Source: Muribaculaceae bacterium (GTDB taxonomy: Bacteria; Bacteroidota; Bacteroidia; Bacteroidales; Muribaculaceae). From it: a stretch of DNA of 64,000 nt. Below are positions 1 to 64,000 of this stretch, one piece after another; position 1 is the stretch's first letter, and each line of letters begins with the position of its first letter. Made by a program: the position numbers and the translations under genes. The stretch covers positions 1-64,000 of the forward strand of contig JAFYYG010000017.1 of assembly GCA_017557625.1 (NCBI GenBank), read 5' to 3'. The notes beneath the pieces were generated by a model. The model searched no databases, had not been told where the DNA came from, and saw nothing but the letters and a program-made list of their open reading frames with translations.

Positions 1-456
1 ATGGTGCAGGTAGCTGCAATCAAGAAGCAACAGCAGCAGTCAGCATCGGAAGGCTATGCTGAAGGTGGATTCACAAAGCCTGGCAGAGTGGACGAGGTGG
101 CTGGTGTGGTTCATGCCGGGGAATGGGTGGCTTCGCAGAAACTGCTTGCATCGCCTGTGGCGCGTCCGCTGATTGAGGCTTTGGACTATGCTCAGAGAAC
201 AAACACAATCGGCTCACTTCGTCAAGCTGACGTGTCGCGCTCGATAACGGCACCAGCGGCTCTTGCAAATATGCAACCGCAGATAATCGTACAAGAAAAT
301 GCAGAACTTCGTGAAGCAATAAAACGATTGAACGAGCGTCTTGATGAGCCGTTTGTGACCGTGAACACCGTGACTGGTGATCTCGGTATCAAACAGGCGC
401 AGGACAGCTACCAACGCTTGATGAACAACAAAAGTCCCAAGAGTAAGCGAAAGTAG
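1..456 (+). CDS. Prophage tail tape-measure protein, C-terminal part (5' end outside window)
   Basis: The first 151 readable codons look like the end of a long phage tail tape-measure protein, which sets tail length and is threaded through the tail tube. The segment at about residues 20-45 (GGFTKPGRVDEVAGVVHAGE) is the glycine-rich motif often seen near the C-terminus of tape-measure proteins in Bacteroidales prophages. A helical stretch rich in Glu and Arg and a basic tail (SPKSKRK) follow. The methionine at base 1 is probably internal, because a tape-measure protein is much longer. It lies upstream of other phage genes on the same strand. The family call rests on the motif and the context, not on a whole-length comparison. 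Confidence 0.7.
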   Translation: MVQVAAIKKQQQQSASEGYAEGGFTKPGRVDEVAGVVHAGEWVASQKLLASPVARPLIEALDYAQRTNTIGSLRQADVSRSITAPAALANMQPQIIVQENAELREAIKRLNERLDEPFVTVNTVTGDLGIKQAQDSYQRLMNNKSPKSKRK

Positions 457-467
457 AAAATAATCGT

Positions 468-475
468 TATATTTG
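468..475 (+). promoter_or_regulatory. Bacteroidetes -7 box before the DUF5714 gene
   Basis: TATATTTG matches TAnnTTTG exactly and lies 28 bases before the ATG at 504, in the 47-base gap after the tape-measure stop codon. No clear TTTG lies 19-21 bases upstream. It suggests that the cargo gene has its own promoter inside the phage structural module. Confidence 0.5.
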
Positions 476-503
476 CACTTTCATTCCCAAAATATAGGCA
501 GAT

Positions 504-1199
504 ATGGCAAAAGAAGAATGCTTGATATGTAAAGCTCCACTTGAGTACCTTGAATCGGACGAACTAATGGAGTGTGCAATATGTCACAAGAAAGAAAACA
601 GCAAGACGCGCTGCGTTCAAGGGCATTATGTTTGCAACGACTGCCACACGGCAGGACTGGACTCAATTATCGGGCTTTGCTTGGCTGAGACATCAAAGAA
701 TCCGATAGAAATTATAGAAAAGATGATGGCGATGCCTTTCTGTCACATGCACGGGCCTGAACATCATGTGATGGTGGGTGCCGCATTGCTTACCGCATAC
801 AAGAATGCTGGTGGCGAGATAGACCTTCCAAAAGCGCTTTCGGAAATGATGAACCGCGGAAAGAAAGTGCCTGGCGGTGCGTGCGGCTTTTGGGGTGCTT
901 GTGGTGCTGGTATCAGTTCTGGTATGTTCATTTCCATCATATCAAAATCAACACCTTTGGCGGTAGAGCCGTTTGCTATGTCGCATCAAATGACCGCGAA
1001 GTCATTGGGTGAGATAGGTAAAATCGGTGGACCTAGATGCTGCAAGCGCGACTCTTTCCTTTCCATTCTCTCTGCCATTGATTTTGTAAAAGAGAACTTC
1101 GGTGTTTCTATGGATAGACCGAACATTGTGTGTCAGTACTCAGGAAGGAACAATCAGTGCATCGGAAGGAGATGTCCGTTCTCAAAATCAAATCAATAG
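504..1199 (+). CDS. DUF5714-like cysteine-rich protein carried by the prophage
   Basis: A 231-residue protein with 16 cysteines. The N-terminus has zinc-ribbon-like pairs (C6/C9, C24/C27, C37, C44/C47). A conserved-looking core follows with CHMHGPEHH near residue 80, GGACGFWGACGAG near 128 and GGPRCCKRD near 175, and the C-terminus has CxnC pairs again. This pattern fits the DUF5714 family, which I know from anaerobic bacteria and archaea, sometimes fused to methyltransferases; its function is unknown to me. Metal or Fe-S binding is an inference from the cysteines. It sits between two phage structural genes, with its own -7 box, and nothing in it looks like a virion protein, so it is best read as a moron (cargo) gene. 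Confidence 0.65.
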   Translation: MAKEECLICKAPLEYLESDELMECAICHKKENSKTRCVQGHYVCNDCHTAGLDSIIGLCLAETSKNPIEIIEKMMAMPFCHMHGPEHHVMVGAALLTAYKNAGGEIDLPKALSEMMNRGKKVPGGACGFWGACGAGISSGMFISIISKSTPLAVEPFAMSHQMTAKSLGEIGKIGGPRCCKRDSFLSILSAIDFVKENFGVSMDRPNIVCQYSGRNNQCIGRRCPFSKSNQ

Positions 1200-1234
1200 C
1201 TCCTCTCGTCTTTTAAGAGCTGATGCGGTTGGTT

Positions 1235-1242
1235 TACCTTTG
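1235..1242 (+). promoter_or_regulatory. -7 box before the tail-region gene
   Basis: TACCTTTG matches TAnnTTTG and lies 21 bases before the ATG at 1264. It supports the start at 1264 rather than the longer frame that runs back into the DUF5714 gene. Confidence 0.45.
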
Positions 1243-1263
1243 TGTAAATCAATCGCTTTTATT

Positions 1264-3210
1264 ATGGCTATATCACTAACTATTGACGGCAAGGAAGCTG
1301 CTCTGAAGAAAGGTTCTTCTATAGAGTATGTCTCAGAGAACCGTATCTTCACTGATGCGGATGACTACACGATGGAGATAGAACTGCCACTTGCAGGATG
1401 TGCGCAGAACATGGCAATCTTCGGGATGCTGACTCGCAAAGATGTTGATACCGACAACATCTTCTTTGACGCTGTGCTACAAGATACAGGGTTCTTCAAA
1501 CGTGGAGCTATCGTGATTACGGAGATAACACACGAGACAGTGAAGGTGCAGTTCCTCGAGAAAAGATCTTACCAGAACTTCTTCCCTCGCTTTGACGAGA
1601 AGTATATCAATGAGCTTGACCTTGGAGAGTGGCCAGCTCTGACTCCATCTAACACGACTCCAGCGCAGATGTGGGCACGGTGGCAGGATTATACGGCTCT
1701 GCCATGGGTGAACAACTCTACTGGTGTTCTGCAGAACTGCGTGAAATGGAATGCCTCACAGAACCGTTACGACTGGAAGACAGTGGCTGATGATGACGAT
1801 GACTTGAACTATTCTAAGGGATTCTCGTTCCAGCCGAACCTGCTGTGGCTTACAAAGAAGATATGTGACACTCTTGGCTACACTTATGACTTCTCTATTT
1901 GGGAGAATAGTATATACAAGTACCTTTTCGTGATGAACACGACTCCCTATGTGTGGTCATCGGGTAAATGGGCGACGGCACTTCCTCACTGGACTATCAA
2001 CGAGTTCTTCATGGAACTTGAGAATCTTCTGCTCTATGAATTCGACATCGACCATAAGAAAGGCCATGTCACATGCACCAAGACTCAGGAGAATGTTGAA
2101 TCGGCAGGTTCTGTTCTTATTGAGAAAGTAGTGGATGAGTTCTCGGTGGAGGTGGACACAGAGGACGATGATGACTACAAGGCGATGCTGAACCGTGGAT
2201 ATGCCAGTGGAGGACACCGACTTGACAACTTCTATTCCTGTGAGTGGTACATCCATAAGCTCACAAAGGAGGATGGTACAGTTAGATGTACGGAATATGA
2301 GACATTGAGCCAGCTGCTGAACCACAGACTGAAGCAGGACTGCATAAGTGACAACAGCGGTGGCCGTGGCAGCAACTTATATCCAGGAGGCAAATGGGGC
2401 TTGCACCATGCCCAGGATGTGGACACTTATTTCGTGGTTGAAGTGGTGGAGAGAGTGGAATATCGCACGCAGGGTGGAAATGTGTTCGAGACTTGGGGCA
2501 ATGTATGCCGGTTGGTGCCTGTGAACCGCTTCGGAAATCTGATACTTAACGAAGAGAACCGTGATGACATTGAAGAACTACGAATAGTGCCTGTATGCAT
2601 TGATGTTACAGACAAGGAGATGGGACCAATTGCTTTTCTGGATTGTGGTGACTTCGGCAATGATGATGATACCGGTCCAGCACACCATTCACATAATCCA
2701 AACAATCCATTCCTTTCTGACTACGCTGATATAGACGAAGTGATTCAGTTCGGTGCGTGCAGGACTGTCGGCAATGGTGAGAGGGAGGCGAAGGATGAGA
2801 TATTCAGCAATCTCTTTGTGGCGTTCTGGGATGGAGCGACAGCTATGTTCCCACCACACCTGCCGCATCCGTGGATCGACTCGTTCGACACGGACTATTC
2901 CTATGTGATGCAGAACACAGATTCTCCACAAGGAACTCTGACAATAACATGGAGAGCAATCTACGCAAACCATCCCTTCTCGCTGCGTATCAACAACCAA
3001 GCTTACGGGCAGGGAGTGGAGCGCACATCGTTCACTAACATCGACCGCAAGAAGAAATACCAATTCTCCTTCCTGGCCAAAGAGATTCCTAATGTCCGCT
3101 CCACATTTTTCATCGATGGAAAGAAATACTTGTGTGTAAAGCTAACAGCCCAGTTCAGCGAGGAAGGCATGTCGAACCTTATTCGCGGTGAGTTTTACAA
3201 GATAATCTAA
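1264..3210 (+). CDS. Prophage tail/baseplate-region protein, function not recognised
   Basis: A 648-residue protein with no signal peptide. It begins MAISLTIDGKEAAL and has an early segment (FDAVLQDTGFFKRGAIVITE) of a type seen in large structural proteins downstream of the tape measure in Bacteroidales prophages. The open frame extends back to 1102, but that part overlaps the DUF5714 gene; the ATG at 1264, with a -7 box 21 bases upstream, is the better start. Asp-rich patches occur near residues 180 and 300. Position after the tape measure argues for a tail, baseplate or fibre role; the exact part is unknown. Its TAA stop directly abuts the stop codon of the convergent integrase gene, with no base between them. 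Confidence 0.55.
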   Translation: MAISLTIDGKEAALKKGSSIEYVSENRIFTDADDYTMEIELPLAGCAQNMAIFGMLTRKDVDTDNIFFDAVLQDTGFFKRGAIVITEITHETVKVQFLEKRSYQNFFPRFDEKYINELDLGEWPALTPSNTTPAQMWARWQDYTALPWVNNSTGVLQNCVKWNASQNRYDWKTVADDDDDLNYSKGFSFQPNLLWLTKKICDTLGYTYDFSIWENSIYKYLFVMNTTPYVWSSGKWATALPHWTINEFFMELENLLLYEFDIDHKKGHVTCTKTQENVESAGSVLIEKVVDEFSVEVDTEDDDDYKAMLNRGYASGGHRLDNFYSCEWYIHKLTKEDGTVRCTEYETLSQLLNHRLKQDCISDNSGGRGSNLYPGGKWGLHHAQDVDTYFVVEVVERVEYRTQGGNVFETWGNVCRLVPVNRFGNLILNEENRDDIEELRIVPVCIDVTDKEMGPIAFLDCGDFGNDDDTGPAHHSHNPNNPFLSDYADIDEVIQFGACRTVGNGEREAKDEIFSNLFVAFWDGATAMFPPHLPHPWIDSFDTDYSYVMQNTDSPQGTLTITWRAIYANHPFSLRINNQAYGQGVERTSFTNIDRKKKYQFSFLAKEIPNVRSTFFIDGKKYLCVKLTAQFSEEGMSNLIRGEFYKII

Positions 3211-4362
3211 TTACAACTCTCCTTCAAAGGTCTTAGTTGCCTCATGGACATCATTAGGATGAACCTGAATATATTTGTTCGTGGTTGCGACATCGCTATG
3301 GCGTGCCTGGTCACGAGCAACAACAATTCCTGCGTCATTAGCCAAATCCCTGATACCGCTATCTTTTAGCGAGTAGAACTGATATTCCTCACTCCAACCT
3401 AATTCTTCTCTCATCTTTTTCCAACGACGATTGTACTGATCGGCATTAGCTCTCTTTTCACGTGGGATGAAATCTTTGCCAAAGAGATAATAGTGTTCTG
3501 GCTTTTCAAGCACCTGGAGCTCAATCATCAGATTACATATTCGGTTGTTAAGGCCGACATAACCATCTTTATGATTCTTACTGAAAGAGCCAGAGACAAA
3601 TATTGTTTGGTTCTCTAAAGATATATCACGAACACGTAGATGGCTTAACTCATTGGGACGAATGAATGTGTAGTATTCAAGTTCACATGCCAACAAGAAA
3701 TATGGGTCTTTCTTCGTGAGATTCTTACGCATGTCTGCCAACATCTTTTGGCTCAAATCCTTGCGAATTTTGGCGGTCTCTCGTAATTTAGGAATGTTTT
3801 CTGCGGGATTATCTAATAGATACTTGCGTGACTTTAAGAATTCACACAAGCCATAGATCCATGCTCGATAATTATTGCGTGTTCTTGCAGTAGCATCACG
3901 ATCAAGCAATATCCAGTCGAGAAAGTCAATAATGAGAGCTTGGTCTAACTGATAAACATACTTAGGTGGAACTACACGAGAAGTGAAAAACTCACGTAGA
4001 ATATTGACACTGGATTTGTACCGCATTTTTGTTTTATAGCGGTCTCCTTTCTTTTCAACATATTCAAGATATAGGTTAAGACAATCTTGAATTAATGTAA
4101 ATCCGCGACTCTCTTGAGCATCAACCCAAGGATTCCATCCACCTCGCAGTCGTCGAGTTACTGTCTCTATAATCTCGGCTGCACGTCGTTTTCTCTCAGA
4201 GATTTTTTTCAGCCCATCTAGCTTATATTTCTTCCGACGCATATCACCAGTTGATGGATCTGTTGCGTAGAAATCCACATACCAACTTTTTCCAGTATGT
4301 AGTCTAGGATAACTGAAACCGATTAATTCTGTAGCTGTTTTTTGTTTTGTTGGACACAACAT
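3211..4362 (-). CDS. Tyrosine-type site-specific recombinase (phage integrase)
   Basis: A 383-residue integrase. Residues about 20-75 look like an arm-type DNA-binding segment (SWYVDFYATDP), 85-190 like a SAM-like core-binding domain, and 215-375 like the catalytic domain. Visible catalytic residues are R235 (in TFIRPNELSHLRV), a lysine near 262-265 (SKNHKD), H355 (QARHSD) and the nucleophile Y364 (TTNKYIQ). In the second conserved box (FYSLKDSGIRDL) a lysine, K333, stands where Arg is canonical, a variation common in Bacteroidetes integrases. It lies next to tRNA-Ser(CGA), whose 3' end faces it: the usual arrangement at one end of a prophage. It would catalyse integration and excision at that tRNA. 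Confidence 0.9.
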   Translation of the reverse strand: MLCPTKQKTATELIGFSYPRLHTGKSWYVDFYATDPSTGDMRRKKYKLDGLKKISERKRRAAEIIETVTRRLRGGWNPWVDAQESRGFTLIQDCLNLYLEYVEKKGDRYKTKMRYKSSVNILREFFTSRVVPPKYVYQLDQALIIDFLDWILLDRDATARTRNNYRAWIYGLCEFLKSRKYLLDNPAENIPKLRETAKIRKDLSQKMLADMRKNLTKKDPYFLLACELEYYTFIRPNELSHLRVRDISLENQTIFVSGSFSKNHKDGYVGLNNRICNLMIELQVLEKPEHYYLFGKDFIPREKRANADQYNRRWKKMREELGWSEEYQFYSLKDSGIRDLANDAGIVVARDQARHSDVATTNKYIQVHPNDVHEATKTFEGEL

Positions 4363-4469
4363 TTTTTTAACATTTTTTGTCCACCAGTACGGTTTTGAAA
4401 AAATGTCTATGTTGATATTCAGTAAAAAATTACCGTCCCTATAGCGTCCCGATAATTTTTAAAATTTGA

Positions 4470-4498
4470 GGCAACTCGTTGATTTCCAACTTGTTGCC
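4470..4498 (-). terminator. Hairpin downstream of tRNA-Ser(CGA)
   Basis: GGCAAC and GTTG pair with CAAC and GTTGCC around a short loop just after the tRNA 3' end, followed on the minus strand by an A/T-rich stretch. It is a plausible tRNA terminator and may also lie at the host/prophage junction. Confidence 0.5.
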
Positions 4499-4507
4499 CC
4501 GATTTTG

Positions 4508-4594
4508 CGGAAAGACAGGGATTCGAACCCTGGAACCCCGAAAGGGGTTAACGGTTTTCGAGACCGCCCCGTTCGACCACTCCGGCATCTTTCC
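4508..4594 (-). tRNA. tRNA-Ser (anticodon CGA)
   Basis: On the minus strand the acceptor arms GGAAAGA and TCTTTCC pair, followed by discriminator G. The anticodon stem-loop (loop CTCGAAA) reads CGA. A long variable arm (CCCCTTTCGGGG) is typical of class II serine tRNAs, and the T-arm contains GGTTCGAATCC. The 3' CCA is not encoded. The length is 87 nt. The prophage integrase lies beyond the 3' end, so this gene is the likely attachment site. Confidence 0.95.
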
Positions 4595-4596
4595 AA

Positions 4597-4645
4597 AGAT
4601 TTCAGATTTCAGACTTCTCGCATCTGATTTTTGACATCTGATTTC
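4597..4645 (-). repeat. Heptad array in the leader of tRNA-Ser(CGA)
   Basis: Between the tRNA promoter and the mature 5' end the sequence repeats with a 7-base period, with units such as AATCAGA and AAATCTG on the minus strand. It is a member of the dispersed heptad arrays found across this window. Confidence 0.5.
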
Positions 4646-4659
4646 TGTTTTTGCGGGTG

Positions 4660-4691
4660 CAAAGTTAGTGCTTTTTTCTTAATCTGTGCAA
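4660..4691 (-). promoter_or_regulatory. Promoter of tRNA-Ser(CGA)
   Basis: On the minus strand TTG (4691-4689), 21 bases and TAACTTTG (4667-4660) form a Bacteroidetes promoter, followed by CACCCGC. The same arrangement stands before tRNA-Ser(TGA). Confidence 0.7.
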
Positions 4692-4708
4692 GATTTTGCC
4701 GAAAATCT

Positions 4709-5353
4709 TTACAAATTGTAGAGAGTTTCGATAGCTTTGAGTGGGTCTTGGGCTTTAAAGACGTAATTTCCAGCCACAAGCACGTCGGCACCCGCATCGG
4801 CAAGTTGTTTGCCTGTAATATCATTCACACCGCCATCCACCTCAATCACAGCCTTTGAACCAGTCTCGGCTATGAGTGCACGAAGCTCACGCACCTTATT
4901 AAGGGTGTTAGGGATAAACTTCTGTCCGCCAAATCCAGGGTTCACCGACATGAGCAACACCAGATCGAGCTGTGCCACGATGTCGCGCAATAGACATACC
5001 GGCGTTGCAGGATTGATGGTTACACCAGCTTTCATGTCTGCATCGTGAATCTGTTGCACCACTCGGTCGAGATGGTTGCACACTTCGTAGTGCACATTCA
5101 TTATCTCGGCTCCACAGTCGCGCACCTCGTTAACAAACTTCTGCGGCTCGACAATCATCAGATGCACGTCAAGAGGTTTCTTGCAAAGCTGCTGCACATA
5201 TTTTATCACTGGAAACCCGAAAGAGATGTTTGGCACAAACACGCCATCCATCACATCTAGGTGAAGCATCTGCGCTTTGCTCTGGTTTATCATCTCCAGG
5301 TCGCGCGCAAGGTTGCCGAAGTCGGCACTTAATAAAGATGGTGATACTATCAT
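4709..5353 (-). CDS. rpe: Ribulose-phosphate 3-epimerase
   Basis: A 214-residue TIM-barrel enzyme that interconverts ribulose 5-phosphate and xylulose 5-phosphate in the pentose phosphate pathway. Family signatures are clear: SPSLLSADFGNL at the N-terminus, HLDVMDGVFVPNISFG with metal-binding His and Asp, DVHLMIVEP, VNPGFGGQKFIP, and EVDGGVN with the second catalytic Asp. The length is normal. The start at 5353 is ATG, directly preceded by a heptad array and a small palindrome. It is followed by tRNA-Ser(CGA) on the same strand and preceded by the dedA-like gene, probably within one transcript. Confidence 0.95.
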   Translation of the reverse strand: MIVSPSLLSADFGNLARDLEMINQSKAQMLHLDVMDGVFVPNISFGFPVIKYVQQLCKKPLDVHLMIVEPQKFVNEVRDCGAEIMNVHYEVCNHLDRVVQQIHDADMKAGVTINPATPVCLLRDIVAQLDLVLLMSVNPGFGGQKFIPNTLNKVRELRALIAETGSKAVIEVDGGVNDITGKQLADAGADVLVAGNYVFKAQDPLKAIETLYNL

Positions 5354-5406
5354 TTTTTAGTTCATAGTTAAGAGTTCATAGTTATTAGTTGCGATGACAT
5401 CGCAAC
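5354..5406 (-). repeat. Palindrome plus heptad array upstream of rpe
   Basis: On the minus strand a perfect 9+1+9 palindrome (5388-5406, arms GTTGCGATG and CATCGCAAC) is followed by five AACTNNN units (for example AACTAAT, AACTATG) that run almost to the rpe ATG. The same two-part design recurs at 9535-9578 and 50045-50104. Confidence 0.75.
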
Positions 5407-5415
5407 AGACGAGAC

Positions 5416-6186
5416 TTAGTCTTCTTTAGTTTCTATTTCTTTGCTCTTTTTGTTTTTCCTCACTTTATAGATAATGAAGATAATTACGGCGCCGAGGAGG
5501 ATGAAACCAGCTATCTTGAGATAGTGACTGTAGTGCTCAAGTTGAGCAAAGAGCTGACTATCGTCAGGAACCACACGGTAAAGGAGATATCCCAACAATG
5601 CCAAGACCACATTCCACAGTCCAGCACCAAGCACTGTGTAAAAGCTGAAGGTGCCGAAGTTCATGCGCGACAAACCGGCAGGAATAGAGATAAGGTGTCG
5701 CACGGCGGGCAGCAGGCGGCCAAAGAAGATGGAAATCGAGCCTTTGCGCCTGAAATAGTCTTCGGCATGCTCCAACTTCTCGCGGTTTAGAAGGAACATG
5801 TGCCCCACCTTGCTGTCGGCGAAAGCGTAGAATACTGGTCTGCCTATGAGCATCGAGAGACCGTAATTAATTGCCGAGCCAAGATAAGCGCCTATTGTGG
5901 CAGTGACAATCACGAGCCAAAAATTCAAGTCACTATTTGCCTGTAATGAGAAATAAGCAGCCGGTGGCACCACAACCTCGCTGGGCAACGGTACTATTGA
6001 ACTTTCTATTGCCATGAGAAGGATGATAGCCCAATAATTCATGTGCTCCTTAAACCAAAAGTACAGTTTCTCCGTCCACGACTGTTCAGTGGCGGCTTGT
6101 GCTGCATCCTGAGCGAAACATGCGTCGCTCATGAGCACAATCGCAACAAGTGCGAGCAGGAATAATATCGTTTTTTTACGGTTCAT
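5416..6186 (-). CDS. DedA family inner-membrane protein
   Basis: A 256-residue membrane protein from the ATG at 6186. A signal-like first hydrophobic segment (FLLALVAIVLMSDACFA) is followed by the DedA/SNARE-associated core: an amphipathic re-entrant region with ESSIVPLPSEVVVPPAAYF, several transmembrane helices, and the conserved FGRLLPAVRHLISIPAGLSRMNFGTF segment near residue 165. DedA proteins are linked to lipid carrier flipping and membrane homeostasis; the substrate here cannot be told. The C-terminus is lysine-rich (KVRKNKKSKEIETKED). The frame continues upstream to 6267, but a -7 box lies at 6286-6279, and the ATG at 6186 begins a normal signal sequence. Its predicted 5' leader contains the duplicated structured element. 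Confidence 0.88.
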   Translation of the reverse strand: MNRKKTILFLLALVAIVLMSDACFAQDAAQAATEQSWTEKLYFWFKEHMNYWAIILLMAIESSIVPLPSEVVVPPAAYFSLQANSDLNFWLVIVTATIGAYLGSAINYGLSMLIGRPVFYAFADSKVGHMFLLNREKLEHAEDYFRRKGSISIFFGRLLPAVRHLISIPAGLSRMNFGTFSFYTVLGAGLWNVVLALLGYLLYRVVPDDSQLFAQLEHYSHYLKIAGFILLGAVIIFIIYKVRKNKKSKEIETKED

Positions 6187-6198
6187 TTCGTTGTTCCT

Positions 6199-6271
6199 AA
6201 ATTTTAATAAAATGCTCACGTTCGCAAAGCATAGAGCAAGCTCAAGCTTTGACTCGCTTAATCGCATTTTT
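6199..6271 (-). repeat. Duplicated structured element, copy A (5' leader of dedA)
   Basis: A 73-nt sequence that recurs at 25161-25234 on the plus strand with nearly identical ends (AAAAATGCGATTAAGCGAG at the 5' side, GTGAGCATTTTATT at the 3' side). The central hairpin (6251-6225) pairs CAAAGC with GCTTTG around GAG-CTTG-CTC. It lies between the predicted transcription start and the ATG of dedA. Confidence 0.8.
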
Positions 6272-6278
6272 GCGACTG

Positions 6279-6286
6279 CAAAGATA
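6279..6286 (-). promoter_or_regulatory. -7 box of the dedA gene
   Basis: TATCTTTG on the minus strand matches TAnnTTTG. A transcript from here would have a leader of about 85 nt made almost entirely of the duplicated structured element. Confidence 0.55.
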
Positions 6287-6297
6287 CAATATTTTTG

Positions 6298-6900
6298 TCA
6301 CACTTCATAACCTAATTGTCGAAACATCGTGCGGTAGGCATCGGCTTTCTTCTCAAGCGATAGCGGATAGGCTCTTGACGAGGATGGCATGCGGTAGAGG
6401 TCAAACACGTGACCGTTATAGGTGCAGCGCGTCACTTCGCCAGTCTTAGGCACTTCCACCCCAGCCTTCTCAGCAATAACACCGGTCGCCTTTTCGCCGG
6501 CGGTGACAATGGCACGGAGCGTAGGACTCTTTTTGAAGAAAACATCGAGATCTATAGTTTCCACTATGTCAAGAAACTTGTCGCTGGCGTTGTCCTTGAG
6601 TCTGCGCACACGTGTGGCAGTGTCGTAGAGAGCGATTTTGCGCTCTGTCAAGAACGCCTTAAGTAGCGACAAATCAAAACGTTTCTCCGCATCAATCCAA
6701 AAATGGTTCTTGTCCCCAAAGAAGATAACCCCCATAATGCGCCACATATCGTTTATTTTGTTGGGGTAATAAAACTCCATCGACCACCGCTCGGGCTTAG
6801 GCGGAAAGGTTCCCAACATCAGCATCACCGCCCCATCAGGCAAGAAAGGTTCGAAAGGGTGCTGCTCTATTTTGATTTTGTCTATCTCAGTTTTTATCAT
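6298..6900 (-). CDS. Uracil-DNA glycosylase superfamily protein
   Basis: A 200-residue protein from the ATG at 6900. The segment VMLMLGTFPPKPERWSMEFYYPNKINDMWRI contains the GTFP-x(n)-FYY..N.FW-like pattern of the small Mug/UDG-like families, and the C-terminal RMPSSSRAY resembles the second active-site motif (H/P-S-S). These enzymes excise uracil or mismatched bases from DNA. Substrate specificity is not visible. A TAnnTTTG box (6912-6905) lies only four bases before the start codon, so the transcript may be leaderless. It is divergent from hydE, about 100 bases apart. Confidence 0.7.
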   Translation of the reverse strand: MIKTEIDKIKIEQHPFEPFLPDGAVMLMLGTFPPKPERWSMEFYYPNKINDMWRIMGVIFFGDKNHFWIDAEKRFDLSLLKAFLTERKIALYDTATRVRRLKDNASDKFLDIVETIDLDVFFKKSPTLRAIVTAGEKATGVIAEKAGVEVPKTGEVTRCTYNGHVFDLYRMPSSSRAYPLSLEKKADAYRTMFRQLGYEV

Positions 6901-6960
6901 AGTGCAAAAATACAATTTTTTCTTATATTGAAAAAAGAGTGAAAAGAAAATCGGTTAATA

Positions 6961-6992
6961 TTTGTTCTATAAAAGTCTTTTTAGTACTTTTG
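6961..6992 (+). promoter_or_regulatory. Promoter of the hydEGF operon
   Basis: TTTG (6961-6964), 20 bases, then TACTTTTG (6985-6992) is a full match to the Bacteroidetes housekeeping promoter. It ends 12 bases before the ATG at 7005 and lies inside the longer frame starting at 6939, so 7005 is the better start. Confidence 0.8.
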
Positions 6993-7004
6993 CACGTTGC
7001 AAGC

Positions 7005-8057
7005 ATGAGAGAACTTGTTGACATATTGCGTGCTGAGCGGCACTTGGAGAGCAGCAGCTATAAAGCTCTGCTGGAGTGTGACAACGAGAGCGTTGTCGCC
7101 TATCTGCACGAGCAGGCCCGCGAGGTGGCGCAAGGGGTGTTTGGCAGAGGAATCTTCGTGCGCGGACTTGTGGAGTTGACCAATGTGTGCCACAACGACT
7201 GCTACTACTGCGGAATCCGCAAAAGCAATAGTAATGTTGAGCGATATATTCTCACCACCGAACAGGTGCTGCAAAGCTGCCAGCAAGGCTATGAACTTGG
7301 TTTCAGGACCTTTGTGCTGCAAGGCGGCGAACTGCCTCGCGACAAGGCACAGTGGTTAGTGGAACTTGTGAGCGAGATTAGGCAAAGGTGGAGCGACTGC
7401 GCCATCACCCTCTCACTCGGCGAGTGGCCAAGAGAGGTTTATGAGGCTCTGAAACATGCTGGCGCCGACCGTTACCTGCTTCGCCATGAGAGCCATAATG
7501 CCGAGCATTACGCCAAGTTGCACCCTGCCGACATGTCTCTCACTAATCGCCTTCAATGCCTGACGTGGCTCAAAGAGCTTGGTTACCAAGTTGGCACTGG
7601 CATTATGGTGGGGAGTCCGTGGCAGTCGCTTGACAACATCATGGAGGATATTGAGTTCATAGAGCAATTTAAGCCTCAGATGATAGGTTTGGGACCATTT
7701 GTACCGCAGCACGACACGCCATTTGGCAAGTCTGCTACTGGCAGTGCCGCGCTTACCTGCAAACTCTACAGCATCTTCCGCCTGATGTTTCCCAATGCCT
7801 TGATACCCAGCACTACCGCGATCAATACGATTGACACCAATGGCAGGATAAAAGGCATTATGGCAGGCGCAAATGTGGTGATGCCCAACCTCTCCCCTGC
7901 CAGCGTGAGGAGCAACTATGCCCTCTACGACGGCAAGGCCATCACCAACGCCGAAGCAGCCGAGGGAATAGCGCAACTCGAGACCCAACTCGCCACCATA
8001 GGCTACCACATAGACTGGAGCAGAGGAGACTTTAATCAATGTAAAATCAACAACTAA
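7005..8057 (+). CDS. hydE: [FeFe]-hydrogenase maturase HydE (radical SAM)
   Basis: A 350-residue radical SAM enzyme. The CX3CX2C motif that binds the [4Fe-4S] cluster is C62-HND-C66-YY-C69 (TNVCHNDCYYCGIRKSN). BioB-like features follow: LQGGELP near 105, and HESHNAEHYAKLHP near 163, where BioB/HydE proteins bind substrate. HydE works with HydG and HydF to build the diiron subcluster of the H-cluster. BioB (biotin synthase) was considered; the neighbouring hydG, hydF and hydA and the sequence details favour HydE. A strong promoter precedes the start at 7005. The last codons run into a heptad array that continues to hydG. Confidence 0.93.
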   Translation: MRELVDILRAERHLESSSYKALLECDNESVVAYLHEQAREVAQGVFGRGIFVRGLVELTNVCHNDCYYCGIRKSNSNVERYILTTEQVLQSCQQGYELGFRTFVLQGGELPRDKAQWLVELVSEIRQRWSDCAITLSLGEWPREVYEALKHAGADRYLLRHESHNAEHYAKLHPADMSLTNRLQCLTWLKELGYQVGTGIMVGSPWQSLDNIMEDIEFIEQFKPQMIGLGPFVPQHDTPFGKSATGSAALTCKLYSIFRLMFPNALIPSTTAINTIDTNGRIKGIMAGANVVMPNLSPASVRSNYALYDGKAITNAEAAEGIAQLETQLATIGYHIDWSRGDFNQCKINN

Positions 8058-8093
8058 AAAACTGATAACTCAAAACTAATAACTGATAACTGA
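8052..8093 (+). repeat. AACTNNN heptad array between hydE and hydG
   Basis: Six units of seven or eight bases (AACTAAAA, AACTGAT, AACTCAA and so on) run from the stop codon of hydE to three bases before the hydG ATG. The first unit includes the hydE stop codon. Confidence 0.8.
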
Positions 8094-8096
8094 TTT

Positions 8097-9512
8097 ATGT
8101 ATAACCCAAAATCACCTCATGCCGAGGAGTTTATTGACCACGGCGAAATATTGGAGACGCTGGAGTATGCCGCCAAGAACCGCAGCAACCGCGCTCTGAT
8201 TGAAGAAATAATAAACAAGGCCGCTACCTGCAAGGGTCTCACCCACCGCGAGGCAGCAGTGTTGCTGGAGTGCGACCAGTCCGACCTGATAGAGCGTTTC
8301 GAGAATCTTGCCCGCGAAGTGAAGCAAAAGCTCTATGGCAACCGCATCGTGCTTTTTGCTCCACTTTATCTGTCGAACTACTGTATAAATGGTTGTGTGT
8401 ATTGCCCATATCACGGCAAGAACCGCACTATTCCCCGCAAAAAGCTGTCGCAAGATGAGATTCGCCAAGAGGTAATTGCTCTGCAGCAGATGGGGCACAA
8501 ACGCCTCGCCCTCGAAGCTGGCGAGCACCCCAAGATGAACCCAATCGAATACATCCTTGAGTCAATCAAAACGATATATGACACTAAGGTAGGCAATGGA
8601 GCCATCCGCCGTGTGAACGTGAATATCGCAGCCACTACTGTAGAGAACTACACCAAGCTTAAAGAGGCAGGCATCGGCACCTATATCCTCTTCCAAGAGA
8701 CCTATAACAAGGAGAACTACGAGAAACTGCACCCCACAGGCCCGAAGAGTGACTACTGCTACCACACCGAGGCTATGGACCGCGCTATGGAAGGCGGAGT
8801 TGACGATGTGGGCATCGGTGTGCTTTATGGATTGACAACCTACCGCTACGATCTCGTGGGACTCCTTATGCATGCCGAGCACCTTGAGGCTCGCATGGGC
8901 GTGGGACCGCACACCATCAGCGTGCCGCGCATCTGTCCTGCTGACGACATCTCGCTCGACGAGTTCCCCGATGTGCTGCCCGATGATATCTTCTGCAAGA
9001 TTGTTGCCATCATCCGCCTTGCCGCACCCTATACCGGCATGATTATCTCCACCCGCGAGTCGCAGAAGGTGAGGGAGAAAGTGCTTGACTTAGGCATCTC
9101 GCAGATTAGTGGCGGTTCGCGCACCAGCGTGGGCGGCTACACCACCGAGGAGCGCCACGACGACACGGCACAGTTTGACGTGAGCGACCAGCGAAGCCTC
9201 GACGAAGTAATCTCGTGGCTTCTCGACATCGACTACCTGCCCAGCTTCTGCACGGCATGCTATCGTGAGGGACGCACCGGGGACCGCTTCATGTCGCTCG
9301 TGAAACGCGGCAAGATTAGTTACTGCTGCACCCCTAACGCGATGATTACCCTCAAGGAATACCTCGAGGACTACGCCAGCCCCGCCACCCGCGAGAAAGG
9401 CGAAGCGCTCATCCGCCGCGAGCTGGAGAAATTGCCCGACGACCGCATCCGCAACCTCGCCAACCGCCGCCTCATCGACATCGCAAATGGCGAGAGGGAT
9501 TTTAGGTTCTAG
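8097..9512 (+). CDS. hydG: [FeFe]-hydrogenase maturase HydG (tyrosine lyase, radical SAM)
   Basis: A 471-residue ThiH-like enzyme. It cleaves tyrosine to make the CO and CN ligands of the H-cluster. The radical SAM motif is C96-ING-C100-VY-C103 (SNYCINGCVYCPYHGKN). The C-terminus carries the second, auxiliary-cluster motif CX2CX22C (FCTACYREG to SYCC), which separates HydG from ThiH. The middle has the conserved FQETYNKENYEKLHPTGPK and GVGPHTISVPR segments. It follows hydE in the same operon, with only the heptad array between, and precedes hydF. Confidence 0.95.
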   Translation: MYNPKSPHAEEFIDHGEILETLEYAAKNRSNRALIEEIINKAATCKGLTHREAAVLLECDQSDLIERFENLAREVKQKLYGNRIVLFAPLYLSNYCINGCVYCPYHGKNRTIPRKKLSQDEIRQEVIALQQMGHKRLALEAGEHPKMNPIEYILESIKTIYDTKVGNGAIRRVNVNIAATTVENYTKLKEAGIGTYILFQETYNKENYEKLHPTGPKSDYCYHTEAMDRAMEGGVDDVGIGVLYGLTTYRYDLVGLLMHAEHLEARMGVGPHTISVPRICPADDISLDEFPDVLPDDIFCKIVAIIRLAAPYTGMIISTRESQKVREKVLDLGISQISGGSRTSVGGYTTEERHDDTAQFDVSDQRSLDEVISWLLDIDYLPSFCTACYREGRTGDRFMSLVKRGKISYCCTPNAMITLKEYLEDYASPATREKGEALIRRELEKLPDDRIRNLANRRLIDIANGERDFRF

Positions 9513-9534
9513 AAATTTTAATGAAGTTTCGTAT

Positions 9535-9578
9535 GTTGCGTTGACAACGCAACACACGTTACACACGTTACACACGCA
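9535..9578 (+). repeat. Palindrome plus 9-mer array between hydG and hydF
   Basis: A perfect 9+1+9 palindrome (9535-9553, arms GTTGCGTTG and CAACGCAAC) runs into three 9-base units (ACACACGTT twice, then ACACACGCA). The palindrome arms are the same as at 50045-50063, in an unrelated operon, and close to those at 5388-5406. Confidence 0.75.
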
Positions 9579-9592
9579 AGAAATAACAAACA

Positions 9593-10780
9593 ATGAACAC
9601 AGCACCTCAGTCACTTCGCCGTCACATCGCCATTTTTGGGCGGAGGAACGTGGGCAAGTCATCCTTGCTTAACGCCATCACGGGCCAGCATGTTGCCATC
9701 GTCTCGCCAGAGGCGGGCACGACCACCGACCCAGTAAACCGTGCCATGGAGATACTGCCGCTGGGGCCTTGCATGCTCATCGACACCGCAGGCTTTGACG
9801 ACGAGGGCAGCGTGGGCGAACTGCGCAACGAGCGCACTCACAAGGTGCTTGACCAAGCCGACATGGCACTGCTGGTCATGGACCAAGTGCAAGACTTGAG
9901 CTTTGAAAAGAAATGGCTCAATGATCTGCGCCGTCTTGAGATTCCTACCGTGGCAGTGCTCAACAAAGTGGATGCCATTGGTGATGTTGAAAATGCTGTT
10001 GAGCAGATAAAAAGCACGCTTGGAATCGAGCCTGTGGCGGTTAGCGCTAAGAACCATGAAGGCATTGACAAGTTGCTTGAGGCACTTGTGCATGCCGCTG
10101 GCGATGATGAGGAAACGAGCCTAACCGCAGGTCTCGCCAAACCAGGCGACACAGTGCTGCTAGTGATGCCGCAAGACCCGCAAGCACCAAAAGGGCGATT
10201 AATTCTTCCACAAGTGCAGACCATCCGCGACCTGCTCGACAAACGCTGCATAATCACTTGCTGTGGAGTTGACACTCTTGAAAAAAGTTTTGAAGCGCTA
10301 AGCGAACCACCTGCGCTTATTATCACCGACTCGCAAGTATTTGCACAAGTCTATGTAAAGAAGCCCGAAGGCAGCCTTCTCACATCATTCTCGGTGCTGA
10401 TGGCAGGGCAAAAAGGCAATATGGAAGTGCTGATTGAAGGCGCAAAAGCCATCGACCTTCTCACCCCGCAGTCGCGCGTACTAATTGCCGAGGCCTGCAC
10501 CCATGCACCCATGAGCGAGGACATAGGCCGCAAGAAGATTCCGCGCATGATTCGCAAGCGATTCGGCGAGACAATCGCCTTCGACATCCATGCCGGAAAG
10601 GACTACCCTACCGACCTCAAGAAATATGACCTGATAGTTCACTGCGGAGCGTGCATGTTCAACCGCCGCCTTATGCTCTCACGCATCGTTCGGGCGCAAG
10701 AGCAAGGCGTGCCAATCACCAACTACGGCCTCGCCATCGCCCACCTGCAAGGCATCCTCGACAAAGTGTCGCTGCCGTGA
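9593..10780 (+). CDS. hydF: [FeFe]-hydrogenase maturation GTPase HydF
   Basis: A 395-residue scaffold GTPase that carries the diiron precursor and hands it to HydA. The N-terminal GTPase domain has the P-loop GRRNVGKS (16-23), a G3 DTAG at 64, and NKVD at 124. The C-terminal Fe-S motif is CxHx45HCxxC: C302-T-H304 to H350-C351-GA-C354 (VHCGACMFNRR). The length matches the family. It is the last gene of hydEGF and ends just before a bidirectional terminator shared with the convergent structural operon. Confidence 0.95.
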   Translation: MNTAPQSLRRHIAIFGRRNVGKSSLLNAITGQHVAIVSPEAGTTTDPVNRAMEILPLGPCMLIDTAGFDDEGSVGELRNERTHKVLDQADMALLVMDQVQDLSFEKKWLNDLRRLEIPTVAVLNKVDAIGDVENAVEQIKSTLGIEPVAVSAKNHEGIDKLLEALVHAAGDDEETSLTAGLAKPGDTVLLVMPQDPQAPKGRLILPQVQTIRDLLDKRCIITCCGVDTLEKSFEALSEPPALIITDSQVFAQVYVKKPEGSLLTSFSVLMAGQKGNMEVLIEGAKAIDLLTPQSRVLIAEACTHAPMSEDIGRKKIPRMIRKRFGETIAFDIHAGKDYPTDLKKYDLIVHCGACMFNRRLMLSRIVRAQEQGVPITNYGLAIAHLQGILDKVSLP

Positions 10781-10795
10781 CACAAGCACCATAAA

Positions 10796-10827
10796 AAACG
10801 GTCACACCCGTGATGGCATGACCGTTT
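10796..10827. terminator. Bidirectional terminator between hydF and hydC
   Basis: Arms AAACGGTCA and TGACCGTTT pair around a 14-base loop. There are A and T tracts on both sides, so it can serve both convergent operons. Confidence 0.85.
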
Positions 10828-10849
10828 ATTATAAATAAGGTGTAGAATA

Positions 10850-11338
10850 TTAGTTGTCCACCTCTTCAAGAATCTTTTGTACATCCTTAGGCTGGAGGCG
10901 GCCGTAAACCTTCTCGCCAATGGTTACCACTGGTGCGAGACCGCAGGCACCCACGCAGCGCAGGCAGTCAAGTGAGAACTTGCCGTCGGGAGTAGTCTGT
11001 CCCACCTCGATGTTGAGGATGCGTTTGATTTCCTCAAGCAACTTCTCCGAGCCACGCACGTAGCATGCAGTACCCAAGCATACAGAGATTGGGTGCTTGC
11101 CCTTAGGAGTCATGGTGAAGAACGAGTAGAATGTTACAACACCATAAACCTTAGAGGCAGGGATATTAAGTTTTCGGGCGATTACGCGCTGCATCTCCTC
11201 GGGGAGGTAGCCGTGCATCGACTGTGCCTCGTGCAGGATATTGATGAGCTCGCCTGGTTTGTTACCATGCTTATCGCAGATGGCCTCCACCTGCTCAATG
11301 ACATTACATGCCAATTTCATTTCTTTTGCTTTTGCCAT
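10850..11338 (-). CDS. hydC: NAD-linked [FeFe]-hydrogenase subunit HydC (NuoE-like)
   Basis: A 162-residue protein with an N-terminal helical part and a thioredoxin-like [2Fe-2S] domain. The cluster ligands are C87 and C92 (SVCLGTACYVRG) and C128 and C132 (CLRCVGACGLAPVV), the NuoE/HndA pattern. In trimeric HydABC enzymes this small subunit passes electrons between NADH and the other two subunits. It is the last gene of the operon hydB-hydA-hydC, 26 bases after hydA. Length and motifs are standard. Confidence 0.92.
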   Translation of the reverse strand: MAKAKEMKLACNVIEQVEAICDKHGNKPGELINILHEAQSMHGYLPEEMQRVIARKLNIPASKVYGVVTFYSFFTMTPKGKHPISVCLGTACYVRGSEKLLEEIKRILNIEVGQTTPDGKFSLDCLRCVGACGLAPVVTIGEKVYGRLQPKDVQKILEEVDN

Positions 11339-11364
11339 AATTTATAGAGGTTTTAGCCAGATTT

Positions 11365-13125
11365 TTACTTAATAGATTTGTCAAAATAGTGAGTGTGCAA
11401 CAAGTGGTGCGACTTCTCGCTCAGAGGCTCGCCCAAGAATTCCTTGTAGAGCTTCTGGATGTCGGGATTCTCATGACTCTTGCGTAATGGCTTGTCATTG
11501 TCCTCGGCATAGAGGGCGTCGCAACGCTGTTGAATCACATCGAAGTCGCCATGGTGGTAAGGCTGACCGGCACCGCCGATGCAACCACCAGGACATGCCA
11601 TCACCTCAACAACATGGTAGTCGAGCTCGCCAGCACGAAGCTTGTCCATGATGATACGTGCATTGCTCAAGGTGTGAGCTACACAAATCTTGAGTTCAAA
11701 GCCGTTGAGGTCGATCTTTGCCTCACGGATTCCCTCGAAGCCACGCACCTGCTCGAAGTTAATATGTGGCAAGGTCTTTTTGGTGTAAACCTCATAAACG
11801 GTACGCAGAGCTGCTTCCATCACGCCACCAGTAACGCCGAAGATAGCAGCGGCACCTGTTGACTCGCCGAGAGGGCTGTCGAAGTCGCTGTCGGGCAACT
11901 GAGCGAAGTTGATGTTTGCACGCTTGATGAGACGAGCGAGCTCACGGGTCGAGATGCTGTAGTCAACATCGGGATTGCCGTTAACCTTGAACTCGTCGCG
12001 GCCGCACTCATATTTCTTAGCCAAGCAAGGCATGATAGATACCACCACGAGTTTCTCGCGTGGGATGCCCATCTTCTCTGCCCAGTAGGTCTTGGCGATA
12101 GCACCAAACATCTGGGCTGGCGACTTGGCGCTCGAAGGATAGTCGAGCAGGTCGGGATAGTTGTGCTCAAAGAAGTTCACCCAAGCTGGGCAGCATGATG
12201 TCATAATAGGCAACTTCACGCTCTTGTCACCAGCGAGGAATTTATTGAGACGATCGAGAATCTCGGCTCCCTCTTCCATGATGGTGAGGTCGGCACCAAA
12301 GTCGGTGTCAAATACATAGTCGAAACCGAGGTCACGCAATGCGGTGGCCAGTTTGCCGGTAACGCCACCTGGCACACCAAATTCCTCGCCCAGTGCAAAG
12401 CGCACTGCAGGAGCTGGCTGAGCCACAACCACCTTGTCGGGGTCGGTGATGTCGGCCATAAGCTGGTCGGTATAGTCACGCTCGGTAAGAGCACCCACGG
12501 GGCAAACAGCCACACACTGACCGCAGTAGGTACAGTCGGTGTCGACAAACATACGGTCGAAGGTTGGAGCGATAGTGGTGTCGAAACCACGACGGATGGC
12601 GCCAAGCACACCCACACTCTGCACCTCGTTACAAACTGTCTCGCAACGGCGGCAGTAGATGCACTTCTCCATGTTGCGTGTGATGGCTGGAGTCACCTCA
12701 TTCTTGCGCTGGCTCTTCTCGCCATCGTTGTAAGGCATCTCACGGATGTTCAGACGCATTACCAAGCGCTGCAACTCACAGTTGCTGCACTTGGGGCAAG
12801 TGAGGCAATCGTTGGGGTGATCGCTGAGGATAAGCTCGGCTATGGTCTTGCGGGCGCGAATCACGCGTGCAGAATTTGTGTAAACCACCATGTCGGGCAT
12901 ACAAGCGGTAGCGCAGGCAGGTGCCAAGTTGCGACGTCCCTCTACCTCTACCACACACAGGCGGCAAGAAGCAGGTTTGTTCTTCACACAAGTGCCTTTA
13001 AGGTCGATGTGGCACAAAGTGGGAATATCGATGCCGACAAGTTTGCCGGCCTCGAGCAGTGTAGTGCCTTTGGGCACTTCCACTACATGGTTATCTATTG
13101 TAAGTTTTATCAATTTCTCTTCCAT
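11365..13125 (-). CDS. hydA: [FeFe]-hydrogenase catalytic subunit HydA (group A, NAD-linked type)
   Basis: A 586-residue iron hydrogenase. In order: an N-terminal [2Fe-2S] ferredoxin domain (C38, C46, C54, C57), a His-Cys3 [4Fe-4S] site (H103, C107, C110, C116 region, DHPNDCLTCPKCSNC), two ferredoxin-type [4Fe-4S] clusters (C155-C165 and C198-C208), and the H-domain. The three H-cluster motifs are intact: L1 TSCCPAW (309-315), L2 MPCLAKKYE (365-373), L3 EVMACPGGCIGGAGQP (507-522). It catalyses reversible H2 formation. With HydB and HydC the domain set is that of NADH/ferredoxin-dependent bifurcating enzymes; bifurcation is inferred from this, not shown. It is 21 bases after hydB. Confidence 0.96.
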   Translation of the reverse strand: MEEKLIKLTIDNHVVEVPKGTTLLEAGKLVGIDIPTLCHIDLKGTCVKNKPASCRLCVVEVEGRRNLAPACATACMPDMVVYTNSARVIRARKTIAELILSDHPNDCLTCPKCSNCELQRLVMRLNIREMPYNDGEKSQRKNEVTPAITRNMEKCIYCRRCETVCNEVQSVGVLGAIRRGFDTTIAPTFDRMFVDTDCTYCGQCVAVCPVGALTERDYTDQLMADITDPDKVVVAQPAPAVRFALGEEFGVPGGVTGKLATALRDLGFDYVFDTDFGADLTIMEEGAEILDRLNKFLAGDKSVKLPIMTSCCPAWVNFFEHNYPDLLDYPSSAKSPAQMFGAIAKTYWAEKMGIPREKLVVVSIMPCLAKKYECGRDEFKVNGNPDVDYSISTRELARLIKRANINFAQLPDSDFDSPLGESTGAAAIFGVTGGVMEAALRTVYEVYTKKTLPHINFEQVRGFEGIREAKIDLNGFELKICVAHTLSNARIIMDKLRAGELDYHVVEVMACPGGCIGGAGQPYHHGDFDVIQQRCDALYAEDNDKPLRKSHENPDIQKLYKEFLGEPLSEKSHHLLHTHYFDKSIK

Positions 13126-13146
13126 GATGAAAATAATCGTGAGTCG

Positions 13147-15054
13147 TTAGAAAATCTGAATAGCATCGAAGTGGCAACGCGACTGGCACATGCCGCAGCG
13201 GATGCACTTGAATGGATTAATAACATGAGGTTTGCGAACATCGCCCATGATAGCGTCGGCAGGACAGTTGCGAGCGCAAGCGCCACAGCCTTTACACTTC
13301 TCGGGGTTAACGGTGTAGGTCAAGAGAGCCTTACACTGCTTAGCGCGGCAAGTGTGCTTCTTAACGTGCTCCACATATTCATCATAGAAATTGTCGATTG
13401 TTGACAATACAGGGTTTGGAGAGGTCTGGCCAAGTCCACAGAGTGCTGTGTCCTTGATGGTTGCAGCGAGCGACTTCAAGTGCTCGATGTCGTCCATAGT
13501 GCCCTTGCCCTCGGTGATGCGGGTCAAAATCTCAAGCATTCGCTTGTTACCGATGCGGCAGGGAGTACACTTACCGCACGACTCGCCAACGGTGAACTCA
13601 AGGTAGAACTTGGCAACCGATACCATACAGTCGTCCTCGTCCATAACAATCATACCACCAGAGCCCATCATCGAGCCAGCGGCACCAAGGCTCTCGTAAT
13701 CGATAGGAATGTCGAGGTGCTTTTCGGTCAAGCAGCCACCCGAAGGGCCACCAGTTTGAACGGCCTTGAACTTCTTGCCGTTCTTCACGCCACCACCAAT
13801 GTCGTAGATAATCTCGCGTAAGGTAGTGCCCATTGGGACCTCAATAAGTCCAACGTTGTTAATCTTGCCAGCGAGTGCGAACACCTTAGTGCCCTTCGAC
13901 TTCTCAGTGCCGATAGAAGCAAACCAGTCGGCGCCCTTAGTGAGAATGATGGGAACGTTGGCAAGGGTCTCAACGTTGTTAACGTTGGTGGGATATCCCA
14001 TATAACCGCTCTCGGCGGGGAAGGGTGGTTTGAGGGTTGGCTCACCGCGCTTGCCTTCCATAGAGTGGATAAGGGCAGTCTCCTCACCGCAAACGAAGGC
14101 ACCAGCACCGTAGCGAATCTCAATGTCGAAATCAAAGTCGCTGCCCATGATGCGCTTGCCAAGCATGCCGTATTCGCGAGCCTGGTCGATGGCAATCTTC
14201 AAGCGGTGCACTGCCAATGGATACTCGGCGCGGATGTAGATAAGACCCTCGCTGGCACCGATGCAGTATCCGCACAATGCCATTGCCTCAATTACTGAGT
14301 GGGGGTCACCCTCCATGATTGAGCGGTCCATGAACGCTCCTGGGTCACCCTCGTCGGCGTTACAAACCACATACTTGTGCTCGGCCTGATAGTTGCGGGC
14401 GAAACCCCATTTCATACCAGTCGGGAAACCAGCACCACCACGTCCACGGAGCCCCGACTTCTTGATGATGTCGATAACCTCCTCTGGGGTCTGGTTCTGC
14501 AAAGCGTTGGAGAGTGCTGCATAACCGTCGCGAGCGATGTACTCGGCGATGTTCTCGGGATCGATGAAACCGCAGTTGCGCAGAGCCACACGCTTCTGCT
14601 TGCGGTAGAAGTCCATGTGCTTCGAGTCGCTCACGTGCTCCTGGGTCTTGGGGTCAACATAGAGCAAACGCTCCACGCGGCGACCGCCAATGACGTGCTC
14701 TTTTACGATCTCGTCGGCATCCTCGGGTTTCACCTGAGTGTAGAAAGTGTTGTCAGGCATTACCTTGACAATAGGGCCCTTCTCGCAGAAGCCGAAACAT
14801 CCGGTTACAATCACATCAACCTTATTGGCTATGCCATTAGCTTCAATGGCAGCCTTGAGGTTCTCGACAATTTTCGCACTGCTCGAGGCCTTGCAGCCAG
14901 TACCGCCGCAGCAGAGCAACTCAATGTGCTCAGTTCCAACGGCCAGTCCACAGCTCTTTTCACTCACAGCAGCATAACTCAGTTCACGAACGTTCAGGTT
15001 CGCCTGAGCTTTTTTCCTGAATTGAATCAAGTCTTCAAAGTTCAAGGTTTTCAC
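13147..15054 (-). CDS. hydB: NAD-linked [FeFe]-hydrogenase subunit HydB (NuoF-like flavoprotein)
   Basis: A 635-residue subunit. It has an N-terminal [2Fe-2S] thioredoxin-like domain (C48/C49, C54, C86, C90), then the NuoF core with NADH/FMN motifs GLRGRGGAGFPTGMKW (201-216) and NADEGDPGAFMDRS (232-245), the [4Fe-4S] motif ESCGKCTPCRIG near 491-502, and a C-terminal pair of [4Fe-4S] clusters (CKGCGACARNCP and CIRCGMCQSRCH). It is the flavin site where NADH and, in bifurcating enzymes, ferredoxin electrons meet. It is first in the operon. The start is GTG at 15054; no ATG is better placed. A candidate -7 box lies at 15153-15146. Confidence 0.95.
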   Translation of the reverse strand: MKTLNFEDLIQFRKKAQANLNVRELSYAAVSEKSCGLAVGTEHIELLCCGGTGCKASSSAKIVENLKAAIEANGIANKVDVIVTGCFGFCEKGPIVKVMPDNTFYTQVKPEDADEIVKEHVIGGRRVERLLYVDPKTQEHVSDSKHMDFYRKQKRVALRNCGFIDPENIAEYIARDGYAALSNALQNQTPEEVIDIIKKSGLRGRGGAGFPTGMKWGFARNYQAEHKYVVCNADEGDPGAFMDRSIMEGDPHSVIEAMALCGYCIGASEGLIYIRAEYPLAVHRLKIAIDQAREYGMLGKRIMGSDFDFDIEIRYGAGAFVCGEETALIHSMEGKRGEPTLKPPFPAESGYMGYPTNVNNVETLANVPIILTKGADWFASIGTEKSKGTKVFALAGKINNVGLIEVPMGTTLREIIYDIGGGVKNGKKFKAVQTGGPSGGCLTEKHLDIPIDYESLGAAGSMMGSGGMIVMDEDDCMVSVAKFYLEFTVGESCGKCTPCRIGNKRMLEILTRITEGKGTMDDIEHLKSLAATIKDTALCGLGQTSPNPVLSTIDNFYDEYVEHVKKHTCRAKQCKALLTYTVNPEKCKGCGACARNCPADAIMGDVRKPHVINPFKCIRCGMCQSRCHFDAIQIF

Positions 15055-15404
15055 TGGGTAAATTTGTTGTTTTAGTTATTAGTTGATATTTAATTAATTT
15101 TCTTCATTTTACCACCCTAAATAGTAGGATATCCAAAAAGTCCCACAAAATTACATACATTATTTTAAATAATGATAAAAAATCAGTGATTTAACAACTT
15201 TTTAAGATTGCTCCAAACCCTTGCAAATAGGGCATAAATAAAATCATTTAAATAAATTAGGCGGCACCTCGGAAATAAAAAACAAGTTTTTTGTATTTCT
15301 CTCGGTTTGAACTAATTTTCAATAAATATTTTGTAATTTCTTAAAGATGCATTAAATTTGCAAGCGAATATGAATTTTTACAATTAATTTAAACCACAAA
15401 TAAT
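15055..15404. other. Divergent promoter region between hydB and the Wza-like gene
   Basis: A 350-base A/T-rich gap with no gene. The minus side has AACTAAT and AACTAAA heptads (about 15063-15085) before hydB and a TAATTTTG -7 box at 15153-15146 without a clear -33 element. The plus side has the full promoter at 15330-15360. I see nothing else in the middle part. Confidence 0.6.
15330..15360 (+). promoter_or_regulatory. Promoter of the Wza-like/kinase pair
   Basis: TTTG (15330-15333), 19 bases and TAAATTTG (15353-15360) form a perfect Bacteroidetes promoter, giving a leader of about 40 nt. Confidence 0.85.
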
Positions 15405-16214
15405 ATGAAATCAAAACTTTTATTACTCCTATCAGTTGCAGCCTTATTTTTCACAAGCTGCAACACTACTAAGGACATTCCTTACATGATTGGCGCAAAC
15501 CAGTTGCCACAAGAAGTGCTTCAATCGGCAGCAAAAGCCAGCGACCCAGTGGTCATGCCCGGCGACATGCTGCAAATCAACGTCATCAGCACCAACACCG
15601 AGGCAGTGAAACCATTCAACAAAATTGATTACGTCTCCAACTTGGGCGGAAGTGGCAACCTGAACAGCAACAATGAAAATTCGATGTACTTCTATCTCGT
15701 TGACGACAAAGGAAACATTGAGTTTCCACTGCTCGGCACGCTGCACGTGGGCGGCATGAGCAAGAGCGCGACAGAGAATTACATCGCCTCGCAAATCTAT
15801 CCTCGCTACCTCACTGAGCGTCCCGGAGTGGAAGTGCGCTTCCAGAATTTCAGAGTCTATATCCTCGGAGAGGTGAAGAGCCCCGGCGAAATCAAAGCTG
15901 TCAACGGCCGCCTCAACTTGCTTGAAGCAATAGCCAAAGCTGGTGACCTCACCATTCATGGCCGCCGCGATAATGTGATGATTGTGCGCACCAACAGCGA
16001 CGGCAGCCGCTCTATACAAACGGTGAACATGAACGACAAGAACATGATTGTCTCGCCAAGCTTCAACCTGCAACAGAACGACATCATCTATGTGGAGCCT
16101 AACAGCTCCCGCGCCCGCCAGTCATGGAACGTGCCACCAGCTCTGTCGCTGGGAATGTCGTCAGTAGGAACACTGATTTCTATCGCCACTTTCATCATCA
16201 CGCTGACGAAGTAA
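15405..16214 (+). CDS. Polysaccharide export lipoprotein, Wza-like
   Basis: A 269-residue outer-membrane lipoprotein. The signal peptide ends in the lipobox FFTSC, so Cys19 is probably lipidated. A Poly_export domain follows (VVMPGDMLQINVIS, GNIEFPLLGTLHVGG) and then a SLBB domain (VYILGEVKSPGEIKAVNGRLNLLEAIAKAGDL region). The C-terminus ends in a hydrophobic helix (PPALSLGMSSVGTLISIATFIITL), as in Bacteroidales Wza homologues. Such proteins form the outer-membrane channel for capsule or exopolysaccharide. No Wzc-type kinase or glycosyltransferase follows; the next gene is instead a Ser/Thr kinase, so this copy is an orphan within the window. Confidence 0.9.
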   Translation: MKSKLLLLLSVAALFFTSCNTTKDIPYMIGANQLPQEVLQSAAKASDPVVMPGDMLQINVISTNTEAVKPFNKIDYVSNLGGSGNLNSNNENSMYFYLVDDKGNIEFPLLGTLHVGGMSKSATENYIASQIYPRYLTERPGVEVRFQNFRVYILGEVKSPGEIKAVNGRLNLLEAIAKAGDLTIHGRRDNVMIVRTNSDGSRSIQTVNMNDKNMIVSPSFNLQQNDIIYVEPNSSRARQSWNVPPALSLGMSSVGTLISIATFIITLTK

Positions 16215-16215
16215 G

Positions 16216-16262
16216 ACAGATGTCAGAAATCAGATTTCAGATAACAGAAATCAGATTTTAGG
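16216..16262 (+). repeat. TCAGNNN heptad array between the Wza-like and kinase genes
   Basis: About six seven-base units (TCAGAAA, TCAGATT, TCAGATA, ACAGAAA) fill the gap from just after the stop codon to three bases before the next ATG. Confidence 0.8.
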
Positions 16263-16264
16263 AT

Positions 16265-18466
16265 ATGGCAGAGAAAAAGAAATATGAGCAAGCACTGCCT
16301 GTGGGGTTTAAACTCACTGGCGGTTCACACGATTATTATATTGAACAAATACTCGGACAAGGCGGTTTCGGCATCACCTATAAGGTGAAGACACGCTTAA
16401 AAGCAGGTAACATTGGCATTGATGCTCATTTTGCTGTCAAGGAATATTTCCCTTCTGGATGCTGGCGAAATCCTGGCAACACAATGATGTTATATGCCCC
16501 CACTTCGGAGACAGATGTGAAATCTAGTCTCAAAGACTTTATCACCGAGGGACGCCGCTTGCAGCAGATATGCAATATAAACAATAATATAGTAAGCGTT
16601 AATGAGGTGTTTGAGGCCAACGGCACAGCATACTTTGTCATGGAATTTCTTTCGGGCGGAGATATCAGGCAATGGGTTCGTGACAACGGCGGGGCGATGA
16701 CTGAGGAGGAGATGATGAGTATTATAACGCCTATTGCCAACGCCGTGCAATGCCTTCACGACCACAACATGCTACACCTCGACATTAAGCCTGAGAACAT
16801 AGTGATGCGGCTGAGCGAGGATGGCTCACACCTTGTGCCTGTGCTTATCGACTTTGGAATTGCTGTGCACTTCGACGAGAAAGGATCTCCAACAACCACC
16901 AGCCCGTCAAAAGGTGTAACACAAGGCTACTCGCCAGTGGAGCAGTTTGCCGGCATCACACGGTTTGACCCACGGTTTGATGTGTATTCCCTCAGTGCTA
17001 CATGTTTCTACATGCTTACTGGCCAGGACCCCAAAAGTGCCTTTGATGTTACCAAATCCGACATCAGAGCATCCCTTAAGGGCCATGCAAGTAAAGGCAC
17101 CATCGATGCTATAGTTAATGGCATGTGCAAGGACGTTGTCCATCGCACCCCAACGGTCAACGACCTGCTTAATGCTCTTGTCATTGCTGCACCCAAAGAT
17201 GAGTCATCTGACGATGACAAACAAGAGACCAGGAGTCTTAATTATCTGCAAAGCGACATTCCTGTCGCAGCACTTAACAGCAGCGGGGATGCATCACTGC
17301 CAGTTAGCGAGCCTTATGAAACCACTGATGACGAACAGACCAAATCAAAGAAGCGCAAGATTTGGATTATTGCTTTATGTGTGGCAGCATTGTTAGGACT
17401 TGGCATTTGGGGAGCATCATCGCTCATCAAAGGTGGCGGAATCACAAAAGGCGGTAGAATAACTAAAGATGAAACTGAAGATGAAACGCAATTAGAAAAA
17501 CTCCTTAAAGACACAATATATAGTGAAGCCCTGTTGAAAGAAGCCCAAAGGGGCAACGCAGAGGCACAAAATCTGCTAGGAATTTGTTATGATAGAGGTA
17601 ATGGTGTTGAAAGAGACATTAATCAAGCATTAGAATGGTACCGTAAGGCCGCAGAGCAAGGATATGCCCGCGCGCAATTTAACTTGGGAAACTGTTATTT
17701 TTACGGTGAAGGTGTTGAAAAAGACTTGAAACAATCAGCAGTATGGTACCGTAAGGCGGCGGAGCAAGGAGACGCCATAGCGCAATGCTGCTTGGGTGGC
17801 TATTATTATAATGGCTGGGGTGTTGAAATAGACTATAAGCAAGCAGTTGAATGGTTCCGTAAGGCGGCGGAGCAAGGAAACGCCGATGCGCAATATAACT
17901 TGGGACAATGTTATAATGAAGGGCATGGTGTCATTAAAGACATAAACCAAGCAGTAGAATGGTACCGCAAGGCAGCTGAGCAAGGAATCGCCGAAGCGCA
18001 ATACTCCTTGGGGTGCAGTTATTATAGTGGTCAAGGTGTTGAAATAGACTATAATCAAGCAGTAGAATGGTTCCGTAAGGCGGCGGAGCAAGGAGTTGCC
18101 CTTGCACAATATAACTTGGGATGGTGTTATTATAATGGCATTGGTGTTGAAAAAAACTTGAAGCAAGCAGTAGAATGGTACCGTAAGGCGGCGGAGCAAG
18201 GATACGCCGATGCGCAATACTCCTTGGGGTACAGTTATTATAATGGTCAAGGTGTTGAAATAGACTATAATCAAGCAGTAGAATGGTTCCGTAAGGCGGC
18301 GGAGCAAGGAAACGCCGATGCGCAATGCTACTTAGGATACTGTTATGATGAAGGGCATGGTGTCATTAAAGACATAAACCAAGCCATTTTATGGTATCAA
18401 AAAGCAGCTCGTCAAGGAAACGTCTATGCACAACAGAACTTACAAAATTTGGGAGAGAGTTGGTAA
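16265..18466 (+). CDS. Ser/Thr protein kinase with one transmembrane helix and Sel1 repeats
   Basis: A 733-residue protein with three parts. Residues 1-300 form a eukaryotic-like kinase: glycine loop GQGGFG (31-36), ATP lysine K59 (FAVKEY), catalytic loop HLDIKPEN (171-178) and DFG (196-198). The usual HRD arginine is Leu172, so it is a non-RD kinase. Residues about 366-386 form a transmembrane helix. Residues 425-720 contain eight Sel1-like repeats of 36 residues (for example AVEWYRKAAEQG) and part of a ninth. Topology suggests a cytoplasmic kinase and periplasmic repeats that may bind protein or cell-wall ligands. It probably shares the promoter of the Wza-like gene, hinting at control of export; that link is inference. 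Confidence 0.9.
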   Translation: MAEKKKYEQALPVGFKLTGGSHDYYIEQILGQGGFGITYKVKTRLKAGNIGIDAHFAVKEYFPSGCWRNPGNTMMLYAPTSETDVKSSLKDFITEGRRLQQICNINNNIVSVNEVFEANGTAYFVMEFLSGGDIRQWVRDNGGAMTEEEMMSIITPIANAVQCLHDHNMLHLDIKPENIVMRLSEDGSHLVPVLIDFGIAVHFDEKGSPTTTSPSKGVTQGYSPVEQFAGITRFDPRFDVYSLSATCFYMLTGQDPKSAFDVTKSDIRASLKGHASKGTIDAIVNGMCKDVVHRTPTVNDLLNALVIAAPKDESSDDDKQETRSLNYLQSDIPVAALNSSGDASLPVSEPYETTDDEQTKSKKRKIWIIALCVAALLGLGIWGASSLIKGGGITKGGRITKDETEDETQLEKLLKDTIYSEALLKEAQRGNAEAQNLLGICYDRGNGVERDINQALEWYRKAAEQGYARAQFNLGNCYFYGEGVEKDLKQSAVWYRKAAEQGDAIAQCCLGGYYYNGWGVEIDYKQAVEWFRKAAEQGNADAQYNLGQCYNEGHGVIKDINQAVEWYRKAAEQGIAEAQYSLGCSYYSGQGVEIDYNQAVEWFRKAAEQGVALAQYNLGWCYYNGIGVEKNLKQAVEWYRKAAEQGYADAQYSLGYSYYNGQGVEIDYNQAVEWFRKAAEQGNADAQCYLGYCYDEGHGVIKDINQAILWYQKAARQGNVYAQQNLQNLGESW
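17554..18420 (+). repeat. Tandem 108-bp repeats encoding Sel1 units
   Basis: Eight in-frame units of 108 bases, many nearly identical at the DNA level around GGTAAGGCGGCGGAGCAAGG-like stretches. Units 5 and 7 are especially similar. Such DNA can change copy number by recombination. Confidence 0.85.
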
Positions 18467-18491
18467 GCACCCTCTTCCTAAAAGACAAGAA

Positions 18492-18657
18492 GGTGTGTCA
18501 AAATTGAGGAGTCACGCTGCGCGTGAGAAATCTTTCAAATTATTCCAAATCTAACAAATAATTATTTTATTTAAAATCAAAGAATTAAATGATGTTTGAT
18601 TTGATATGATTTGTTCGATTTCTGCGCGAAGCGCACTAAGCCAAAATTTGACACACC
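18492..18657. mobile_element. MITE-like 166-bp imperfect palindrome
   Basis: The left end (GGTGTGTCAAAATT) and the inverted right end (GGTGTGTCAAATTT) start two arms of about 80 bases. The arms stay in register without gaps for at least 41 bases, sharing GAAATC at positions 36-41, and then align more loosely. Each arm has a small GC-rich hairpin (CACGCTGCGCGTG; TGCGCGAAGCGCA). No open frame of use lies inside. The ends look like IS terminal repeats, but no clear target-site duplication is seen. Confidence 0.6.
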
Positions 18658-18813
18658 CTCTCTTTGTTTTTTCTCCTCTGGGACTGTTACGCCTGAGGTG
18701 TGTGAGATTTCTTGAGCTATATCGTTTATTTTCAAGCATCATTCTTAAAAAAGAGAGCGTGCGAAAAACAGGAGAAGTCATAACTCAGACTATAAGAATT
18801 ATAAATCGGCATT

Positions 18814-18848
18814 ATCCAAAATGTGAGGACAATGCCGATTATTCTTTT
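18814..18848 (+). terminator. Terminator between the kinase gene and the FISUMP gene
   Basis: AATCGGCATT and AATGCCGATT pair around a seven-base loop, followed by ATTCTTTTTT. It lies in the convergent gap about 350 bases after the kinase stop codon, beyond the MITE-like element. The rest of 18658-18906 shows nothing I can support. Confidence 0.65.
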
Positions 18849-18906
18849 TTGTTTTTGCTTAATTCTTGCCACAATGCCTGCCGTTCAGTGAGTGTGTAGG
18901 AGAACG

Positions 18907-19773
18907 CTAATTCTGAGACACGCGCACAGCACGAACGGCAAAACCGCTGTATCGTTCGCCATAGGTGCATTCCAAGTTGCTAGAAGAATAGAAGAAGAGG
19001 TAATAGGCTTTGTACGATGTCGTCTCATGGAGCGTGCGCGTCCAATAATAACCCAGGTAGCCTGCGTTGTAAATCTGGCCATTGGAATAGTAGTCGGTGA
19101 CAGGCATGAACAACGACGCGCCATTACTTTTGCTTTTTACCAGATAGCCTTTCACGCCGTTGCTTGTTGTCCACTGCCATGTGCATTTGGTACGCAACTC
19201 TTCCATCTGCGCTTTAGATGGCATTTGCCACTTTGAGCCCCAGTTGACTGTGGCAACATCGTCCTCGGGGTCAAGCTCGGTCTTGCCGTCAACAAAGCCA
19301 TTGTAGCCTTGTGAACTATTAGTGCAATATTTAGTCATCGTGTTCCATTTATTGACGCTCCATTGGTAGTTGGTCCAGTAAGGATCTTCTCCTTCTCTTG
19401 GTGTGGTCTCACCCCATGAGAAGTAGTCACCACACTCTTCGGGAGTGCTGGCTCCCACATTCATTGTCGCCCACAACGTGCCGCTGGGCAACCCCAAATC
19501 AACATATTCATGGCTGTCATTACCTGGGTTACCACCTGACAACAAGATATTATATACATAAGTTATATCACCTACCGTTATATAGCCGTCTCCGTCAACA
19601 TCACTGGTTGCGAAATAGGTCGCGTCACCATTAAGAAGGTAGTTGTAAAGTGCTGTGACGTCAGAAGTTGTAACAAATCCGTCGCCATTCACATCGCCAT
19701 CCACTGCTGGGATTTGTGCCATTGCTACCGCACACACGGTAAGCATTGCAATCATTGAGAGTAATTTTTTCAT
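18907..19773 (-). CDS. Secreted protein with N-terminal dockerin-like repeats and a FISUMP-type domain
   Basis: A 288-residue exported protein. The signal peptide (to about residue 19, AVAMAQ) is followed by two EF-hand-like dockerin repeats, DVNGDGFVTTSDVTALYNYL and DVDGDGYITVGDITYVYNIL, which should bind calcium. The rest (EYVDLGLPSGTLWATMNVGA, DYFSWGETTP, GFAVRAVR) is a FISUMP/DUF1566-like domain found in many secreted Bacteroidetes proteins. The ligand and the role are unknown. The dockerin-like part is at the N-terminus here, while in the gene at 62652 it is C-terminal. A perfect promoter precedes it (19840-19809). Confidence 0.8.
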   Translation of the reverse strand: MKKLLSMIAMLTVCAVAMAQIPAVDGDVNGDGFVTTSDVTALYNYLLNGDATYFATSDVDGDGYITVGDITYVYNILLSGGNPGNDSHEYVDLGLPSGTLWATMNVGASTPEECGDYFSWGETTPREGEDPYWTNYQWSVNKWNTMTKYCTNSSQGYNGFVDGKTELDPEDDVATVNWGSKWQMPSKAQMEELRTKCTWQWTTSNGVKGYLVKSKSNGASLFMPVTDYYSNGQIYNAGYLGYYWTRTLHETTSYKAYYLFFYSSSNLECTYGERYSGFAVRAVRVSQN

Positions 19774-19808
19774 ATTACTAATATAATTTTTGTTTAGGTT
19801 TCAGCGTG

Positions 19809-19840
19809 CAAAATTAAGACCATTAATTTATTTGTGCAAA
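19809..19840 (-). promoter_or_regulatory. Promoter of the FISUMP gene
   Basis: On the minus strand TTTG (19840-19837), 20 bases and TAATTTTG (19816-19809). Confidence 0.8.
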
Positions 19841-19963
19841 TTTTTGAGTGTGTGATTTTATTATATGTGATGAATCTGTGATAAGGATTTATCTCAGAAC
19901 AGATTTTTAGTTGAGCGTCTGATGTCTAATATGGTTGTTATTATGGTGTTTTTTGCGCTTTTC

Positions 19964-19994
19964 TTGGTGGTGATGTGATAAATTGCTATCTTTG
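19964..19994 (+). promoter_or_regulatory. Promoter of the YegS-like lipid kinase gene
   Basis: TTG (19964-19966), 20 bases and TATCTTTG (19987-19994). The box ends four bases before the ATG at 19999, so transcription would start at or next to the start codon. Confidence 0.7.
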
Positions 19995-19998
19995 CAGC

Positions 19999-20880
19999 AT
20001 GGAACAGCGCAAGAAACTCATGGCAATTATCAACCCCTTCTCTGGCAACAACAAGAAGGAGCATGTGCCACAGCTGCTTGAAGAGATTATTGACCACGAC
20101 AAGTTTAACCTGAGAATAGAGTTAGTGACTCGTGAGATGCGTGTCAGCGACTTGGCGGCACAGGCTGTCAAGGAAGGCTATTACGGCGTAATTGCTGTGG
20201 GTGGTGACGGCACTGTGAATGGTGCTGCTTCGGCACTGACCAACAGCGATGTGGCATTGGCGATAATTCCTTGTGGCTCAGGCAATGGCTTGGCTCGTCA
20301 CCTGGAGATTCCCATGAATATGAAAAAAGCCATAGCGCTTATCAATAACGACCATGTGGAGGTGTGCGACTACTGCACCCTCAATGACAAGACTTTCGTA
20401 TGCACCGGCGGTATGGGTTTTGATGCCGAGATTGCCGACCGATATGCCAAACGCACCACGCGCGGCTCGCTTAATTACGTGAAGACGGCATTCCAGGTCT
20501 ATGCCCACTATAAGCCCATCCACTGCTCCTTTGAGATTGACGGCGAAATCGTTGAGGAAGACGTGTTTGTAATCACCTGCGCCAATGCCTCGCAGTATGG
20601 CAACAACGCCTACATTGCGCCACATGCCAGTATTCAAGACGGTTTGCTTGATATCACTGTAATTAAACCATTCAACCGCATTGAATGCGGCATCGTGGGC
20701 GGCAGTCTTTATACTAAGACCGTGCACAAAAATCGCCATGTCGATACCTATAAGGCACGCGAAATAAAGATTCACACTTCGGAGCCTCATGTCTATCACA
20801 TCGACGGCGAGCCTATGGAAGAAATCACCGATATGACAGTGACTTGCCACCCGGGCGGCATCAAGTTTTTTGTGAAATAA
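19999..20880 (+). CDS. YegS/BmrU-type lipid kinase (diacylglycerol kinase family)
   Basis: A 293-residue soluble kinase. The fold signatures are MAIINPFSGNNKK near residue 8, the nucleotide-binding VGGDGTVNGAASAL near 65, IIPCGSGNGLARHL near 92, and the C-terminal domain with GLLDITVIKP and YHIDGEP. Family members phosphorylate diacylglycerol, phosphatidylglycerol or sphingoid lipids; in Bacteroidales the substrate may be a sphingolipid or DAG, which cannot be decided here. The start is ATG 19999; a GTG at 19975 lies upstream of the -7 box and is unlikely. The next genes on the strand are rlmH and nadC. Confidence 0.88.
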   Translation: MEQRKKLMAIINPFSGNNKKEHVPQLLEEIIDHDKFNLRIELVTREMRVSDLAAQAVKEGYYGVIAVGGDGTVNGAASALTNSDVALAIIPCGSGNGLARHLEIPMNMKKAIALINNDHVEVCDYCTLNDKTFVCTGGMGFDAEIADRYAKRTTRGSLNYVKTAFQVYAHYKPIHCSFEIDGEIVEEDVFVITCANASQYGNNAYIAPHASIQDGLLDITVIKPFNRIECGIVGGSLYTKTVHKNRHVDTYKAREIKIHTSEPHVYHIDGEPMEEITDMTVTCHPGGIKFFVK

Positions 20881-20896
20881 CAAGCTAACAAGGCAA

Positions 20897-20951
20897 TGCG
20901 CTTCGCGCAGTTTAGAGTTTAGAGGGGAGAGTATAGAGGACTAAGGAGAAA
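20897..20951 (+). repeat. Mini-palindrome plus TTTAGAG heptads before rlmH
   Basis: TGCGCTTCGCGCA (20897-20909) is a small hairpin. It is followed by TTTAGAG, TTTAGAG, then diverged units (GGGAGAG, TATAGAG). A weaker TTATG-based 8-base pattern continues to about 20979. Confidence 0.7.
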
Positions 20952-21029
20952 AATTATGAACTTATGTTCTTATGTCTAAAAATGAAAACAAGAGCATTGT
21001 CGTTTCTGGTCGTTTGACTATACACTTGT

Positions 21030-21062
21030 CTCGTCAGCTCGTCAGCTTGTTCGCTCGTCAGC
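21030..21062 (+). repeat. CTCGTCAG octad array before rlmH
   Basis: Four 8-base units, three identical (CTCGTCAG) and one diverged (CTTGTTCG), end 20 bases before the rlmH ATG. Related octads occur at 48332 and 55523. Confidence 0.8.
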
Positions 21063-21082
21063 AATTAAGCAAACTATAAATT

Positions 21083-21556
21083 ATGAAAATCATTCTGACA
21101 GTTGTAGGCAAGATGGCCGGGGGCTATCTGAGCAAGGGCATCGAGGAATACACCTCGCGGCTCAAGCACTATGTGCCATTTGAGATACTGTACATTGCCG
21201 ATGCCAAAAACACCAAAAACCTCACCGAGGCGCAGCAGAAAGAGGCCGAGGGGCGCAACATACTCGCCGCCCTCGACACAAGCGACCATGTGGTGCTGCT
21301 TGACGAGCGTGGCAAGCAGTTCACTTCGATGGAATTCTCCCGATACATCGAGAAGAAGATGACAACCGTTCAGCGAAGGCTCGTCTTCGTTGTGGGTGGA
21401 CCTTACGGCTTCTCTCCAGAGGTCTATGCCCACGCCAATGAGAAAATCTCGCTATCCACGATGACCTTCTCCCACGAGATGATACGCCTCATCTTCACCG
21501 AGCAGCTCTACCGCGCGATGACCATCCTCCGCGGCGAGCCTTATCACCACGAGTGA
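21083..21556 (+). CDS. rlmH: 23S rRNA (pseudouridine1915-N3)-methyltransferase
   Basis: A 157-residue SPOUT methyltransferase that methylates pseudouridine 1915 in helix 69 of 23S rRNA. Family features are the N-terminal KIILTVVGK, LLDERGKQFTS near residue 72, the SAM-binding knot FVVGGPYGFS near 102, and the C-terminal SLSTMTFSHEMIRLIFTEQLYRA plus the tail GEPYHHE. The length is exactly that of the family. A 202-base gap with two short-period arrays precedes it. Confidence 0.96.
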   Translation: MKIILTVVGKMAGGYLSKGIEEYTSRLKHYVPFEILYIADAKNTKNLTEAQQKEAEGRNILAALDTSDHVVLLDERGKQFTSMEFSRYIEKKMTTVQRRLVFVVGGPYGFSPEVYAHANEKISLSTMTFSHEMIRLIFTEQLYRAMTILRGEPYHHE

Positions 21557-21588
21557 TATTTCTTTTTTTAAAGACAATGAATGACAAA

Positions 21589-21620
21589 GCAGTTGTTTTC
21601 TTTTTATTAAAGACAATTGC
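21589..21620 (+). terminator. Hairpin after rlmH
   Basis: GCAGTTGTTTT pairs fully with AAGACAATTGC (two G-U pairs) and is followed by TCATTGTTTTTTG. It is a plausible terminator between rlmH and nadC. Confidence 0.5.
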
Positions 21621-21629
21621 TCATTGTTT

Positions 21630-21662
21630 TTTGCTTTGTTTCAAGAAAAAGTGCTAACTTTG
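21630..21662 (+). promoter_or_regulatory. Promoter of nadC
   Basis: TTTG (21630-21633), 21 bases and TAACTTTG (21655-21662), giving a leader of roughly 25 nt. Confidence 0.65.
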
Positions 21663-21693
21663 TGGCAAAACTAATCTTAACACAAAAAATGAT

Positions 21694-22542
21694 ATGAAAA
21701 CTAGAGACGAATTAATTGACGAGTTGATTGACTTGGCGTTTGCCGAGGATATTGGTGATGGCGACGCTACTACATTGTGCAGCATTCCTGCCGATGAGAT
21801 GGGGCGTTCACGACTGATTATCAAAGAGGAAGGCATCCTTGCTGGTGTAGAGATGGCACGGAAGGTGTTTGAGAAGTTCGACCCAGAGCTGAAGATGACC
21901 ACCTACATCGAGGACGGTGCCCATGTGAAGCCGGGCGACATAGCCTTCATCGTTGAGGGCAAGGTGCAGTCACTGCTGCAGACCGAGCGCCTAATGCTTA
22001 ACATTATGCAGCGCATGAGCGGCATAGCCACTGTCACCGCCCGCTATCAGAAAGAACTTGAAGGCCTTCACACCAAGGTGCTCGACACCCGCAAAACCAC
22101 CCCTGGCATGCGCATCATGGAGAAAGACGCAGTGAAGATTGGCGGTGGCTGCAACCACCGCATCGGTCTCTTCGACATGATTCTCCTCAAGGACAATCAT
22201 GTGGATTTCGCTGGTGGTATCACCGCAGCCATCGAGGGCGCAAAACACTGGTGTAAAGAGAATAACAAAGACCTCAAGATTGAGATTGAGGTCCGCAACC
22301 TCGACGAGCTGCGCGAGGCGCTTGCCGCTGGCGGCGTGGACCGTGTGATGTTCGACAACTTCACTCCCGAACTCACCCGTGAGGCGGTGAAAATCGTTGA
22401 CGGTCAGGTCGAGACCGAGTCAAGCGGTGGCATCACCATCGACACCCTGCGCGCCTATGGCGAGTGCGGTGTGGATTACATCTCGGTAGGAGCGTTGACT
22501 CACAGCGTTAAGTCACTCGATATGAGCTTTAAGGCTTTTTAA
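21694..22542 (+). CDS. nadC: Nicotinate-nucleotide pyrophosphorylase (quinolinate phosphoribosyltransferase)
   Basis: A 282-residue enzyme that turns quinolinate and PRPP into nicotinate mononucleotide, the last committed step of de novo NAD synthesis. Recognisable parts are AFAEDIGDGDATT near the N-terminus, LNIMQRMSGIAT near 110, VLDTRKTTPGMR near 130 with basic substrate-binding residues, GGGCNHRIGLFDMILLKDNHV near 150, and EIEVRNLDE, ESSGGI and YISVGALTHS in the C-terminal barrel. The length is standard. The small gene at 22546 begins three bases after its stop codon. Confidence 0.96.
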   Translation: MKTRDELIDELIDLAFAEDIGDGDATTLCSIPADEMGRSRLIIKEEGILAGVEMARKVFEKFDPELKMTTYIEDGAHVKPGDIAFIVEGKVQSLLQTERLMLNIMQRMSGIATVTARYQKELEGLHTKVLDTRKTTPGMRIMEKDAVKIGGGCNHRIGLFDMILLKDNHVDFAGGITAAIEGAKHWCKENNKDLKIEIEVRNLDELREALAAGGVDRVMFDNFTPELTREAVKIVDGQVETESSGGITIDTLRAYGECGVDYISVGALTHSVKSLDMSFKAF

Positions 22543-22545
22543 GTT

Positions 22546-22902
22546 ATGAAACGAGCAATACTGGCTATGGCGGTGGTGGCAGTAGCGTTTATTGCCGCCG
22601 CCGACAACAGCTATTACTTCAATCAGGCGAAAAGCTACATTCGCCAAGCCGAGCAATGCGAGCAGGATGCCTTGCGTTATGAGCGTCAAGCACAGCAGTA
22701 TAACGATGACGCTCGCCGCTACACTCGCGAGGCCGACTACTATACTCGCAACAAAAAATATGATCAGGCTCGCAGCTATCAGAAACGCGCATCGGAGGCT
22801 TCGGAAAAAGCTCGCAGCTACCAGAAAAAAGCCGACGAAGAACGTAGCAAGATGAAGTCTAAAGTACGCTATGCCAAAGATGCTCTTGACAATGTGAGAT
22901 GA
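22546..22902 (+). CDS. Small exported coiled-coil protein, unknown function
   Basis: A 118-residue protein with a signal peptide (AILAMAVVAVAFIAAADN) and a mature part that is one long helix rich in Ala, Gln, Arg, Tyr and Lys. It has repeats such as QAQQYNDDARRYTREADYYTR and ARSYQKRASEASEKARSYQKKA, so a periplasmic coiled coil is likely. I do not recognise a named family. It starts three bases after nadC and so is probably co-transcribed with it, though nothing else links the two. Confidence 0.7.
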   Translation: MKRAILAMAVVAVAFIAAADNSYYFNQAKSYIRQAEQCEQDALRYERQAQQYNDDARRYTREADYYTRNKKYDQARSYQKRASEASEKARSYQKKADEERSKMKSKVRYAKDALDNVR

Positions 22903-22923
22903 CTCAGGTTTCGAGACATTTGA

Positions 22924-22972
22924 GGTTATAGGTTAGAGTTAAGTATTTAGGGTTGAGACTAAAACTAATATA
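22924..22972 (+). repeat. Degenerate heptad array before the secreted protein gene at 22976
   Basis: Units such as AGGTTAT, AGGTTAG, AGTTAAG and GGTTGAG repeat with a 7-base period up to the start codon region. Confidence 0.6.
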
Positions 22973-22975
22973 ATT

Positions 22976-24979
22976 ATGAGGAATTTTTTATCTGTAGTAT
23001 TGATGTCTCTTGTGGCAATGGGTGCATTGGCCGATGAGGTTACTTTTGACTTCTCGTCGGTGGCAGGATTGCAAGCGATGGGCATAACACCTCCAGCGCA
23101 AAGCAATGGAGTGAACCTCACCGATGTGGGCACCATCACAGTTGATGGCGTGAATCTCACCGCTGTGAATGGCTCTACCGAGACGCGAGTATGGAACTCG
23201 CAGGGCAGCTACACACTGCGCATCTATGTTGACGGTAGCATCACTTTCGCCGTTGAGAGCGGGAGTATAACTGATGTGACTGTCAATGCTGCCAGCATCA
23301 ACAATTTTGACCTGCTCGTCAACGTGGGCAACTATAGCGTGGAAGGGACCGTTGGAACATGGAGCGGTAGCACTTCAAGTGTGACGTTCACTCACTCCAC
23401 TACTAAAAATGCTCAAATCGCTACCATAGTGGTCACCACCAGCGACGAGGACCCCATTGATGACCCCAATGGCGAGGACCCAAATCCTGTTGATCCTAAT
23501 ATCACAAAACTCGACTCGCTCGCCAACCTCGAGAGCCTTGACGAAGGCACTGAGTTTCAGTTCACTACCGAGGCCTACGTGCAGTATCAGTGGGGAGACT
23601 ACCTGTGGCTTATGCAGCTCGACGAGGAGTATTATGCCTACGCTGCTATGGTATATGGCAACGTGCGCCAATATCCGGTAGGTGCGGTAATTCCTGCCGG
23701 TTGGACAGGAAAAAAGACCACCTACAAAGGGCTTGTGGAGATTACCAACCCCACCCATTTCAATGCGGCAACTCATTTGGTTGATGAAATGTTTACCGAG
23801 CCGTTCGATATGACTGGTTATGTGTCGTATATCGAATCGGACCACTACGAGAATATGCGTGTGAAGATAAATGGCATAACTCTGAGCGAGATAGATTCTC
23901 AAGGCAACTTCACCATCACCAGCAACGAAGAAGATGCCAACGGCAATCCCGTCACCGTCACGATGGCTGGATATAACAAGTTTGGCATAGAATATCCTAC
24001 TGTTGACCCCACCGAGAAGTACAACATCGATGGCATGGTCACTATCTACAACAATAACTATCAGCTTTATCCCATCACAATTGAGGAGGCTCCCGGCACA
24101 CGATTATGGAAGGTGGCATACGAAGGACTGGAGGGCAACATGAAGCTTGCCGACTCGCTCTACGTGGTGATGCCGTTGACCGATAATCAAATTCTCGTAA
24201 CCGACAACGCTACCGAAATCCTCGTCGACACCTACGCCGAGTGGGGCTACACATGGTATCAGGATTGGTACCCCACATGGATTGCCCTCGATTGCGGCGA
24301 TGACACCGATCTTTTCAACACAATCTGTCAGATGCAAGTTTTGGCGCCAAACACCGTAAAAGGTGAGGTGGTTGATGTGGCCACCAACCCACGACTGATT
24401 CTGAGTTCGACACCTATTGGTATCACCGACCCCGATTTCACGTGCTATCACACTTACATCTACAACTTAAGCTATGACAAAATTCAGGCGCTTGGCAACG
24501 AGTATGCTTTAGCGCATGGCAAGTACAAACTCATCAACGGTGAGCCTTACCTGTGCAGTGCCGAGGACACTGTGATGGTGCGTCTTGACTTCAGCCTCAA
24601 TCCCGATCTCCAAAGCCACCTTGTTGAGGGCATCCGCTACGAAATGATGAGTGTCTTCAAGGTTGACGAACCATGGGAAGTTGAGGAATATGCTGCCGTG
24701 CCTCAACGTTCGTTTAAAGCAGCTGTGAGCAAAGCAATAAAAGCTCCAGAGCTCAAGGTGCACTATAGCGACTTAGACTATTACACCAACTACACCATCA
24801 TGCCCGTGAGTGCCGAGATTGTCACGGCTATCGAAAATATCGACACCGCAAAGCAAGTGACAAAAGTAAACTACGTGAGCCCCACAGGTATTATAAGCGA
24901 CAAGCCATTCCCCGGTGTGAACATCGTCATCACCAAGTTCAACGATGGTACTGAAATTGTGACAAAAACTGTAAAGTAA
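22976..24979 (+). CDS. Large secreted protein, unknown function, with a possible C-terminal sorting-type segment
   Basis: A 667-residue exported protein. The signal peptide (residues 1-20, VAMGALADE) is followed by a beta-rich domain to about residue 150 (VTFDFSSVAGLQAMGITPPAQ), an acidic Asp/Pro linker (DEDPIDDPNGEDPNPVDPN), and a long domain with many aromatic residues. The last 40 residues (NYVSPTGIISDKPF, GVNIVITKFNDGTEI, VTKTVK) resemble short C-terminal segments common in secreted Bacteroidales proteins, possibly linked to type IX secretion. I do not recognise enzymatic motifs. Surface or secreted localisation is the firm part of this call. Confidence 0.65.
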   Translation: MRNFLSVVLMSLVAMGALADEVTFDFSSVAGLQAMGITPPAQSNGVNLTDVGTITVDGVNLTAVNGSTETRVWNSQGSYTLRIYVDGSITFAVESGSITDVTVNAASINNFDLLVNVGNYSVEGTVGTWSGSTSSVTFTHSTTKNAQIATIVVTTSDEDPIDDPNGEDPNPVDPNITKLDSLANLESLDEGTEFQFTTEAYVQYQWGDYLWLMQLDEEYYAYAAMVYGNVRQYPVGAVIPAGWTGKKTTYKGLVEITNPTHFNAATHLVDEMFTEPFDMTGYVSYIESDHYENMRVKINGITLSEIDSQGNFTITSNEEDANGNPVTVTMAGYNKFGIEYPTVDPTEKYNIDGMVTIYNNNYQLYPITIEEAPGTRLWKVAYEGLEGNMKLADSLYVVMPLTDNQILVTDNATEILVDTYAEWGYTWYQDWYPTWIALDCGDDTDLFNTICQMQVLAPNTVKGEVVDVATNPRLILSSTPIGITDPDFTCYHTYIYNLSYDKIQALGNEYALAHGKYKLINGEPYLCSAEDTVMVRLDFSLNPDLQSHLVEGIRYEMMSVFKVDEPWEVEEYAAVPQRSFKAAVSKAIKAPELKVHYSDLDYYTNYTIMPVSAEIVTAIENIDTAKQVTKVNYVSPTGIISDKPFPGVNIVITKFNDGTEIVTKTVK

Positions 24980-24999
24980 CACGGATTAAATACAATGAA

Positions 25000-25033
25000 A
25001 AGGTGCTTCTCTTGTGTGGGAAGCACCTTTTTT
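25000..25033 (+). terminator. Terminator after the secreted protein gene
   Basis: AAGGTGCTTC and GAAGCACCTT pair around a ten-base loop, followed by TTTT. A strong intrinsic terminator. Confidence 0.9.
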
Positions 25034-25160
25034 GCTATTATCTCGCCTCATTGAAAGAATATAAAAAGAACATAAATTCTATTCTTATATCCCACCAATC
25101 GAGGGGGTGTGTTCTTCCAATATGTTCTTCCAATAATTGCAGCCTTAGTGATAATTCGTG

Positions 25161-25234
25161 AAAAATGCGATTAAGCGAGTAAAGAACTGAGCTTGCTCAA
25201 GTTTTTTCGAGTGTGAGCATTTTATTCAAAATTT
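25161..25234 (+). repeat. Duplicated structured element, copy B
   Basis: A 74-nt second copy of the element at 6199-6271. Its hairpin (25181-25207) pairs AAAGAACT with AGTTTTTT around GAG-CTTG-CTC, with one bulged A. The flanking parts AAAAATGCGATTAAGCGAG and GTGAGCATTTTATT are conserved. It lies upstream of the heptads and the -7 box of the GH31 gene. The remaining part of this 354-base gap (25034-25160) shows nothing I can name. Confidence 0.8.
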
Positions 25235-25250
25235 GTGGTTTTTTTGAAAA

Positions 25251-25285
25251 AACTAATGACTGATAACTAAAAACTAAAAACTATT
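25251..25285 (+). repeat. AACTNNN heptad array upstream of the GH31 promoter
   Basis: Five seven-base units (AACTAAT, GACTGAT, AACTAAA twice, AACTATT) end three bases before the -7 box, so this array lies in the promoter rather than in the transcript. Confidence 0.8.
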
Positions 25286-25288
25286 CAT

Positions 25289-25296
25289 TAACTTTG
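25289..25296 (+). promoter_or_regulatory. -7 box of the GH31 gene
   Basis: TAACTTTG matches TAnnTTTG; no clear -33 box. It gives a leader of about 30 nt before the ATG at 25334. Confidence 0.6.
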
Positions 25297-25333
25297 CACT
25301 TTATCAAAGAAATCAACATAAAAAACATTTAAT

Positions 25334-27700
25334 ATGAAAGCGCTTAGATATTTTACATTATTGACTGTGGCATTGGTGGCTATAGCTGTCAATGCCCAAC
25401 GGGAAGGCACACGGTTCGTGGATATGGGCCGTGACCAAGTCATCACTGTATCAATCGTCACTCCTGACATTATGAAAGTGGAAGTGATGCCAAACTCCTG
25501 GAAGGGCGAGCGGCTGCCATCGCTTGTGAGGGAGGAAGTCGCCAACCAAAAAGTGGCAATGCTTGACGATCCGCAAGAGGTGATGCGCACCAAGAGCGGC
25601 ATGAAAATGGTTTATGACGAGGACTTGAACAGCCTGACAATCAGTTGTGGCAACACGTTCTTTATCACCGACCTGTGCGACCGCACCCTTCATGGCACGC
25701 TGAGACTGCTGCATCAGGGCAAGGAGTCGTTCTATGGTGCCGGCGAGCGCGGCTACTCATTTAACCTGTGCGGCGACACGCTCATCAACTACAACAAGCA
25801 GAACTACGGCTACGTGAGCGGCGAGAAACGCATCAAGCAGATGGGCATAACCATGCCGTTCATCATCTCCTCAAAAGGCTACGGAATCTTGTTCGATGAC
25901 TTCTGCAAATCGTCGCTCTACATCGGCGAGGAGGGCATCGAGTATAACACTACCAGCCCTCAACCACTCTCCTACTACGTCATCAACGGTAACGGCAAGG
26001 TGGAGAACGTGGTGAAGAACTTCACTTGGCTGGTGGGCCGACAGGAGCTGCCGCCACTGTGGACATTAGGCTACATCACCTCGAAATATGGCTACCACGA
26101 CCAGCGTGAGAGCGAGGGCGTGGTTGACACCCTCAAGACTGCGGGATATCCGCTCGACGGCATCGTGTTCGACCTCTACTGGTACGGCAAGGAGCAGGAC
26201 ATGGGTCGCCTGGAGTGGGACAAGACCCAGTGGCCCGACCACCGCGCTATGCTACAGAATTTCAAGAAGAAAGGCGTGAACGTGGTGACCATATCTCAGC
26301 CTTACGTGCTCACCAACGGCCGCGCCATCAGCAACTACAACGAACTCAATCCCAAGGGGATGTTCTGCAAGAACGGTGAGACCGGCGAGACTCAGACCGT
26401 GACCATCTGGGTGGGCAGCGGAGGCATGTTTGACGTGTCCAACCCCGACACCCGCCTGTGGCTTCGCAACCGCTACAAGTCGCTCACCGAGGAAGGCGTG
26501 ACTGGCTGGTGGGGCGACCTCGGCGAACCTGAGGTGCACCCTGAGACGATACGCCACTATAACGGCCTTACCGCCGAGCAGTACCACAACTTCTACGGCA
26601 ACGAGTGGAGCCGCATCATCTACGAGCTATTCAAAGAGGACTATCCCGACCGCAGACCCATGATCATGATGCGCGCCGGCACAGCAGGATTGCAGCGCTA
26701 CTCGGTATTCCCTTGGTCAACCGACGTTTCGCGCTCATGGGGAGGCTTCAAGCCACAAGTCACAATCATGCTCAACTCAGGCTTGAGCGGCCTCGGCTAC
26801 ATGTCGCACGACGTGGGCGGCTTTGCCCTCGATGAGAACAAGAAGCGCGACGGCGAACTCTACATCCGCTGGCTGGAACTGGGTCTGTTCTCGCCTGTGC
26901 TCCGCACTCACTCGCAGGACATCGCCGAGCCTTATCACTACACCGAGTTTGGCGACCTGCCACTGCGCATCATCCGCGAGCGTTACCGCTGGCTGCCATA
27001 TAACTACACCCTTGCCTACGAGAATGCCAAGGATGGACTGCCTATGGTGCGTCCACTCGGCTTCTATGAGAGCGACAACCACATCAATCGCTTCGACAAA
27101 GTGAGCGACCAGTATCTGTGGGGACATGACGTGATGGTGGCTCCCGTGATGGAGCAAGGCGCCACAAGCCGCGAAATCACCTTCCCCGAGGGCACTTGGA
27201 TTGACATCAACAACCCCACCAAGCGATATTACGCCTATACAACAATGAGTTACGATGCGCCTCTCGAGGTGCTACCGCTCTTCGCGCGCGCTGGAGCTTT
27301 CATCCCGCAGGCAAACTACAAGATGGAAAACGTGGGCGACTATAACCCCAGCAAACTCGACATCGTGTATTACCCAAGCGACGAGTCATCGGAATATACC
27401 CTCTTCGAAGATGACCTAACCAGCACAGGCACCCTTGCCGAAGGCAAGCACCGCCTTATCCATTTCGAAGCCGCTCCACAAGGCATGTCATGCACCTTCA
27501 CCATCAAGGGCGAAGGCGCTGGCACATCGGCAAAGAAAGAATACAACCTCGTGATTCCAGGCATGCAAGCCGCCCCCAACAAAGTGACAATCAACGGCAA
27601 AAAAGCCAAAATGACCTACAACAAGGCAACCGCCACCCTATCCATTCCACTCAAAATCAACGACATCAACACCACAACCACAGTGGAGATAGCAAGGTAA
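25334..27700 (+). CDS. Glycoside hydrolase family 31 (alpha-glucosidase/xylosidase type)
   Basis: A 788-residue exported enzyme: signal peptide to about residue 22 (LVAIAVNAQ), N-terminal beta-sandwich, (beta/alpha)8 barrel and C-terminal beta domains. The nucleophile motif is GWWGDLGEPEVHP (the Asp after WWG, near residue 395), and the acid/base Asp is probably in FPWSTDVSRSWGGF near 460. The barrel entry GIVFDLYWYGKEQDMG and the HDVGGF loop near 493 are also typical. It would release alpha-linked glucose or xylose, or act as a transglucosidase, in the periplasm. No SusC/SusD pair lies nearby, so it is not in a clear utilisation locus. Confidence 0.9.
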   Translation: MKALRYFTLLTVALVAIAVNAQREGTRFVDMGRDQVITVSIVTPDIMKVEVMPNSWKGERLPSLVREEVANQKVAMLDDPQEVMRTKSGMKMVYDEDLNSLTISCGNTFFITDLCDRTLHGTLRLLHQGKESFYGAGERGYSFNLCGDTLINYNKQNYGYVSGEKRIKQMGITMPFIISSKGYGILFDDFCKSSLYIGEEGIEYNTTSPQPLSYYVINGNGKVENVVKNFTWLVGRQELPPLWTLGYITSKYGYHDQRESEGVVDTLKTAGYPLDGIVFDLYWYGKEQDMGRLEWDKTQWPDHRAMLQNFKKKGVNVVTISQPYVLTNGRAISNYNELNPKGMFCKNGETGETQTVTIWVGSGGMFDVSNPDTRLWLRNRYKSLTEEGVTGWWGDLGEPEVHPETIRHYNGLTAEQYHNFYGNEWSRIIYELFKEDYPDRRPMIMMRAGTAGLQRYSVFPWSTDVSRSWGGFKPQVTIMLNSGLSGLGYMSHDVGGFALDENKKRDGELYIRWLELGLFSPVLRTHSQDIAEPYHYTEFGDLPLRIIRERYRWLPYNYTLAYENAKDGLPMVRPLGFYESDNHINRFDKVSDQYLWGHDVMVAPVMEQGATSREITFPEGTWIDINNPTKRYYAYTTMSYDAPLEVLPLFARAGAFIPQANYKMENVGDYNPSKLDIVYYPSDESSEYTLFEDDLTSTGTLAEGKHRLIHFEAAPQGMSCTFTIKGEGAGTSAKKEYNLVIPGMQAAPNKVTINGKKAKMTYNKATATLSIPLKINDINTTTTVEIAR

Positions 27701-27724
27701 AGCTTTATCACAATATACTACAAC

Positions 27725-27750
27725 AAACGCATCTCACATGAGGTGCGTTT
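27725..27750. terminator. Bidirectional terminator between the GH31 and LRR genes
   Basis: AAACGCATCTC and GAGGTGCGTTT pair (one T-G pair) around ACAT in a 65-base convergent gap. Confidence 0.8.
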
Positions 27751-27765
27751 ATTGTATAACAACAT

Positions 27766-29433
27766 TCAAGACGAGAATGCGCTATCGTCAATGAGGACAT
27801 TGTCGCACTTGATTTGGATATTGTTGAAATGGTTCTTGTGAAACGCATAATCACAAATTAGATTGACCTGACGGGGAATTATCAAGTCTCCCCTTCCGCT
27901 GTTTTCAAAGGCGTGGGGATTGATGGTGCAATACTCGTCAACATCGGTCTGTTTCTCCTCCATTTGTATTGACACCGAGCCGAGTTCAGCAAAGGCGTAT
28001 TCTCCAATGTCGGTGACACCCGCAGGTATTATTATGCTTTCTAGCTTGTTGCATTGATAAAAGGCGTAATCGCCTATACTCTTCACATTGCCACTTATGA
28101 CGAGTCTTTTTAGATTGGCATGGTTGACAAAGCCATGAGTCGAGATTTTTGTCACTTTATAGGCTATGCCCTCGTAGTCAACCTCGTCGGGAATAATGAC
28201 TGCCTCTAACGGCACGTCAATATCATCAATCTTTTCACCGTAACGCTCAAGCGGAATATAAGACGACATAACCTCAACAGTCATTTTAGAATAAGACAAA
28301 ACGATATACCTCAACCCATCAACGACAAAAGACCAACGTTCGGTGGGACCAAGTTCCTCAATTGTGTCAGCTTCATTCCAAAAAACAGATGATTTATATT
28401 TCTTTATACAGTCTGGTGGGACTTTAAGATTTATCCCATATCTAATATAATCCAATGATTCACCTAATTCTAACTCATCAGGATTGTCAACATAAGATTT
28501 TATAACTTTAGCATTAAAGCTCAAGTATCCAACATCTGTAATCTTTTTTATATGCCAAGGAAATATTAAAGTGCCATCATCATTCCATAAATCTTTGCAT
28601 GCACTTGTTTTATAGTCTCTTATCTCACAACTACCAAACAAACTTGCATCAATTGCCTCAACTGTATGGGGCAAGTTGAATGACCTCAACATATCACAAT
28701 CTTCAAACACATTAGCTCCGATACTCCTAACACCTTCTTGAAAAAACACTTTTTTAAGACCGTAGGTTTTAATTGTTTTTCCACTACTAAAATAAAAATC
28801 ACGATATCTCATACATCCGGCAAACGCATGCGATCCAATTGACTTAAATCTTCCTGGAATCACAATTTCTTCTAGCAGTTGGCAATCGGCAAAAGCACTT
28901 TCACCGATTGAACCATTAATCTCAAGGTCTTCATCATTTTCTTCCATAATAACGTGCTGAAGACCAGAAAAATACCATTTTGGAGGTTCTATCCATGGGT
29001 CATAATAGCAAAAACAACCCTTAAATGCTTCATCGCCTATTATTTCAACATTAGCTGGAATATTGATGCTGGTTAATGCAAAGCAACGATAAAATGCCCG
29101 CTTTCCAATTTTACGAAGAGTAGGGGGAAGTATTACACTTTCTATTCCAGAATGACTACTCTGCCATTGACCTGTGGAAATAATAGCAGCATGGTCCTCA
29201 AAAGCGTGGTCGGCAATGGCAATCACCGTGTAACTCACACCCATATACTCGACATGTGAAGGTATTACAATACATTCTGTCAAATCCTCATCTTCTCCAC
29301 GTTTTTTCGCAAGTCTTCGTATTCTACTATTTGTAGTCATCACCTCAACCGTTTTATCCTCCTTGGACAAGACACGGTACTTCAAATCATCAATTACAAA
29401 CGATATTGTATTTTTATTGTCTTTTGTTTCCAT
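27766..29433 (-). CDS. BspA-like leucine-rich repeat (LRR_5) protein with duplicated modules
   Basis: A 555-residue protein from the ATG at 29433. It has many LRR_5-type units (for example IGDYAFYQCNKLESIIIPAGV, RKIGKRAFYRCFALTSINIPA). Two modules start alike: SFVIDDLKYRVLS near residue 11 and SFVVDGLRYIVLS near residue 368, each followed by TVEVM and a conserved IP..V.Y.G..Y.V pattern, so the gene arose by internal duplication. No signal peptide is visible, although most BspA-like proteins are secreted. The part at about 28380-29100 is more A/T-rich than its flanks. The function is unknown; protein binding is likely from the fold. Confidence 0.8.
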   Translation of the reverse strand: METKDNKNTISFVIDDLKYRVLSKEDKTVEVMTTNSRIRRLAKKRGEDEDLTECIVIPSHVEYMGVSYTVIAIADHAFEDHAAIISTGQWQSSHSGIESVILPPTLRKIGKRAFYRCFALTSINIPANVEIIGDEAFKGCFCYYDPWIEPPKWYFSGLQHVIMEENDEDLEINGSIGESAFADCQLLEEIVIPGRFKSIGSHAFAGCMRYRDFYFSSGKTIKTYGLKKVFFQEGVRSIGANVFEDCDMLRSFNLPHTVEAIDASLFGSCEIRDYKTSACKDLWNDDGTLIFPWHIKKITDVGYLSFNAKVIKSYVDNPDELELGESLDYIRYGINLKVPPDCIKKYKSSVFWNEADTIEELGPTERWSFVVDGLRYIVLSYSKMTVEVMSSYIPLERYGEKIDDIDVPLEAVIIPDEVDYEGIAYKVTKISTHGFVNHANLKRLVISGNVKSIGDYAFYQCNKLESIIIPAGVTDIGEYAFAELGSVSIQMEEKQTDVDEYCTINPHAFENSGRGDLIIPRQVNLICDYAFHKNHFNNIQIKCDNVLIDDSAFSS

Positions 29434-29498
29434 AGTGTTCTGCAAGCTAGCAAACTATTTTATTAGTTTCAATTGGTTTAATTCGTGTTAAAAAGATA

Positions 29499-32045
29499 TC
29501 AGAATGCAAAGTGCAACTGAAATCTCACTCCGCTGCGGTTGATGCCTGGGTTGTCGCGGTAATTGATGCGCCACACGTAATCTACCCTCAAGAAGGTGAA
29601 GATATTGTCTATACCCACGCCAATCTCCATATAAGGTCGCTTGCCCATTTTGTGGCAGTCGGCGATGTCTGGGAACTGTAATAACTCGGGATGCTGAGAC
29701 GGGTCGTTCTTGTCGGTGAGTTTGCCCCATAAGCCACGGAACGACACCACCTCGCGCAGCTTGAGTTTCTTGATTAACGGAATGCGGTTAAGAATAGCAC
29801 CGTTAATCCAGTAGGTGACATCCCACGAGAAGTATTGGTCGTTGACAAACTCCATGGCGTTCATCAGCGCAAACGTTTCGGGCTGGATGGTGTAGGAAAT
29901 GTTGGTCTTGGGAATCAACAGTTCGGGGTAAGGCACAGCACTCCATATTTTTCCCGCCTTTAAGATGATGTCGGTATATCCAAATGCCGAGAACCAAAAG
30001 CGCTTTTGGATGCCTAACTCGGTCTTGTTCACAGTATAGTCACCACCCAAGAATCCCCGTGGCATGAATGTGTGCGAAAGGGTGAACACCGGCGCGTCCT
30101 GGTTGATGGGGATGCGGTAAGAACGAGTCTGGTAGAACTTCTCGCCTGGAGCATAGCGCAGAGTGACCTTAAAGCCGGCTGTGTTGTAATGACCGAACTC
30201 GTTGCCGTTGCCATCTACAAAAGGAAGGAATCGTGATGCCTCATGGCGCTGGTGCTGTAATGCGGCAGCTATCGAGAATCCCGATTGCGTCTCGAGCTTG
30301 TACTGCAATTCCGTCTCACGCAAATAGATTATCTTGTTATCCTTCCTCCATCGGAACAAACTAAACACATTGACGAGATTGCTGTTGTCGTAACACTGCC
30401 CAAGCTTATCAACATCATATCGATGCGTCAGCCGCAACGAGTTGACAGGAAATTCATTGGGATGTTTTTTCTTGTCAACAAACGAATACTCAAGCTGCCC
30501 CGTATATTTAAACTTCTCATCTCGGAAACCATAAGAGACAAAAAACTCCCCGAACAAACGCGGATGAAGATATGCGGTTGTCATACCACCTAATCCTATG
30601 CGAAAGCCTTCGAGCGAGTTGCCGCCAAGAGTATTGCCCAACGGACCGATGTCAAACTTGCTGTCGGTGCTTGAGGTGTTGATGTATCCGTTCAACAGTG
30701 ACACCGCCACTTTCTCACACCAATAGAAACTCTTTGACTCTCGCAGCCTGGAGAGCATATCTTTGACGGTGCTTTCGTTCCTCACGGCCACAACAGGTCG
30801 ATGCGCGAGCCAGTAGTTCTCATCGTGTCTCATCTTGCCTTGCATGATCAACTCGGCACTTTGGTCAAATATCTTCAAGTATTTGGGCTGCTTGAAGTTG
30901 TGGCCGTCGTAGTAAGTCTGCCTGCGGGCATAAATCTCGGGTGTTTTGGGAGCAATCTTAAACTCGGCAAGCAGGTCGTCACGCACCTTGAGGCGACTGC
31001 CATCGGAGGCCTTAATATATTCCTGCTCAAGATAGACCTGATTCACATAGTTGAGGTTGATGTTGTGCGGCACATTCATCATGATTTTTGTGATGAACAT
31101 CGTGCTGTCGTTGGTTGGAACATAGAGCCGTCCAAGAAAGCCGAAAGTCTCGGGTGTGAACGGTGTGAACGACAATTCGTAGCACTCCACTCCATCGACC
31201 ATCACCGTATCGAGATAATACTTGTAAAAATCGGTGCCTATGCTAGACAACGGACTCACAAAACGGTTGTGCATGAAGGTAATGTCGTTACTGTAGATGT
31301 CCATCTCACGAAGCACATCATCAATGAAACGTTTCATGCTCTCGGTGTCAAGTTGGTCGTCGATGCCGGCATGATTTATGGCACGAACCACCTCTCGGTG
31401 CGATGACGGCGACTTGCGGTAGTGCTCCTCGCTCACCTTCTCCTGAATGGAGAACGGCAGTATCATCTTGCCGGTGACATCGCAGGTATCAACATATTCT
31501 CTCAGGAACTTGTAGTTCTGTGCGAACAGGTCGCGCGTACTGGCGGTATTGAAATTGTTGAGACCAAACGACACCTTTTCATATTTGTCGTAGTTGTAAT
31601 ACTCATGGTCTCGCGGATTATACAAGTTGCGCCTTGCCCTCAGTTTCTCGACAAACGCCACAGCGGGGTTGTCCTTCTTGACATATTTTGCGGTCTTTTT
31701 GACTATAACCTCGTTGAGCATCACGGAGGTGGGCACCAGCTTGATGTCGAGTTCGGTGTATTCTCCCAGTGGCACCTTTATCTCTTTAGACTGATAACCA
31801 ACGACTTTAACCAACAATTTATCAAATTTCACACCAGTGACTATGGTAAAGCCGCCTTGCTCATTGGTTAGAGCACCAGTTTGAGAGCCTATAAGGAAAA
31901 TCTGGGCGTAGGGCATCCCCTCACCGGTCACAGAGTCGGTGACCACACCTTTGATAGTAGTGTAGCCCTCTGGAGCCTGGCCATGAGCGACAAATGCCAT
32001 GACCAGCATCATCAGAACTAATAAATATCCCCTAACCTCTCTCAC
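29499..32045 (-). CDS. DUF5686/carboxypeptidase-regulatory-like outer-membrane protein
   Basis: An 848-residue protein with a signal peptide (LLVLMMLVMAFVAHGQ), an N-terminal CarboxypepD_reg-like beta-sandwich (residues 30-110, TIKGVVTDSVTGEGMPYAQIFL), then the DUF5686 body, which probably ends in an outer-membrane beta-barrel (FGEFFVSYGFRDEKFKYTG and many alternating strands; the last residues are VRFQLHFAF with a C-terminal Phe). Function is not established in this family. The start is GTG at 32045; the codon before it is a stop. It lies 39 bases after rlmD, with a heptad array between them. Confidence 0.85.
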   Translation of the reverse strand: MREVRGYLLVLMMLVMAFVAHGQAPEGYTTIKGVVTDSVTGEGMPYAQIFLIGSQTGALTNEQGGFTIVTGVKFDKLLVKVVGYQSKEIKVPLGEYTELDIKLVPTSVMLNEVIVKKTAKYVKKDNPAVAFVEKLRARRNLYNPRDHEYYNYDKYEKVSFGLNNFNTASTRDLFAQNYKFLREYVDTCDVTGKMILPFSIQEKVSEEHYRKSPSSHREVVRAINHAGIDDQLDTESMKRFIDDVLREMDIYSNDITFMHNRFVSPLSSIGTDFYKYYLDTVMVDGVECYELSFTPFTPETFGFLGRLYVPTNDSTMFITKIMMNVPHNINLNYVNQVYLEQEYIKASDGSRLKVRDDLLAEFKIAPKTPEIYARRQTYYDGHNFKQPKYLKIFDQSAELIMQGKMRHDENYWLAHRPVVAVRNESTVKDMLSRLRESKSFYWCEKVAVSLLNGYINTSSTDSKFDIGPLGNTLGGNSLEGFRIGLGGMTTAYLHPRLFGEFFVSYGFRDEKFKYTGQLEYSFVDKKKHPNEFPVNSLRLTHRYDVDKLGQCYDNSNLVNVFSLFRWRKDNKIIYLRETELQYKLETQSGFSIAAALQHQRHEASRFLPFVDGNGNEFGHYNTAGFKVTLRYAPGEKFYQTRSYRIPINQDAPVFTLSHTFMPRGFLGGDYTVNKTELGIQKRFWFSAFGYTDIILKAGKIWSAVPYPELLIPKTNISYTIQPETFALMNAMEFVNDQYFSWDVTYWINGAILNRIPLIKKLKLREVVSFRGLWGKLTDKNDPSQHPELLQFPDIADCHKMGKRPYMEIGVGIDNIFTFLRVDYVWRINYRDNPGINRSGVRFQLHFAF

Positions 32046-32068
32046 TTATACTTAGCACGGCGAAGCCC

Positions 32069-32101
32069 ACTTAACACTTATAACTTAACACTTATGACTT
32101 A
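32069..32101 (-). repeat. TAAGTNN heptad array overlapping the 3' end of rlmD
   Basis: On the minus strand the units TAAGTCA, TAAGTGT, TAAGTTA and TAAGTGT continue in register through the last codons and the stop of rlmD. The C-terminal residues SHKC are thus encoded by repeat DNA. Confidence 0.75.
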
Positions 32102-33494
32102 GAAGGACCACATTTTCCACATGGTGGGTGTGCGGGAACATATCCACCGGCTGAACCGCATCTACTCGATATTTCACGTCGAGCATTGCGAGGTCGCGGG
32201 CCTGGGTGGCGGGGTTGCAGCTCACATATACAATTCGTTTGGGCTCGGCATCGAGAATCACCCTCACCACATCCTCGTGCATTCCGGCACGTGGCGGGTC
32301 AACAATCATCACATCGGGGATGCCATGCTGCGCTACAAACTCGCCCGTGAGCACATCTTTCATGTCGCCAGCATAGAACTTAGTGTTTGTGATGCCGTTG
32401 ACGTGAGAGTTGAGTTTTGCATCCTCAATCGCCTCTGGCACATACTCGATACCTATCACCTCACGAGCCTGACGAGAGACGAAATTGGCGATTGTTCCCG
32501 TGCCAGTATAGAGGTCATAAACAAGCTCATTACCCGTGAGTCCAGCAAAATTGCGTGCCACCTTATATAATTCGTAGGCCTGCTCGCTGTTGGTCTGGTA
32601 GAACGATTTGGGACCCACGCGGAACTTGAGCCCCTCCATCTCCTCCTCAATGTAGTCGCGACCGCTATAAAGGATAAACTCCTGGTCGTTGAGCGAGTCA
32701 TTGACCTTGAGGTTAATGACATACATGAGAGAGGTAATCTGAGGGAACTTGTCCTTGATTGCCCACATCACATTGTCGATGGCAGTCTGATTATCCTCAC
32801 TGAAGACCACCACGAGCATAATCTCCCCAGTGCTGGCAGTGCGCACCATCATCATGCGCATAAATCCTACATTGTTGCGGATGTCGTAGAACGAATAGCC
32901 TTGCTCTTGGGCATAGTCGCGCAGGAATAGGCGGATCTGGTTACTGATATCATCCTGAAGCCAGCATTTCTCAATGTTTAGCACCTTGTCAAAGCCGCCG
33001 GGGATGTGGAAGCCCACAGCATTGCGGTTGGGGAACTCCTCGCCGCTCTGCATCTGCTCGGTGGTGAGCCAGCATTTGTTGCTAAATGTGAACTCGAGCT
33101 TGTTGCGGTAGAAAGTCGTCTTTTTCGAGCCAAGAATTGGCGATATTTCGGGCAGCGGCACTTTGGCGATACGCTCCAAGGCATCGACCACCTGCTGCTG
33201 CTTGCATTTTAGTTGGTATTCGTATGGCAGATGCTGCCACTTGCAGCCGCCGCACACGCCAAAGTGCTGGCACATAGGCTCCACGCGCACTTCACTGGGT
33301 TTGATGAGTTTATCAATCACCCCTTCGCAAAAACTATGCTTTTTACGGGTAATCTTAACACGAGCAATGTCGCCCGGCGCACCGTAAGGCACAAACACCA
33401 CCATGTCATTCCAGCGCCCTAAGCTCTTGCCCTCAGCGGCCACTCCAGTTATCTCAAAATCCTCCAACAGAGGCAAATTCTTTTTCTTTCCCAC
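32085..33494 (-). CDS. rlmD: 23S rRNA (uracil1939-C5)-methyltransferase, RlmD/TrmA family
   Basis: A 469-residue enzyme. The N-terminal TRAM domain (residues 1-65) is followed by an Fe-S motif, CQHFGVCGGCKWQHLPYEYQ near 75-95, and a C-terminal class I methyltransferase with VYDLYTGTGTIANFV near 320, MIVDPPRAGMHEDV near 395 and the catalytic VSCNPATQARDL near 425. It methylates U1939 (or a related uracil) of 23S rRNA; Bacteroidales often carry more than one paralogue, so the exact base is not certain. The start is GTG 33494, with a TAnnTTTG box (TACCTTTG) at 33534-33527. Confidence 0.9.
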   Translation of the reverse strand: MGKKKNLPLLEDFEITGVAAEGKSLGRWNDMVVFVPYGAPGDIARVKITRKKHSFCEGVIDKLIKPSEVRVEPMCQHFGVCGGCKWQHLPYEYQLKCKQQQVVDALERIAKVPLPEISPILGSKKTTFYRNKLEFTFSNKCWLTTEQMQSGEEFPNRNAVGFHIPGGFDKVLNIEKCWLQDDISNQIRLFLRDYAQEQGYSFYDIRNNVGFMRMMMVRTASTGEIMLVVVFSEDNQTAIDNVMWAIKDKFPQITSLMYVINLKVNDSLNDQEFILYSGRDYIEEEMEGLKFRVGPKSFYQTNSEQAYELYKVARNFAGLTGNELVYDLYTGTGTIANFVSRQAREVIGIEYVPEAIEDAKLNSHVNGITNTKFYAGDMKDVLTGEFVAQHGIPDVMIVDPPRAGMHEDVVRVILDAEPKRIVYVSCNPATQARDLAMLDVKYRVDAVQPVDMFPHTHHVENVVLLSHKC

Positions 33495-33526
33495 GTTAGT
33501 AAATGCTTTGTCGTTTAATTATTTTG

Positions 33527-33534
33527 CAAAGGTA
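33527..33534 (-). promoter_or_regulatory. -7 box of rlmD
   Basis: TACCTTTG on the minus strand, 32 bases before the GTG start; no clear -33 box. Confidence 0.5.
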
Positions 33535-33553
33535 CATATTATATTTTATAACG

Positions 33554-33586
33554 AAAAAGACTGATTGTGATTTCTCACAACCAGCC
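33554..33586 (-). terminator. Terminator of tRNA-Ser(TGA)
   Basis: On the minus strand GGCTGGTTGTGA pairs with TCACAATCAGTC (two G-U pairs) around GAAA, followed by TTTTT. Confidence 0.85.
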
Positions 33587-33597
33587 TAAATGTTTCG

Positions 33598-33682
33598 CGG
33601 AAAGAGAGGGATTCGAACCCCCGGTGCCTCTCAGCACGCCGGTTTTCAAGACCGGTGTAATCGACCACTCTACCATCTTTCC
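33598..33682 (-). tRNA. tRNA-Ser (anticodon TGA)
   Basis: The acceptor GGAAAGA/TCTTTCC with discriminator G is identical to the tRNA-Ser(CGA) acceptor. The anticodon loop CTTGAAA reads TGA. A long variable arm (GTGCTGAGAGGCAC) marks a class II serine tRNA. The 3' CCA is not encoded; 85 nt. Confidence 0.95.
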
Positions 33683-33685
33683 GAA

Positions 33686-33715
33686 GATATCAGTTGTCAG
33701 ATTTCAGATATCAGA
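33686..33715 (-). repeat. Heptad array in the leader of tRNA-Ser(TGA)
   Basis: Units TCTGATA, TCTGAAA, TCTGACA and ACTGATA on the minus strand lie between the promoter and the mature tRNA 5' end, as at tRNA-Ser(CGA). Confidence 0.65.
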
Positions 33716-33740
33716 CCACTAATTTCCTATTTTGCGGGTG

Positions 33741-33771
33741 CAAATTTACAATGAAGTTTTAAATCTTGCAA
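33741..33771 (-). promoter_or_regulatory. Promoter of tRNA-Ser(TGA)
   Basis: On the minus strand TTG (33771-33769), 20 bases and TAAATTTG (33748-33741), followed by CACCCGC, as in the other tRNA-Ser gene. Confidence 0.75.
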
Positions 33772-33874
33772 GAAAAATTGCTTTTTTTTGATTTTTCCAC
33801 ACGATTTTGTCTCTTGTTGATAACTTGATGGTCGTTTTTTCACATTATTATTATTATATTTGAAAATAAATTTG

Positions 33875-33882
33875 TAATTTTG
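33875..33882 (+). promoter_or_regulatory. -7 box of dnaN
   Basis: TAATTTTG matches TAnnTTTG and lies 55 bases before the dnaN ATG. No TTTG at the usual distance. Confidence 0.45.
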
Positions 33883-33936
33883 TAGGTTAAAACTACATTG
33901 ATTAGAAAAATCATAACACTTAAAATATAAACGACG

Positions 33937-35058
33937 ATGAAATTCAACATTCAAAGCAAACTGTTATTCACTCACTTGCAGGCTGTGAGTAAAGTTGTTA
34001 ACTCAAAGAACACCATCACTATTCTTGACAATTTCCTGTTCAACCTCAGCGGCAACACACTGGTGATTACCGCCAGCGACCAGGAGACCACGCTCACCAC
34101 TAAAGTGGAAGTGACTAACGCTGAAGGCAGCGGCAAATTTGCAGCCGGCGTGAAAGAGCTTCTCGACATGCTCAAGGAGATTCCCGACCAGGGTCTGGCA
34201 TTTGACATCAACGACCAGAACCTTGCCATCAACATCGACTACCTTAACGGCCAGTTCAACTTCATTGGCATCAACGGCAACGAGTTCCCCACCAAGGCAC
34301 AAAGCGATGAGGAACAGAAGACATTTGTTCTTCCCGCTGAGAAGGTGGCACGCGGCATCCAGCAGACAGTCTTTGCCGTTGGCACAGAGTCGCTTCGCCC
34401 CATGATGATGGGTATCTACTGGGACATCAAGCCCGAGGAGATAGCTTTTGTCTCTACCGACACCCACAAGTTGGTGCGCTTCCGTGAGCTCAACCTTAAC
34501 ACAGGTCTTGAGCAGTCGTTCATCCTGCCCACCAAGCCCGCTACTATTCTTGCCAGCATCCTCGACAAGCAAGAGGGCGACGTTAGAATCACTATCGACT
34601 CGAAGAGCGCAACCTTTGAGAGCGAGGAATATACTATGTCGTGCCGCTTTGTAAACGGACGCTACCCCAATTACAACTCTGTAATTCCACAGGACAACCA
34701 GTACACTCTAACTATCGACCGCATGACTATGCTTGCCGCCATCAAACGCGTGTCGGTAACTGCCAGTCCCGGCGGTCTCGTGAAGTTTGACCTCAAGGAG
34801 AACCAGATACACCTGTCAACTCAGGACATCGACTTCTCTAAGTCGAGCGAGGAGGTTATCGCCTGCGACTACAACGGCACCGAGATGCTCATAGGCTTCA
34901 ACGACGACAACATTATTGACGTGCTCAACAACATAGGCCACGACATGGTGACCATTGAGCTGATGGATCCCTCGCGCGCCGGCATCTTCAAGCCCGCCGA
35001 GCAACGCGAGAACGAAGACCTGCTCGTTCTGCTCATGCCAATGATGGTGATGGCGTAA
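33937..35058 (+). CDS. dnaN: DNA polymerase III beta sliding clamp
   Basis: A 373-residue clamp with the three-fold domain pattern. Typical segments are MKFNIQSKLLFTHLQAVSKVV, an early domain with GKFAAGVKELLDMLKEIPD, RPMMMGIYWDI near 150, VSTDTHKLVRF near 172, FVNGRYPNYNSVIP near 243, and the C-terminal cleft sequence ending VLLMPMMVMA. It encircles DNA and tethers polymerases. As in other Bacteroidetes it is not next to dnaA. It leads a run with the DnaQ-like exonuclease and coaBC. Two sequences one base off the DnaA box lie in the upstream gap. Confidence 0.97.
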   Translation: MKFNIQSKLLFTHLQAVSKVVNSKNTITILDNFLFNLSGNTLVITASDQETTLTTKVEVTNAEGSGKFAAGVKELLDMLKEIPDQGLAFDINDQNLAINIDYLNGQFNFIGINGNEFPTKAQSDEEQKTFVLPAEKVARGIQQTVFAVGTESLRPMMMGIYWDIKPEEIAFVSTDTHKLVRFRELNLNTGLEQSFILPTKPATILASILDKQEGDVRITIDSKSATFESEEYTMSCRFVNGRYPNYNSVIPQDNQYTLTIDRMTMLAAIKRVSVTASPGGLVKFDLKENQIHLSTQDIDFSKSSEEVIACDYNGTEMLIGFNDDNIIDVLNNIGHDMVTIELMDPSRAGIFKPAEQRENEDLLVLLMPMMVMA

Positions 35059-35062
35059 GAGT

Positions 35063-35112
35063 TTTCAGATATCAGTTTTCAGATATTGGTTATCGGTTTT
35101 TAGTTCTTACTT
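35063..35112 (+). repeat. NNTCAGN heptad array between dnaN and the exonuclease gene
   Basis: Units TTTCAGA, TATCAGT, TTTCAGA, TATTGGT and TATCGGT repeat with a 7-base period and decay towards the next gene. Confidence 0.75.
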
Positions 35113-35130
35113 TGTTAGAAACTAGATCTC

Positions 35131-35928
35131 ATGCAACTTAATCTAAAACGCCCCATCATCTTCTTCGACTTGGAGACGACGGGGCTTAATATCACCAAAG
35201 ACCGCATCGTGGAAATATCGCTCATCAAGGTCTATCCCGATGGTCACGAGGAGGAGAAGACTCGCCGCCTAAACCCCGAGATGCACATTCCAGAGCAGGC
35301 AAGCGCAGTACATGGCATATACGATGAGGACGTGAAGGACTGCCCTACTTTCAAGCAGGTGTCGAAGAGTCTTGCCCAGATTTTCGAGGGCTGCGACATT
35401 GGTGGCTTTAACAGCAACCGATTTGACATTCCTGTGCTGTCACAGGAGTTTTTCAACGCGGGCATCAAGTTCGACTTCAACAAATGTAAATTTATTGACG
35501 TGCAGACCATCTTCCACAAGATGGAGCCTAGAAACCTCATTGCTGCTTATAAATTCTATTGTGGCAAAGACTTGGAGAAAGCCCACTCGGCAAGTGCCGA
35601 CACCCGTGCCACTGTCGAGGTGCTGAAGGCACAACTTGACCGCTATAGCGACGAGTTGCAGAACGATGTGGAGTTTCTGTCAAGCTATTCAAGCCAAAAC
35701 CGCAACGTCGATCTAGCTGGACGCATCATCCGCAACGATCAGGGCGTGGTGGTGTTCAACTTCGGACAACACAAGGGTGAGAGCGTAGAGGAAGTACTCA
35801 CCAAGACTCCGCAATACTACGACTGGATTCAGAACCGCGACTTCGCCGAGGACACCAAAAACGTACTCCGCGAAATCTACATCAAAATGAAACAGCGCAA
35901 CAGCACTGGAACAATACAGTTTAAGTAG
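35131..35928 (+). CDS. DnaQ-like 3'-5' exonuclease
   Basis: A 265-residue DEDDh exonuclease. Exo I is FFDLETTGLN (D12, E14), Exo II is GGFNSNRFDIPVL near 90, and Exo III is AHSASADTRATVEVL near 152 (His and Asp). The C-terminal part has an extra domain with VVFNFGQHKGESVEEVLTKTPQYYDWI, seen in Bacteroidetes homologues. It may act as a proofreading or repair nuclease. It lies between dnaN and coaBC on one strand. Its last Lys codon and stop codon form the first unit of the following TAAGTNN array. Confidence 0.88.
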   Translation: MQLNLKRPIIFFDLETTGLNITKDRIVEISLIKVYPDGHEEEKTRRLNPEMHIPEQASAVHGIYDEDVKDCPTFKQVSKSLAQIFEGCDIGGFNSNRFDIPVLSQEFFNAGIKFDFNKCKFIDVQTIFHKMEPRNLIAAYKFYCGKDLEKAHSASADTRATVEVLKAQLDRYSDELQNDVEFLSSYSSQNRNVDLAGRIIRNDQGVVVFNFGQHKGESVEEVLTKTPQYYDWIQNRDFAEDTKNVLREIYIKMKQRNSTGTIQFK

Positions 35929-35977
35929 TAAGTGTTAAGTAATAAGGACAAAGGATAAAAGTTAAAGGACATAGTTT
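35922..35977 (+). repeat. TAAGTNN/AAAGGNN heptad array between the exonuclease gene and coaBC
   Basis: Eight seven-base units in perfect register, from TAAGTAG (which contains the stop codon) and TAAGTGT to AAAGGAT and AAAGGAC. The array changes gradually from a TAAGT to an AAAGG core. Confidence 0.85.
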
Positions 35978-36028
35978 TTATTCATTTAATTCCTTTATCT
36001 CCATCACTCCTTTAAATAATATCATTGA

Positions 36029-37234
36029 ATGTTGAAAGGGAAAAACATAATCGTGGGTATCACGGGTGGCATCGCCGCCTACAAGACCGCGTCGCTGGTG
36101 CGCCTCTTTGTCAAGGCGGGCGCCAGTGTGCAAGTGATAATGACGCCAAATGCGAGGGAGTTTATCACGCCTGTTACGCTCTCTACGCTTAGCGGCAAAC
36201 CAGTTATCAGCGAGTTCTTTACTGCTAACACTGGGCAGTGGAACAGTCATGTGGATTTGGGTCTGTGGGCCGATGCTATGGTGATTGTTCCAGCCACTGC
36301 CTCGACCATCGCAAAGATGGCTCACGGAGTGGCCGACAATATGCTCGTAACAACCTATCTATCGGCTAAAGCTCCAGTATTCGTGGCTCCGGCGATGGAT
36401 CTCGACATGTTTAAGCACCCCACCACAACACGCAACCTCGAACTCCTGCGCAGTTATGGCAACCACATCATTGAGCCTGCTGCTGGAGAACTCGCAAGCC
36501 ATCTGATTGGCAAGGGACGCATGGAGGAACCAGAGAAGATTTTCGAGGTGCTCGACCGCTTTTTTGCTCAGGGTCAAGACCTCACGGGAAAAAAGGTCAT
36601 GATTACTGCTGGCCCCACCTACGAGAAGATTGACCCAGTGCGCTTTATCGGCAATTTCTCGTCGGGAAAAATGGGATTCGCCCTCGCCGAGGAGTGTGCC
36701 AATCGTGGCGCTGAAGTGACGCTGATTGCTGGACCAGTTGCCCTCAAAACATCATCACCTGCCATACGCCGCATCGACGTTATGAGTGCGCAGGAGATGC
36801 ACAACGCAGCAATTTCGGAATTTGCAACTAGCGATGTGGCAATTCTCTGCGCTGCCGTTGCCGACTATGCCGTTGAGAACGCTTCTGACCACAAAATCAA
36901 GCGCGAGCGTGATGAAATTCCCGTCATCCGCCTCAAGAAGAATCCCGATATCGCCAAAGCCATTGGTGAGATGAAACGCCCTGACCAAGTGACCATTGGC
37001 TTCGCCCTTGAGACCGACAATGAGGTGGAAAACGCCATCGGCAAATGCCAGCGCAAGAACCTCGATTTCATCGTACTCAACTCCCTACAAAACAAAAATG
37101 CTGGCTTCCAGGTTGACACTAACGTCATCACCATCATCACCAGCGATGGCAAAAAGATGGAATACCCCTGCAAACCCAAGACCGAGGTGGCAAAAGACAT
37201 CATCAACGTGCTTGCCAGCGACTATTTGAAGTAA
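36029..37234 (+). CDS. coaBC: Bifunctional phosphopantothenoylcysteine decarboxylase/synthase
   Basis: A 401-residue two-domain enzyme of coenzyme A synthesis. The N-terminal CoaC flavoprotein half has GITGGIAAYK (residues 8-17), the active-site His in NSHVDLG near 73, and VAPAMDLDMF near 125, where many homologues have PAMN. The C-terminal CoaB half has MITAGPTYEKIDPVRFIGNFSSGKMG near 190-215 and the conserved lysine in KIKRERDEIPVIRLKKNPDI near 290. It joins cysteine to phosphopantothenate with CTP and then decarboxylates the product. A strong terminator follows, closing the dnaN operon. Confidence 0.96.
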   Translation: MLKGKNIIVGITGGIAAYKTASLVRLFVKAGASVQVIMTPNAREFITPVTLSTLSGKPVISEFFTANTGQWNSHVDLGLWADAMVIVPATASTIAKMAHGVADNMLVTTYLSAKAPVFVAPAMDLDMFKHPTTTRNLELLRSYGNHIIEPAAGELASHLIGKGRMEEPEKIFEVLDRFFAQGQDLTGKKVMITAGPTYEKIDPVRFIGNFSSGKMGFALAEECANRGAEVTLIAGPVALKTSSPAIRRIDVMSAQEMHNAAISEFATSDVAILCAAVADYAVENASDHKIKRERDEIPVIRLKKNPDIAKAIGEMKRPDQVTIGFALETDNEVENAIGKCQRKNLDFIVLNSLQNKNAGFQVDTNVITIITSDGKKMEYPCKPKTEVAKDIINVLASDYLK

Positions 37235-37263
37235 ATTTACGATACTTAACAAGCTTACCTTAT

Positions 37264-37297
37264 ACCGAGAGCATCACAACCATGCTCTCGGTTTTTT
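37264..37297 (+). terminator. Terminator after coaBC
   Basis: ACCGAGAGCAT and ATGCTCTCGGT pair around a seven-base loop, followed by TTTTTT. Confidence 0.92.
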
Positions 37298-37343
37298 ATG
37301 TATAAAACTTATAGCAAAATAAACTGTTTCTTGAAAAATAGTT

Positions 37344-37351
37344 TACTTTTG
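37344..37351 (+). promoter_or_regulatory. -7 box of the first sigma-factor gene
   Basis: TACTTTTG matches TAnnTTTG, 38 bases before the ATG at 37390; no good -33 box. Confidence 0.5.
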
Positions 37352-37389
37352 TGGTTTAGTAATTAGGTTTCTATGTGTATATATAGTGT

Positions 37390-37890
37390 ATGACACAACG
37401 AGAACGACATATTGAGCGACTGTTCAAGCAACATTATCGTACTATGTATAGGCTAGCCTGCATACTGCTGCACGATAATGACGAAAGCAAAGACATTGTG
37501 CACGATGTCTTTGCCCGGATACTTGTGCAGCAAATGGAGCTAAAAGAAGACACCGCTCAATCCTACCTATTGTTAAGCGTGCGCAACCAATGCATGAATG
37601 TGATTCGCAACCGCAAAATTCACCAGCAAGTGCATCATTACTTACTACTGACCGATGAGATGGAACAGACATCACCCGAAAAGCTTGAGCGAGAGATTGA
37701 AGTGCTCAGGGAGGGCATCAACAGGCTATTTCCACCCATCTGCCAAGAAGTGATACGCTTGCATTTCACCGACGGCATGCCTTTCCGTGAAATCGCCAAG
37801 AGATTGGGCTTGAGCGAAACCACCATCTACAAGCACCTGCGCAACGCACTTGACCAATTACGTCAAACACTTAAAAACGCAGAACAATGA
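37390..37890 (+). CDS. ECF-type RNA polymerase sigma factor
   Basis: A 166-residue sigma factor with region 2 (FKQHYRTMYRLACILLHDNDESKDIVHDVFARIL, residues 12-47) and region 4 (LFPPICQEVIRLHFTDGMPFREIAKRLGLSETTIYKHLRNALDQLR, residues 113-158), the latter a helix-turn-helix for the -35 element. It is of the kind paired with FecR-like anti-sigma factors in Bacteroidetes. Its stop overlaps the start of the anti-sigma gene by four bases (ATGA), and that gene overlaps the receptor gene in the same way, so the three are translationally coupled. Confidence 0.92.
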   Translation: MTQRERHIERLFKQHYRTMYRLACILLHDNDESKDIVHDVFARILVQQMELKEDTAQSYLLLSVRNQCMNVIRNRKIHQQVHHYLLLTDEMEQTSPEKLEREIEVLREGINRLFPPICQEVIRLHFTDGMPFREIAKRLGLSETTIYKHLRNALDQLRQTLKNAEQ

Positions 37891-38570
37891 AAAAGACCGA
37901 TTTACTGTTTCAAATGCTGGATAATCCTGAGCTTTATAGCGAAGCACAGTGGCAAGACATCCTTGCCGATGATGAGTGCCGCGAACTCTATAAACTGATG
38001 GCGAAGACAAAGAGCGCCACTCAATCCACTTTAGTGACCAATGAGGAAGTTGATGCAGAGTGGCAACGCTTAGTTCCATCCGAGCGGCACCAATCAAAAG
38101 TGATTCCGCTATGGCGCAAGATTGCCGCTGCCGCCTCTATCTTGATAGCGCTATTCGGATTAACTTATGCAGCAGTGCACACTGGATTCTTTGGGGTGGA
38201 GAAATTGTTGACTCCAAAGAATGAGAACCAAAAGATTGAGAAAAAATCCACTAAAGAGATAGAACTAACTACCGAAGAGACTTTGCTAGATGCTGAAGAA
38301 AACTCTGAGGTTGTTTCTGTCAAATCGGAGCCACATCTCTATGACAATGTGCCGCTGGAACAAATGCTGAACGAACTCTCGGCATACTATCACGTGGATG
38401 TTGAGTATCGCTCTGAGGATGTACGCTCACTGCGTCTTTACTATCAGTGGGAGCCTGACTATAAGCTTGATAAAGTTGTTGAAATGTTGTCGCACTTCGA
38501 AACGTTCAATATTCACCAAGAGGGAAACAAACTGATTGTTGAATCATCAATGAAGGAGGGCGAGCAATGA
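37887..38570 (+). CDS. Anti-sigma factor with C-terminal DUF4974-like domain
   Basis: A 227-residue single-pass inner-membrane protein. An N-terminal cytoplasmic part (residues 1-72) would bind the sigma factor; a transmembrane helix follows at about 77-97 (KIAAAASILIALFGLTYAAV), then a charged linker. The periplasmic end (YDNVPLEQMLNELSAYYHVDVEYRSE to EGNKLIVESS) matches the DUF4974 domain that ends FecR-like anti-sigma factors. The central FecR domain itself seems to be missing, so this is a short form. It would sense the receptor encoded by the next, overlapping gene. Confidence 0.8.
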   Translation: MKKTDLLFQMLDNPELYSEAQWQDILADDECRELYKLMAKTKSATQSTLVTNEEVDAEWQRLVPSERHQSKVIPLWRKIAAAASILIALFGLTYAAVHTGFFGVEKLLTPKNENQKIEKKSTKEIELTTEETLLDAEENSEVVSVKSEPHLYDNVPLEQMLNELSAYYHVDVEYRSEDVRSLRLYYQWEPDYKLDKVVEMLSHFETFNIHQEGNKLIVESSMKEGEQ

Positions 38571-41083
38571 GAAGACTGTTGACAATCACACTGTTGCTTA
38601 GCGCTATTGTGAACACAATGACAGCACAACGAATCATCCACAATTTCCAGAACGTTTCGATGAGCGATGCGCTGAAGTATATCCAACAACAAACGAGCAA
38701 ACATAAAATCATATTCATTTACAACGAACTGGAAGACTTCAAAGTGACCACATCGGTCAAAGGCAAGTCGGTGCCCGATGCCATCAAGCAAGTCATCGGT
38801 TTCTATCCCATCCGCATGACGCAAAGCAAGGACAATGAGATATATATGGAATGTACCCACAAGACCGACCGCCACCTCACCGGCAAGATTGTTGACGAGA
38901 ACGGCTTGCCGTTGGAATTTGCCGATGTGAGACTGCTAAACCCTTCGGATTCTTCTTATATCACGGGAGGTGTGACAAATGCAAGTGGCGTGTTTGTCAT
39001 TCCACTAGACCAACCGAGAGTAATCGCCAAGTTCAGCTACATCGGCTATAAACCGGTTTACAAACTTTGCTCTCGAGAGAATGTAGGCACAATTCAGTTG
39101 CAAATCGAAGCGACCAAACTCGGAGAAGTGACAGTAAAAGGGGAACGCATCTTCTCTAGAACTGAGAATGGTCACCTTATTTATAATATGCCCATGCTGT
39201 TGCAAGTATTTCCTTCCGATAATGCCTACGATGCAATCACTCGCATACCAGGTGTCGCGGAATTTAACGGAAACATCACATTCTCAGGTCAGACAGCAAC
39301 TCTTATAATCAACGGTAAGGCGACCACTCTCACCGCCGAACAAATAGCAGAACGATTGAAACAGATACCAGCAGAAATGTTGGCAAAGGCCGAAGTGATG
39401 CCCTCGGCACCACCTAAATACCATATTCGAGGAATGGCAATTAATATAATCACCAAAGACTTTGCTGGAACAAATCAGTTCTCAGGGCAATTAAATGCGG
39501 GCATAAAACAGCACAAATACACAAGCGGAAGTGCTGGCGGCAGTTTTATCTACAACCATGACAAATTGAGCATGGATGCATCTTACTCTTTAACCGGTGG
39601 CACGGGCTATGGCCAAGCTGAACACAAAGCTAATCATCCGTTAGGTGACAAGCGCATGCTATATTCTGACAAGATAACACAACGAAGCGATGGTATTAAT
39701 CACCAATATCACATAGGAGTGGAATATGCTTTTGCCGATAATCACCGCCTGGGCACTACCTATACTGGGGAATGGAATGGCACTAAGTCAACTAACACCA
39801 CGACTGGCACTGCCAACTCCACCCAGCACTCCACTGAGCACGACTATCTGCACAACGTGGATGTGAGCTATAGCCTCCCGTTCGGTTTGCAATTGGGCGC
39901 ATCTTATACCAACTATCAGAATCCGCGCACCCAGAATCTTGAAGGAGAGATGTATGACACCAACAGAAACCTCTATGTTGACAGCCGACAGAAAGTAGGC
40001 AAATGGCTCTTTACTGCCGACCAAACCCATGTGTTGAAAAACGGCTGGGAACTGAACTATGGTGGCAAAGCACAGTTTACCAATAACAACAGCTACCAGA
40101 CCACGCTTGACGAGAACCTCCAGCCCATTGCCGATGCCACTTCGCGTGTTGATTATGATGAGCGAATTATAAATGCGTATGCTGGTTTCAGCAAGCAGAT
40201 TGGCGAGTCGCTGAACATTGATGCGTCGCTGACCGCCGAGCAATACCATGCTACCAAGTGGAACGAATGGCGCGTTTATCCCCAGTTCAACGTCATGTGG
40301 AACATTAACTCTAAAAACCTGCTAAACCTATCTTTCAGTAGCGAGGCGCAGTACCCTTCCTACTGGAGTACCATGAGCAGCATTTATTATTCATCGGTTT
40401 ATAGTGAGATTTGGGGCAATCCCGACCTGAAACCCATGTCGAATTATGACTTGAATCTCATGTGGCAATTCAATCGTAAATTCACAATCACTGCATTTGC
40501 GACATTTGAGCCTGATTATTTTGTTCAACTGCCTTATCAGCCTAATGACCGCATGGCAGTCATCATGAAGGAGACAAACTTTGAATATTCCAACTGCTAT
40601 GGATTATCGGCTTCAACGCTATTTACTGTGGGCAACTGGCTAAATGGCAATGTGAGTGCGATAGGCCTTTACCGTCACGACAAGAGCAGCAATTTCTTTG
40701 ACTTGCCTTTTAATCGCACGTTCCTCTCGGCAATCATCAGAGGAACTGCTGTGGTCAAACTTTCTCAGCGACATAACTTGCAACTTGTCCTCAATCCATT
40801 CTTTCAGTCAAAAGCCATTCAGGGCGTATATGACATCGACCCACTATTCAGCTTAAATGCCTCACTGCGCTGGACCTCCAATAACGGGAAATGGAGCGTG
40901 ATTGCAAAAGGGAGCAATATTCTCAACAATCACATCACCACACGTTCAAAACAGGGAAACCAAGACTATGATTTAAAACTCTGGATGAACTATGCCAGTG
41001 CATCACTCACCGTCATCTATCGCATCGGCAGCTACAAAGAGAAGAAGCGAAAAGAGGTTGATACGTCCCGTATGGGGTACTAA
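38567..41083 (+). CDS. TonB-dependent-transducer-like outer-membrane receptor (STN domain, PF14905-type barrel)
   Basis: An 838-residue outer-membrane protein. The signal peptide is followed by an STN domain (residues 22-100, NFQNVSMSDALKYIQQQTSKHKIIFIYN), a CarboxypepD_reg-like domain (105-190, LTGKIVDENGLPLEFADVRLL), a plug-like domain (200-300, NAYDAITRIPGVAEFNGNITFSG) and a long beta-barrel. The STN domain is the part that in transducers contacts the anti-sigma factor, here encoded just upstream with a four-base overlap. No SusD partner follows. The ligand is unknown. Confidence 0.85.
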   Translation: MRRLLTITLLLSAIVNTMTAQRIIHNFQNVSMSDALKYIQQQTSKHKIIFIYNELEDFKVTTSVKGKSVPDAIKQVIGFYPIRMTQSKDNEIYMECTHKTDRHLTGKIVDENGLPLEFADVRLLNPSDSSYITGGVTNASGVFVIPLDQPRVIAKFSYIGYKPVYKLCSRENVGTIQLQIEATKLGEVTVKGERIFSRTENGHLIYNMPMLLQVFPSDNAYDAITRIPGVAEFNGNITFSGQTATLIINGKATTLTAEQIAERLKQIPAEMLAKAEVMPSAPPKYHIRGMAINIITKDFAGTNQFSGQLNAGIKQHKYTSGSAGGSFIYNHDKLSMDASYSLTGGTGYGQAEHKANHPLGDKRMLYSDKITQRSDGINHQYHIGVEYAFADNHRLGTTYTGEWNGTKSTNTTTGTANSTQHSTEHDYLHNVDVSYSLPFGLQLGASYTNYQNPRTQNLEGEMYDTNRNLYVDSRQKVGKWLFTADQTHVLKNGWELNYGGKAQFTNNNSYQTTLDENLQPIADATSRVDYDERIINAYAGFSKQIGESLNIDASLTAEQYHATKWNEWRVYPQFNVMWNINSKNLLNLSFSSEAQYPSYWSTMSSIYYSSVYSEIWGNPDLKPMSNYDLNLMWQFNRKFTITAFATFEPDYFVQLPYQPNDRMAVIMKETNFEYSNCYGLSASTLFTVGNWLNGNVSAIGLYRHDKSSNFFDLPFNRTFLSAIIRGTAVVKLSQRHNLQLVLNPFFQSKAIQGVYDIDPLFSLNASLRWTSNNGKWSVIAKGSNILNNHITTRSKQGNQDYDLKLWMNYASASLTVIYRIGSYKEKKRKEVDTSRMGY

Positions 41084-41112
41084 ATTATCCCTTTGGAAAT
41101 ATATTGTTTTTC

Positions 41113-41140
41113 AAAAACCTTGACTTAAATCAAGATTTTT
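41113..41140 (+). terminator. Terminator after the first receptor gene
   Basis: AAAAACCTTGA and TCAAGATTTTT pair (one mismatch) around CTTAAA. The last T run can act as the U-tract. Confidence 0.6.
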
Positions 41141-41241
41141 GCAAAATGTGGTGGTGGAGTGAAACATTATGCCCCACTTGTTACGTCAGTATCATGAAAC
41201 CGCTTGATACGGCAAAGTGTTGAAAAACTAAACAAAATGAT

Positions 41242-43554
41242 ATGAGACGTACAGCTTTATTTATTACAGCGATTTTTATCACTGCCACAATGATGGCAAC
41301 AACCTTCACTGGCATAGTGATTGACGAGAACAACCAACCTTTTCCGTTTGCCAACGTGGTGCTCCTTACGCCTGGCGACAGCACGTTTGTGGCAGGCACC
41401 ACCACTGGAATTGACGGCACATTTGCCATCGAATGCAACTGCAAGCAGGCGATTCTTAAACTTAACTACATCGGTTACGAGACGAGATGTGTGAACGCCA
41501 CGCAGCCAACGCTCGGCACCATCCAGTTGCTGCCCGAAGCCACTAGGCTTGGCGAGGTGGTGGTACACGGCGTGCGACCAACCTTCAAACTCACCACCGA
41601 GGGCATCAAGACCGACGTTGACGGCACGTTGCTGAGCAAGGTGGGAACAGCTAATAAGGTGCTTGAGAACCTTCCTGGCGTGCAGAAGAAGGCCGACGGC
41701 ATTGAGGTCTTCGGCAAAGGCACTCCGCTCATCTACGTGAATGGTCGCCTATTGCGTGACAAGGCCGAACTCGACCAAATCCAAAGCGAGAACATCCAGA
41801 GCGTGGAACTCATCACCAACCCTGGCGCGAAGTACAAAGCCAACGTGGAGAGTGTCATCCTCATCAAGACCAAGCGTCCACAGGGCGAGGGCTTATCGTT
41901 CAACACTACAGCCTCTTATTACCGCAGTCGCAACAATAACCTTGACCTAGGTTTCGACTGGAATTACCGTCACCGCGGACTCGACGTGTTCGGCAGCGTG
42001 TGGTACAATGATAACCATTATTGGCACAGTAGTAATATTACGCTCGATGTGCTCACCGACAAAACATGGCAAATGCTGGAACAGAGCAACGAGAATAACG
42101 TGTATCGGTCACTCTATGCCTCAATAGGTGCTAACTATATTTTCAACGACAACCACGCCATCGGGTTCCGCTACGATACCAAAGGTTGGTTCCTGCATGA
42201 AGGTTCTGGAACTTTTACCGCCGATGTGATAGCAGACGGCGATTTCTATGACCACCTCGACAATACAATAAAATGGGAAGAGAAATCGAATATGCCACAC
42301 ACCCTCAATGCCTACTATAACGGCAAAGTGGGCAAGACGAGCATCGACTTTAATTCTGACTATATGTTTTGGAAAGACCGCACTAATCAGTGGAACGATG
42401 AGATAAGCCAGGAGCAGGAAAGCCGCACGGTTACGAGTCAAAGTGTTGTACGCGCCCAGCTTTGGGCATCGAAGCTGGTGTTGTCGTGGAACTTGTGGGG
42501 CGGCAACCTGCAGGCGGGTGCTGAATATGACCTCACCAATCGCAACGACGATTACATCAACCCCGAACAAGTCGTGCCCACCACCTTCACTGAGCAGCGC
42601 GAACGCAACTATACATTCTTTACTGAGTATTCCCATCCGTTGCCTTTCGGTCAACTGCGCCTGGGTCTGCGCAACGAGAATGTGACCAGCGACTACTATA
42701 ACGCAGGAGTGAAAATTGCTGACCAGAGCAAGGCCTACCACCACATCTTCCCCAGCGTGGGGCTGATGGCACGAGTTGGAAAGGTGCAAATGATGGCGAA
42801 CTATGCAATGAAAATCCAGCGTCCTTACTACTATATGCTCAATGGCGCGGTGACTTATGCCAACCGTTTCACTTGGCAGAGCGGCAATCCTATGCTCAAG
42901 CCGTCGGTCATCAACCAAGCATCGCTGATGGCGATGTGGCGATGGGTGAACGTGATGTTTGACTACAAACGCACTGGCGATGTGATTGTCAACGTAGGCG
43001 AAAGCGTCGAGGGAAGTCCTGAGACAACACTCCTCACACGCGACAATGTAGATCACGCCGATGCTATCCGCGCCATGGTTACGCTAAATCCCAAGTTCGG
43101 TATCTACCAGCCTTCGCTCACTATGGGTTTGATTAAGGATTGGATTAAGATTCCGTCGCCTGTAGGATTCATTAGTCCAAGTAATCCTATTTATTTGGTT
43201 CAGTTCAACAACAGTTTCAAGATTACGCCAACTCTTACCGCACAAGCCAATCTGTCGTTCACCTCAAAAGGCGACAAGGAGAATATGTCACTCACTCGTG
43301 CCAGTTGGTACACTTATATAAGCCTCACCAAGACATTCTTCGATGACCGACTGAGTATTCAGGTTGCCGGACACAACCTGCTTAACTCTCATGAGAATAT
43401 ACGCATTCGCTACGGCACTCGCTCGCTATCCCAAAAGTCAAACAGCGACTCACGCCAACTCGAAGTCACCGTGCGCTACAAGTTCAACGCTACTGGCAGT
43501 AAGTGGCGCGGCAGCGGTGCTGGCGAGGAAGAACGCTCCCGCCTAGGCAAGTAA
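41242..43554 (+). CDS. Outer-membrane receptor-like beta-barrel protein (PF14905 type, no STN)
   Basis: A 770-residue protein with a signal peptide, a CarboxypepD_reg-like domain (TFTGIVIDENNQPFPFANVVLL, residues 21-105), a plug-like region (TANKVLENLPGVQKKADGIEVFGKGTPLIYVNGRLL, about 130-205) and a barrel. It resembles the neighbours at 38567 and 45055 but lacks the STN domain, so it should not signal directly to an anti-sigma factor. It follows the first receptor after a terminator-like hairpin and ends at a strong terminator. No SusD-like partner. The substrate is unknown. Confidence 0.82.
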   Translation: MRRTALFITAIFITATMMATTFTGIVIDENNQPFPFANVVLLTPGDSTFVAGTTTGIDGTFAIECNCKQAILKLNYIGYETRCVNATQPTLGTIQLLPEATRLGEVVVHGVRPTFKLTTEGIKTDVDGTLLSKVGTANKVLENLPGVQKKADGIEVFGKGTPLIYVNGRLLRDKAELDQIQSENIQSVELITNPGAKYKANVESVILIKTKRPQGEGLSFNTTASYYRSRNNNLDLGFDWNYRHRGLDVFGSVWYNDNHYWHSSNITLDVLTDKTWQMLEQSNENNVYRSLYASIGANYIFNDNHAIGFRYDTKGWFLHEGSGTFTADVIADGDFYDHLDNTIKWEEKSNMPHTLNAYYNGKVGKTSIDFNSDYMFWKDRTNQWNDEISQEQESRTVTSQSVVRAQLWASKLVLSWNLWGGNLQAGAEYDLTNRNDDYINPEQVVPTTFTEQRERNYTFFTEYSHPLPFGQLRLGLRNENVTSDYYNAGVKIADQSKAYHHIFPSVGLMARVGKVQMMANYAMKIQRPYYYMLNGAVTYANRFTWQSGNPMLKPSVINQASLMAMWRWVNVMFDYKRTGDVIVNVGESVEGSPETTLLTRDNVDHADAIRAMVTLNPKFGIYQPSLTMGLIKDWIKIPSPVGFISPSNPIYLVQFNNSFKITPTLTAQANLSFTSKGDKENMSLTRASWYTYISLTKTFFDDRLSIQVAGHNLLNSHENIRIRYGTRSLSQKSNSDSRQLEVTVRYKFNATGSKWRGSGAGEEERSRLGK

Positions 43555-43584
43555 TCATTTTACCTGCTTCAATATATATTCTCC

Positions 43585-43618
43585 ATCAGCCGAGGTTGTT
43601 TAAGCCTCGACTGATTTT
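43585..43618 (+). terminator. Terminator before the second sigma-factor unit
   Basis: ATCAGCCGAGG pairs with CCTCGACTGAT (one mismatch) around TTGTTTAAG, followed by TTTT. It separates the two sigma units. Confidence 0.85.
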
Positions 43619-43692
43619 ATATGAATAATAATTTCATTGAATTTGCGTCTTTGCTGTTACGTTTCGGGAGAGATAAACGTCTTTATAGTGAT

Positions 43693-44169
43693 ATGGGACT
43701 CGACTTGATGACATCCTCATTTCTTAACTTGCGCGACAAGTTGCACCGCATCGCTATGCGCTACCTGCAAAGTGATGAGGAGGCAAAAGACGCTCTACAG
43801 GACACTTGGCTCAAATTAAGTGACAAAGGCGAGGTCGATACTTCACAAGAGGCAAAGAACAAACTCGTGGCTGTGCTGAGAAACATCTGCATAGACCGAC
43901 TTAGAAAGGCACGAGAAGTTCCTATCGACACAATCAATTCAAGTGATGTGCCACATTACAACATGGAAACTGAAGATATAGAACGACTTGAACAAATCCT
44001 GCAACAGCAGTTGACTCCATTACAACGGCAGATTTTCAACCTTATCACTCACGATAACCTTGACTACGAACAGATTGCAACGCAAATGTCAATGTCGGTA
44101 GAAGCGGTGAGGATGAACATGAGCCGCATACGCAAAAAAATTCGTGAAACTTTAAATAAGTTGGGCTAA
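43693..44169 (+). CDS. Second ECF-type sigma factor
   Basis: A 158-residue sigma factor from the ATG at 43693. Region 2 is LRDKLHRIAMRYLQSDEEAKDALQDTWLKL, and region 4 is LTPLQRQIFNLITHDNLDYEQIATQMSMSVEAVRMNMSRIRKKIRETL. The frame is open from an ATG at 43621, but that codon lies directly behind a terminator, and a near -7 box (TGAATTTG, 43638-43645) lies inside the extra part; 43693 or 43708 is therefore more likely. The stop codon overlaps the next ATG by one base (TAATG), so the next gene is translationally coupled. Confidence 0.85.
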   Translation: MGLDLMTSSFLNLRDKLHRIAMRYLQSDEEAKDALQDTWLKLSDKGEVDTSQEAKNKLVAVLRNICIDRLRKAREVPIDTINSSDVPHYNMETEDIERLEQILQQQLTPLQRQIFNLITHDNLDYEQIATQMSMSVEAVRMNMSRIRKKIRETLNKLG

Positions 44170-44657
44170 TGAAACATTACGATAATCAATTCACCATAGA
44201 AGAAATAGAAAGACTCTGCCAGCTCTATCTTGACTGCCAACTCTCAGTGTTAGAGGAAACAGAACTGGAATATGTACTGACGCAATGTGATTTTAAGTCT
44301 CCTATCATCAATGAGACAAAAGAATTGATGTCAATCTCACACTCGGTAAAGTTTGCCGAAACAAGAAAAACACGCGGCAGCTTTTGGACGTGGTGGATGA
44401 GCACGGCAGCTTGTGTGGCAATCGCCTTGGGAACCTTCACCCTCTTCCATCACTTCAACAACTCCAACAAAAACTCAAATAATGATTACTGCATTGTCTA
44501 TGTCTCAGGAAAGAGAGTAAACGACGAGGAGGCCCATAAAATCGCAGAGGCCGATGTTGCCAAAATGCAGCAATTCATGCAAACAGTTAACGAGCAAAAA
44601 GCCCAGGAAGAGGCAAAAGTAGAACAATTCATGAACCATATAAATCAATCGAAATGA
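44169..44657 (+). CDS. Probable anti-sigma factor, single-pass membrane protein
   Basis: A 162-residue protein. A cytoplasmic part of about 75 residues is followed by one transmembrane helix (FWTWWMSTAACVAIALGTFTLF, about 77-98) and a short, charged, probably periplasmic tail with a coiled-coil-like end (KMQQFMQTVNEQKAQEEAKVEQF). I do not recognise a named domain. Its position, coupled to a sigma factor by a one-base overlap, and its topology suggest an anti-sigma factor. Unlike the first unit it has no DUF4974-like end, so signal reception must differ. The next gene overlaps it by four bases. Confidence 0.65.
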   Translation: MKHYDNQFTIEEIERLCQLYLDCQLSVLEETELEYVLTQCDFKSPIINETKELMSISHSVKFAETRKTRGSFWTWWMSTAACVAIALGTFTLFHHFNNSNKNSNNDYCIVYVSGKRVNDEEAHKIAEADVAKMQQFMQTVNEQKAQEEAKVEQFMNHINQSK

Positions 44658-45037
44658 AACGTTTAATTATAATATTATTGAGCATCTTCACCGCCATTGC
44701 AGTCTTTGCCAAGCCACCAAAGTTGAATGTGGAAAACCTGTTTGACGGTCGCTTCAACAACAATAAGAGTGTCACCATTTCTATCTATAAGAACAATGGG
44801 AACTACTATCGCGGAATTACCGTCAAGAACAATCCCGACATCATAAATAAGATTGCCTCTGCCATAGAAAAAGATGTGCCGAGAGCGTCAGGCTATTCTG
44901 ACTATCAAGGCAGTGACGGGCAATACACTTCGCTGCAAATCATCAACAACGGAGAGACCATCTACATTGGTCTGCAACGCGACCGTCACGGTGGAGGATT
45001 CTTCTTCATTCAAGGAAAGGAAAAAGCATTCAAATAA
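44654..45037 (+). CDS. Small exported protein, DUF6108-like
   Basis: A 127-residue protein with a signal peptide (IIILLSIFTAIAVFAKP) and a compact mature domain (RFNNNKSVTISIYKNNGNYYRGITV, LQIINNGETIYIGLQRD). It resembles DUF6108 proteins found with sigma/anti-sigma genes in Bacteroidales; this is from memory and moderate. It starts with a four-base overlap (ATGA) on the putative anti-sigma gene and precedes a receptor-like gene, so it may be a periplasmic component of the same signalling unit. Confidence 0.6.
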   Translation: MKRLIIILLSIFTAIAVFAKPPKLNVENLFDGRFNNNKSVTISIYKNNGNYYRGITVKNNPDIINKIASAIEKDVPRASGYSDYQGSDGQYTSLQIINNGETIYIGLQRDRHGGGFFFIQGKEKAFK

Positions 45038-45054
45038 CTTAAAAATAATGTGAT

Positions 45055-47205
45055 ATGAGAAAAATTCAACAAGCCATCGTTTTGATGGCAATGCTTCCTG
45101 TGTCCCTCTACGGACAAGAGCCAAGCGATTCGGCAGCCATTGATTCCATCGCCGATTACTGGGATAAAGTCTTAGAACTCAACGAAGTGGTGGTAGTGGG
45201 GCAGCGCACAGTGCTGAAACAATCGCCCGACCGAATTGTCTATCTCACCAAAAACGACAATTTCGCCAAAGGGCTGAACGGTATTGAAGTGCTTGACCGC
45301 ATTCCGCGAGTATCAGTTGTTAACGACTTGGTGACAGTTGCCGGCAAATCAAATGTCAGGTATATCATTGACGGTCGTCTTTTGGAGATGAGCGATGAAG
45401 CCATCGCCATGCAGCTCAAGAATCTTCAAGCTTCCGGCATCGAGAAGATAGAGCTGCTCACCACTCCCCCATCTAAATATGCCGCTGGTGCCAATGTGGC
45501 ATTCATCAGCATCACTACCCGCAACGAGTCGTTAGGCACTCGGGGTAATGTGTGGGCAAGCGGCAATTTGCGGGAGAGTTTCAACTATATGCTCGGAGGC
45601 AATATGTCGCACACAACCCGCAAAGTGGAATTCTCGGCCGACGCAAACTGGAGTGACATCAAGGGCATTAACGACCTTGACCGCATTTACACATTCGCCG
45701 ACTATGAGAAAAGATCAACTCGCAGCACTCATTTCACTAACAGAACTCACGGCATTAATGGTCTTTTCAAGTACAAGTTCACCGACAGATTGTGCGCTGG
45801 CATCATCGCCAATTTCAGCACAAACCGCCTAAATAGCGAACTTAACGACATAACGGTTGACAAGGAGATTGTCTTCAACTCCTATAACCACTCGCCTTCA
45901 CGACCAAATAACGCCATGACCATGACGGCGTTCACCGATTTGCAGTTGGATGAAAAAGGCAAGATGCTCAGCTTCACCTACAATTTCTTCAATCGCAACA
46001 GCAAGTCATTTTCTGATGTGACAACATCATGGCAAGGCAATGAGTCGAGGCTATCCAACGAAGGTCACAACAAATACCGCATCCATTCGACAAAAATCGA
46101 TGCAACCCTGCCATTCGACGCTTTCAGGATGGAGACAGGAGTTGCGTTCACGAGCATTGGTAACAACACCGCTCTGGATGTTTGTAATTATGAAGCTGGC
46201 GGATGGATTAACGATCCTTTGCAGAGCAACCGATTCAATTATGACGAAAACACCACAGCCGCCTATTTGAGCGCAGAAAAGAACTTTTCTGACTCCTTCT
46301 TCGGCAAACTTGGCCTACGATATGAACACACCGATGTGAAAGGGCATCAGGAGATTGGCAATGAGCGACATAACAATAGCTATGGTCATCTGTTTCCGTC
46401 GCTTAACCTGAGTTGGAACAACCAGGACATAGGGCGTTTCTCGCTTTCATACTCAATGGGAATCACTCGTCCAAATTTCGCCGATCTCAATCCGTTCCGC
46501 TATTACACTACCACCAGCGACTATGTTTCGGGCAATCCCGACCTTAAGCCAAACATCTCTCATAATGCAGAGATAACTTATAGTTTCAAAGGTTTCTATG
46601 CGGTGCTATATAACTCCTACAAACACAACTCCATCGGTTATGTGACTCGTTTCAATGCCGACGGCAGTCAGCAAACAATTCCCGAAAATTGTCTAAACAG
46701 CAATAAGACTGGTCTATATGCCTCTTATAACCGTTCGCTGTTTGACTGGTGGACCATGAACATTGGCGGCGAGGCTTTCCACACTTTCGCAAAATCCAAA
46801 ATTCCCGATTTCAAAGACCTTTACCAAAGCGACTGGAGCGGCAAACTAGAGCTCAACACAACATTTATGCTCAACCGTCAGCGGAATCTTATTTTCAACC
46901 TGCGTTTCAGCCACTATTTCCCTTACAATGAGCGGATGATGCATTATGAATCGATGTCGTTGATAGGCTGCGAGTTGCGCTACATGTTGCTTGACAACCG
47001 CCTCACACTTGTTGCCTCTGTCAGCGACCCGTTTGGCTGGAACATAACTAAATCCACCGCCCTTTATAAAGATTACAGCGTCTATTCACGCAACAATATC
47101 CATTCACATTCAGTACAATTCCGCATCTCCTACACCTTTGGCAGCAACAAGGTCAACAACGTCTATCGCGATTCAAAAGAGCGCGAATCTACCCGTTCTT
47201 ATTGA
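45055..47205 (+). CDS. Outer-membrane receptor-like beta-barrel protein (PF14905 type)
   Basis: A 716-residue exported protein. The signal peptide is followed by a short N-terminus with LNEVVVVGQRTVLKQSPDRIVYL, a plug-like domain (GIEVLDRIPRVSVVNDLVTVAGKSNVRYIIDGRLL) and a large barrel (SLSYSMGITRPNFADLNPFRYYTT). It lacks both the STN and the CarboxypepD_reg domains that precede the plug in the receptor at 38567. It closes the second sigma unit, 17 bases after the small exported protein, with a terminator behind. The ligand is unknown. Confidence 0.82.
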   Translation: MRKIQQAIVLMAMLPVSLYGQEPSDSAAIDSIADYWDKVLELNEVVVVGQRTVLKQSPDRIVYLTKNDNFAKGLNGIEVLDRIPRVSVVNDLVTVAGKSNVRYIIDGRLLEMSDEAIAMQLKNLQASGIEKIELLTTPPSKYAAGANVAFISITTRNESLGTRGNVWASGNLRESFNYMLGGNMSHTTRKVEFSADANWSDIKGINDLDRIYTFADYEKRSTRSTHFTNRTHGINGLFKYKFTDRLCAGIIANFSTNRLNSELNDITVDKEIVFNSYNHSPSRPNNAMTMTAFTDLQLDEKGKMLSFTYNFFNRNSKSFSDVTTSWQGNESRLSNEGHNKYRIHSTKIDATLPFDAFRMETGVAFTSIGNNTALDVCNYEAGGWINDPLQSNRFNYDENTTAAYLSAEKNFSDSFFGKLGLRYEHTDVKGHQEIGNERHNNSYGHLFPSLNLSWNNQDIGRFSLSYSMGITRPNFADLNPFRYYTTTSDYVSGNPDLKPNISHNAEITYSFKGFYAVLYNSYKHNSIGYVTRFNADGSQQTIPENCLNSNKTGLYASYNRSLFDWWTMNIGGEAFHTFAKSKIPDFKDLYQSDWSGKLELNTTFMLNRQRNLIFNLRFSHYFPYNERMMHYESMSLIGCELRYMLLDNRLTLVASVSDPFGWNITKSTALYKDYSVYSRNNIHSHSVQFRISYTFGSNKVNNVYRDSKERESTRSY

Positions 47206-47234
47206 CAACTCAACCTACACCTGCTTCAACTTCA

Positions 47235-47268
47235 AAAACGTGCTTCAAATGCTGTGAAGTGCGTTTTT
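47235..47268 (+). terminator. Terminator after the second receptor unit
   Basis: AAAACGTGCTTCA pairs with TGAAGTGCGTTTT (two T-G pairs) around a seven-base loop and ends in TTTTT. Confidence 0.8.
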
Positions 47269-47339
47269 GATTATCTATTTGATTCTTGGGCAATTTTTTA
47301 TTACTCTATACGTTATTATATAATAATTACAAGAAAAAA

Positions 47340-48257
47340 ATGAGAAGTATTAAAAAGATATTGCTGACTGCTGTGGCAGCGTTTTGTTGCCTGGGTGTTA
47401 GTGCACAGGAGTTGAATTGCACCTTTGATGTAGACTCTAAAAAGGTGAAAAATGCCAACAAGGACATTTTCAACACTTTGAAGGAAGCTGTCAACGAGTA
47501 CCTCAACACCACTGTGTGGACCGATGCGCAGTTTGCTGTCAACGAAAAGATTGAGTGCAAGATGTTCTTGACAGTCGCCGAGTATGACGAGTCAAACGGC
47601 ACAATGAAGGGCGATCTTCAGATTCAGAGTTCGCGACCAGTGTATAACAGCACTTATACCACTACCCTTATCAACTTCAAGGACACCCGCGTGGAGTTCA
47701 CCTACGACAATAACGAGCAGCTCATCTATAATGAACAGGAGATGCAGAGCAATCTCACGGCGATTCTAAACTTCTATGCGTTACTTGTCATTGCGATAGA
47801 TTTCGACTCTTTCGCACCCAACGGCGGCGACCCTTACTACGATAAGTTGGAGAACATCGTACGAATGGCACAAAGCAGCGGCGAGAGCGGCTGGAAAGCC
47901 TTTGAGGACTCAAAGAACCGCAGTGCGATTTTGAGTGCCTATACCGACAAGCAGACATCAGCCATCCGTGATGTAATCTACAACTACCATCGCCAAGGAC
48001 TCGACCAGATGGTGACCAGCGTTGACAAAGGCCGAGCAACCATCACCCAGCAGATGGAGACTCTGAAATCAATCTACGACGTAGCGCCAATGTCGGTTTG
48101 CCTATCAATGTTCAAAGATGCCAAACTTGACGAGCTAGTGAACATCTACTCCAAGGCCAACAGCACCGAGAAGGAAAAAGTCTATGAGTTGCTCTATCCC
48201 CTCTATCCAACCGAGACCGAACGCCTAAACAAAATCAAAAACACGGAGCAGAGATAA
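47340..48257 (+). CDS. porD: DUF4835 family protein (PorD, type IX secretion)
   Basis: A 305-residue exported protein from the ATG at 47340. The signal peptide (ILLTAVAAFCCLGVSAQ) leads to a DUF4835 body: QELNCTFDVDS near the N-terminus, FNTLKEAVNEYLNTTVWTDAQF, SSRPVYNSTYTTTLINFKD, ALLVIAIDFDSFAPNGGDPYY near 160, and SMFKDAKLDELVNIYSKA near the end. This family is annotated as PorD, a periplasmic factor of the type IX secretion system; the symbol rests on that equation. It normally lies between coaBC and recN in Bacteroidales, but here coaBC is 10 kb away. Its stop codon starts a heptad array. Confidence 0.8.
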   Translation: MRSIKKILLTAVAAFCCLGVSAQELNCTFDVDSKKVKNANKDIFNTLKEAVNEYLNTTVWTDAQFAVNEKIECKMFLTVAEYDESNGTMKGDLQIQSSRPVYNSTYTTTLINFKDTRVEFTYDNNEQLIYNEQEMQSNLTAILNFYALLVIAIDFDSFAPNGGDPYYDKLENIVRMAQSSGESGWKAFEDSKNRSAILSAYTDKQTSAIRDVIYNYHRQGLDQMVTSVDKGRATITQQMETLKSIYDVAPMSVCLSMFKDAKLDELVNIYSKANSTEKEKVYELLYPLYPTETERLNKIKNTEQR

Positions 48258-48289
48258 GTGTTAAGTGTAAAGTTTTAAGGGTCAAGTGG
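48255..48289 (+). repeat. TAAGTGT heptad array starting on the porD stop codon
   Basis: TAAGTGT twice, then AAAGTTT, TAAGGGT and CAAGTGG: five seven-base units in register, the first beginning with the TAA stop. A small GC palindrome-like stretch (GGCTGCGCCC) follows. Confidence 0.85.
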
Positions 48290-48331
48290 CTGCGCCCATA
48301 AAAGTGTTAAGCGCGAATTTACAATTGCCTA

Positions 48332-48363
48332 GTTTGCTTGTTAGCTCGTCAGCTTGTTAGCTT
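48332..48363 (+). repeat. GTTAGCTN octad array before recN
   Basis: Four 8-base units (GTTTGCTT, GTTAGCTC, GTCAGCTT, GTTAGCTT) end seven bases before the recN ATG. They are related to the octads at 21030 and 55523. Confidence 0.8.
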
Positions 48364-48370
48364 CTAAAAT

Positions 48371-50035
48371 ATGTTGAAACGATTATCTATATCCAACTAC
48401 GCTCTTATCGACCAGCTTGAGATAGACTTTGAGCAAGGGCTCACTATCATCACTGGCGAGACGGGAGCAGGAAAATCTATTATACTCGGGGCGTTGTCGC
48501 TAATTTTGGGCGAGCGTGCCGACTCCTCGTCGATTCGTGACAAGGAGCGCAAAACAGTGGTTGAGGCCACTTTCGACATCGAGGACTACACCCTCGAGTT
48601 TTTCTTTAGAGACAATGACCTTGACTATTATGACGGCGAACTGATTGTGCGCCGCGAGATAAACCCGAATGGGCGTTCGCGGGCGTTTGTCAACGATGGA
48701 GTGGTAGGGCTTGCTACACTCAAAGAGTTGATGACGCGCCTCGTTGATATCCATTCGCAGCATAGCAATATGCTGCTGGCGAGACCCGCATTCCAACTGT
48801 CGATACTTGACAATCTTGCTGGCCACGATGAGAGATTGAGCGAATATTCCGACCTCTATAACGAATATAAGACCACCGAACGCCAACTCCAGGAACTGCG
48901 TGACAACTACGACCGCAACCGCAGCGAGGAGGACTATCTGCGCTACCAACTCAACCAGTTGCGTGAGACCAACCTCCGTCACGATGAGGATGAGGAACTT
49001 GAGCAACAGCAACGCCGTCTCGCCAACGCCACAAGCCTTAAAGAGGACTTGTGGAAAGTGATAAACACCCTCAACAGTGAGGACAATTCACTGATTGACC
49101 AGTTGCAGGATGTGCGCAACACACTTGCCACAACCGAGGAGAACCTTGACGAAATTGCTGGCATGAGCGAACGGGTGAGCAACGCACTAATTGACCTCAA
49201 AGACATTGCACAAAGCGTCTGTGCCATTGAAGAAGGCCTAAACAGCGACCCTGCCGCTTTACAGCAGGTAGAGGAGCGACTTAACACTATTTATTCGCTT
49301 GAGCGAAAGCACAATGTCAAGACAGTCAATGAACTGTTAAAACTGCAAGAAGTCTATGAGCATCGCCTTGCCGCCATCGACTGCAGCGAGGAGCGCATTG
49401 CCAAAATACAGGAAATGCTCGAGAGCCAGCGCACAGCGGCACTGAAGTTGGCACAAGCTATCAGCGAAAACCGCAAAGCGGCGGCTGGGCAGTTTGTTGC
49501 ATCAATACTTCCGTTGGCGCAGAACTTAGGCATGAAGAACCTTCAGTTCAATATCGATTTCAAACCTGTGGAACTTAACGCAAATGGTTGCGACAGCGTG
49601 GAGTTCCTCTTCGCCTTCAACAAGAACCAGGTGCTAATGCCCGTCAAGGACACCGCATCGGGCGGTGAGATTTCGAGGCTTATGCTCTGCATCAAGTCGG
49701 TGATAGCGCGCTCTATGGACCTGCCCACCATCATCTTTGACGAGGTGGACACTGGCGTTTCGGGCGAGATAGCTCACAAGATTGGCGACATGATGGGCGA
49801 GATATCTAACAAGATTCAGGTCATCGCCATCACCCACCTGCCACAAGTGGCAGCACACAGTGACACTCACCTTAGGGTGTTCAAGACCGACACTGCCACG
49901 CAGACCGTCACCAGCGTGGAGCACCTCAACGACGAGGAGCACGTCACAGAGATAGCCCGCATGCTCAGCGGAAGCGAGCTCAACCAAGCCGCCATCAACA
50001 ATGCCCGAGCATTAATAAAATCTACTCACCTCTAA
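48371..50035 (+). CDS. recN: DNA repair protein RecN
   Basis: A 554-residue SMC-like ATPase that acts in double-strand break repair. The Walker A motif is ITGETGAGKSIILGAL (residues 28-43), followed by ERADSSSIRDKERKTVVEA and a long coiled-coil middle (residues about 150-380). The C-terminal head has KDTASGGEISRLMLCIK near 425 (signature), IIFDEVDTGVSGEIA near 455 (Walker B) and AITHLPQVAAHSDTHLRV near 485. The length is standard. It follows porD and precedes rlmB; a palindrome and heptads separate it from rlmB. Confidence 0.97.
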   Translation: MLKRLSISNYALIDQLEIDFEQGLTIITGETGAGKSIILGALSLILGERADSSSIRDKERKTVVEATFDIEDYTLEFFFRDNDLDYYDGELIVRREINPNGRSRAFVNDGVVGLATLKELMTRLVDIHSQHSNMLLARPAFQLSILDNLAGHDERLSEYSDLYNEYKTTERQLQELRDNYDRNRSEEDYLRYQLNQLRETNLRHDEDEELEQQQRRLANATSLKEDLWKVINTLNSEDNSLIDQLQDVRNTLATTEENLDEIAGMSERVSNALIDLKDIAQSVCAIEEGLNSDPAALQQVEERLNTIYSLERKHNVKTVNELLKLQEVYEHRLAAIDCSEERIAKIQEMLESQRTAALKLAQAISENRKAAAGQFVASILPLAQNLGMKNLQFNIDFKPVELNANGCDSVEFLFAFNKNQVLMPVKDTASGGEISRLMLCIKSVIARSMDLPTIIFDEVDTGVSGEIAHKIGDMMGEISNKIQVIAITHLPQVAAHSDTHLRVFKTDTATQTVTSVEHLNDEEHVTEIARMLSGSELNQAAINNARALIKSTHL

Positions 50036-50044
50036 GTTCCGTCT

Positions 50045-50104
50045 GTTGCGTTGTCAACGCAACTCAACACGTCGCTCACTAAAACTTAACACTTTACACT
50101 TAGA
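50045..50104 (+). repeat. Palindrome plus ACTTNNN heptad array between recN and rlmB
   Basis: A perfect 9+1+9 palindrome (50045-50063, arms GTTGCGTTG and CAACGCAAC), a 13-base spacer, then CACTAAA, ACTTAAC, ACTTTAC and ACTTAGA up to four bases before the ATG at 50109. The palindrome arms equal those at 9535-9553. Confidence 0.8.
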
Positions 50105-50108
50105 TAAA

Positions 50109-50855
50109 ATGGATCTAATTTTTGGACTTCACGCCATCATCGAGGCCATTGGGGCTGGTAAGACTATCGACAAACTCCTGCTCAAGAAAGACCTGAGTGG
50201 TGACCTCGCACGCGAGCTCATCAATCTCGCTCGCGAGCGAGACATCACCATTCAGCGAGTGCCAGTCGAGAAGCTCAACCGCCTCACCCGCAAGAACCAT
50301 CAGGGCGCTGTGGCGATGCTCGCCGCCGTGACTTATTACAAGGTGGAGCAAGTGCTGCCTGCCGTCTATGACGAGGGCATGAATCCATTTTTCGTGGTGC
50401 TCGACGGAGTGACCGACGTGCGCAACTTTGGTGCCATAGCCCGCACCTGCGACTGTGCAGGGGTGAGTGCTGTGGTGATTCCTGAGAAAGGCAGCGTCAC
50501 CGTCAATGGCGATGCTGTGAAAACCTCGGCAGGAGCCCTCAACTATTTGCCCGTGTGCCGTGAGCGCAGTCTGCAGGATGCCATCAAATACCTTCGCGAT
50601 AGCGGATGCCGCATCATAGGCACCAGCGACAAAAACTCGGTGAACTACACCCAAGAAGACTATACAGGCCCTGTGGCACTCGTTCTCGGTTCAGAAGGCA
50701 AAGGCATCTCGCATGAGGTGATGAAATTGTGCGACGCCTTTGTTAAAATCCCCGAATTTGGCAATATCAACTCCCTCAACGTCTCAGTCGCTGGCGGAAT
50801 AATGATGTATGAAGTAGTACGTCAACGCCTTGCCGATGGACAAGGAGTGGAGTAA
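50109..50855 (+). CDS. rlmB: 23S rRNA (guanosine2251-2'-O)-methyltransferase
   Basis: A 248-residue SpoU-family enzyme that methylates Gm2251 in the ribosomal P site. The N-terminal substrate domain (IFGLHAIIEAIGAGKTIDKLLLKKD) is followed by the SPOUT domain with motif 1 DGVTDVRNFGAIARTCDCAGV near 103, motif 2 ALVLGSEGKGIS near 197 and motif 3 NINSLNVSVAGGIMMYEVVRQR near 220. The start is the ATG at 50109; the frame extends upstream to 50046 only through repeat DNA. The length fits the family. Confidence 0.93.
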   Translation: MDLIFGLHAIIEAIGAGKTIDKLLLKKDLSGDLARELINLARERDITIQRVPVEKLNRLTRKNHQGAVAMLAAVTYYKVEQVLPAVYDEGMNPFFVVLDGVTDVRNFGAIARTCDCAGVSAVVIPEKGSVTVNGDAVKTSAGALNYLPVCRERSLQDAIKYLRDSGCRIIGTSDKNSVNYTQEDYTGPVALVLGSEGKGISHEVMKLCDAFVKIPEFGNINSLNVSVAGGIMMYEVVRQRLADGQGVE

Positions 50856-50868
50856 AAAATTTAAAACA

Positions 50869-50899
50869 TTGCAAAAATCAATTTTCTTCATTAATTTTG
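50869..50899 (+). promoter_or_regulatory. Promoter of the small lipoprotein gene
   Basis: TTG (50869-50871), 20 bases and TAATTTTG (50892-50899). The leader would be about 85 nt. Confidence 0.7.
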
Positions 50900-50989
50900 C
50901 AGTTACAAACTATTTGCTAAGTAATCATACAAAGAGACCGCCGATCCGCTTGAAAGGGTGTAGGCAATAATCAAAAACACAACTTAACT

Positions 50990-51433
50990 ATGAAAATTAA
51001 ATTCTTATCAATCCTAATGGCTGTTGCAATGGCCGTTTCCTTCACATCTTGCGACAATAAACAAAACGCAAGCAGTAGTGAAAGCGCAAGCGAGAAAAGT
51101 GAAAATATAGATGAACCAAAAGGTCCCACTGGCGATGTTGCAAAAGATGCCAAAATGATGGCAGAAGAAGCACTCAATTTAATGAAAAGTTTCAAGACAG
51201 GAGATGATTATAAAGAATTTGAGAAAAAAACAGAAGAACTTCAAAAAGAATATGAGGATTTCTACAAAGCCAAAGGTGAGGAAGAACTGAAAAAATTCCA
51301 AGAAGAATTAAAGAACGTAACAAGTACTCCAGAATTTAAAGAAAAATTAGAAGGGGCCTTAATAGAAATGAATAAGAATTTGCCAGAAGGAACCCATATG
51401 GGATTTACAGGTCCAGAAAGTATTCCTGAGTAG
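50990..51433 (+). CDS. Small lipoprotein, unknown function
   Basis: A 147-residue lipoprotein. The signal peptide ends in the lipobox SFTSC, so Cys21 should be lipidated. A Ser/Glu-rich linker (NASSSESASEKSENIDEP) is followed by a helical, highly charged domain (DDYKEFEKKTEELQKEYEDFYKAKGEEELKKFQEEL). I do not recognise a family. It has its own promoter and terminator and is A/T-rich compared with its neighbours. Confidence 0.75.
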   Translation: MKIKFLSILMAVAMAVSFTSCDNKQNASSSESASEKSENIDEPKGPTGDVAKDAKMMAEEALNLMKSFKTGDDYKEFEKKTEELQKEYEDFYKAKGEEELKKFQEELKNVTSTPEFKEKLEGALIEMNKNLPEGTHMGFTGPESIPE

Positions 51434-51452
51434 CTTTTTCTCAATGAATAAA

Positions 51453-51484
51453 CAGCCGCCATCGTGAGTTCACAATGGCGGCTG
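51453..51484. terminator. Hairpin between the lipoprotein and M13 peptidase genes
   Basis: CAGCCGCCAT and ATGGCGGCTG pair perfectly around a 12-base loop in the convergent gap. The U-tracts are weak. Confidence 0.7.
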
Positions 51485-51530
51485 ATTCTTATTTGTGATA
51501 ATTAGTGAAATTCGTGGTTCTAAGCGCATG

Positions 51531-53555
51531 TTACCAAATACTAACTCGGTCGGCTGGGTCGCGCCACATCTTCTCACCTGGCTTGATGTCGAAGGCGTTG
51601 AAGAAGTAGTCGAGGTTGCGGATGGCCACGTTCACGCGGTTGATGCCCAATGAGTGTGGGTCAACCTTTGTACGGCGCAGGATTTCCTCTTTGGTGATGT
51701 TGGCTGCCCACACGTTAGCGTAGCTCAGGAAGAAACGCTGGTCAGGCGTGAAACCGTCAATCAGTTCCTCGCCAGCACCTTGCTCCGTCTTCTTAAAGGC
51801 GCTGTAAGCCACACGCAAACCACCATGGTCGGCAATGTTCTCACCCATAGTGAAGGTGCCGTTGGCGTGCACGTCGTCGGCAACAATCTCGGCGCTGTAT
51901 TGAGCTCCTAATTTGTCGGCGAGTTCCTGGAACTTGGCGGCGTCCTCTTCGGTCCACCAGTCAATCATATTACCATTGTGGTCGAAGTTGCGGCCCTGAT
52001 CGTCGAAACCGTGAGTCATCTCATGACCAATCACCACGCCAATAGCGCCATAGTTGCTTGCGTCATCAGCATCGGGGTCGAAGTAAGGTTTCTGAAGGAT
52101 ACCAGCAGGGAAGCAGATTTCGTTAGTCGATGGGTCATAGTAGGCGTTCACGGTCTGTGGAGTCATCTGCCATTTAGCCTTGTCAACAGGCTTGTCAAGC
52201 TGCGAAAGTTGATAATCGGCCTCAAAACGGCGAGCGTTGCTCACGTTCTCCCAATAGTAGGCGTCGCGGTCGATGTTGATGCCGCTATAGTCGCGCCAAG
52301 TGTCAGGATATCCTATCTTCACTGTGAAGCTGTTGAGCTTAACTAGGGCATTCACCTTAGTCTTTGGACTCATCCAGGTAAGGCCTGAAATATGCTCGCC
52401 AAGAGCGATTTTCAGGTTGTTCACCAGCTTCATCATTTTCTTCTTTGACTCCTCGGGGAAGTACTTGTTCACATACAGCTCACCCACTGCCTCACCCAGT
52501 AAGTAGTTAGGCACGTTGAGGGCGCGTTTCCAGCGAGGCTGCATCACCGTCTTGCCACTCATGGCACGGCTGTACATATCGAAGTTTGCCTGCTCATAGT
52601 CGTCGGAAAGAAAGTTTGATGCCGCATCAAGATACTTAAATGCCAAGTAGTCTCTGATTTCTTTGTCTTTGAGAGTTTTCAGCATCTCGTTGAACTTCGC
52701 CATCGAGTTGAGGTGCATCACGCACACCTTGTCAACCTTGATATTGCCGGGCATAAGCAAGTTGAAATATGCGTTCCAGTCAAAGTTTGGATATTCAGCC
52801 TTGAGTTGGTCAATGGTGCGTATGTTGTACTGCTTGCTGTAGTCACGGCTCTCCTCGCGGGTCATGGCAACCTTTGCAAACTCAGTCTCAAGCGCGAGGA
52901 TACTCTTGGCAGTCTTCTTGGCATCTTTAGCTTTGCGTCCCGAGAGAGTAAATAGCTTCTCGATATAAGTCAAATAGGCGTTGCGCACATTCATTGTATT
53001 CTCGTCGTTCTCGAGGTAGTAGTCGCGGTCGCCCATGCCCAATCCAGGGGCGGTGATGTACATCAGGTTTTGGTCGCTGTTCTTCAAATCGGCCATAACA
53101 CCAGCATCGAAGAATGGCGAAGCGATGCCACGGTGCATGTCGGCAAGCATAGCCACGAGGTCGGTGCGAGGCATCTGATATATTTGCGCCAGCATCATCT
53201 CTACTGGTTTGTTGCCCTGCTGGTTGCGCAGGGTACTATCCATGCCTTGCAGATAGAGGTCACTCACCTTCTGCGCTAAGCTGCCTTTGGGGTTGTTGGT
53301 ACCCAAGTTCATAATCAAGTCCTTAAGCTGCTCACGGTTGTTCTCGCCGAGTTGGTCGAAGGTACCGAAGCGCGCATACTGCGGGTCGAGAGGATTGGCC
53401 TTCATCCATCCGCCACAAGCGTACTGATAGAAATTCTCTCCAGGCTTAGTGCTCAGGTCAAGGTTGCTGCGGTCAACACCCTTGTTCAGATTCCCAGCAC
53501 TCATCGTCATTGCTGTCATAGCAAGTGAAAAGATTAATAGTTTCTTGATGTTCAT
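51531..53555 (-). CDS. M13 family zinc metallopeptidase (PepO/neprilysin-like)
   Basis: A 674-residue exported peptidase from the ATG at 53555. The signal peptide (LLIFSLAMTAMTMSAG) is followed by the M13 N-terminal domain (STKPGENFYQYACGGWMKANPL) and the catalytic domain with zinc motif VIGHEMTHGFDDQGRNFD near residue 510, the third ligand and catalytic residues in GENIADHGGLRVAY near 570, and the family C-terminus KMWRDPADRVSIW (typically CxVW). It cleaves oligopeptides, probably in the periplasm. The longer frame to 53636 has no support; a perfect promoter lies at 53625-53595. Confidence 0.93.
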   Translation of the reverse strand: MNIKKLLIFSLAMTAMTMSAGNLNKGVDRSNLDLSTKPGENFYQYACGGWMKANPLDPQYARFGTFDQLGENNREQLKDLIMNLGTNNPKGSLAQKVSDLYLQGMDSTLRNQQGNKPVEMMLAQIYQMPRTDLVAMLADMHRGIASPFFDAGVMADLKNSDQNLMYITAPGLGMGDRDYYLENDENTMNVRNAYLTYIEKLFTLSGRKAKDAKKTAKSILALETEFAKVAMTREESRDYSKQYNIRTIDQLKAEYPNFDWNAYFNLLMPGNIKVDKVCVMHLNSMAKFNEMLKTLKDKEIRDYLAFKYLDAASNFLSDDYEQANFDMYSRAMSGKTVMQPRWKRALNVPNYLLGEAVGELYVNKYFPEESKKKMMKLVNNLKIALGEHISGLTWMSPKTKVNALVKLNSFTVKIGYPDTWRDYSGINIDRDAYYWENVSNARRFEADYQLSQLDKPVDKAKWQMTPQTVNAYYDPSTNEICFPAGILQKPYFDPDADDASNYGAIGVVIGHEMTHGFDDQGRNFDHNGNMIDWWTEEDAAKFQELADKLGAQYSAEIVADDVHANGTFTMGENIADHGGLRVAYSAFKKTEQGAGEELIDGFTPDQRFFLSYANVWAANITKEEILRRTKVDPHSLGINRVNVAIRNLDYFFNAFDIKPGEKMWRDPADRVSIW

Positions 53556-53594
53556 AGTTAATGTTATTAATAATGTGTATTTGTTTCTATCGTG

Positions 53595-53625
53595 CAAAGA
53601 TAATGCAAGACGAGGGAAATACAAA
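53595..53625 (-). promoter_or_regulatory. Promoter of the M13 peptidase gene
   Basis: On the minus strand TTTG (53625-53622), 19 bases and TATCTTTG (53602-53595). Confidence 0.85.
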
Positions 53626-53719
53626 ATCAAAGACAAAGTTTTTGATTCAACTCAAAGATAACGCAAAAAAAGCGACACGGTTCTGTCGCTTTATTTATGA
53701 AATATTCGCACTCAAAAAA

Positions 53720-54247
53720 TTATCTCGGCACTATCTGCTCAAAGGAATTGTCGTCGTAAAAAATCATTATGTTAACAATGCGGCGACCGTGGGAAGAAGG
53801 GGCAGGGGATGAACCGTTGCTTCGCGCGATGCTCTGGAGGGCATTAGAGAGCGCCATAGCACCGCCGTTATGACCCGTATTATCATCATCGAAACTGATG
53901 GTTGACGGTTGACGAGAGGAACCAACAGAGATATTCTGGGCAGAATCAACCCCCATGAATAAATTTCCACTTTGTGGAGTTTTGGACAAATAATTCGTTG
54001 CGCCATTTCCTGACGAACTAGCGGCTCCAGAAACGAACATTTCGCCGTCGCCGAACATAAGCCACAAAATATTCAACGCAGGATAAGCTGCGTGAATCTT
54101 CGATATCACCTCATCGCTCACTTTTTTGTTGCGCCCGTTGAGCAACTGAGAGAGTGTAGGACGAGGAATCACACATGTGTCAGCGAACTGTGAGTTAGAG
54201 ATGCCATTTTGCTCTAAGAACAATTTTAAGCGCGAAATTATGTCCAT
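53720..54247 (-). CDS. XRE-type helix-turn-helix transcriptional regulator
   Basis: A 175-residue protein from the ATG at 54247. Residues 1-65 form an HTH_3 domain (RLKLFLEQNGISNSQFADTCVIPRPTLSQLLNGRNKKVSDEVISKI) followed by the common NILWLMFGDGEMF segment. The rest is a Ser/Gly/Asn-rich linker and a short end (RRIVNIMIFYDDNSFEQIVPR). The target is unknown. It has its own perfect promoter and faces a large gene-poor gap. Confidence 0.88.
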   Translation of the reverse strand: MDIISRLKLFLEQNGISNSQFADTCVIPRPTLSQLLNGRNKKVSDEVISKIHAAYPALNILWLMFGDGEMFVSGAASSSGNGATNYLSKTPQSGNLFMGVDSAQNISVGSSRQPSTISFDDDNTGHNGGAMALSNALQSIARSNGSSPAPSSHGRRIVNIMIFYDDNSFEQIVPR

Positions 54248-54279
54248 TTTGCTATTAACAATTATAAATTTTTCGTTTG

Positions 54280-54311
54280 CAAATTTACAGCGACCTATTG
54301 AAAAATCCAAA
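54280..54311 (-). promoter_or_regulatory. Promoter of the XRE regulator gene
   Basis: On the minus strand TTTG (54311-54308), 20 bases and TAAATTTG (54287-54280). Confidence 0.85.
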
Positions 54312-55452
54312 TTTTTAAACATAAATCTTCAAATTTGCATTTTTTATTTCTAAAAAAGGTATTCAAAAACCCAACTCAATGGCATTGTGGAAATCATTAA
54401 ATAAACACTTCATATATAAACACACTATATTCACTATATCAACGTATTATAGTGGCATTTTGCGACAAAAAACAGACTTGTTGGCAAAAAGAGCTGATTT
54501 TCATAAACAAGCACTATGCTTAATGATGGTTATTTTTCTGATTTACACATGATTATGCAATTTGTAAAATTTCGTTAATCGCTATTTTATTTCAGTTTGC
54601 AAATTTCAATAATGCAAATTCACGAATCCACACGCCACAACAGAGATAAAATTAAGGTTTCGGATTGCCGAATTTCCAGTTTTGTTTCGCAAAACAACAG
54701 CCCTGCCCTTTGATTAACTTCAGTAAACCGCCGATGGTAAAGTTACCATTCCGATGAAAATCCATAATTTTTGGCGATAAACAGCAAGGAGCCCCTACAT
54801 GAGTCCAAATTTTCAATTCTCACACACTTAAAATCCATATTTCAAACCCACTCAAACTATCGCAAATATCCTATTTTCAGCGAGTTTGCAACAGCAAATA
54901 AAGTCATGTTACATGCCTACAAAATCGAGCCCAAAAAGTGCAGAAAACCTCCTTTTACGGCTCTTTTAGCTCCAAAAAATGTCCTTACCATTACAAATTA
55001 TAACCATTAGTAGTGTCACATGAGCGTTTTTTGGTGCTTTTGGGGGCTAAAGCATTATGTTCACCCACCAAATTTCCTCTTTTTGGAATATACAAAGATG
55101 CCATTATTATATTTCATAGCATGCCCAACTTACATCATCTGCTCTAGAAGCATACACCGCCCTATCCTACCCTACTATTTTCCCCCACCCATAATTAGGT
55201 ACGGTGAATCACACGCAATTCTCACAGAGTTATTTTTTACAAGAAAACCAGAAAAAAACGACTTTTGGACAACACACAATTTGCGAGTTCCTCCAAAAAA
55301 GCAATCACGAATTTACAACATTTCAGACGAACCCCTAAAAAAATGATAAAACTAATTCATACTTTTTTTCATTCTGCAACTTAATATTTGTATGTCAACA
55401 AAGACACATATCAAGGCAATATAAGGTAATGTAACTTTTCATCAATTTTAGA
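54312..55452. other. Gene-poor A/T-rich region of about 1.1 kb
   Basis: No convincing gene, RNA or repeat is visible. The plus strand is rich in A and C and poor in G (for example 55151-55190). Two plus-strand frames (54771-55010 and 55020-55346) are open, but their composition is not protein-like and no start signal supports them. The only local symmetric sites are ATGGTAA/TTACCAT (54734-54749) and TTCGG/CCGAA (about 54659-54672). Confidence 0.6.
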
Positions 55453-55482
55453 TTGTGGTTTTGAAGAAAAGTATTAAATTTG
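55453..55482 (+). promoter_or_regulatory. Promoter of the M49 peptidase gene
   Basis: TTG (55453-55455), 19 bases and TAAATTTG (55475-55482). The leader of about 100 nt includes an octad array. Confidence 0.65.
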
Positions 55483-55522
55483 CACTTTCAATGGCGGGTT
55501 TAGTGTGACAAGTGCTATTGCC

Positions 55523-55562
55523 TTGTCAGCATGTTAGCTCGTCAGCTCGCTAGCTAATAAAC
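55523..55562 (+). repeat. NNGTCAGC octad array in the leader of the M49 gene
   Basis: Five 8-base units (TTGTCAGC, ATGTTAGC, TCGTCAGC, TCGCTAGC, TAATAAAC), related to those at 21030 and 48332. Confidence 0.8.
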
Positions 55563-55589
55563 TAAATACAAATTTTTATAAACCATTTT

Positions 55590-57647
55590 ATGAAGAAAAC
55601 ATTAATTGCCGCTGCTGTTGTGGCACTGGCATCAACAAGCATTGCTATGGCACAAAACAGCAATTTCAACTACAATGTGGACCGCTTTGCCGACATCGAG
55701 GTGTTGCGCTATCAGGTCCCTGGTTTTGACGATTTGACCCTTCAACAGAAGAAGTATGTCTATTACCTCACCGAGGCAGCCCAGCAGGGCCGTGACATCC
55801 TCTTTGACCAGAACGGCAAGTACAATCTGGTGATTCGCCAAGTACTCGAGGCGATGTACACCAACTACAAAGGCGACCGCTCGAGCGCCGATTTCAAGGG
55901 CCTTGAGAAGTACCTGAAGCAGGTGTGGTTCGGTAATGGCATCCATCACCACTATTCTCAGGACAAGTTCGTGCCTGAGTTCTCACAGGAGTTTTTCAAC
56001 GCCGAGTACAAGAAGTTGCCGCTTGAGGCACTGCCCATCCAGTCGTGCGACAAGTGCTCTAAGGAGAAGAAATGCGACAAGGCCGATGAGCTGCTCGCAA
56101 CCCTCGACAAGGTGATTTTTGACCCCACCTACATGGCCAAGCGTGTGAACCAAGCCGATGGTGAGGACCTGATTGTCACCAGTGCCAACAACCTCTATGA
56201 GGGCGTCACCCAGCAAGAGGTGGAGGACTTCTACAACGCTATGAAAGACCCCAACGACGAGACTCCCATCTCTTATGGCCTCAACTGCAAGGTGGTTAAA
56301 GAAGACGGCAAGGTGGTTGAGAAACAGTACAAGATTGGCGGACTTTATAGCAAGGCTATCGTCAATATCGTTTACTGGCTCCAGAAGGCCGCCAGCGTTG
56401 CCGAGAACAGTGCGCAGAAGGCCTATATCGCCAAACTCATCGAGTACTACACCACCGGCGACCTCAAGGCGTTTGACGACTACAGCATCATGTGGGCCGA
56501 GGAGACAAACGGCACTGTGGATTTCATCAACGGATTTATCGAGAGCTACGGTGACCCTCTGGGCATGACCGCCAACTGGGAAAGCATCGTAAACTTCAAG
56601 AACAAAGATGCGTCGATTCGTTCTAACCTCATCAGTGGCAACGCTCAATGGTTTGAGGACAACTCGCCCGTTGACAACCGTTTCAAGAAACAGAACGTGA
56701 AAGGCGTGAGTGCCAAGGTTATCACCGCCGCCATCCTTGCCGGCGACAGCTATCCCTCAACTCCTATCGGCATCAACCTGCCAAACAGCAACTGGATTCG
56801 CGCTGCTCATGGCTCGAAGTCGGTATCTCTGGAAAACATCACCGATGCCTACGACGAGGTGGCAAGCGGAACAGGATTCAACGAGGAGTTTGCCTACAGC
56901 GACACCGAGGTGCAACTAATGAAGAAGTATCTCACTCTCGCCGACAAGCTGCACACCGACCTCCACGAGTGCCTCGGCCACGCCAGCGGCCAACTGCTGC
57001 CAGGTGTTGACCCCGACGCTTTGAAGGCTTACGGCTCAACCCTTGAGGAGGCTCGCGCTGACCTATTCGCGCTTTACTATCTTGCCGACCCCAAACTCAT
57101 TGAGCTTGGCATCTTCAAAGATGCCGACACCTATAAGGCAGAGTACTACAAGTACATTATGAACGGCCTTATGACCCAGCTCACCCGCATCGAGCCGGGC
57201 AAGGACATCGAGGAGGCTCACATGCGTAACCGCAAGCTCATCAGCGAGTGGTGCTACCAAAAAGGCAAAAAGGCCAAGGTGATTGAATACGTGAAGGACA
57301 AGAAAACTGGCAAGACTTACATCAAAGTCAATGACTATCAGAAACTGCGCGGACTCTTCGCCGAACTCCTTGCTGAGATTCAGCGCATCAAGAGCGAAGG
57401 CGACTTTGAGGCTGGACGCAAACTAGTGGAGACTTACGGTGTAAAGGTTGACCCAAAAATCCATGCCGAGGTGCTCAAGCGCTATGAGTCGCTGAACATC
57501 GCTCCTTACAAGGGCTTTGTGAACCCAGTTTATCATGTGGTTAAGGATGCCAGTGGTGACATCAAGGACATCACCATCAGCTACGACGAGAACTACATCG
57601 ACCAGATGCTCCGCTACGGCCGCGACTACTCGCCACTGACGAAGTAG
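55590..57647 (+). CDS. Dipeptidyl peptidase III-like metallopeptidase (family M49), exported
   Basis: A 685-residue peptidase. The signal peptide (LIAAAVVALASTSIAMAQ) is followed by an M49 body. The zinc motif is H459-ECLG-H464 (TDLHECLGHASGQLLPG), the HExxGH form of this family, with the second motif EEARAD near residue 487 (EExRAE/D). DPP III enzymes remove dipeptides from the N-terminus of short peptides; human DPP III is cytosolic, while this copy should be periplasmic. A Cys-rich spot (SCDKCSKEKKCDKA) near 152 is unusual. A strong terminator follows. Confidence 0.9.
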   Translation: MKKTLIAAAVVALASTSIAMAQNSNFNYNVDRFADIEVLRYQVPGFDDLTLQQKKYVYYLTEAAQQGRDILFDQNGKYNLVIRQVLEAMYTNYKGDRSSADFKGLEKYLKQVWFGNGIHHHYSQDKFVPEFSQEFFNAEYKKLPLEALPIQSCDKCSKEKKCDKADELLATLDKVIFDPTYMAKRVNQADGEDLIVTSANNLYEGVTQQEVEDFYNAMKDPNDETPISYGLNCKVVKEDGKVVEKQYKIGGLYSKAIVNIVYWLQKAASVAENSAQKAYIAKLIEYYTTGDLKAFDDYSIMWAEETNGTVDFINGFIESYGDPLGMTANWESIVNFKNKDASIRSNLISGNAQWFEDNSPVDNRFKKQNVKGVSAKVITAAILAGDSYPSTPIGINLPNSNWIRAAHGSKSVSLENITDAYDEVASGTGFNEEFAYSDTEVQLMKKYLTLADKLHTDLHECLGHASGQLLPGVDPDALKAYGSTLEEARADLFALYYLADPKLIELGIFKDADTYKAEYYKYIMNGLMTQLTRIEPGKDIEEAHMRNRKLISEWCYQKGKKAKVIEYVKDKKTGKTYIKVNDYQKLRGLFAELLAEIQRIKSEGDFEAGRKLVETYGVKVDPKIHAEVLKRYESLNIAPYKGFVNPVYHVVKDASGDIKDITISYDENYIDQMLRYGRDYSPLTK

Positions 57648-57692
57648 CGCTTCGCGCGTGGAAAGTGAAAAGTGGAAAGTGGAACGGAAGAG
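57647..57692 (+). repeat. Mini-palindrome plus GTGGAAA heptads after the M49 gene
   Basis: GCGCTTCGCGC (57647-57657) begins on the last base of the stop codon. It is followed by GTGGAAA, GTGAAAA, GTGGAAA and GTGGAAC in register, which lead into the terminator stem. Confidence 0.8.
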
Positions 57693-57735
57693 TGCTGCGC
57701 TTGATGATTGCTCACTGTGCGCAGCACTCTTTTTT
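57689..57735 (+). terminator. Terminator after the M49 gene
   Basis: AGAGTGCTGCGC and GCGCAGCACTCT pair around an 18-base loop, followed by TTTTT. The next gene starts only 13 bases later. Confidence 0.9.
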
Positions 57736-57747
57736 AATAATATTTTT

Positions 57748-58290
57748 ATGACACAAGAATTTAGGAAGGAGTTTTTTGCTTATCGCAATGGCATTGTTGC
57801 TGAGCTGTTACGCTCGGCAGGTGACCCACACACCATGATAATGGGCTGCCAACTTGCCGATGTTATAGCCATAACCAGCCGATACGAGAAAGACGCACGG
57901 CTGGCGCAAGCGCTGTGGGATGACGCCCACCACCGCGAGTGCCGCATGGCGGCAACGATGCTCTACCCTATTGAGAATTTTGACATGGCGATCGCCCTCG
58001 CCTGGTGCCAAAGCGTGGAGTCCACCGAGATTGCCGACATTCTCTGCCACCGCCTCCTGCGCCACCTCGACTACGCCACACAACTCTGGCAGCAACTTCA
58101 CGATAGCGACCAACCATTGGCACAATACACCGCCTATCGCCTCCTCCTCAACCTCATGCTGATGAATAGAATAGAAAAAACCGCCGAGATACGCTCGATG
58201 ATAAAAAAAGACCTAACCACTGCCCCACCATCCCTGCGACAACTGCTGGAAAGTATCGCAGAGGAGATGAATGGGAATCACTGTATATGA
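57748..58290 (+). CDS. HEAT/AlkD-like helical protein, possible DNA alkylation repair homologue
   Basis: A 180-residue, all-helical protein from the ATG at 57748. The segment RNGIVAELLRSAGDPHTMIMGCQLADVIAITSRYEKDARLAQALWDDAHHRECRMAATML resembles short Bacteroidales proteins annotated as DNA alkylation repair (AlkD-like HEAT repeats), where pairs of helices wrap DNA. The aromatic and acidic catalytic residues of AlkD are not obvious, so it may be a diverged or non-enzymatic member. The frame extends to 57658 through repeat and terminator DNA, which is unlikely to be coding. No promoter is clear. Confidence 0.6.
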   Translation: MTQEFRKEFFAYRNGIVAELLRSAGDPHTMIMGCQLADVIAITSRYEKDARLAQALWDDAHHRECRMAATMLYPIENFDMAIALAWCQSVESTEIADILCHRLLRHLDYATQLWQQLHDSDQPLAQYTAYRLLLNLMLMNRIEKTAEIRSMIKKDLTTAPPSLRQLLESIAEEMNGNHCI

Positions 58291-58340
58291 CCCAACAAAA
58301 CTATTACACGTTTTACTAGACTGATATGGTGGAAAAAACA

Positions 58341-58378
58341 AGGAGGGCAACGCACAAAACAAAGTGCATTGTCCTCCT
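58341..58378. terminator. Bidirectional terminator
   Basis: AGGAGGGCAACGCAC and GTGCATTGTCCTCCT pair (one mismatch, one G-T pair) around an eight-base loop in the convergent gap. The minus side has a TTTTTT tract. Confidence 0.85.
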
Positions 58379-58404
58379 ATCAATTGACGTTTTGAAAAAG
58401 ATGA

Positions 58405-59649
58405 TTAGTCGAGTTTATGGATGATAAGTCCTGAGCGGAGTTTTGGCTCAAACCAGGTAGCCTTTGGGGGCATGATGTTGCCGCTGTCGGCGATGTTGAT
58501 GATTTGACGCATGGTCACTGGATAGAGCGCCAGAGCCATCTTCATCTCGCCGCTGTCAACACGCTTCTTGAGCTCGCCAAGGCCGCGGATTCCGCCCACG
58601 AAGTCGATGCGCTTGTCGGTGCGCAGGTCCATGATGCCGAGGATGTCACGCAGGATGTAGTCCGAAGATATCTTCACGTCGAGCACACCGATTGGATCGT
58701 TGTCGTCGTAGGTGCCTTCCTTAGCGGTCAGCGAGTACCACTTACCCTCAAGATAGAGCGAGAAGTTGTGTAGACAAGCTGGACGATATTCCTCTTCACC
58801 CTTGCACTCGATGTCGAAATGCTCACCAACTTTAGCGAGGAACTCTTCGGGAGTGTTACCGTTGAGGTCAACGACCACGCGGTTGTAGTCCATCACTTTG
58901 AGGTGTGACTCGGGGAAGCACACTGCCAGCAGGTAGTTATATTCCTCTTTGCCGGTGTGGTTGGGGTCGGCCTGCGCCTTCTCCTCACCGACATGGGCGG
59001 CGGCGGCGGTGCGGTGGTGACCGTCGGCGATGTAAAGGTAAGGAATCTTGTCAAACTCCTCGGTGATCTTAGCAATCATCGCGTCGTCGGTAATGCACCA
59101 CAGGGTGTGGCCGATGCCATCCTCGCTAACGAAGTCATACTCTGGTTCAGTCATCTTAACCTGGTCGATGATAGCCTCGAGAGGCTCGTTGGTAGGGAAC
59201 GACAGGAACACTGGCTCCACGTTGGCGTTGTTGACGCGGATGTGTTTCATGCGGTCCTCTTCCTTCTCGCGACGGGTGAGCTCGTGCTTCTTGATGCGGC
59301 CTTCCACATAGTCTTTGTAGTTGGCGGCAACCACAAAACCATACTGAGTGCGGCCGTCCATAGTCTGAGCATAGATGTAGTACATCTCTTTGGGGTCTTG
59401 CACCAGCCATCCGTTGGCCTGGAACTTCTTGAAGTTCTCCACTGCCTTGTCATAGACCTGCGGGTCGTGTTCGGTAGTGCCGTCGTTGAAGTCGATTTCA
59501 GGCTTGATGATGTGGTAGAGCGACATCTCGTTGTCGCCAGCCTCGGCTCTTGCCTCTTCGCTGGAGAGCACATCATAAGGCTTGGAAGCCACTTTTTCTA
59601 CTAACTCTTTTGGGGGACGAAGCCCCTTGAAAGGTTTTACATTTGCCAT
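58405..59649 (-). CDS. DUF1015 family protein
   Basis: A 414-residue cytoplasmic protein of the DUF1015 family: N-terminal KPFKGLRPPKELVEKVASKPYDVLSSEEA, then SLYHIIKPEID, YYIYAQTMDGRTQYGFVVAANYKDYVEGRIKKHELTRREKEEDR (the conserved KHExTRxxKExDR segment), LYIADGHHRTAAA near 200, and KPFxxL-type ends. In Bacteroidales it commonly sits next to serine-biosynthesis genes serC/serA, which are not seen here. Its biochemical role is not established; the segment with H and R residues suggests nucleotide or phosphate handling. It lies 35 bases after the Fur-family gene on the same strand. Confidence 0.9.
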   Translation of the reverse strand: MANVKPFKGLRPPKELVEKVASKPYDVLSSEEARAEAGDNEMSLYHIIKPEIDFNDGTTEHDPQVYDKAVENFKKFQANGWLVQDPKEMYYIYAQTMDGRTQYGFVVAANYKDYVEGRIKKHELTRREKEEDRMKHIRVNNANVEPVFLSFPTNEPLEAIIDQVKMTEPEYDFVSEDGIGHTLWCITDDAMIAKITEEFDKIPYLYIADGHHRTAAAAHVGEEKAQADPNHTGKEEYNYLLAVCFPESHLKVMDYNRVVVDLNGNTPEEFLAKVGEHFDIECKGEEEYRPACLHNFSLYLEGKWYSLTAKEGTYDDNDPIGVLDVKISSDYILRDILGIMDLRTDKRIDFVGGIRGLGELKKRVDSGEMKMALALYPVTMRQIINIADSGNIMPPKATWFEPKLRSGLIIHKLD

Positions 59650-59683
59650 AATGTTTTTTAGTTAATTGTATAAATAAAGAAAG

Positions 59684-60184
59684 TTATTTTACTTTTTTGT
59701 CACTAATTCTCTTTCTTTTCGCTTGTTTGATCTTTCTTGCGCAGTCGTTGCACACGCCATAGACAGTGAAATTATAATATGATGTGGTGAAAGCAGGAAA
59801 CCTACGGGCGTTCATATAAGCCATGAAATTAGTGTCTTTTACCAGTTTCACTTTCCCGCAATGCTCACACATGAGGTGGATGAAAGACACATTGTCGGCC
59901 CTCTCGAAATGGCTGCGGTTCTCTACACTGAATTGCCTAAACACTCCCGCCTCGACAAGCAGCAGCACTGTGTTATAGATTGTGGCCTTGCTCACTATGA
60001 AATTCTTGTTCGACAAAGCCTCCACAAGATCCTCAACCGTGAACTGCCTGCTGAACTCCAGAGCACTCTCTAATATCATAGAACGCTCGGGGGTGCGGCG
60101 TTTACCATTGTCTTTCAAGAATTTATCGAAATTCTCGATAACGACGCTGTCGGGCAGGGTATCAGTGACTTTCTTATTACGCAT
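59684..60184 (-). CDS. Fur-family transcriptional regulator
   Basis: A 166-residue repressor from the ATG at 60184. The winged-helix domain (GKRRTPERSMILESALEFSRQFTVEDLVEAL, SKATIYNTVLLLVEAGVFRQF) is followed by a dimerisation domain with two CxxC zinc pairs (LMCEHCGK near 98 and CNDCARK near 142) and His residues for a regulatory metal. Whether it senses iron, zinc or peroxide cannot be decided. It heads a pair with the DUF1015 gene. Confidence 0.9.
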   Translation of the reverse strand: MRNKKVTDTLPDSVVIENFDKFLKDNGKRRTPERSMILESALEFSRQFTVEDLVEALSNKNFIVSKATIYNTVLLLVEAGVFRQFSVENRSHFERADNVSFIHLMCEHCGKVKLVKDTNFMAYMNARRFPAFTTSYYNFTVYGVCNDCARKIKQAKRKRISDKKVK

Positions 60185-60232
60185 CAATAGGAATATATAA
60201 AAACAAGCGAGTTTCTAAAAGAGTTTGTCTCT

Positions 60233-60253
60233 CTCTAAACTCTAAACATAAAC
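60233..60253 (-). repeat. TTTAGAG heptads before the Fur-family gene
   Basis: On the minus strand GTTTATG, TTTAGAG and TTTAGAG repeat between the nucleotidyltransferase stop and the Fur-family gene; the same unit occurs before rlmH. Confidence 0.7.
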
Positions 60254-60262
60254 TTCAAGTCA

Positions 60263-61165
60263 TTAGAACATCTTGTCGGGATAAACTCCCTGGCGGTGCA
60301 GCTCGGCGAATTTCTCTACCACTGCTGGACGGTCTTCGCTGTAGGTCACGCCAAACCATTTAGAATCGGTGCGCAGCACCTCAACTGTCGATTGCCCGCC
60401 CTCTACAAGCTCACTGACGGTCAGAGGAATAAAGAACTCGCTCTTGGGCACATTGATGCTTTGGTTGAGGAAGTTGACGAACGATTTCTTACTATGCTCG
60501 AAATAATCGGGAGTAAAGCCCCAGAAGTTCATCGACACAGGAGTATCTGGTTCGAGTTTTTCCACCAGGTCGCCCTCGGTGAAAACGATGTCATGGTTCT
60601 CGTCGTAGCCGATCTTGGTGCGCTCCACCACGCTCTTGAGCAGCCCGTTCTCGGTCTCGCACACGCCACGCGACACTGTGCCGCTCTCGCTCATGGTGTT
60701 GCCCACGTTGAAGCCCACCATGAAATAGCGGTCGTGAGAGTCGTCGGGCAGGTCGCTCAACGCCTTCGCCAGCACCTCAAAGGAGTTGCGGCCGTAGAAG
60801 TCATCGCTGTTGATGACCGCAAACGGCTCCTTAATCACATCCTTGCCCATAAGCACGGCATGATTGGTGCCCCAGGGCTTGGTGCGGTCCTCAGGGCAGG
60901 TGAATCCCTCGGGCAGAGCATCAACCGACTGGAAAACCACCTCGGTGGGAATCTTGCTCTCATATTTCGAGAGAATCTTGTCACGGAACTCCTGTTCGAA
61001 GTCTTTGCGAATTACAAACACCACTTTGCCGAATCCGCTGTGGATAGCATCGTAGATGGAATAGTCCATGATGGTCTCGCCGTGAGGGCCCAGACCATCG
61101 AGCTGCTTGAGACCGCCATATCGGCTTCCCATACCAGCAGCAAGAACGAATAATGTAGGTTTCAT
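60263..61165 (-). CDS. Sugar-phosphate nucleotidyltransferase (NTP_transferase fold)
   Basis: A 300-residue enzyme. The N-terminal LFVLAAGMGSRYGGLKQLDGLGPHGE has the LAAGxGxR nucleotide-binding motif; PWGTNHAVL near 98 and FAVINSDDFYG near 115 (metal-binding Asp) are typical of the GalU/RmlA-like superfamily. The C-terminal part (MNFWGFTPDYFEHSKKSF) resembles Bacteroidales homologues found next to galactokinase. The exact sugar is not certain; the galK neighbour suggests a role in galactose or UDP-sugar metabolism. The gap to galK is filled by a palindrome and heptads. Confidence 0.85.
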   Translation of the reverse strand: MKPTLFVLAAGMGSRYGGLKQLDGLGPHGETIMDYSIYDAIHSGFGKVVFVIRKDFEQEFRDKILSKYESKIPTEVVFQSVDALPEGFTCPEDRTKPWGTNHAVLMGKDVIKEPFAVINSDDFYGRNSFEVLAKALSDLPDDSHDRYFMVGFNVGNTMSESGTVSRGVCETENGLLKSVVERTKIGYDENHDIVFTEGDLVEKLEPDTPVSMNFWGFTPDYFEHSKKSFVNFLNQSINVPKSEFFIPLTVSELVEGGQSTVEVLRTDSKWFGVTYSEDRPAVVEKFAELHRQGVYPDKMF

Positions 61166-61168
61166 ATA

Positions 61169-61223
61169 TAAGTGTTAAGTTGTAAGTGTTAAGTGTTAAG
61201 TAGGGACAAGGCGTGCCTTGTCC
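61169..61223 (-). repeat. Palindrome plus heptad array between galK and the nucleotidyltransferase gene
   Basis: A 20-bp palindrome (61204-61223, arms GGACAAGGC and GCCTTGTCC) is followed, in the minus direction, by five seven-base units (ACTTAAC, ACTTACA, ACTTATA types; TAAGTGT on plus) that end four bases before the ATG at 61165. Confidence 0.85.
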
Positions 61224-61232
61224 GAAGAGAGT

Positions 61233-62363
61233 TTATACCCTGCGGGCACCGTCGCTGATGATTACGTCATAAACTTTTGGCTCGTGGCCGTATTTCTCGT
61301 TGAACTTCTCGCGGGCGGTGGCGATGAACTGGTCGTAAAGGTCGTCCTTCACCAGGTTGATGGTGCAGCCGCCGAAGCCGCCGCCCATAATGCGTGAGCC
61401 GGTCACTCCGCACTCGCGGGCGATGTCGTTGAGATAGTCGAGCTCTACGCAGCTCACCTCATAGTCTTTGCTCAGGCCATTGTGAGTCTCATACATGCAC
61501 TTGCCCACCGTCTCGAAGTCGCCACGCTCCAGAGCGTCGCACACGTCGAGCACGCGCTGCTTCTCGCCAATGACATACACGGCACGCTTATAGTCCTCGT
61601 CGCTGATTTTGTCGCGGTTGGCCTCAAGCATCTCCATCGTGGCGTCGCGCAGGGTCTCCACGCCTAAAGTGGCTGCCACGCGTTCGCACGACTCGCGGCG
61701 CTTGTTATAGGGCGAGTCAACGAGCTCATGCTTCACTCTTGAGTCGAGAAGCACGAGTTTGTAGCCCTTAGCTTCAAATGGGTAATATTTGTGCTCGAGC
61801 GAGCGGCAGTCGAGGCGCATCAGGTGGTCTTTCTTGCCGAATACCGAGGCAAACTGGTCCATGATGCCGCAGTTCACGCCGCAGTAGTTGTGCTCAGTTG
61901 ATTGGCCTATCTTTGCAAGTTCAAATTTGTCAATTTTGTTGTCGTTGAACATATCGTTCAAAGCAAAAGCGAAGCATGATTCCAAGGCTGCCGATGACGA
62001 GAGGCCTGCGCCGAGAGGCACATTGCCTGCAAACACCGCGTCAAAGCCCTTCACTGTGCCGCCACGCTTGATGGTCTCGCGGCACACGCCGAAGACGTAG
62101 CATGCCCACTGCTCGTTGGGCTTGTCCTCCTCGTTTAATCCAAATTCTGTGTAGCTGTCGAGGTCGGCGCTATACACGCGCACCTTGTCGGTGCCATTCC
62201 CTTTGATGCCTGCCATGATACATTTGTCGATGGCACCAGGGAATACGAATCCCCCGTTGTAGTCGGTGTGTTCTCCAATAAGGTTAATGCGTCCAGCCGA
62301 TGCATACATCACTGGCTCAGCGCCAAAGCGCTCTTTGAATAAAGCGATGATTTTCTCTTTCAT
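61233..62363 (-). CDS. galK: Galactokinase
   Basis: A 376-residue GHMP kinase that phosphorylates galactose at C1 (Leloir pathway). The signature GRINLIGEHTDYNGGFVFPGAI lies at residues 24-45, the ATP loop NVPLGAGLSSSAALES near 115, the catalytic Asp in GVNCGIMDQFASVFG near 165, and GSRIMGGGFGGCTINLV near 325. The length is standard. The next gene is the sugar nucleotidyltransferase. A long perfect palindrome lies about 160 bases upstream of the start. Confidence 0.96.
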   Translation of the reverse strand: MKEKIIALFKERFGAEPVMYASAGRINLIGEHTDYNGGFVFPGAIDKCIMAGIKGNGTDKVRVYSADLDSYTEFGLNEEDKPNEQWACYVFGVCRETIKRGGTVKGFDAVFAGNVPLGAGLSSSAALESCFAFALNDMFNDNKIDKFELAKIGQSTEHNYCGVNCGIMDQFASVFGKKDHLMRLDCRSLEHKYYPFEAKGYKLVLLDSRVKHELVDSPYNKRRESCERVAATLGVETLRDATMEMLEANRDKISDEDYKRAVYVIGEKQRVLDVCDALERGDFETVGKCMYETHNGLSKDYEVSCVELDYLNDIARECGVTGSRIMGGGFGGCTINLVKDDLYDQFIATAREKFNEKYGHEPKVYDVIISDGARRV

Positions 62364-62519
62364 CTCTAATGATAATTTAGGTTATGAATAATTTGGTTTT
62401 TGAACTCTTTTTAATGATTTTGCAAAGATTGCACGAAGATACAACATTATTTGGAAACAGCCACAATGTTTCCCAAAATTTCAACAAAATTAACCCGAAT
62501 CCTCATGGCGACGGTAATA

Positions 62520-62547
62520 TCAAACAACAAAAATTTTTGTTGTTTGA
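62520..62547. repeat. Perfect 28-bp palindrome upstream of galK
   Basis: The left arm is TCAAACAACAAAAA and the right arm is its exact reverse complement, with no loop. It lies between galK and the following gene. It could be an operator or part of a terminator. Confidence 0.75.
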
Positions 62548-62586
62548 CATAACGGCAGAACGGCGGAAAGGGTGTGGCGTGGGCAG

Positions 62587-62624
62587 AAAAAAGCGCCTCC
62601 ACCATGGTGGGAGGAAGCGCCTTT
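62587..62624 (-). terminator. Terminator after the LRR/dockerin gene
   Basis: On the minus strand AAAGGCGC pairs with GCGCTTTT and CTC-CACC with GGTG-GAG inside, then TTTTTT. The stem has several imperfections. Confidence 0.65.
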
Positions 62625-62651
62625 GATTGTTGTGCATTATGCATTGATCAA

Positions 62652-64000
62652 CTATTGCCCCAGCAGTACGTCATATACCGCTGTGATGTCGGCGGCTGTG
62701 ATGTTGCCGTCGCCGTTCTGGTCGCCGTTTACGAGGTGGCTGCTGTCGTTGGTAAGCATAAAGTCGTAGAGTGAAGTCACGTCGGCTGCTGTCACCACTC
62801 CGTCGCCGTTCACGTCGCCAGGGATGTTAGTGGTGATTTCCACCCAGTTGCCGTTTTGGTATTTCATGGGTGTCCAGCGCTTGTCGCGGGCGGTGGTAAC
62901 TTGTTGAGAAGAGATTTCGTTCCCCTCGTCTGTTCCTCCAAGCACTTTGAATTCGCCTGTGCTGCCGACGGGGATAGTGCGCAGGCTGTTGACGAGGCTA
63001 CCCATTGCCGCCTCCTTTATTTGGTTGCCGTGAATCTCCAGTTTTATTAGAGAGTTCTTGCCTTGCAACGAAAGAGATGTCAGTTTGTTGGCCGAGCAGT
63101 TCAGTTCCTGGAGCCCGCTTGGCAGCGAGGGCAATGACGAGAGTTGGTTGGAGGCACAGTTGAATGCAGTCACCGAACTTGGCAAGGCTGCGAGCGAAGT
63201 CAACTTATTGGCAGAGCAATCAAGACTATTCAATGCTGTGCAACCACTATAGTTGAGCGATGTCAAGGCATCAGATTTGCAAATCAGTGTTGTCAACGAG
63301 GTGCTGTTTTTCACGTCAAGAGTCTGCAGTTTCTTCTTATTGCTGATGTTTAATGTGGTGAACCCGTTGCCTCCACAGTAAAGTTTCACAAGATTATCGG
63401 GCAATGCGGGTAGCGAGGTCAATTTATTAGTGCCGCATGCCAACTCCACTAATCCGCTGGGCAATATGGGCAGTGAGGTGAGTTGGTTATTGGTGCATCC
63501 CAGTGTGGTCAACGTGCTTGGCAATTCAGGTAACGAAGTGAGATAATTGCCTGAGCAAATCAGTGATGTGAGCTTGGAGAAGTAGCCAACACCCTGCAGG
63601 GTAGTTATGCTCTTGGCACCCACATCGAGAGAGGTGCGCGAATCAACGTCCATTGTGGTGATATATCCCGATGGATAGAGCGCGAGCAGATAGTTGCGGA
63701 AATGAGCGTCGGGAAAGTTTGTCTCGTTGATGATTGCCACCACTGGAATGTCGGTGATGATAAATTCGGACGCACCATAGGCTGATTTGCCGAGGTTGTT
63801 CAGACTCATCCCGTAGTCAGGAGAAAGCACTTTCACAGTAGGGTCGGCATACCAGTCTGAGATATTTCCGCCATGTGCCGCGGCATAGGTAGGAATCGAC
63901 TTGAGTGTGATTTTGGTGGTATAGTCGTCGCTGCCATAGCTGGTGCCTACGTAGAACGACACTTTTCTAAGGTCGTAAAAGTTGTGACTATAAGAGTCGA
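62652..64000 (-). CDS. Secreted LRR protein with C-terminal dockerin-like repeats (5' end outside window)
   Basis: The readable part has about 449 residues; the frame stays open to the window edge, so the N-terminus is missing. A repeat domain follows a non-repeat region (VAIINETNFPDAHFRNYLLALYPSGYIT, as in LRR cell-surface proteins), with units such as LTSLPELPSTLTTLGCTNNQ and LTSLPALPDNLVKLYCGGN. The C-terminus has two EF-hand-like dockerin repeats (DVNGDGVVTAADVTSLYDFM; DQNGDGNITAADITAVYDVL). It is probably secreted and protein-binding. The same dockerin-like pair sits at the N-terminus of the protein at 18907. Confidence 0.8.
   Translation of the reverse strand, partial: DSYSHNFYDLRKVSFYVGTSYGSDDYTTKITLKSIPTYAAAHGGNISDWYADPTVKVLSPDYGMSLNNLGKSAYGASEFIITDIPVVAIINETNFPDAHFRNYLLALYPSGYITTMDVDSRTSLDVGAKSITTLQGVGYFSKLTSLICSGNYLTSLPELPSTLTTLGCTNNQLTSLPILPSGLVELACGTNKLTSLPALPDNLVKLYCGGNGFTTLNISNKKKLQTLDVKNSTSLTTLICKSDALTSLNYSGCTALNSLDCSANKLTSLAALPSSVTAFNCASNQLSSLPSLPSGLQELNCSANKLTSLSLQGKNSLIKLEIHGNQIKEAAMGSLVNSLRTIPVGSTGEFKVLGGTDEGNEISSQQVTTARDKRWTPMKYQNGNWVEITTNIPGDVNGDGVVTAADVTSLYDFMLTNDSSHLVNGDQNGDGNITAADITAVYDVLLGQ

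Follow-up and report, generated by a model that had tools for sequence, protein, structure and literature searches.

Intergenic arrays of the window

The window (the whole 64,000-nucleotide stretch of DNA analysed here) comes from what is described as a rumen bacterium. In the 5' leader of its tRNA-Ser(cga) gene a GT-type array is followed by a CA-type array (4597..4651; TCAGAT words); the pair is missing from the same leader in the relative G011 (L116), and G010 (L114) has a different inverted-repeat insert. The leader of tRNA-Ser(tga) carries a TCAGATN array (33685..33715, plus strand). Before the start of the minus-strand gene 4709-5353 lies an AGTTCAT/AGTTNNN array (5358..5390) with its outward word on the plus strand; this gap has about one extra unit in G001, other words in G010 and none in G011. 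The gap 8058-8096 is filled up to the ATG by AACTGAT units (8060..8094), which read outward as TCAGTTA on the minus strand, and the matching gap of G010 carries AATGCAC units. A TCAGATN array (16217..16255, plus strand) lies between the stop codon at 16214 and the ATG at 16265. Gap 20881-21082 holds a TTTAGAG array on its stop side (20909..20947, plus strand) and GTCAGCTN octads ahead of the ATG at 21083 (21030..21072, minus strand); in G001 the stop-side words are similar and the start-side array is different, AACTNNN heptads taking the place of the octads. An AACTNNN array (25252..25283, minus strand) is directly upstream of TAACTTTG, which we take to be a promoter-like motif.

Several arrays cross a stop codon. 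The TAAGTGT array at 32068..32094 (minus strand) does so at the end of the minus-strand gene 32085-33494, spanning -17 to +17 around the stop-codon end; a TAAGTNN array (35922..35966, plus strand) crosses that of gene 35131-35928, and another TAAGTGT array (48250..48286, plus strand), replaced by AGTTCAC words in G001, that of the gene ending at 48257. Behind the stop codons at 35058 and 57647 are a TCAGTTN/TCAGATN array (35060..35112, plus strand) and a GTGGAAA array (57658..57684, plus strand), the latter being truly intergenic if, as we suppose, the next gene starts at the ATG at 57748. GTTAGCTN octads (48329..48363, minus strand) precede the ATG at 48371, with similar ones in G001, and GTCAGCTN octads recur upstream of the ATG at 55590 (55524..55555, minus strand). 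An ACACTTA array (50080..50101, minus strand; outward TAAGTGT) precedes the ATG at 50109; G001 has additional units in this gap, G010 carries different words and G011 has none. A TAAGTGT array (61169..61201), its outward word on the plus strand, lies before the start of the minus-strand gene 60263-61165; here G011 has TCAGATG/TCAGTTA words, and G001 and G010 have neither these nor TAAGTGT.

The initial annotation had described arrays with a fixed core and a variable remainder, the unit changing from gene to gene, and in this it was right. Tandem Repeats Finder and our own scan found arrays at nearly all the sites that it listed, the octads at 21030, 48329 and 55524 among them. The TTTAGAG repeat at 60233 was recovered with 2.1 copies only, and 15063 was rejected as an array: it has two AGTT words in a stretch conserved in four relatives.

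Statistics of the period

Measured against 100 dinucleotide shuffles, the autocorrelation of the 46 window gaps, 5.9 kb in all, gave z = 5.1 at lag 7, 3.9 at lag 14 and 2.9 at lag 21; lags 8 and 9 reached 2.2 and 3.6, lags 5, 6 and 10-12 ranged from -1.0 to 1.3, and the short lag 2 was likewise raised (5.3). For the gaps in a first sample of 464 kb of the same genome (20 shuffles) the values were 18.8, 13.0 and 12.3 at lags 7, 14 and 21, and 13.1, 13.6, 10.0 and 6.2 at lags 2, 3, 9 and 8; a second sample, a further 400 kb, gave 16.1, 5.8 and 6.9 at lags 7, 8 and 9. The excess over shuffles at lags 7 and 8, on which the initial annotation had staked its claim of intergenic period-7 arrays, is therefore present, and the claim is confirmed.

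Strict period-7 arrays in the first sample number 49 in gaps versus 0.0 per shuffle, and genes, over 409 kb, have four. At each of the periods 4-6 and 8-13 there are 0 to 4 strict gap arrays (two at period 8), and the 34 at period 14 are a harmonic of 7. With period 7 above chance in gaps and not in genes, the arrays have the defining features of intergenic tandem heptamer repeats. At a looser cut-off, 125 of the 537 gaps in the two samples contain a period-7 or -8 array, together covering 6,270 of 92,314 gap bases. Gene calls follow a simple longest-ORF rule (at least 80 amino acids, trimmed to the first ATG) rather than a gene finder, and the array score cut-off differs between analyses, from 8 to 14.

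Words and units

Words recurring in this genome include TAAGTGT, AGTTCAT, TCAGTTA, GATCGGG, GTGGAGA and AATGCAC. Ten words cover 62 of the 69 arrays of the first sample, against 25% of random units, the words having been picked by eye from these same arrays; arrays without a word are excluded from word-based counts. A TCAGTTA/TAACTGA-like word accounts for 16 of the 69, beside many other words and AACTNNN variants. Judged by sequence, most words (TAAGTGT, AGTTCAT and TCAGTTA among them) have no G-tract of the kind expected for quadruplexes, and AATGCAC is A/C-rich when read outward, so that outward G/T richness is not universal.

Fewer adjacent units match each other in the first sample (31 of 314) than in unit shuffles (50 expected, P<0.001); the second sample gave 28 of 227 with 33 expected (P=0.13). 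Unit identity in this genome is raised at lag 2. Adjacent identity exceeds the shuffles in G009 (22/70, P=0.001), in G010 (8/35, P=0.004) and in L024-84, a set of distant Bacteroidota (35/157, P=0.04). An age gradient along the arrays was rejected, the trend in unit quality changing sign between sets.

Outward polarity

Within 15 bp of a gene, 67 of the 70 word-assigned arrays of the two samples carry the word outward from the nearest gene end: 46 of 48 in the first sample (7 of 69 arrays without an assigned word) and 21 of 22 in the second, which was unseen beforehand (17 of 47 without). Five other genomes of the genus gave 22 of 26 (21 of 49 without a word; the per-genome table omits L121, L122 and L124, from G038 and G035), and set L005-23 gave 9 of 11. 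The fixed words fail in L024-84, with 8 outward and 10 inward within 15 bp. Farther than 15 bp from genes the polarity is weak or absent, at 7 versus 7 and 5 versus 3 in the two samples. The TCAGTTA/TAACTGA-like word is outward in nine cases and inward in one within 15 bp of gene ends. GATCGGG is outward in 6/6 and 5/5 cases, the 5' side of its G-strand lying close to the gene.

A test free of the word list gave 50 versus 3 for this genome, where the difference in 200 random flips never exceeded 22; 28 versus 6 with 6 ties elsewhere in the genus, where flips went up to 19; 19 versus 3 for L005-23 (flips up to 15); and 16 versus 3 with 9 ties for L024-84, where the flips reached the observed difference of 13. 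Words from the stop side predict the orientation on the start side in 17 cases versus 1, with 1 tie (own genome), 13 versus 1 (other genus members) and 5 versus 0 with 4 ties (L005-23), and scarcely do so in L024-84 (4 versus 3, 4 ties). Opposed pairs, scored without gene calls, run from GT-type to CA-type in 24 of 24 cases (22/22 and 2/2), the cores having again been chosen after arrays had been seen. Convergent gaps, with no adjoining start codon, are also polar (20 outward against 7 inward at 0-60 bp), more weakly than co-directional ones. Array-free leaders are slightly G+T-rich outward (0.562) and array-free gaps have no G/T excess behind stops (0.474); base composition could at most explain the start side.

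Gene boundaries

Near genes of the first sample, 32 word-assigned arrays lie on the stop side and 16 on the start side. An array crosses the stop codon in 19 genes, seven beginning in its last two bases and twelve extending back 7 to 23 bases, stop codon included. Stop-codon letters follow the register of the array more closely than permuted stops do (P=0.0013 in this genome, 0.0007 in the genus, 0.06 in the others); the preceding codon is not predicted. The stop codon fully equals the in-register consensus in only 2 of 34 arrays of this genome, and for the other sets in 6 of 23 and in 8 of 28, so that neither priming by this codon nor its supply is a general rule. Nine gene ends were compared between species and most have not changed, the comparison at 48257 being uninformative; the gene ending at 8057 terminates in GDFNQCKINN in the window and in array-coded GDFLMHNA in G010. 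At the other edge, co-directional gaps of the first sample hold 54 arrays; 19 of these have their end no more than 9 bp from the start codon, including two that overlap it. Neither outward polarity nor the crossing of stop codons figured in the initial annotation.

Paired arrays and orthologous gaps

Where a gap has two arrays, the same word is seen in both in just 6 of 25 cases of one set and 2 of 24 of another. The words are thus mostly unlike, as for two independent ends, and hairpin pairing between them is not general, although same-word pairs somewhat exceed chance in the genus (6 versus 2.6 expected, P=0.03). Palindromes separate certain arrays but are no fixed part, occurring in 8 of 73 array gaps and 15 of 160 array-free gaps. 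Ten array gaps and eight array-free gaps of the window were compared with relatives, always between species with one genome each. Orthologous gaps often have unrelated content, at times with one side conserved (20881, 48258). As rearrangement points the arrays were rejected, gene order being broken in 36 of 60 observations with an array and 24 of 43 without.

Distribution in the genus and candidate enzymes

Among 101 genomes of the genus, an AACT-core pattern has up to 443 matches per genome; these are overlapping matches, not arrays, and in 74 of the 101 the reversed control has none. The AACT run is absent from 18, and G012 has no period-7 array among 68 gaps. Thirty genomes were chosen as extremes for a tree, 26 of which had a match (three as partial proteins), and on it array richness changed at least three times. 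Close relatives contrast, G042 having 214 matches and G094 none, and G096 443 against 13 in G010, with 85-89% support for these pairings. With close relatives differing in this way, the genetic cause can be looked for by comparison.

Ku, the mark of Ku-dependent end-joining, had no match in any of the 101 genomes. Y1 transposase had none in the incomplete genomes G023, G102 and G058, despite 78, 78 and 29 pattern matches, and across the 101 incomplete genomes its matches and those of the array pattern show a rank correlation of 0.11 (P=0.27), which argues against Y1-dependent REP/RAYT elements. RVT_1, the one reverse transcriptase family looked at, is without a match in 58 of the 101 incomplete genomes, 18 of these with at least 100 pattern matches, and pattern counts do not differ by its presence (Mann-Whitney P=0.37).

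Relation to known heptamer repeats

Heptanucleotide repeats of cyanobacteria are known as STRR, and Paludibacter belongs to the Bacteroidales. The initial annotation knew of no description for that order; TAACTGA repeats, however, have been published for five Bacteroidetes including Paludibacter, as well as for Beggiatoaceae and Cyanobacteria (MacGregor 2015, PMC4679880). TAACTGA is the outward TCAGTTA of this genome. In the text available of that paper it is strain-specific and stands mostly directly before starts, as forward direct repeats near start codons that are also found here, and in one Bacteroidetes genome it is reversed behind a stop, matching the present polarity; related heptamers are seldom repeated there, whereas here TAACTGA is one of many repeated words sharing one polarity.

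The G-rich heptamers GGGAATC of Xanthomonas and GGGGA(T/C)T of Nostoc, in summary form GGGAATC/GGGGATT (Rehm et al. 2015, PMC4692102), have in common with our arrays the period, the intergenic position close to genes, the overlap with stop codons, the polarity (coding strand behind stops, non-coding strand before starts) and, in Xanthomonas, convergent pairs. According to the portion of the paper at hand, they differ in having a single quadruplex-forming word type per genome, against about ten words here, and Xanthomonas locations are more conserved than controls, whereas here one gap can have different words in different species. The tandem heptanucleotides of Calothrix mentioned there, with several words per genome, resemble ours by description. 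The SPADE survey (PMC6344855), in its accessible part, finds heptamers to be the commonest intergenic tandem period in many prokaryotes and sees "no clear clue" to what they do; that part and Mrazek 2007 as cited describe the class to which our arrays belong, with no mention of outward polarity or joined arrays of unlike words. The part available of a paper on palindromic repeats (PMC3733652) does not include heptamer arrays. Heptamer repeats are therefore already known and unexplained, and what is added here, as far as the open-licence literature searched shows, is the strict polarity over many words in one genome. Since it includes words without G-tracts, this polarity speaks against explaining the arrays by quadruplexes or a single regulator alone, and gives a hint of how they arise.

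Origin of the arrays

The repeats, almost always outward and often exchanged between species, hint at DNA repair or copying that has a direction. We tentatively favour the view that the arrays may be directional patches, built from gene edges into the gap by short-homology copying of DNA ends. Intergenic DNA would break or expose a 3' end, which would be trimmed, survivors being cells in which trimming halts near a stop or start codon; repeated rounds would erode the gap to the gene edges, and in many genes the arrays do start at or over stop codons and finish a few bases ahead of start codons. The 3' end, reading outward as the arrays are seen to do, would then be lengthened in 7-base steps, a 4-base core such as AGTT annealing to units of that word already present, so that the following triplet and core are copied, with a common core, variable triplets and a single orientation as the outcome. 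Two extended ends, often unlike in word, would be joined without Ku, consistent with the two-array arrangement and the lack of a Ku match, and slippage and unit loss may afterwards remodel the array. The cell need not profit from any of this.

Directional patches are suggested by the outward polarity, pair order, stop-codon overlap and register, the unlike paired words, one-sided change and Ku absence, and by the polarity of G-rich words reported in Xanthomonas and Nostoc (PMC4692102). The reading is weakened by the failure of the fixed words in distant Bacteroidota, the rare stop-consensus matches, the mostly unchanged gene ends and the lack of enrichment at rearrangements, and further by the weaker convergent polarity, the weak polarity beyond 15 bp, AATGCAC, the inconsistent unit-quality trend and the same-word excess. 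A wider proposal, which we consider rather unlikely, is that heptamer arrays of several phyla reflect one process independent of Ku and RVT_1, in which 3' ends grow outward in 7-base steps from a dictionary of words peculiar to each genome, gaps being worn back and rewritten and the trait switching on and off between close relatives. If true, a large share of the DNA between genes in such genomes would be filler that was rewritten recently, and the array-making process would mould leaders and certain C-termini.

It is possible, if somewhat doubtful, that slippage or unequal exchange enlarges chance heptamers, a length of seven being favoured by the footprint of the polymerase (an idea of Mrazek 2007, cited in PMC4679880), with selection on transcripts sorting them into C/A-rich unstructured leaders before starts and G/U-rich sequence behind stops. 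The heptamer excess across prokaryotes (PMC6344855), the mostly 7-nt steps between Cyanothece strains in the available text of PMC4679880, the G+T-rich array-free leaders and the raised adjacent-unit identity in G009, G010 and L024-84 all agree with this, but in the window's genome identical neighbours are scarcer than in shuffles and identity is higher at lag 2, a few words return at unrelated loci, array-free gaps lack a G/T excess behind stops, and convergent gaps keep their polarity. Arrays that act in translation or on transcripts by binding a regulator or the ribosome near starts seem unlikely to us. Bacteroidota make little use of Shine-Dalgarno sequences, and the arrays ending close to start codons would suit such a role, as would the TAACTGA repeats mostly directly ahead of starts in the Guaymas Maribeggiatoa genome, for which it was proposed (MacGregor 2015, PMC4679880). 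Against it are the preponderance of stop-side arrays, orthologous genes that exchange words or are array-free, array-free genomes within the genus and the arrays in two tRNA leaders.

More improbable still are mobile REP- or MITE-like elements, moved ready-made as GT-array, palindrome and CA-array by Y1 (RAYT-type) transposases. An orientation-free element would give the constant pair order, and both the palindromes between certain arrays and the pair present in one tRNA leader and missing in a relative fit; palindromes are, however, about as frequent without arrays, paired arrays are mostly unlike in word, and three incomplete genomes with pattern matches lack a Y1 match. The polarity and pair order also resemble end-to-end fusions of telomeres, but a reverse transcriptase of telomerase type that copies an RNA template of 7 bases onto DNA ends is very improbable: some ten words in one genome would demand as many templates, and for RVT_1-type enzymes the reading is largely refuted by the many incomplete genomes without a match and the null association.

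The interpretation offered by the initial annotation is thus supported in part. Of its three ideas, the trace of slippage or templated repair fits best. Tuning of re-initiation could suit C/A-rich arrays ahead of start codons but not the polarity of convergent gaps or the swapping of words between species. As for spacing, gap length is correlated between species alike with arrays (Spearman 0.61, 25 pairs) and without them (0.69, 19 pairs).

Period-7 arrays and their words

The window sits on a 3.05 Mb assembly of 76 contigs. Among named records, those nearest to it are rumen assemblies carrying the labels Prevotellaceae, Bacteroidales or Muribaculaceae. Samples 1 (464 kb) and 2 (400 kb), made up of the window plus 40 additional 20-kb stretches from its genome, were compared with stretches from eight genomes of the same genus and with 80 named Bacteroidota loci. 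The initial annotation had described short-period tandem arrays filling the intergenic gaps; the excess of gap autocorrelation at lag 7 is borne out when the window (z 5.1), the 464 kb (z 18.8) and the second 400 kb (z 16.1) are set against dinucleotide shuffles, and is accompanied by harmonics at lags 14 and 21. Smaller rises occur in the 464 kb gaps at lags 2 (z 13.1), 3 (z 13.6), 8 (z 6.2) and 9 (z 10.0). The genes give a lag-3 series without a lag-7 excess. Gaps totalling 54.5 kb contain 49 strict period-7 arrays (0.0 per shuffle), against four in 409 kb of genes. A 108-bp tandem repeat (17603-18384) lies inside the gene at 16265-18466; we take its unit to resemble Sel1-type helical repeats.

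In sample 1, 62 of 69 arrays fit one of ten words at ≥6/7 letters while random units fit in 25%, an excess that is partly built in because the words were taken from these same arrays. The words are TCAGTTA (16 arrays), TAAGTGT (13), AATGCAC (8), GATCGGG (6), GTGGAGA (5), AGTTCAT and GGTTATT (4 each), TTTAGAG (3), TCAGATG (2) and GAGGGAA (1). Sample 2, unseen when the list was made, has 30 of 47 arrays fitting it. AGTTTAG arrays in the Bacteroidota loci L011-L016 several times have GCTCGC and GCATCCGC motifs at their sides, resembling a standard module; of the 34 GCATCCGC sites in samples 1 and 2, no site comes within 30 bp of any array.

Outward polarity

The words have a single orientation when read away from the nearest gene end, that is, sense after a stop codon and antisense before a start codon. 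Among arrays ≤15 bp from a gene this outward orientation was found in 46/48 in sample 1 and 21/22 in the unseen sample 2; it was also found in 22/26 arrays of five other genomes of the genus and in 9/11 of the Bacteroidota set L005-23. The fixed word list fails in the more distant set L024-84 (8 v. 10). A polarity test without a word list gave 50 v. 3 for the window's own genome, 28 v. 6 (6 ties) for the rest of the genus, 19 v. 3 for L005-23 and 16 v. 3 (9 ties) for L024-84, the maximum differences in 200 random flips being 22, 19, 15 and 13, respectively. Words learned on stop sides predict the orientation on start sides, with 17 v. 1 (1 tie) in the own genome, 13 v. 1 in the rest of the genus, 5 v. 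0 (4 ties) in L005-23 and 4 v. 3 (4 ties) in L024-84. Outward exceeded inward in convergent gaps (13 v. 5 at ≤15 bp, 7 v. 2 at 16-60 bp) and likewise in divergent ones (6 v. 1 close to the gene, 3 v. 1 at 16-60 bp, 5 v. 4 farther off). Neighbouring opposed core runs were ordered GT-type before CA-type in 22/22 and then 2/2 cases (without gene calls).

Contact with gene borders

In sample 1, co-directional gaps contain 54 arrays, of which 28 start ≤10 bp from the stop codon's end and 19 end ≤9 bp from the start codon. The stop codon itself is overrun in 19 genes; in seven the array starts within its last two bases, and in the other 12 it extends 7 to 23 bases back, counting the stop codon. When the array register was fitted without the stop codon, it predicted the letters of that codon above a control in which arrays had exchanged stop codons at random (0.412 v. 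0.331, P=0.0013, own genome; 0.587 v. 0.471, P=0.0007, genus; 0.488 v. 0.446, P=0.06, other sets), and gave no prediction of the preceding codon. Full identity between stop codon and array consensus was seen in just 2/34 (own), 6/23 (genus) and 8/28 (others). Among nine gene ends in the window compared with relatives, to which the end at 48257 contributes nothing, the tail at 8057 is array-coded in one relative and most others are unchanged. The palindrome GTTGCGNTGNCANCGCAAC occurs in three window gaps (5388-5406, 9535-9553 and 50045-50063), each time adjoining filler that precedes a start codon; four of its nine sites in samples 1 and 2 lie within 30 bp of an array.

Turnover between species

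Ten array gaps of the window have orthologous neighbours in relatives (25 pairs, flank identity 77-91%), and the relative also carries an array in nine pairs. Sequence similarity of these gaps is 0.45 v. 0.38 for shuffles, compared with 0.72 v. 0.52 for array-free gaps (19 pairs, 8 gaps). Gap 61166-61232 holds TAAGTGT in the window, TCAGATG/TCAGTTA in the congener G011, and neither in G001 or G010. At 5354-5415 G001 keeps the array with approximately one extra unit, G010 has AGAGGAG words and G011 is without an array. Replacement may affect one side: in gap 20881-21082 the window and G001 share the stop-side word and differ on the start side, and in gap 48258-48370 the start side is shared and the stop side unlike. 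The tRNA-Ser leader at 4597 carries a GT-CA pair which is missing in G011; at the same spot G010 has a different inverted-repeat insert of roughly 70 bp.

Possible origin of the arrays

If slippage alone had generated the arrays, neighbouring units should be identical. In the window's genome identical neighbours fall below unit shuffles in sample 1 (31/314 v. 50 expected), but not significantly in sample 2 (28/227 v. 33); they exceed shuffles in G009, G010 and L024-84, as slippage would have it, and are neither clearly above nor below in G001, G011, G041 and L011-16. Units in both own samples alternate, identity being greater at lag 14 (two units) than at lag 7, a pattern that G009 and G010 did not show. 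A two-ended process is consistent with the outward polarity, with the order of opposed pairs, with the unlike words on each side, with replacement on one side only and with the contact between arrays and gene borders, and we therefore favour, tentatively and at less than even confidence, outward 3'-end extension by short-homology copying. The 3' ends pointing out of genes would grow by copying from short homology, with breaks, synthesis and joining that we infer. The preference of RecA for TGG repeats, reported in PMC3763553, would suit GT-rich outward tails; AATGCAC does not fit.

Heptamer repeats are known elsewhere. According to Rehm 2015, the G-rich heptamers of Xanthomonas and Nostoc are closer to the gene at the 5' side of the repeat, whatever the gene orientation, and also occur across stop codons and, in Xanthomonas, as convergent pairs; MacGregor 2015 places TAACTGA chiefly ahead of start codons. 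Our searches of an open-licence library found no report of one polarity common to many different words within one genome, of two gap sides with unlike words that change separately, or of within-genus turnover of the trait.

Distribution in the genus and phylum

Period-7 runs with four AACT cores are found in 83 of 101 genus genomes (0 to 443 overlapping matches each); the reversed control pattern gave zero in 74 of 101, with a maximum of 43. Matches to this control (TCAANNN runs) in G024, G054, G062 and G107 represent another word class there. Phylum-wide, 168 of 395 genomes have an AACT-run match, control matches often being present too. Among the 101 genus genomes neither RVT_1 (in 43) nor Y1_Tnp (in 92) tracks the AACT-run counts, and Ku had zero matches. 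On a tree of one protein from 26 genomes picked as extremes, the array-rich/array-poor label takes four changes, at least three by well-supported branches. G012 has no period-7 array among 68 gaps and a median co-directional gap of 33.5 bp (54 gaps) v. 84 (435 gaps); in the array-poor G010, by contrast, this median is 72.5 bp.
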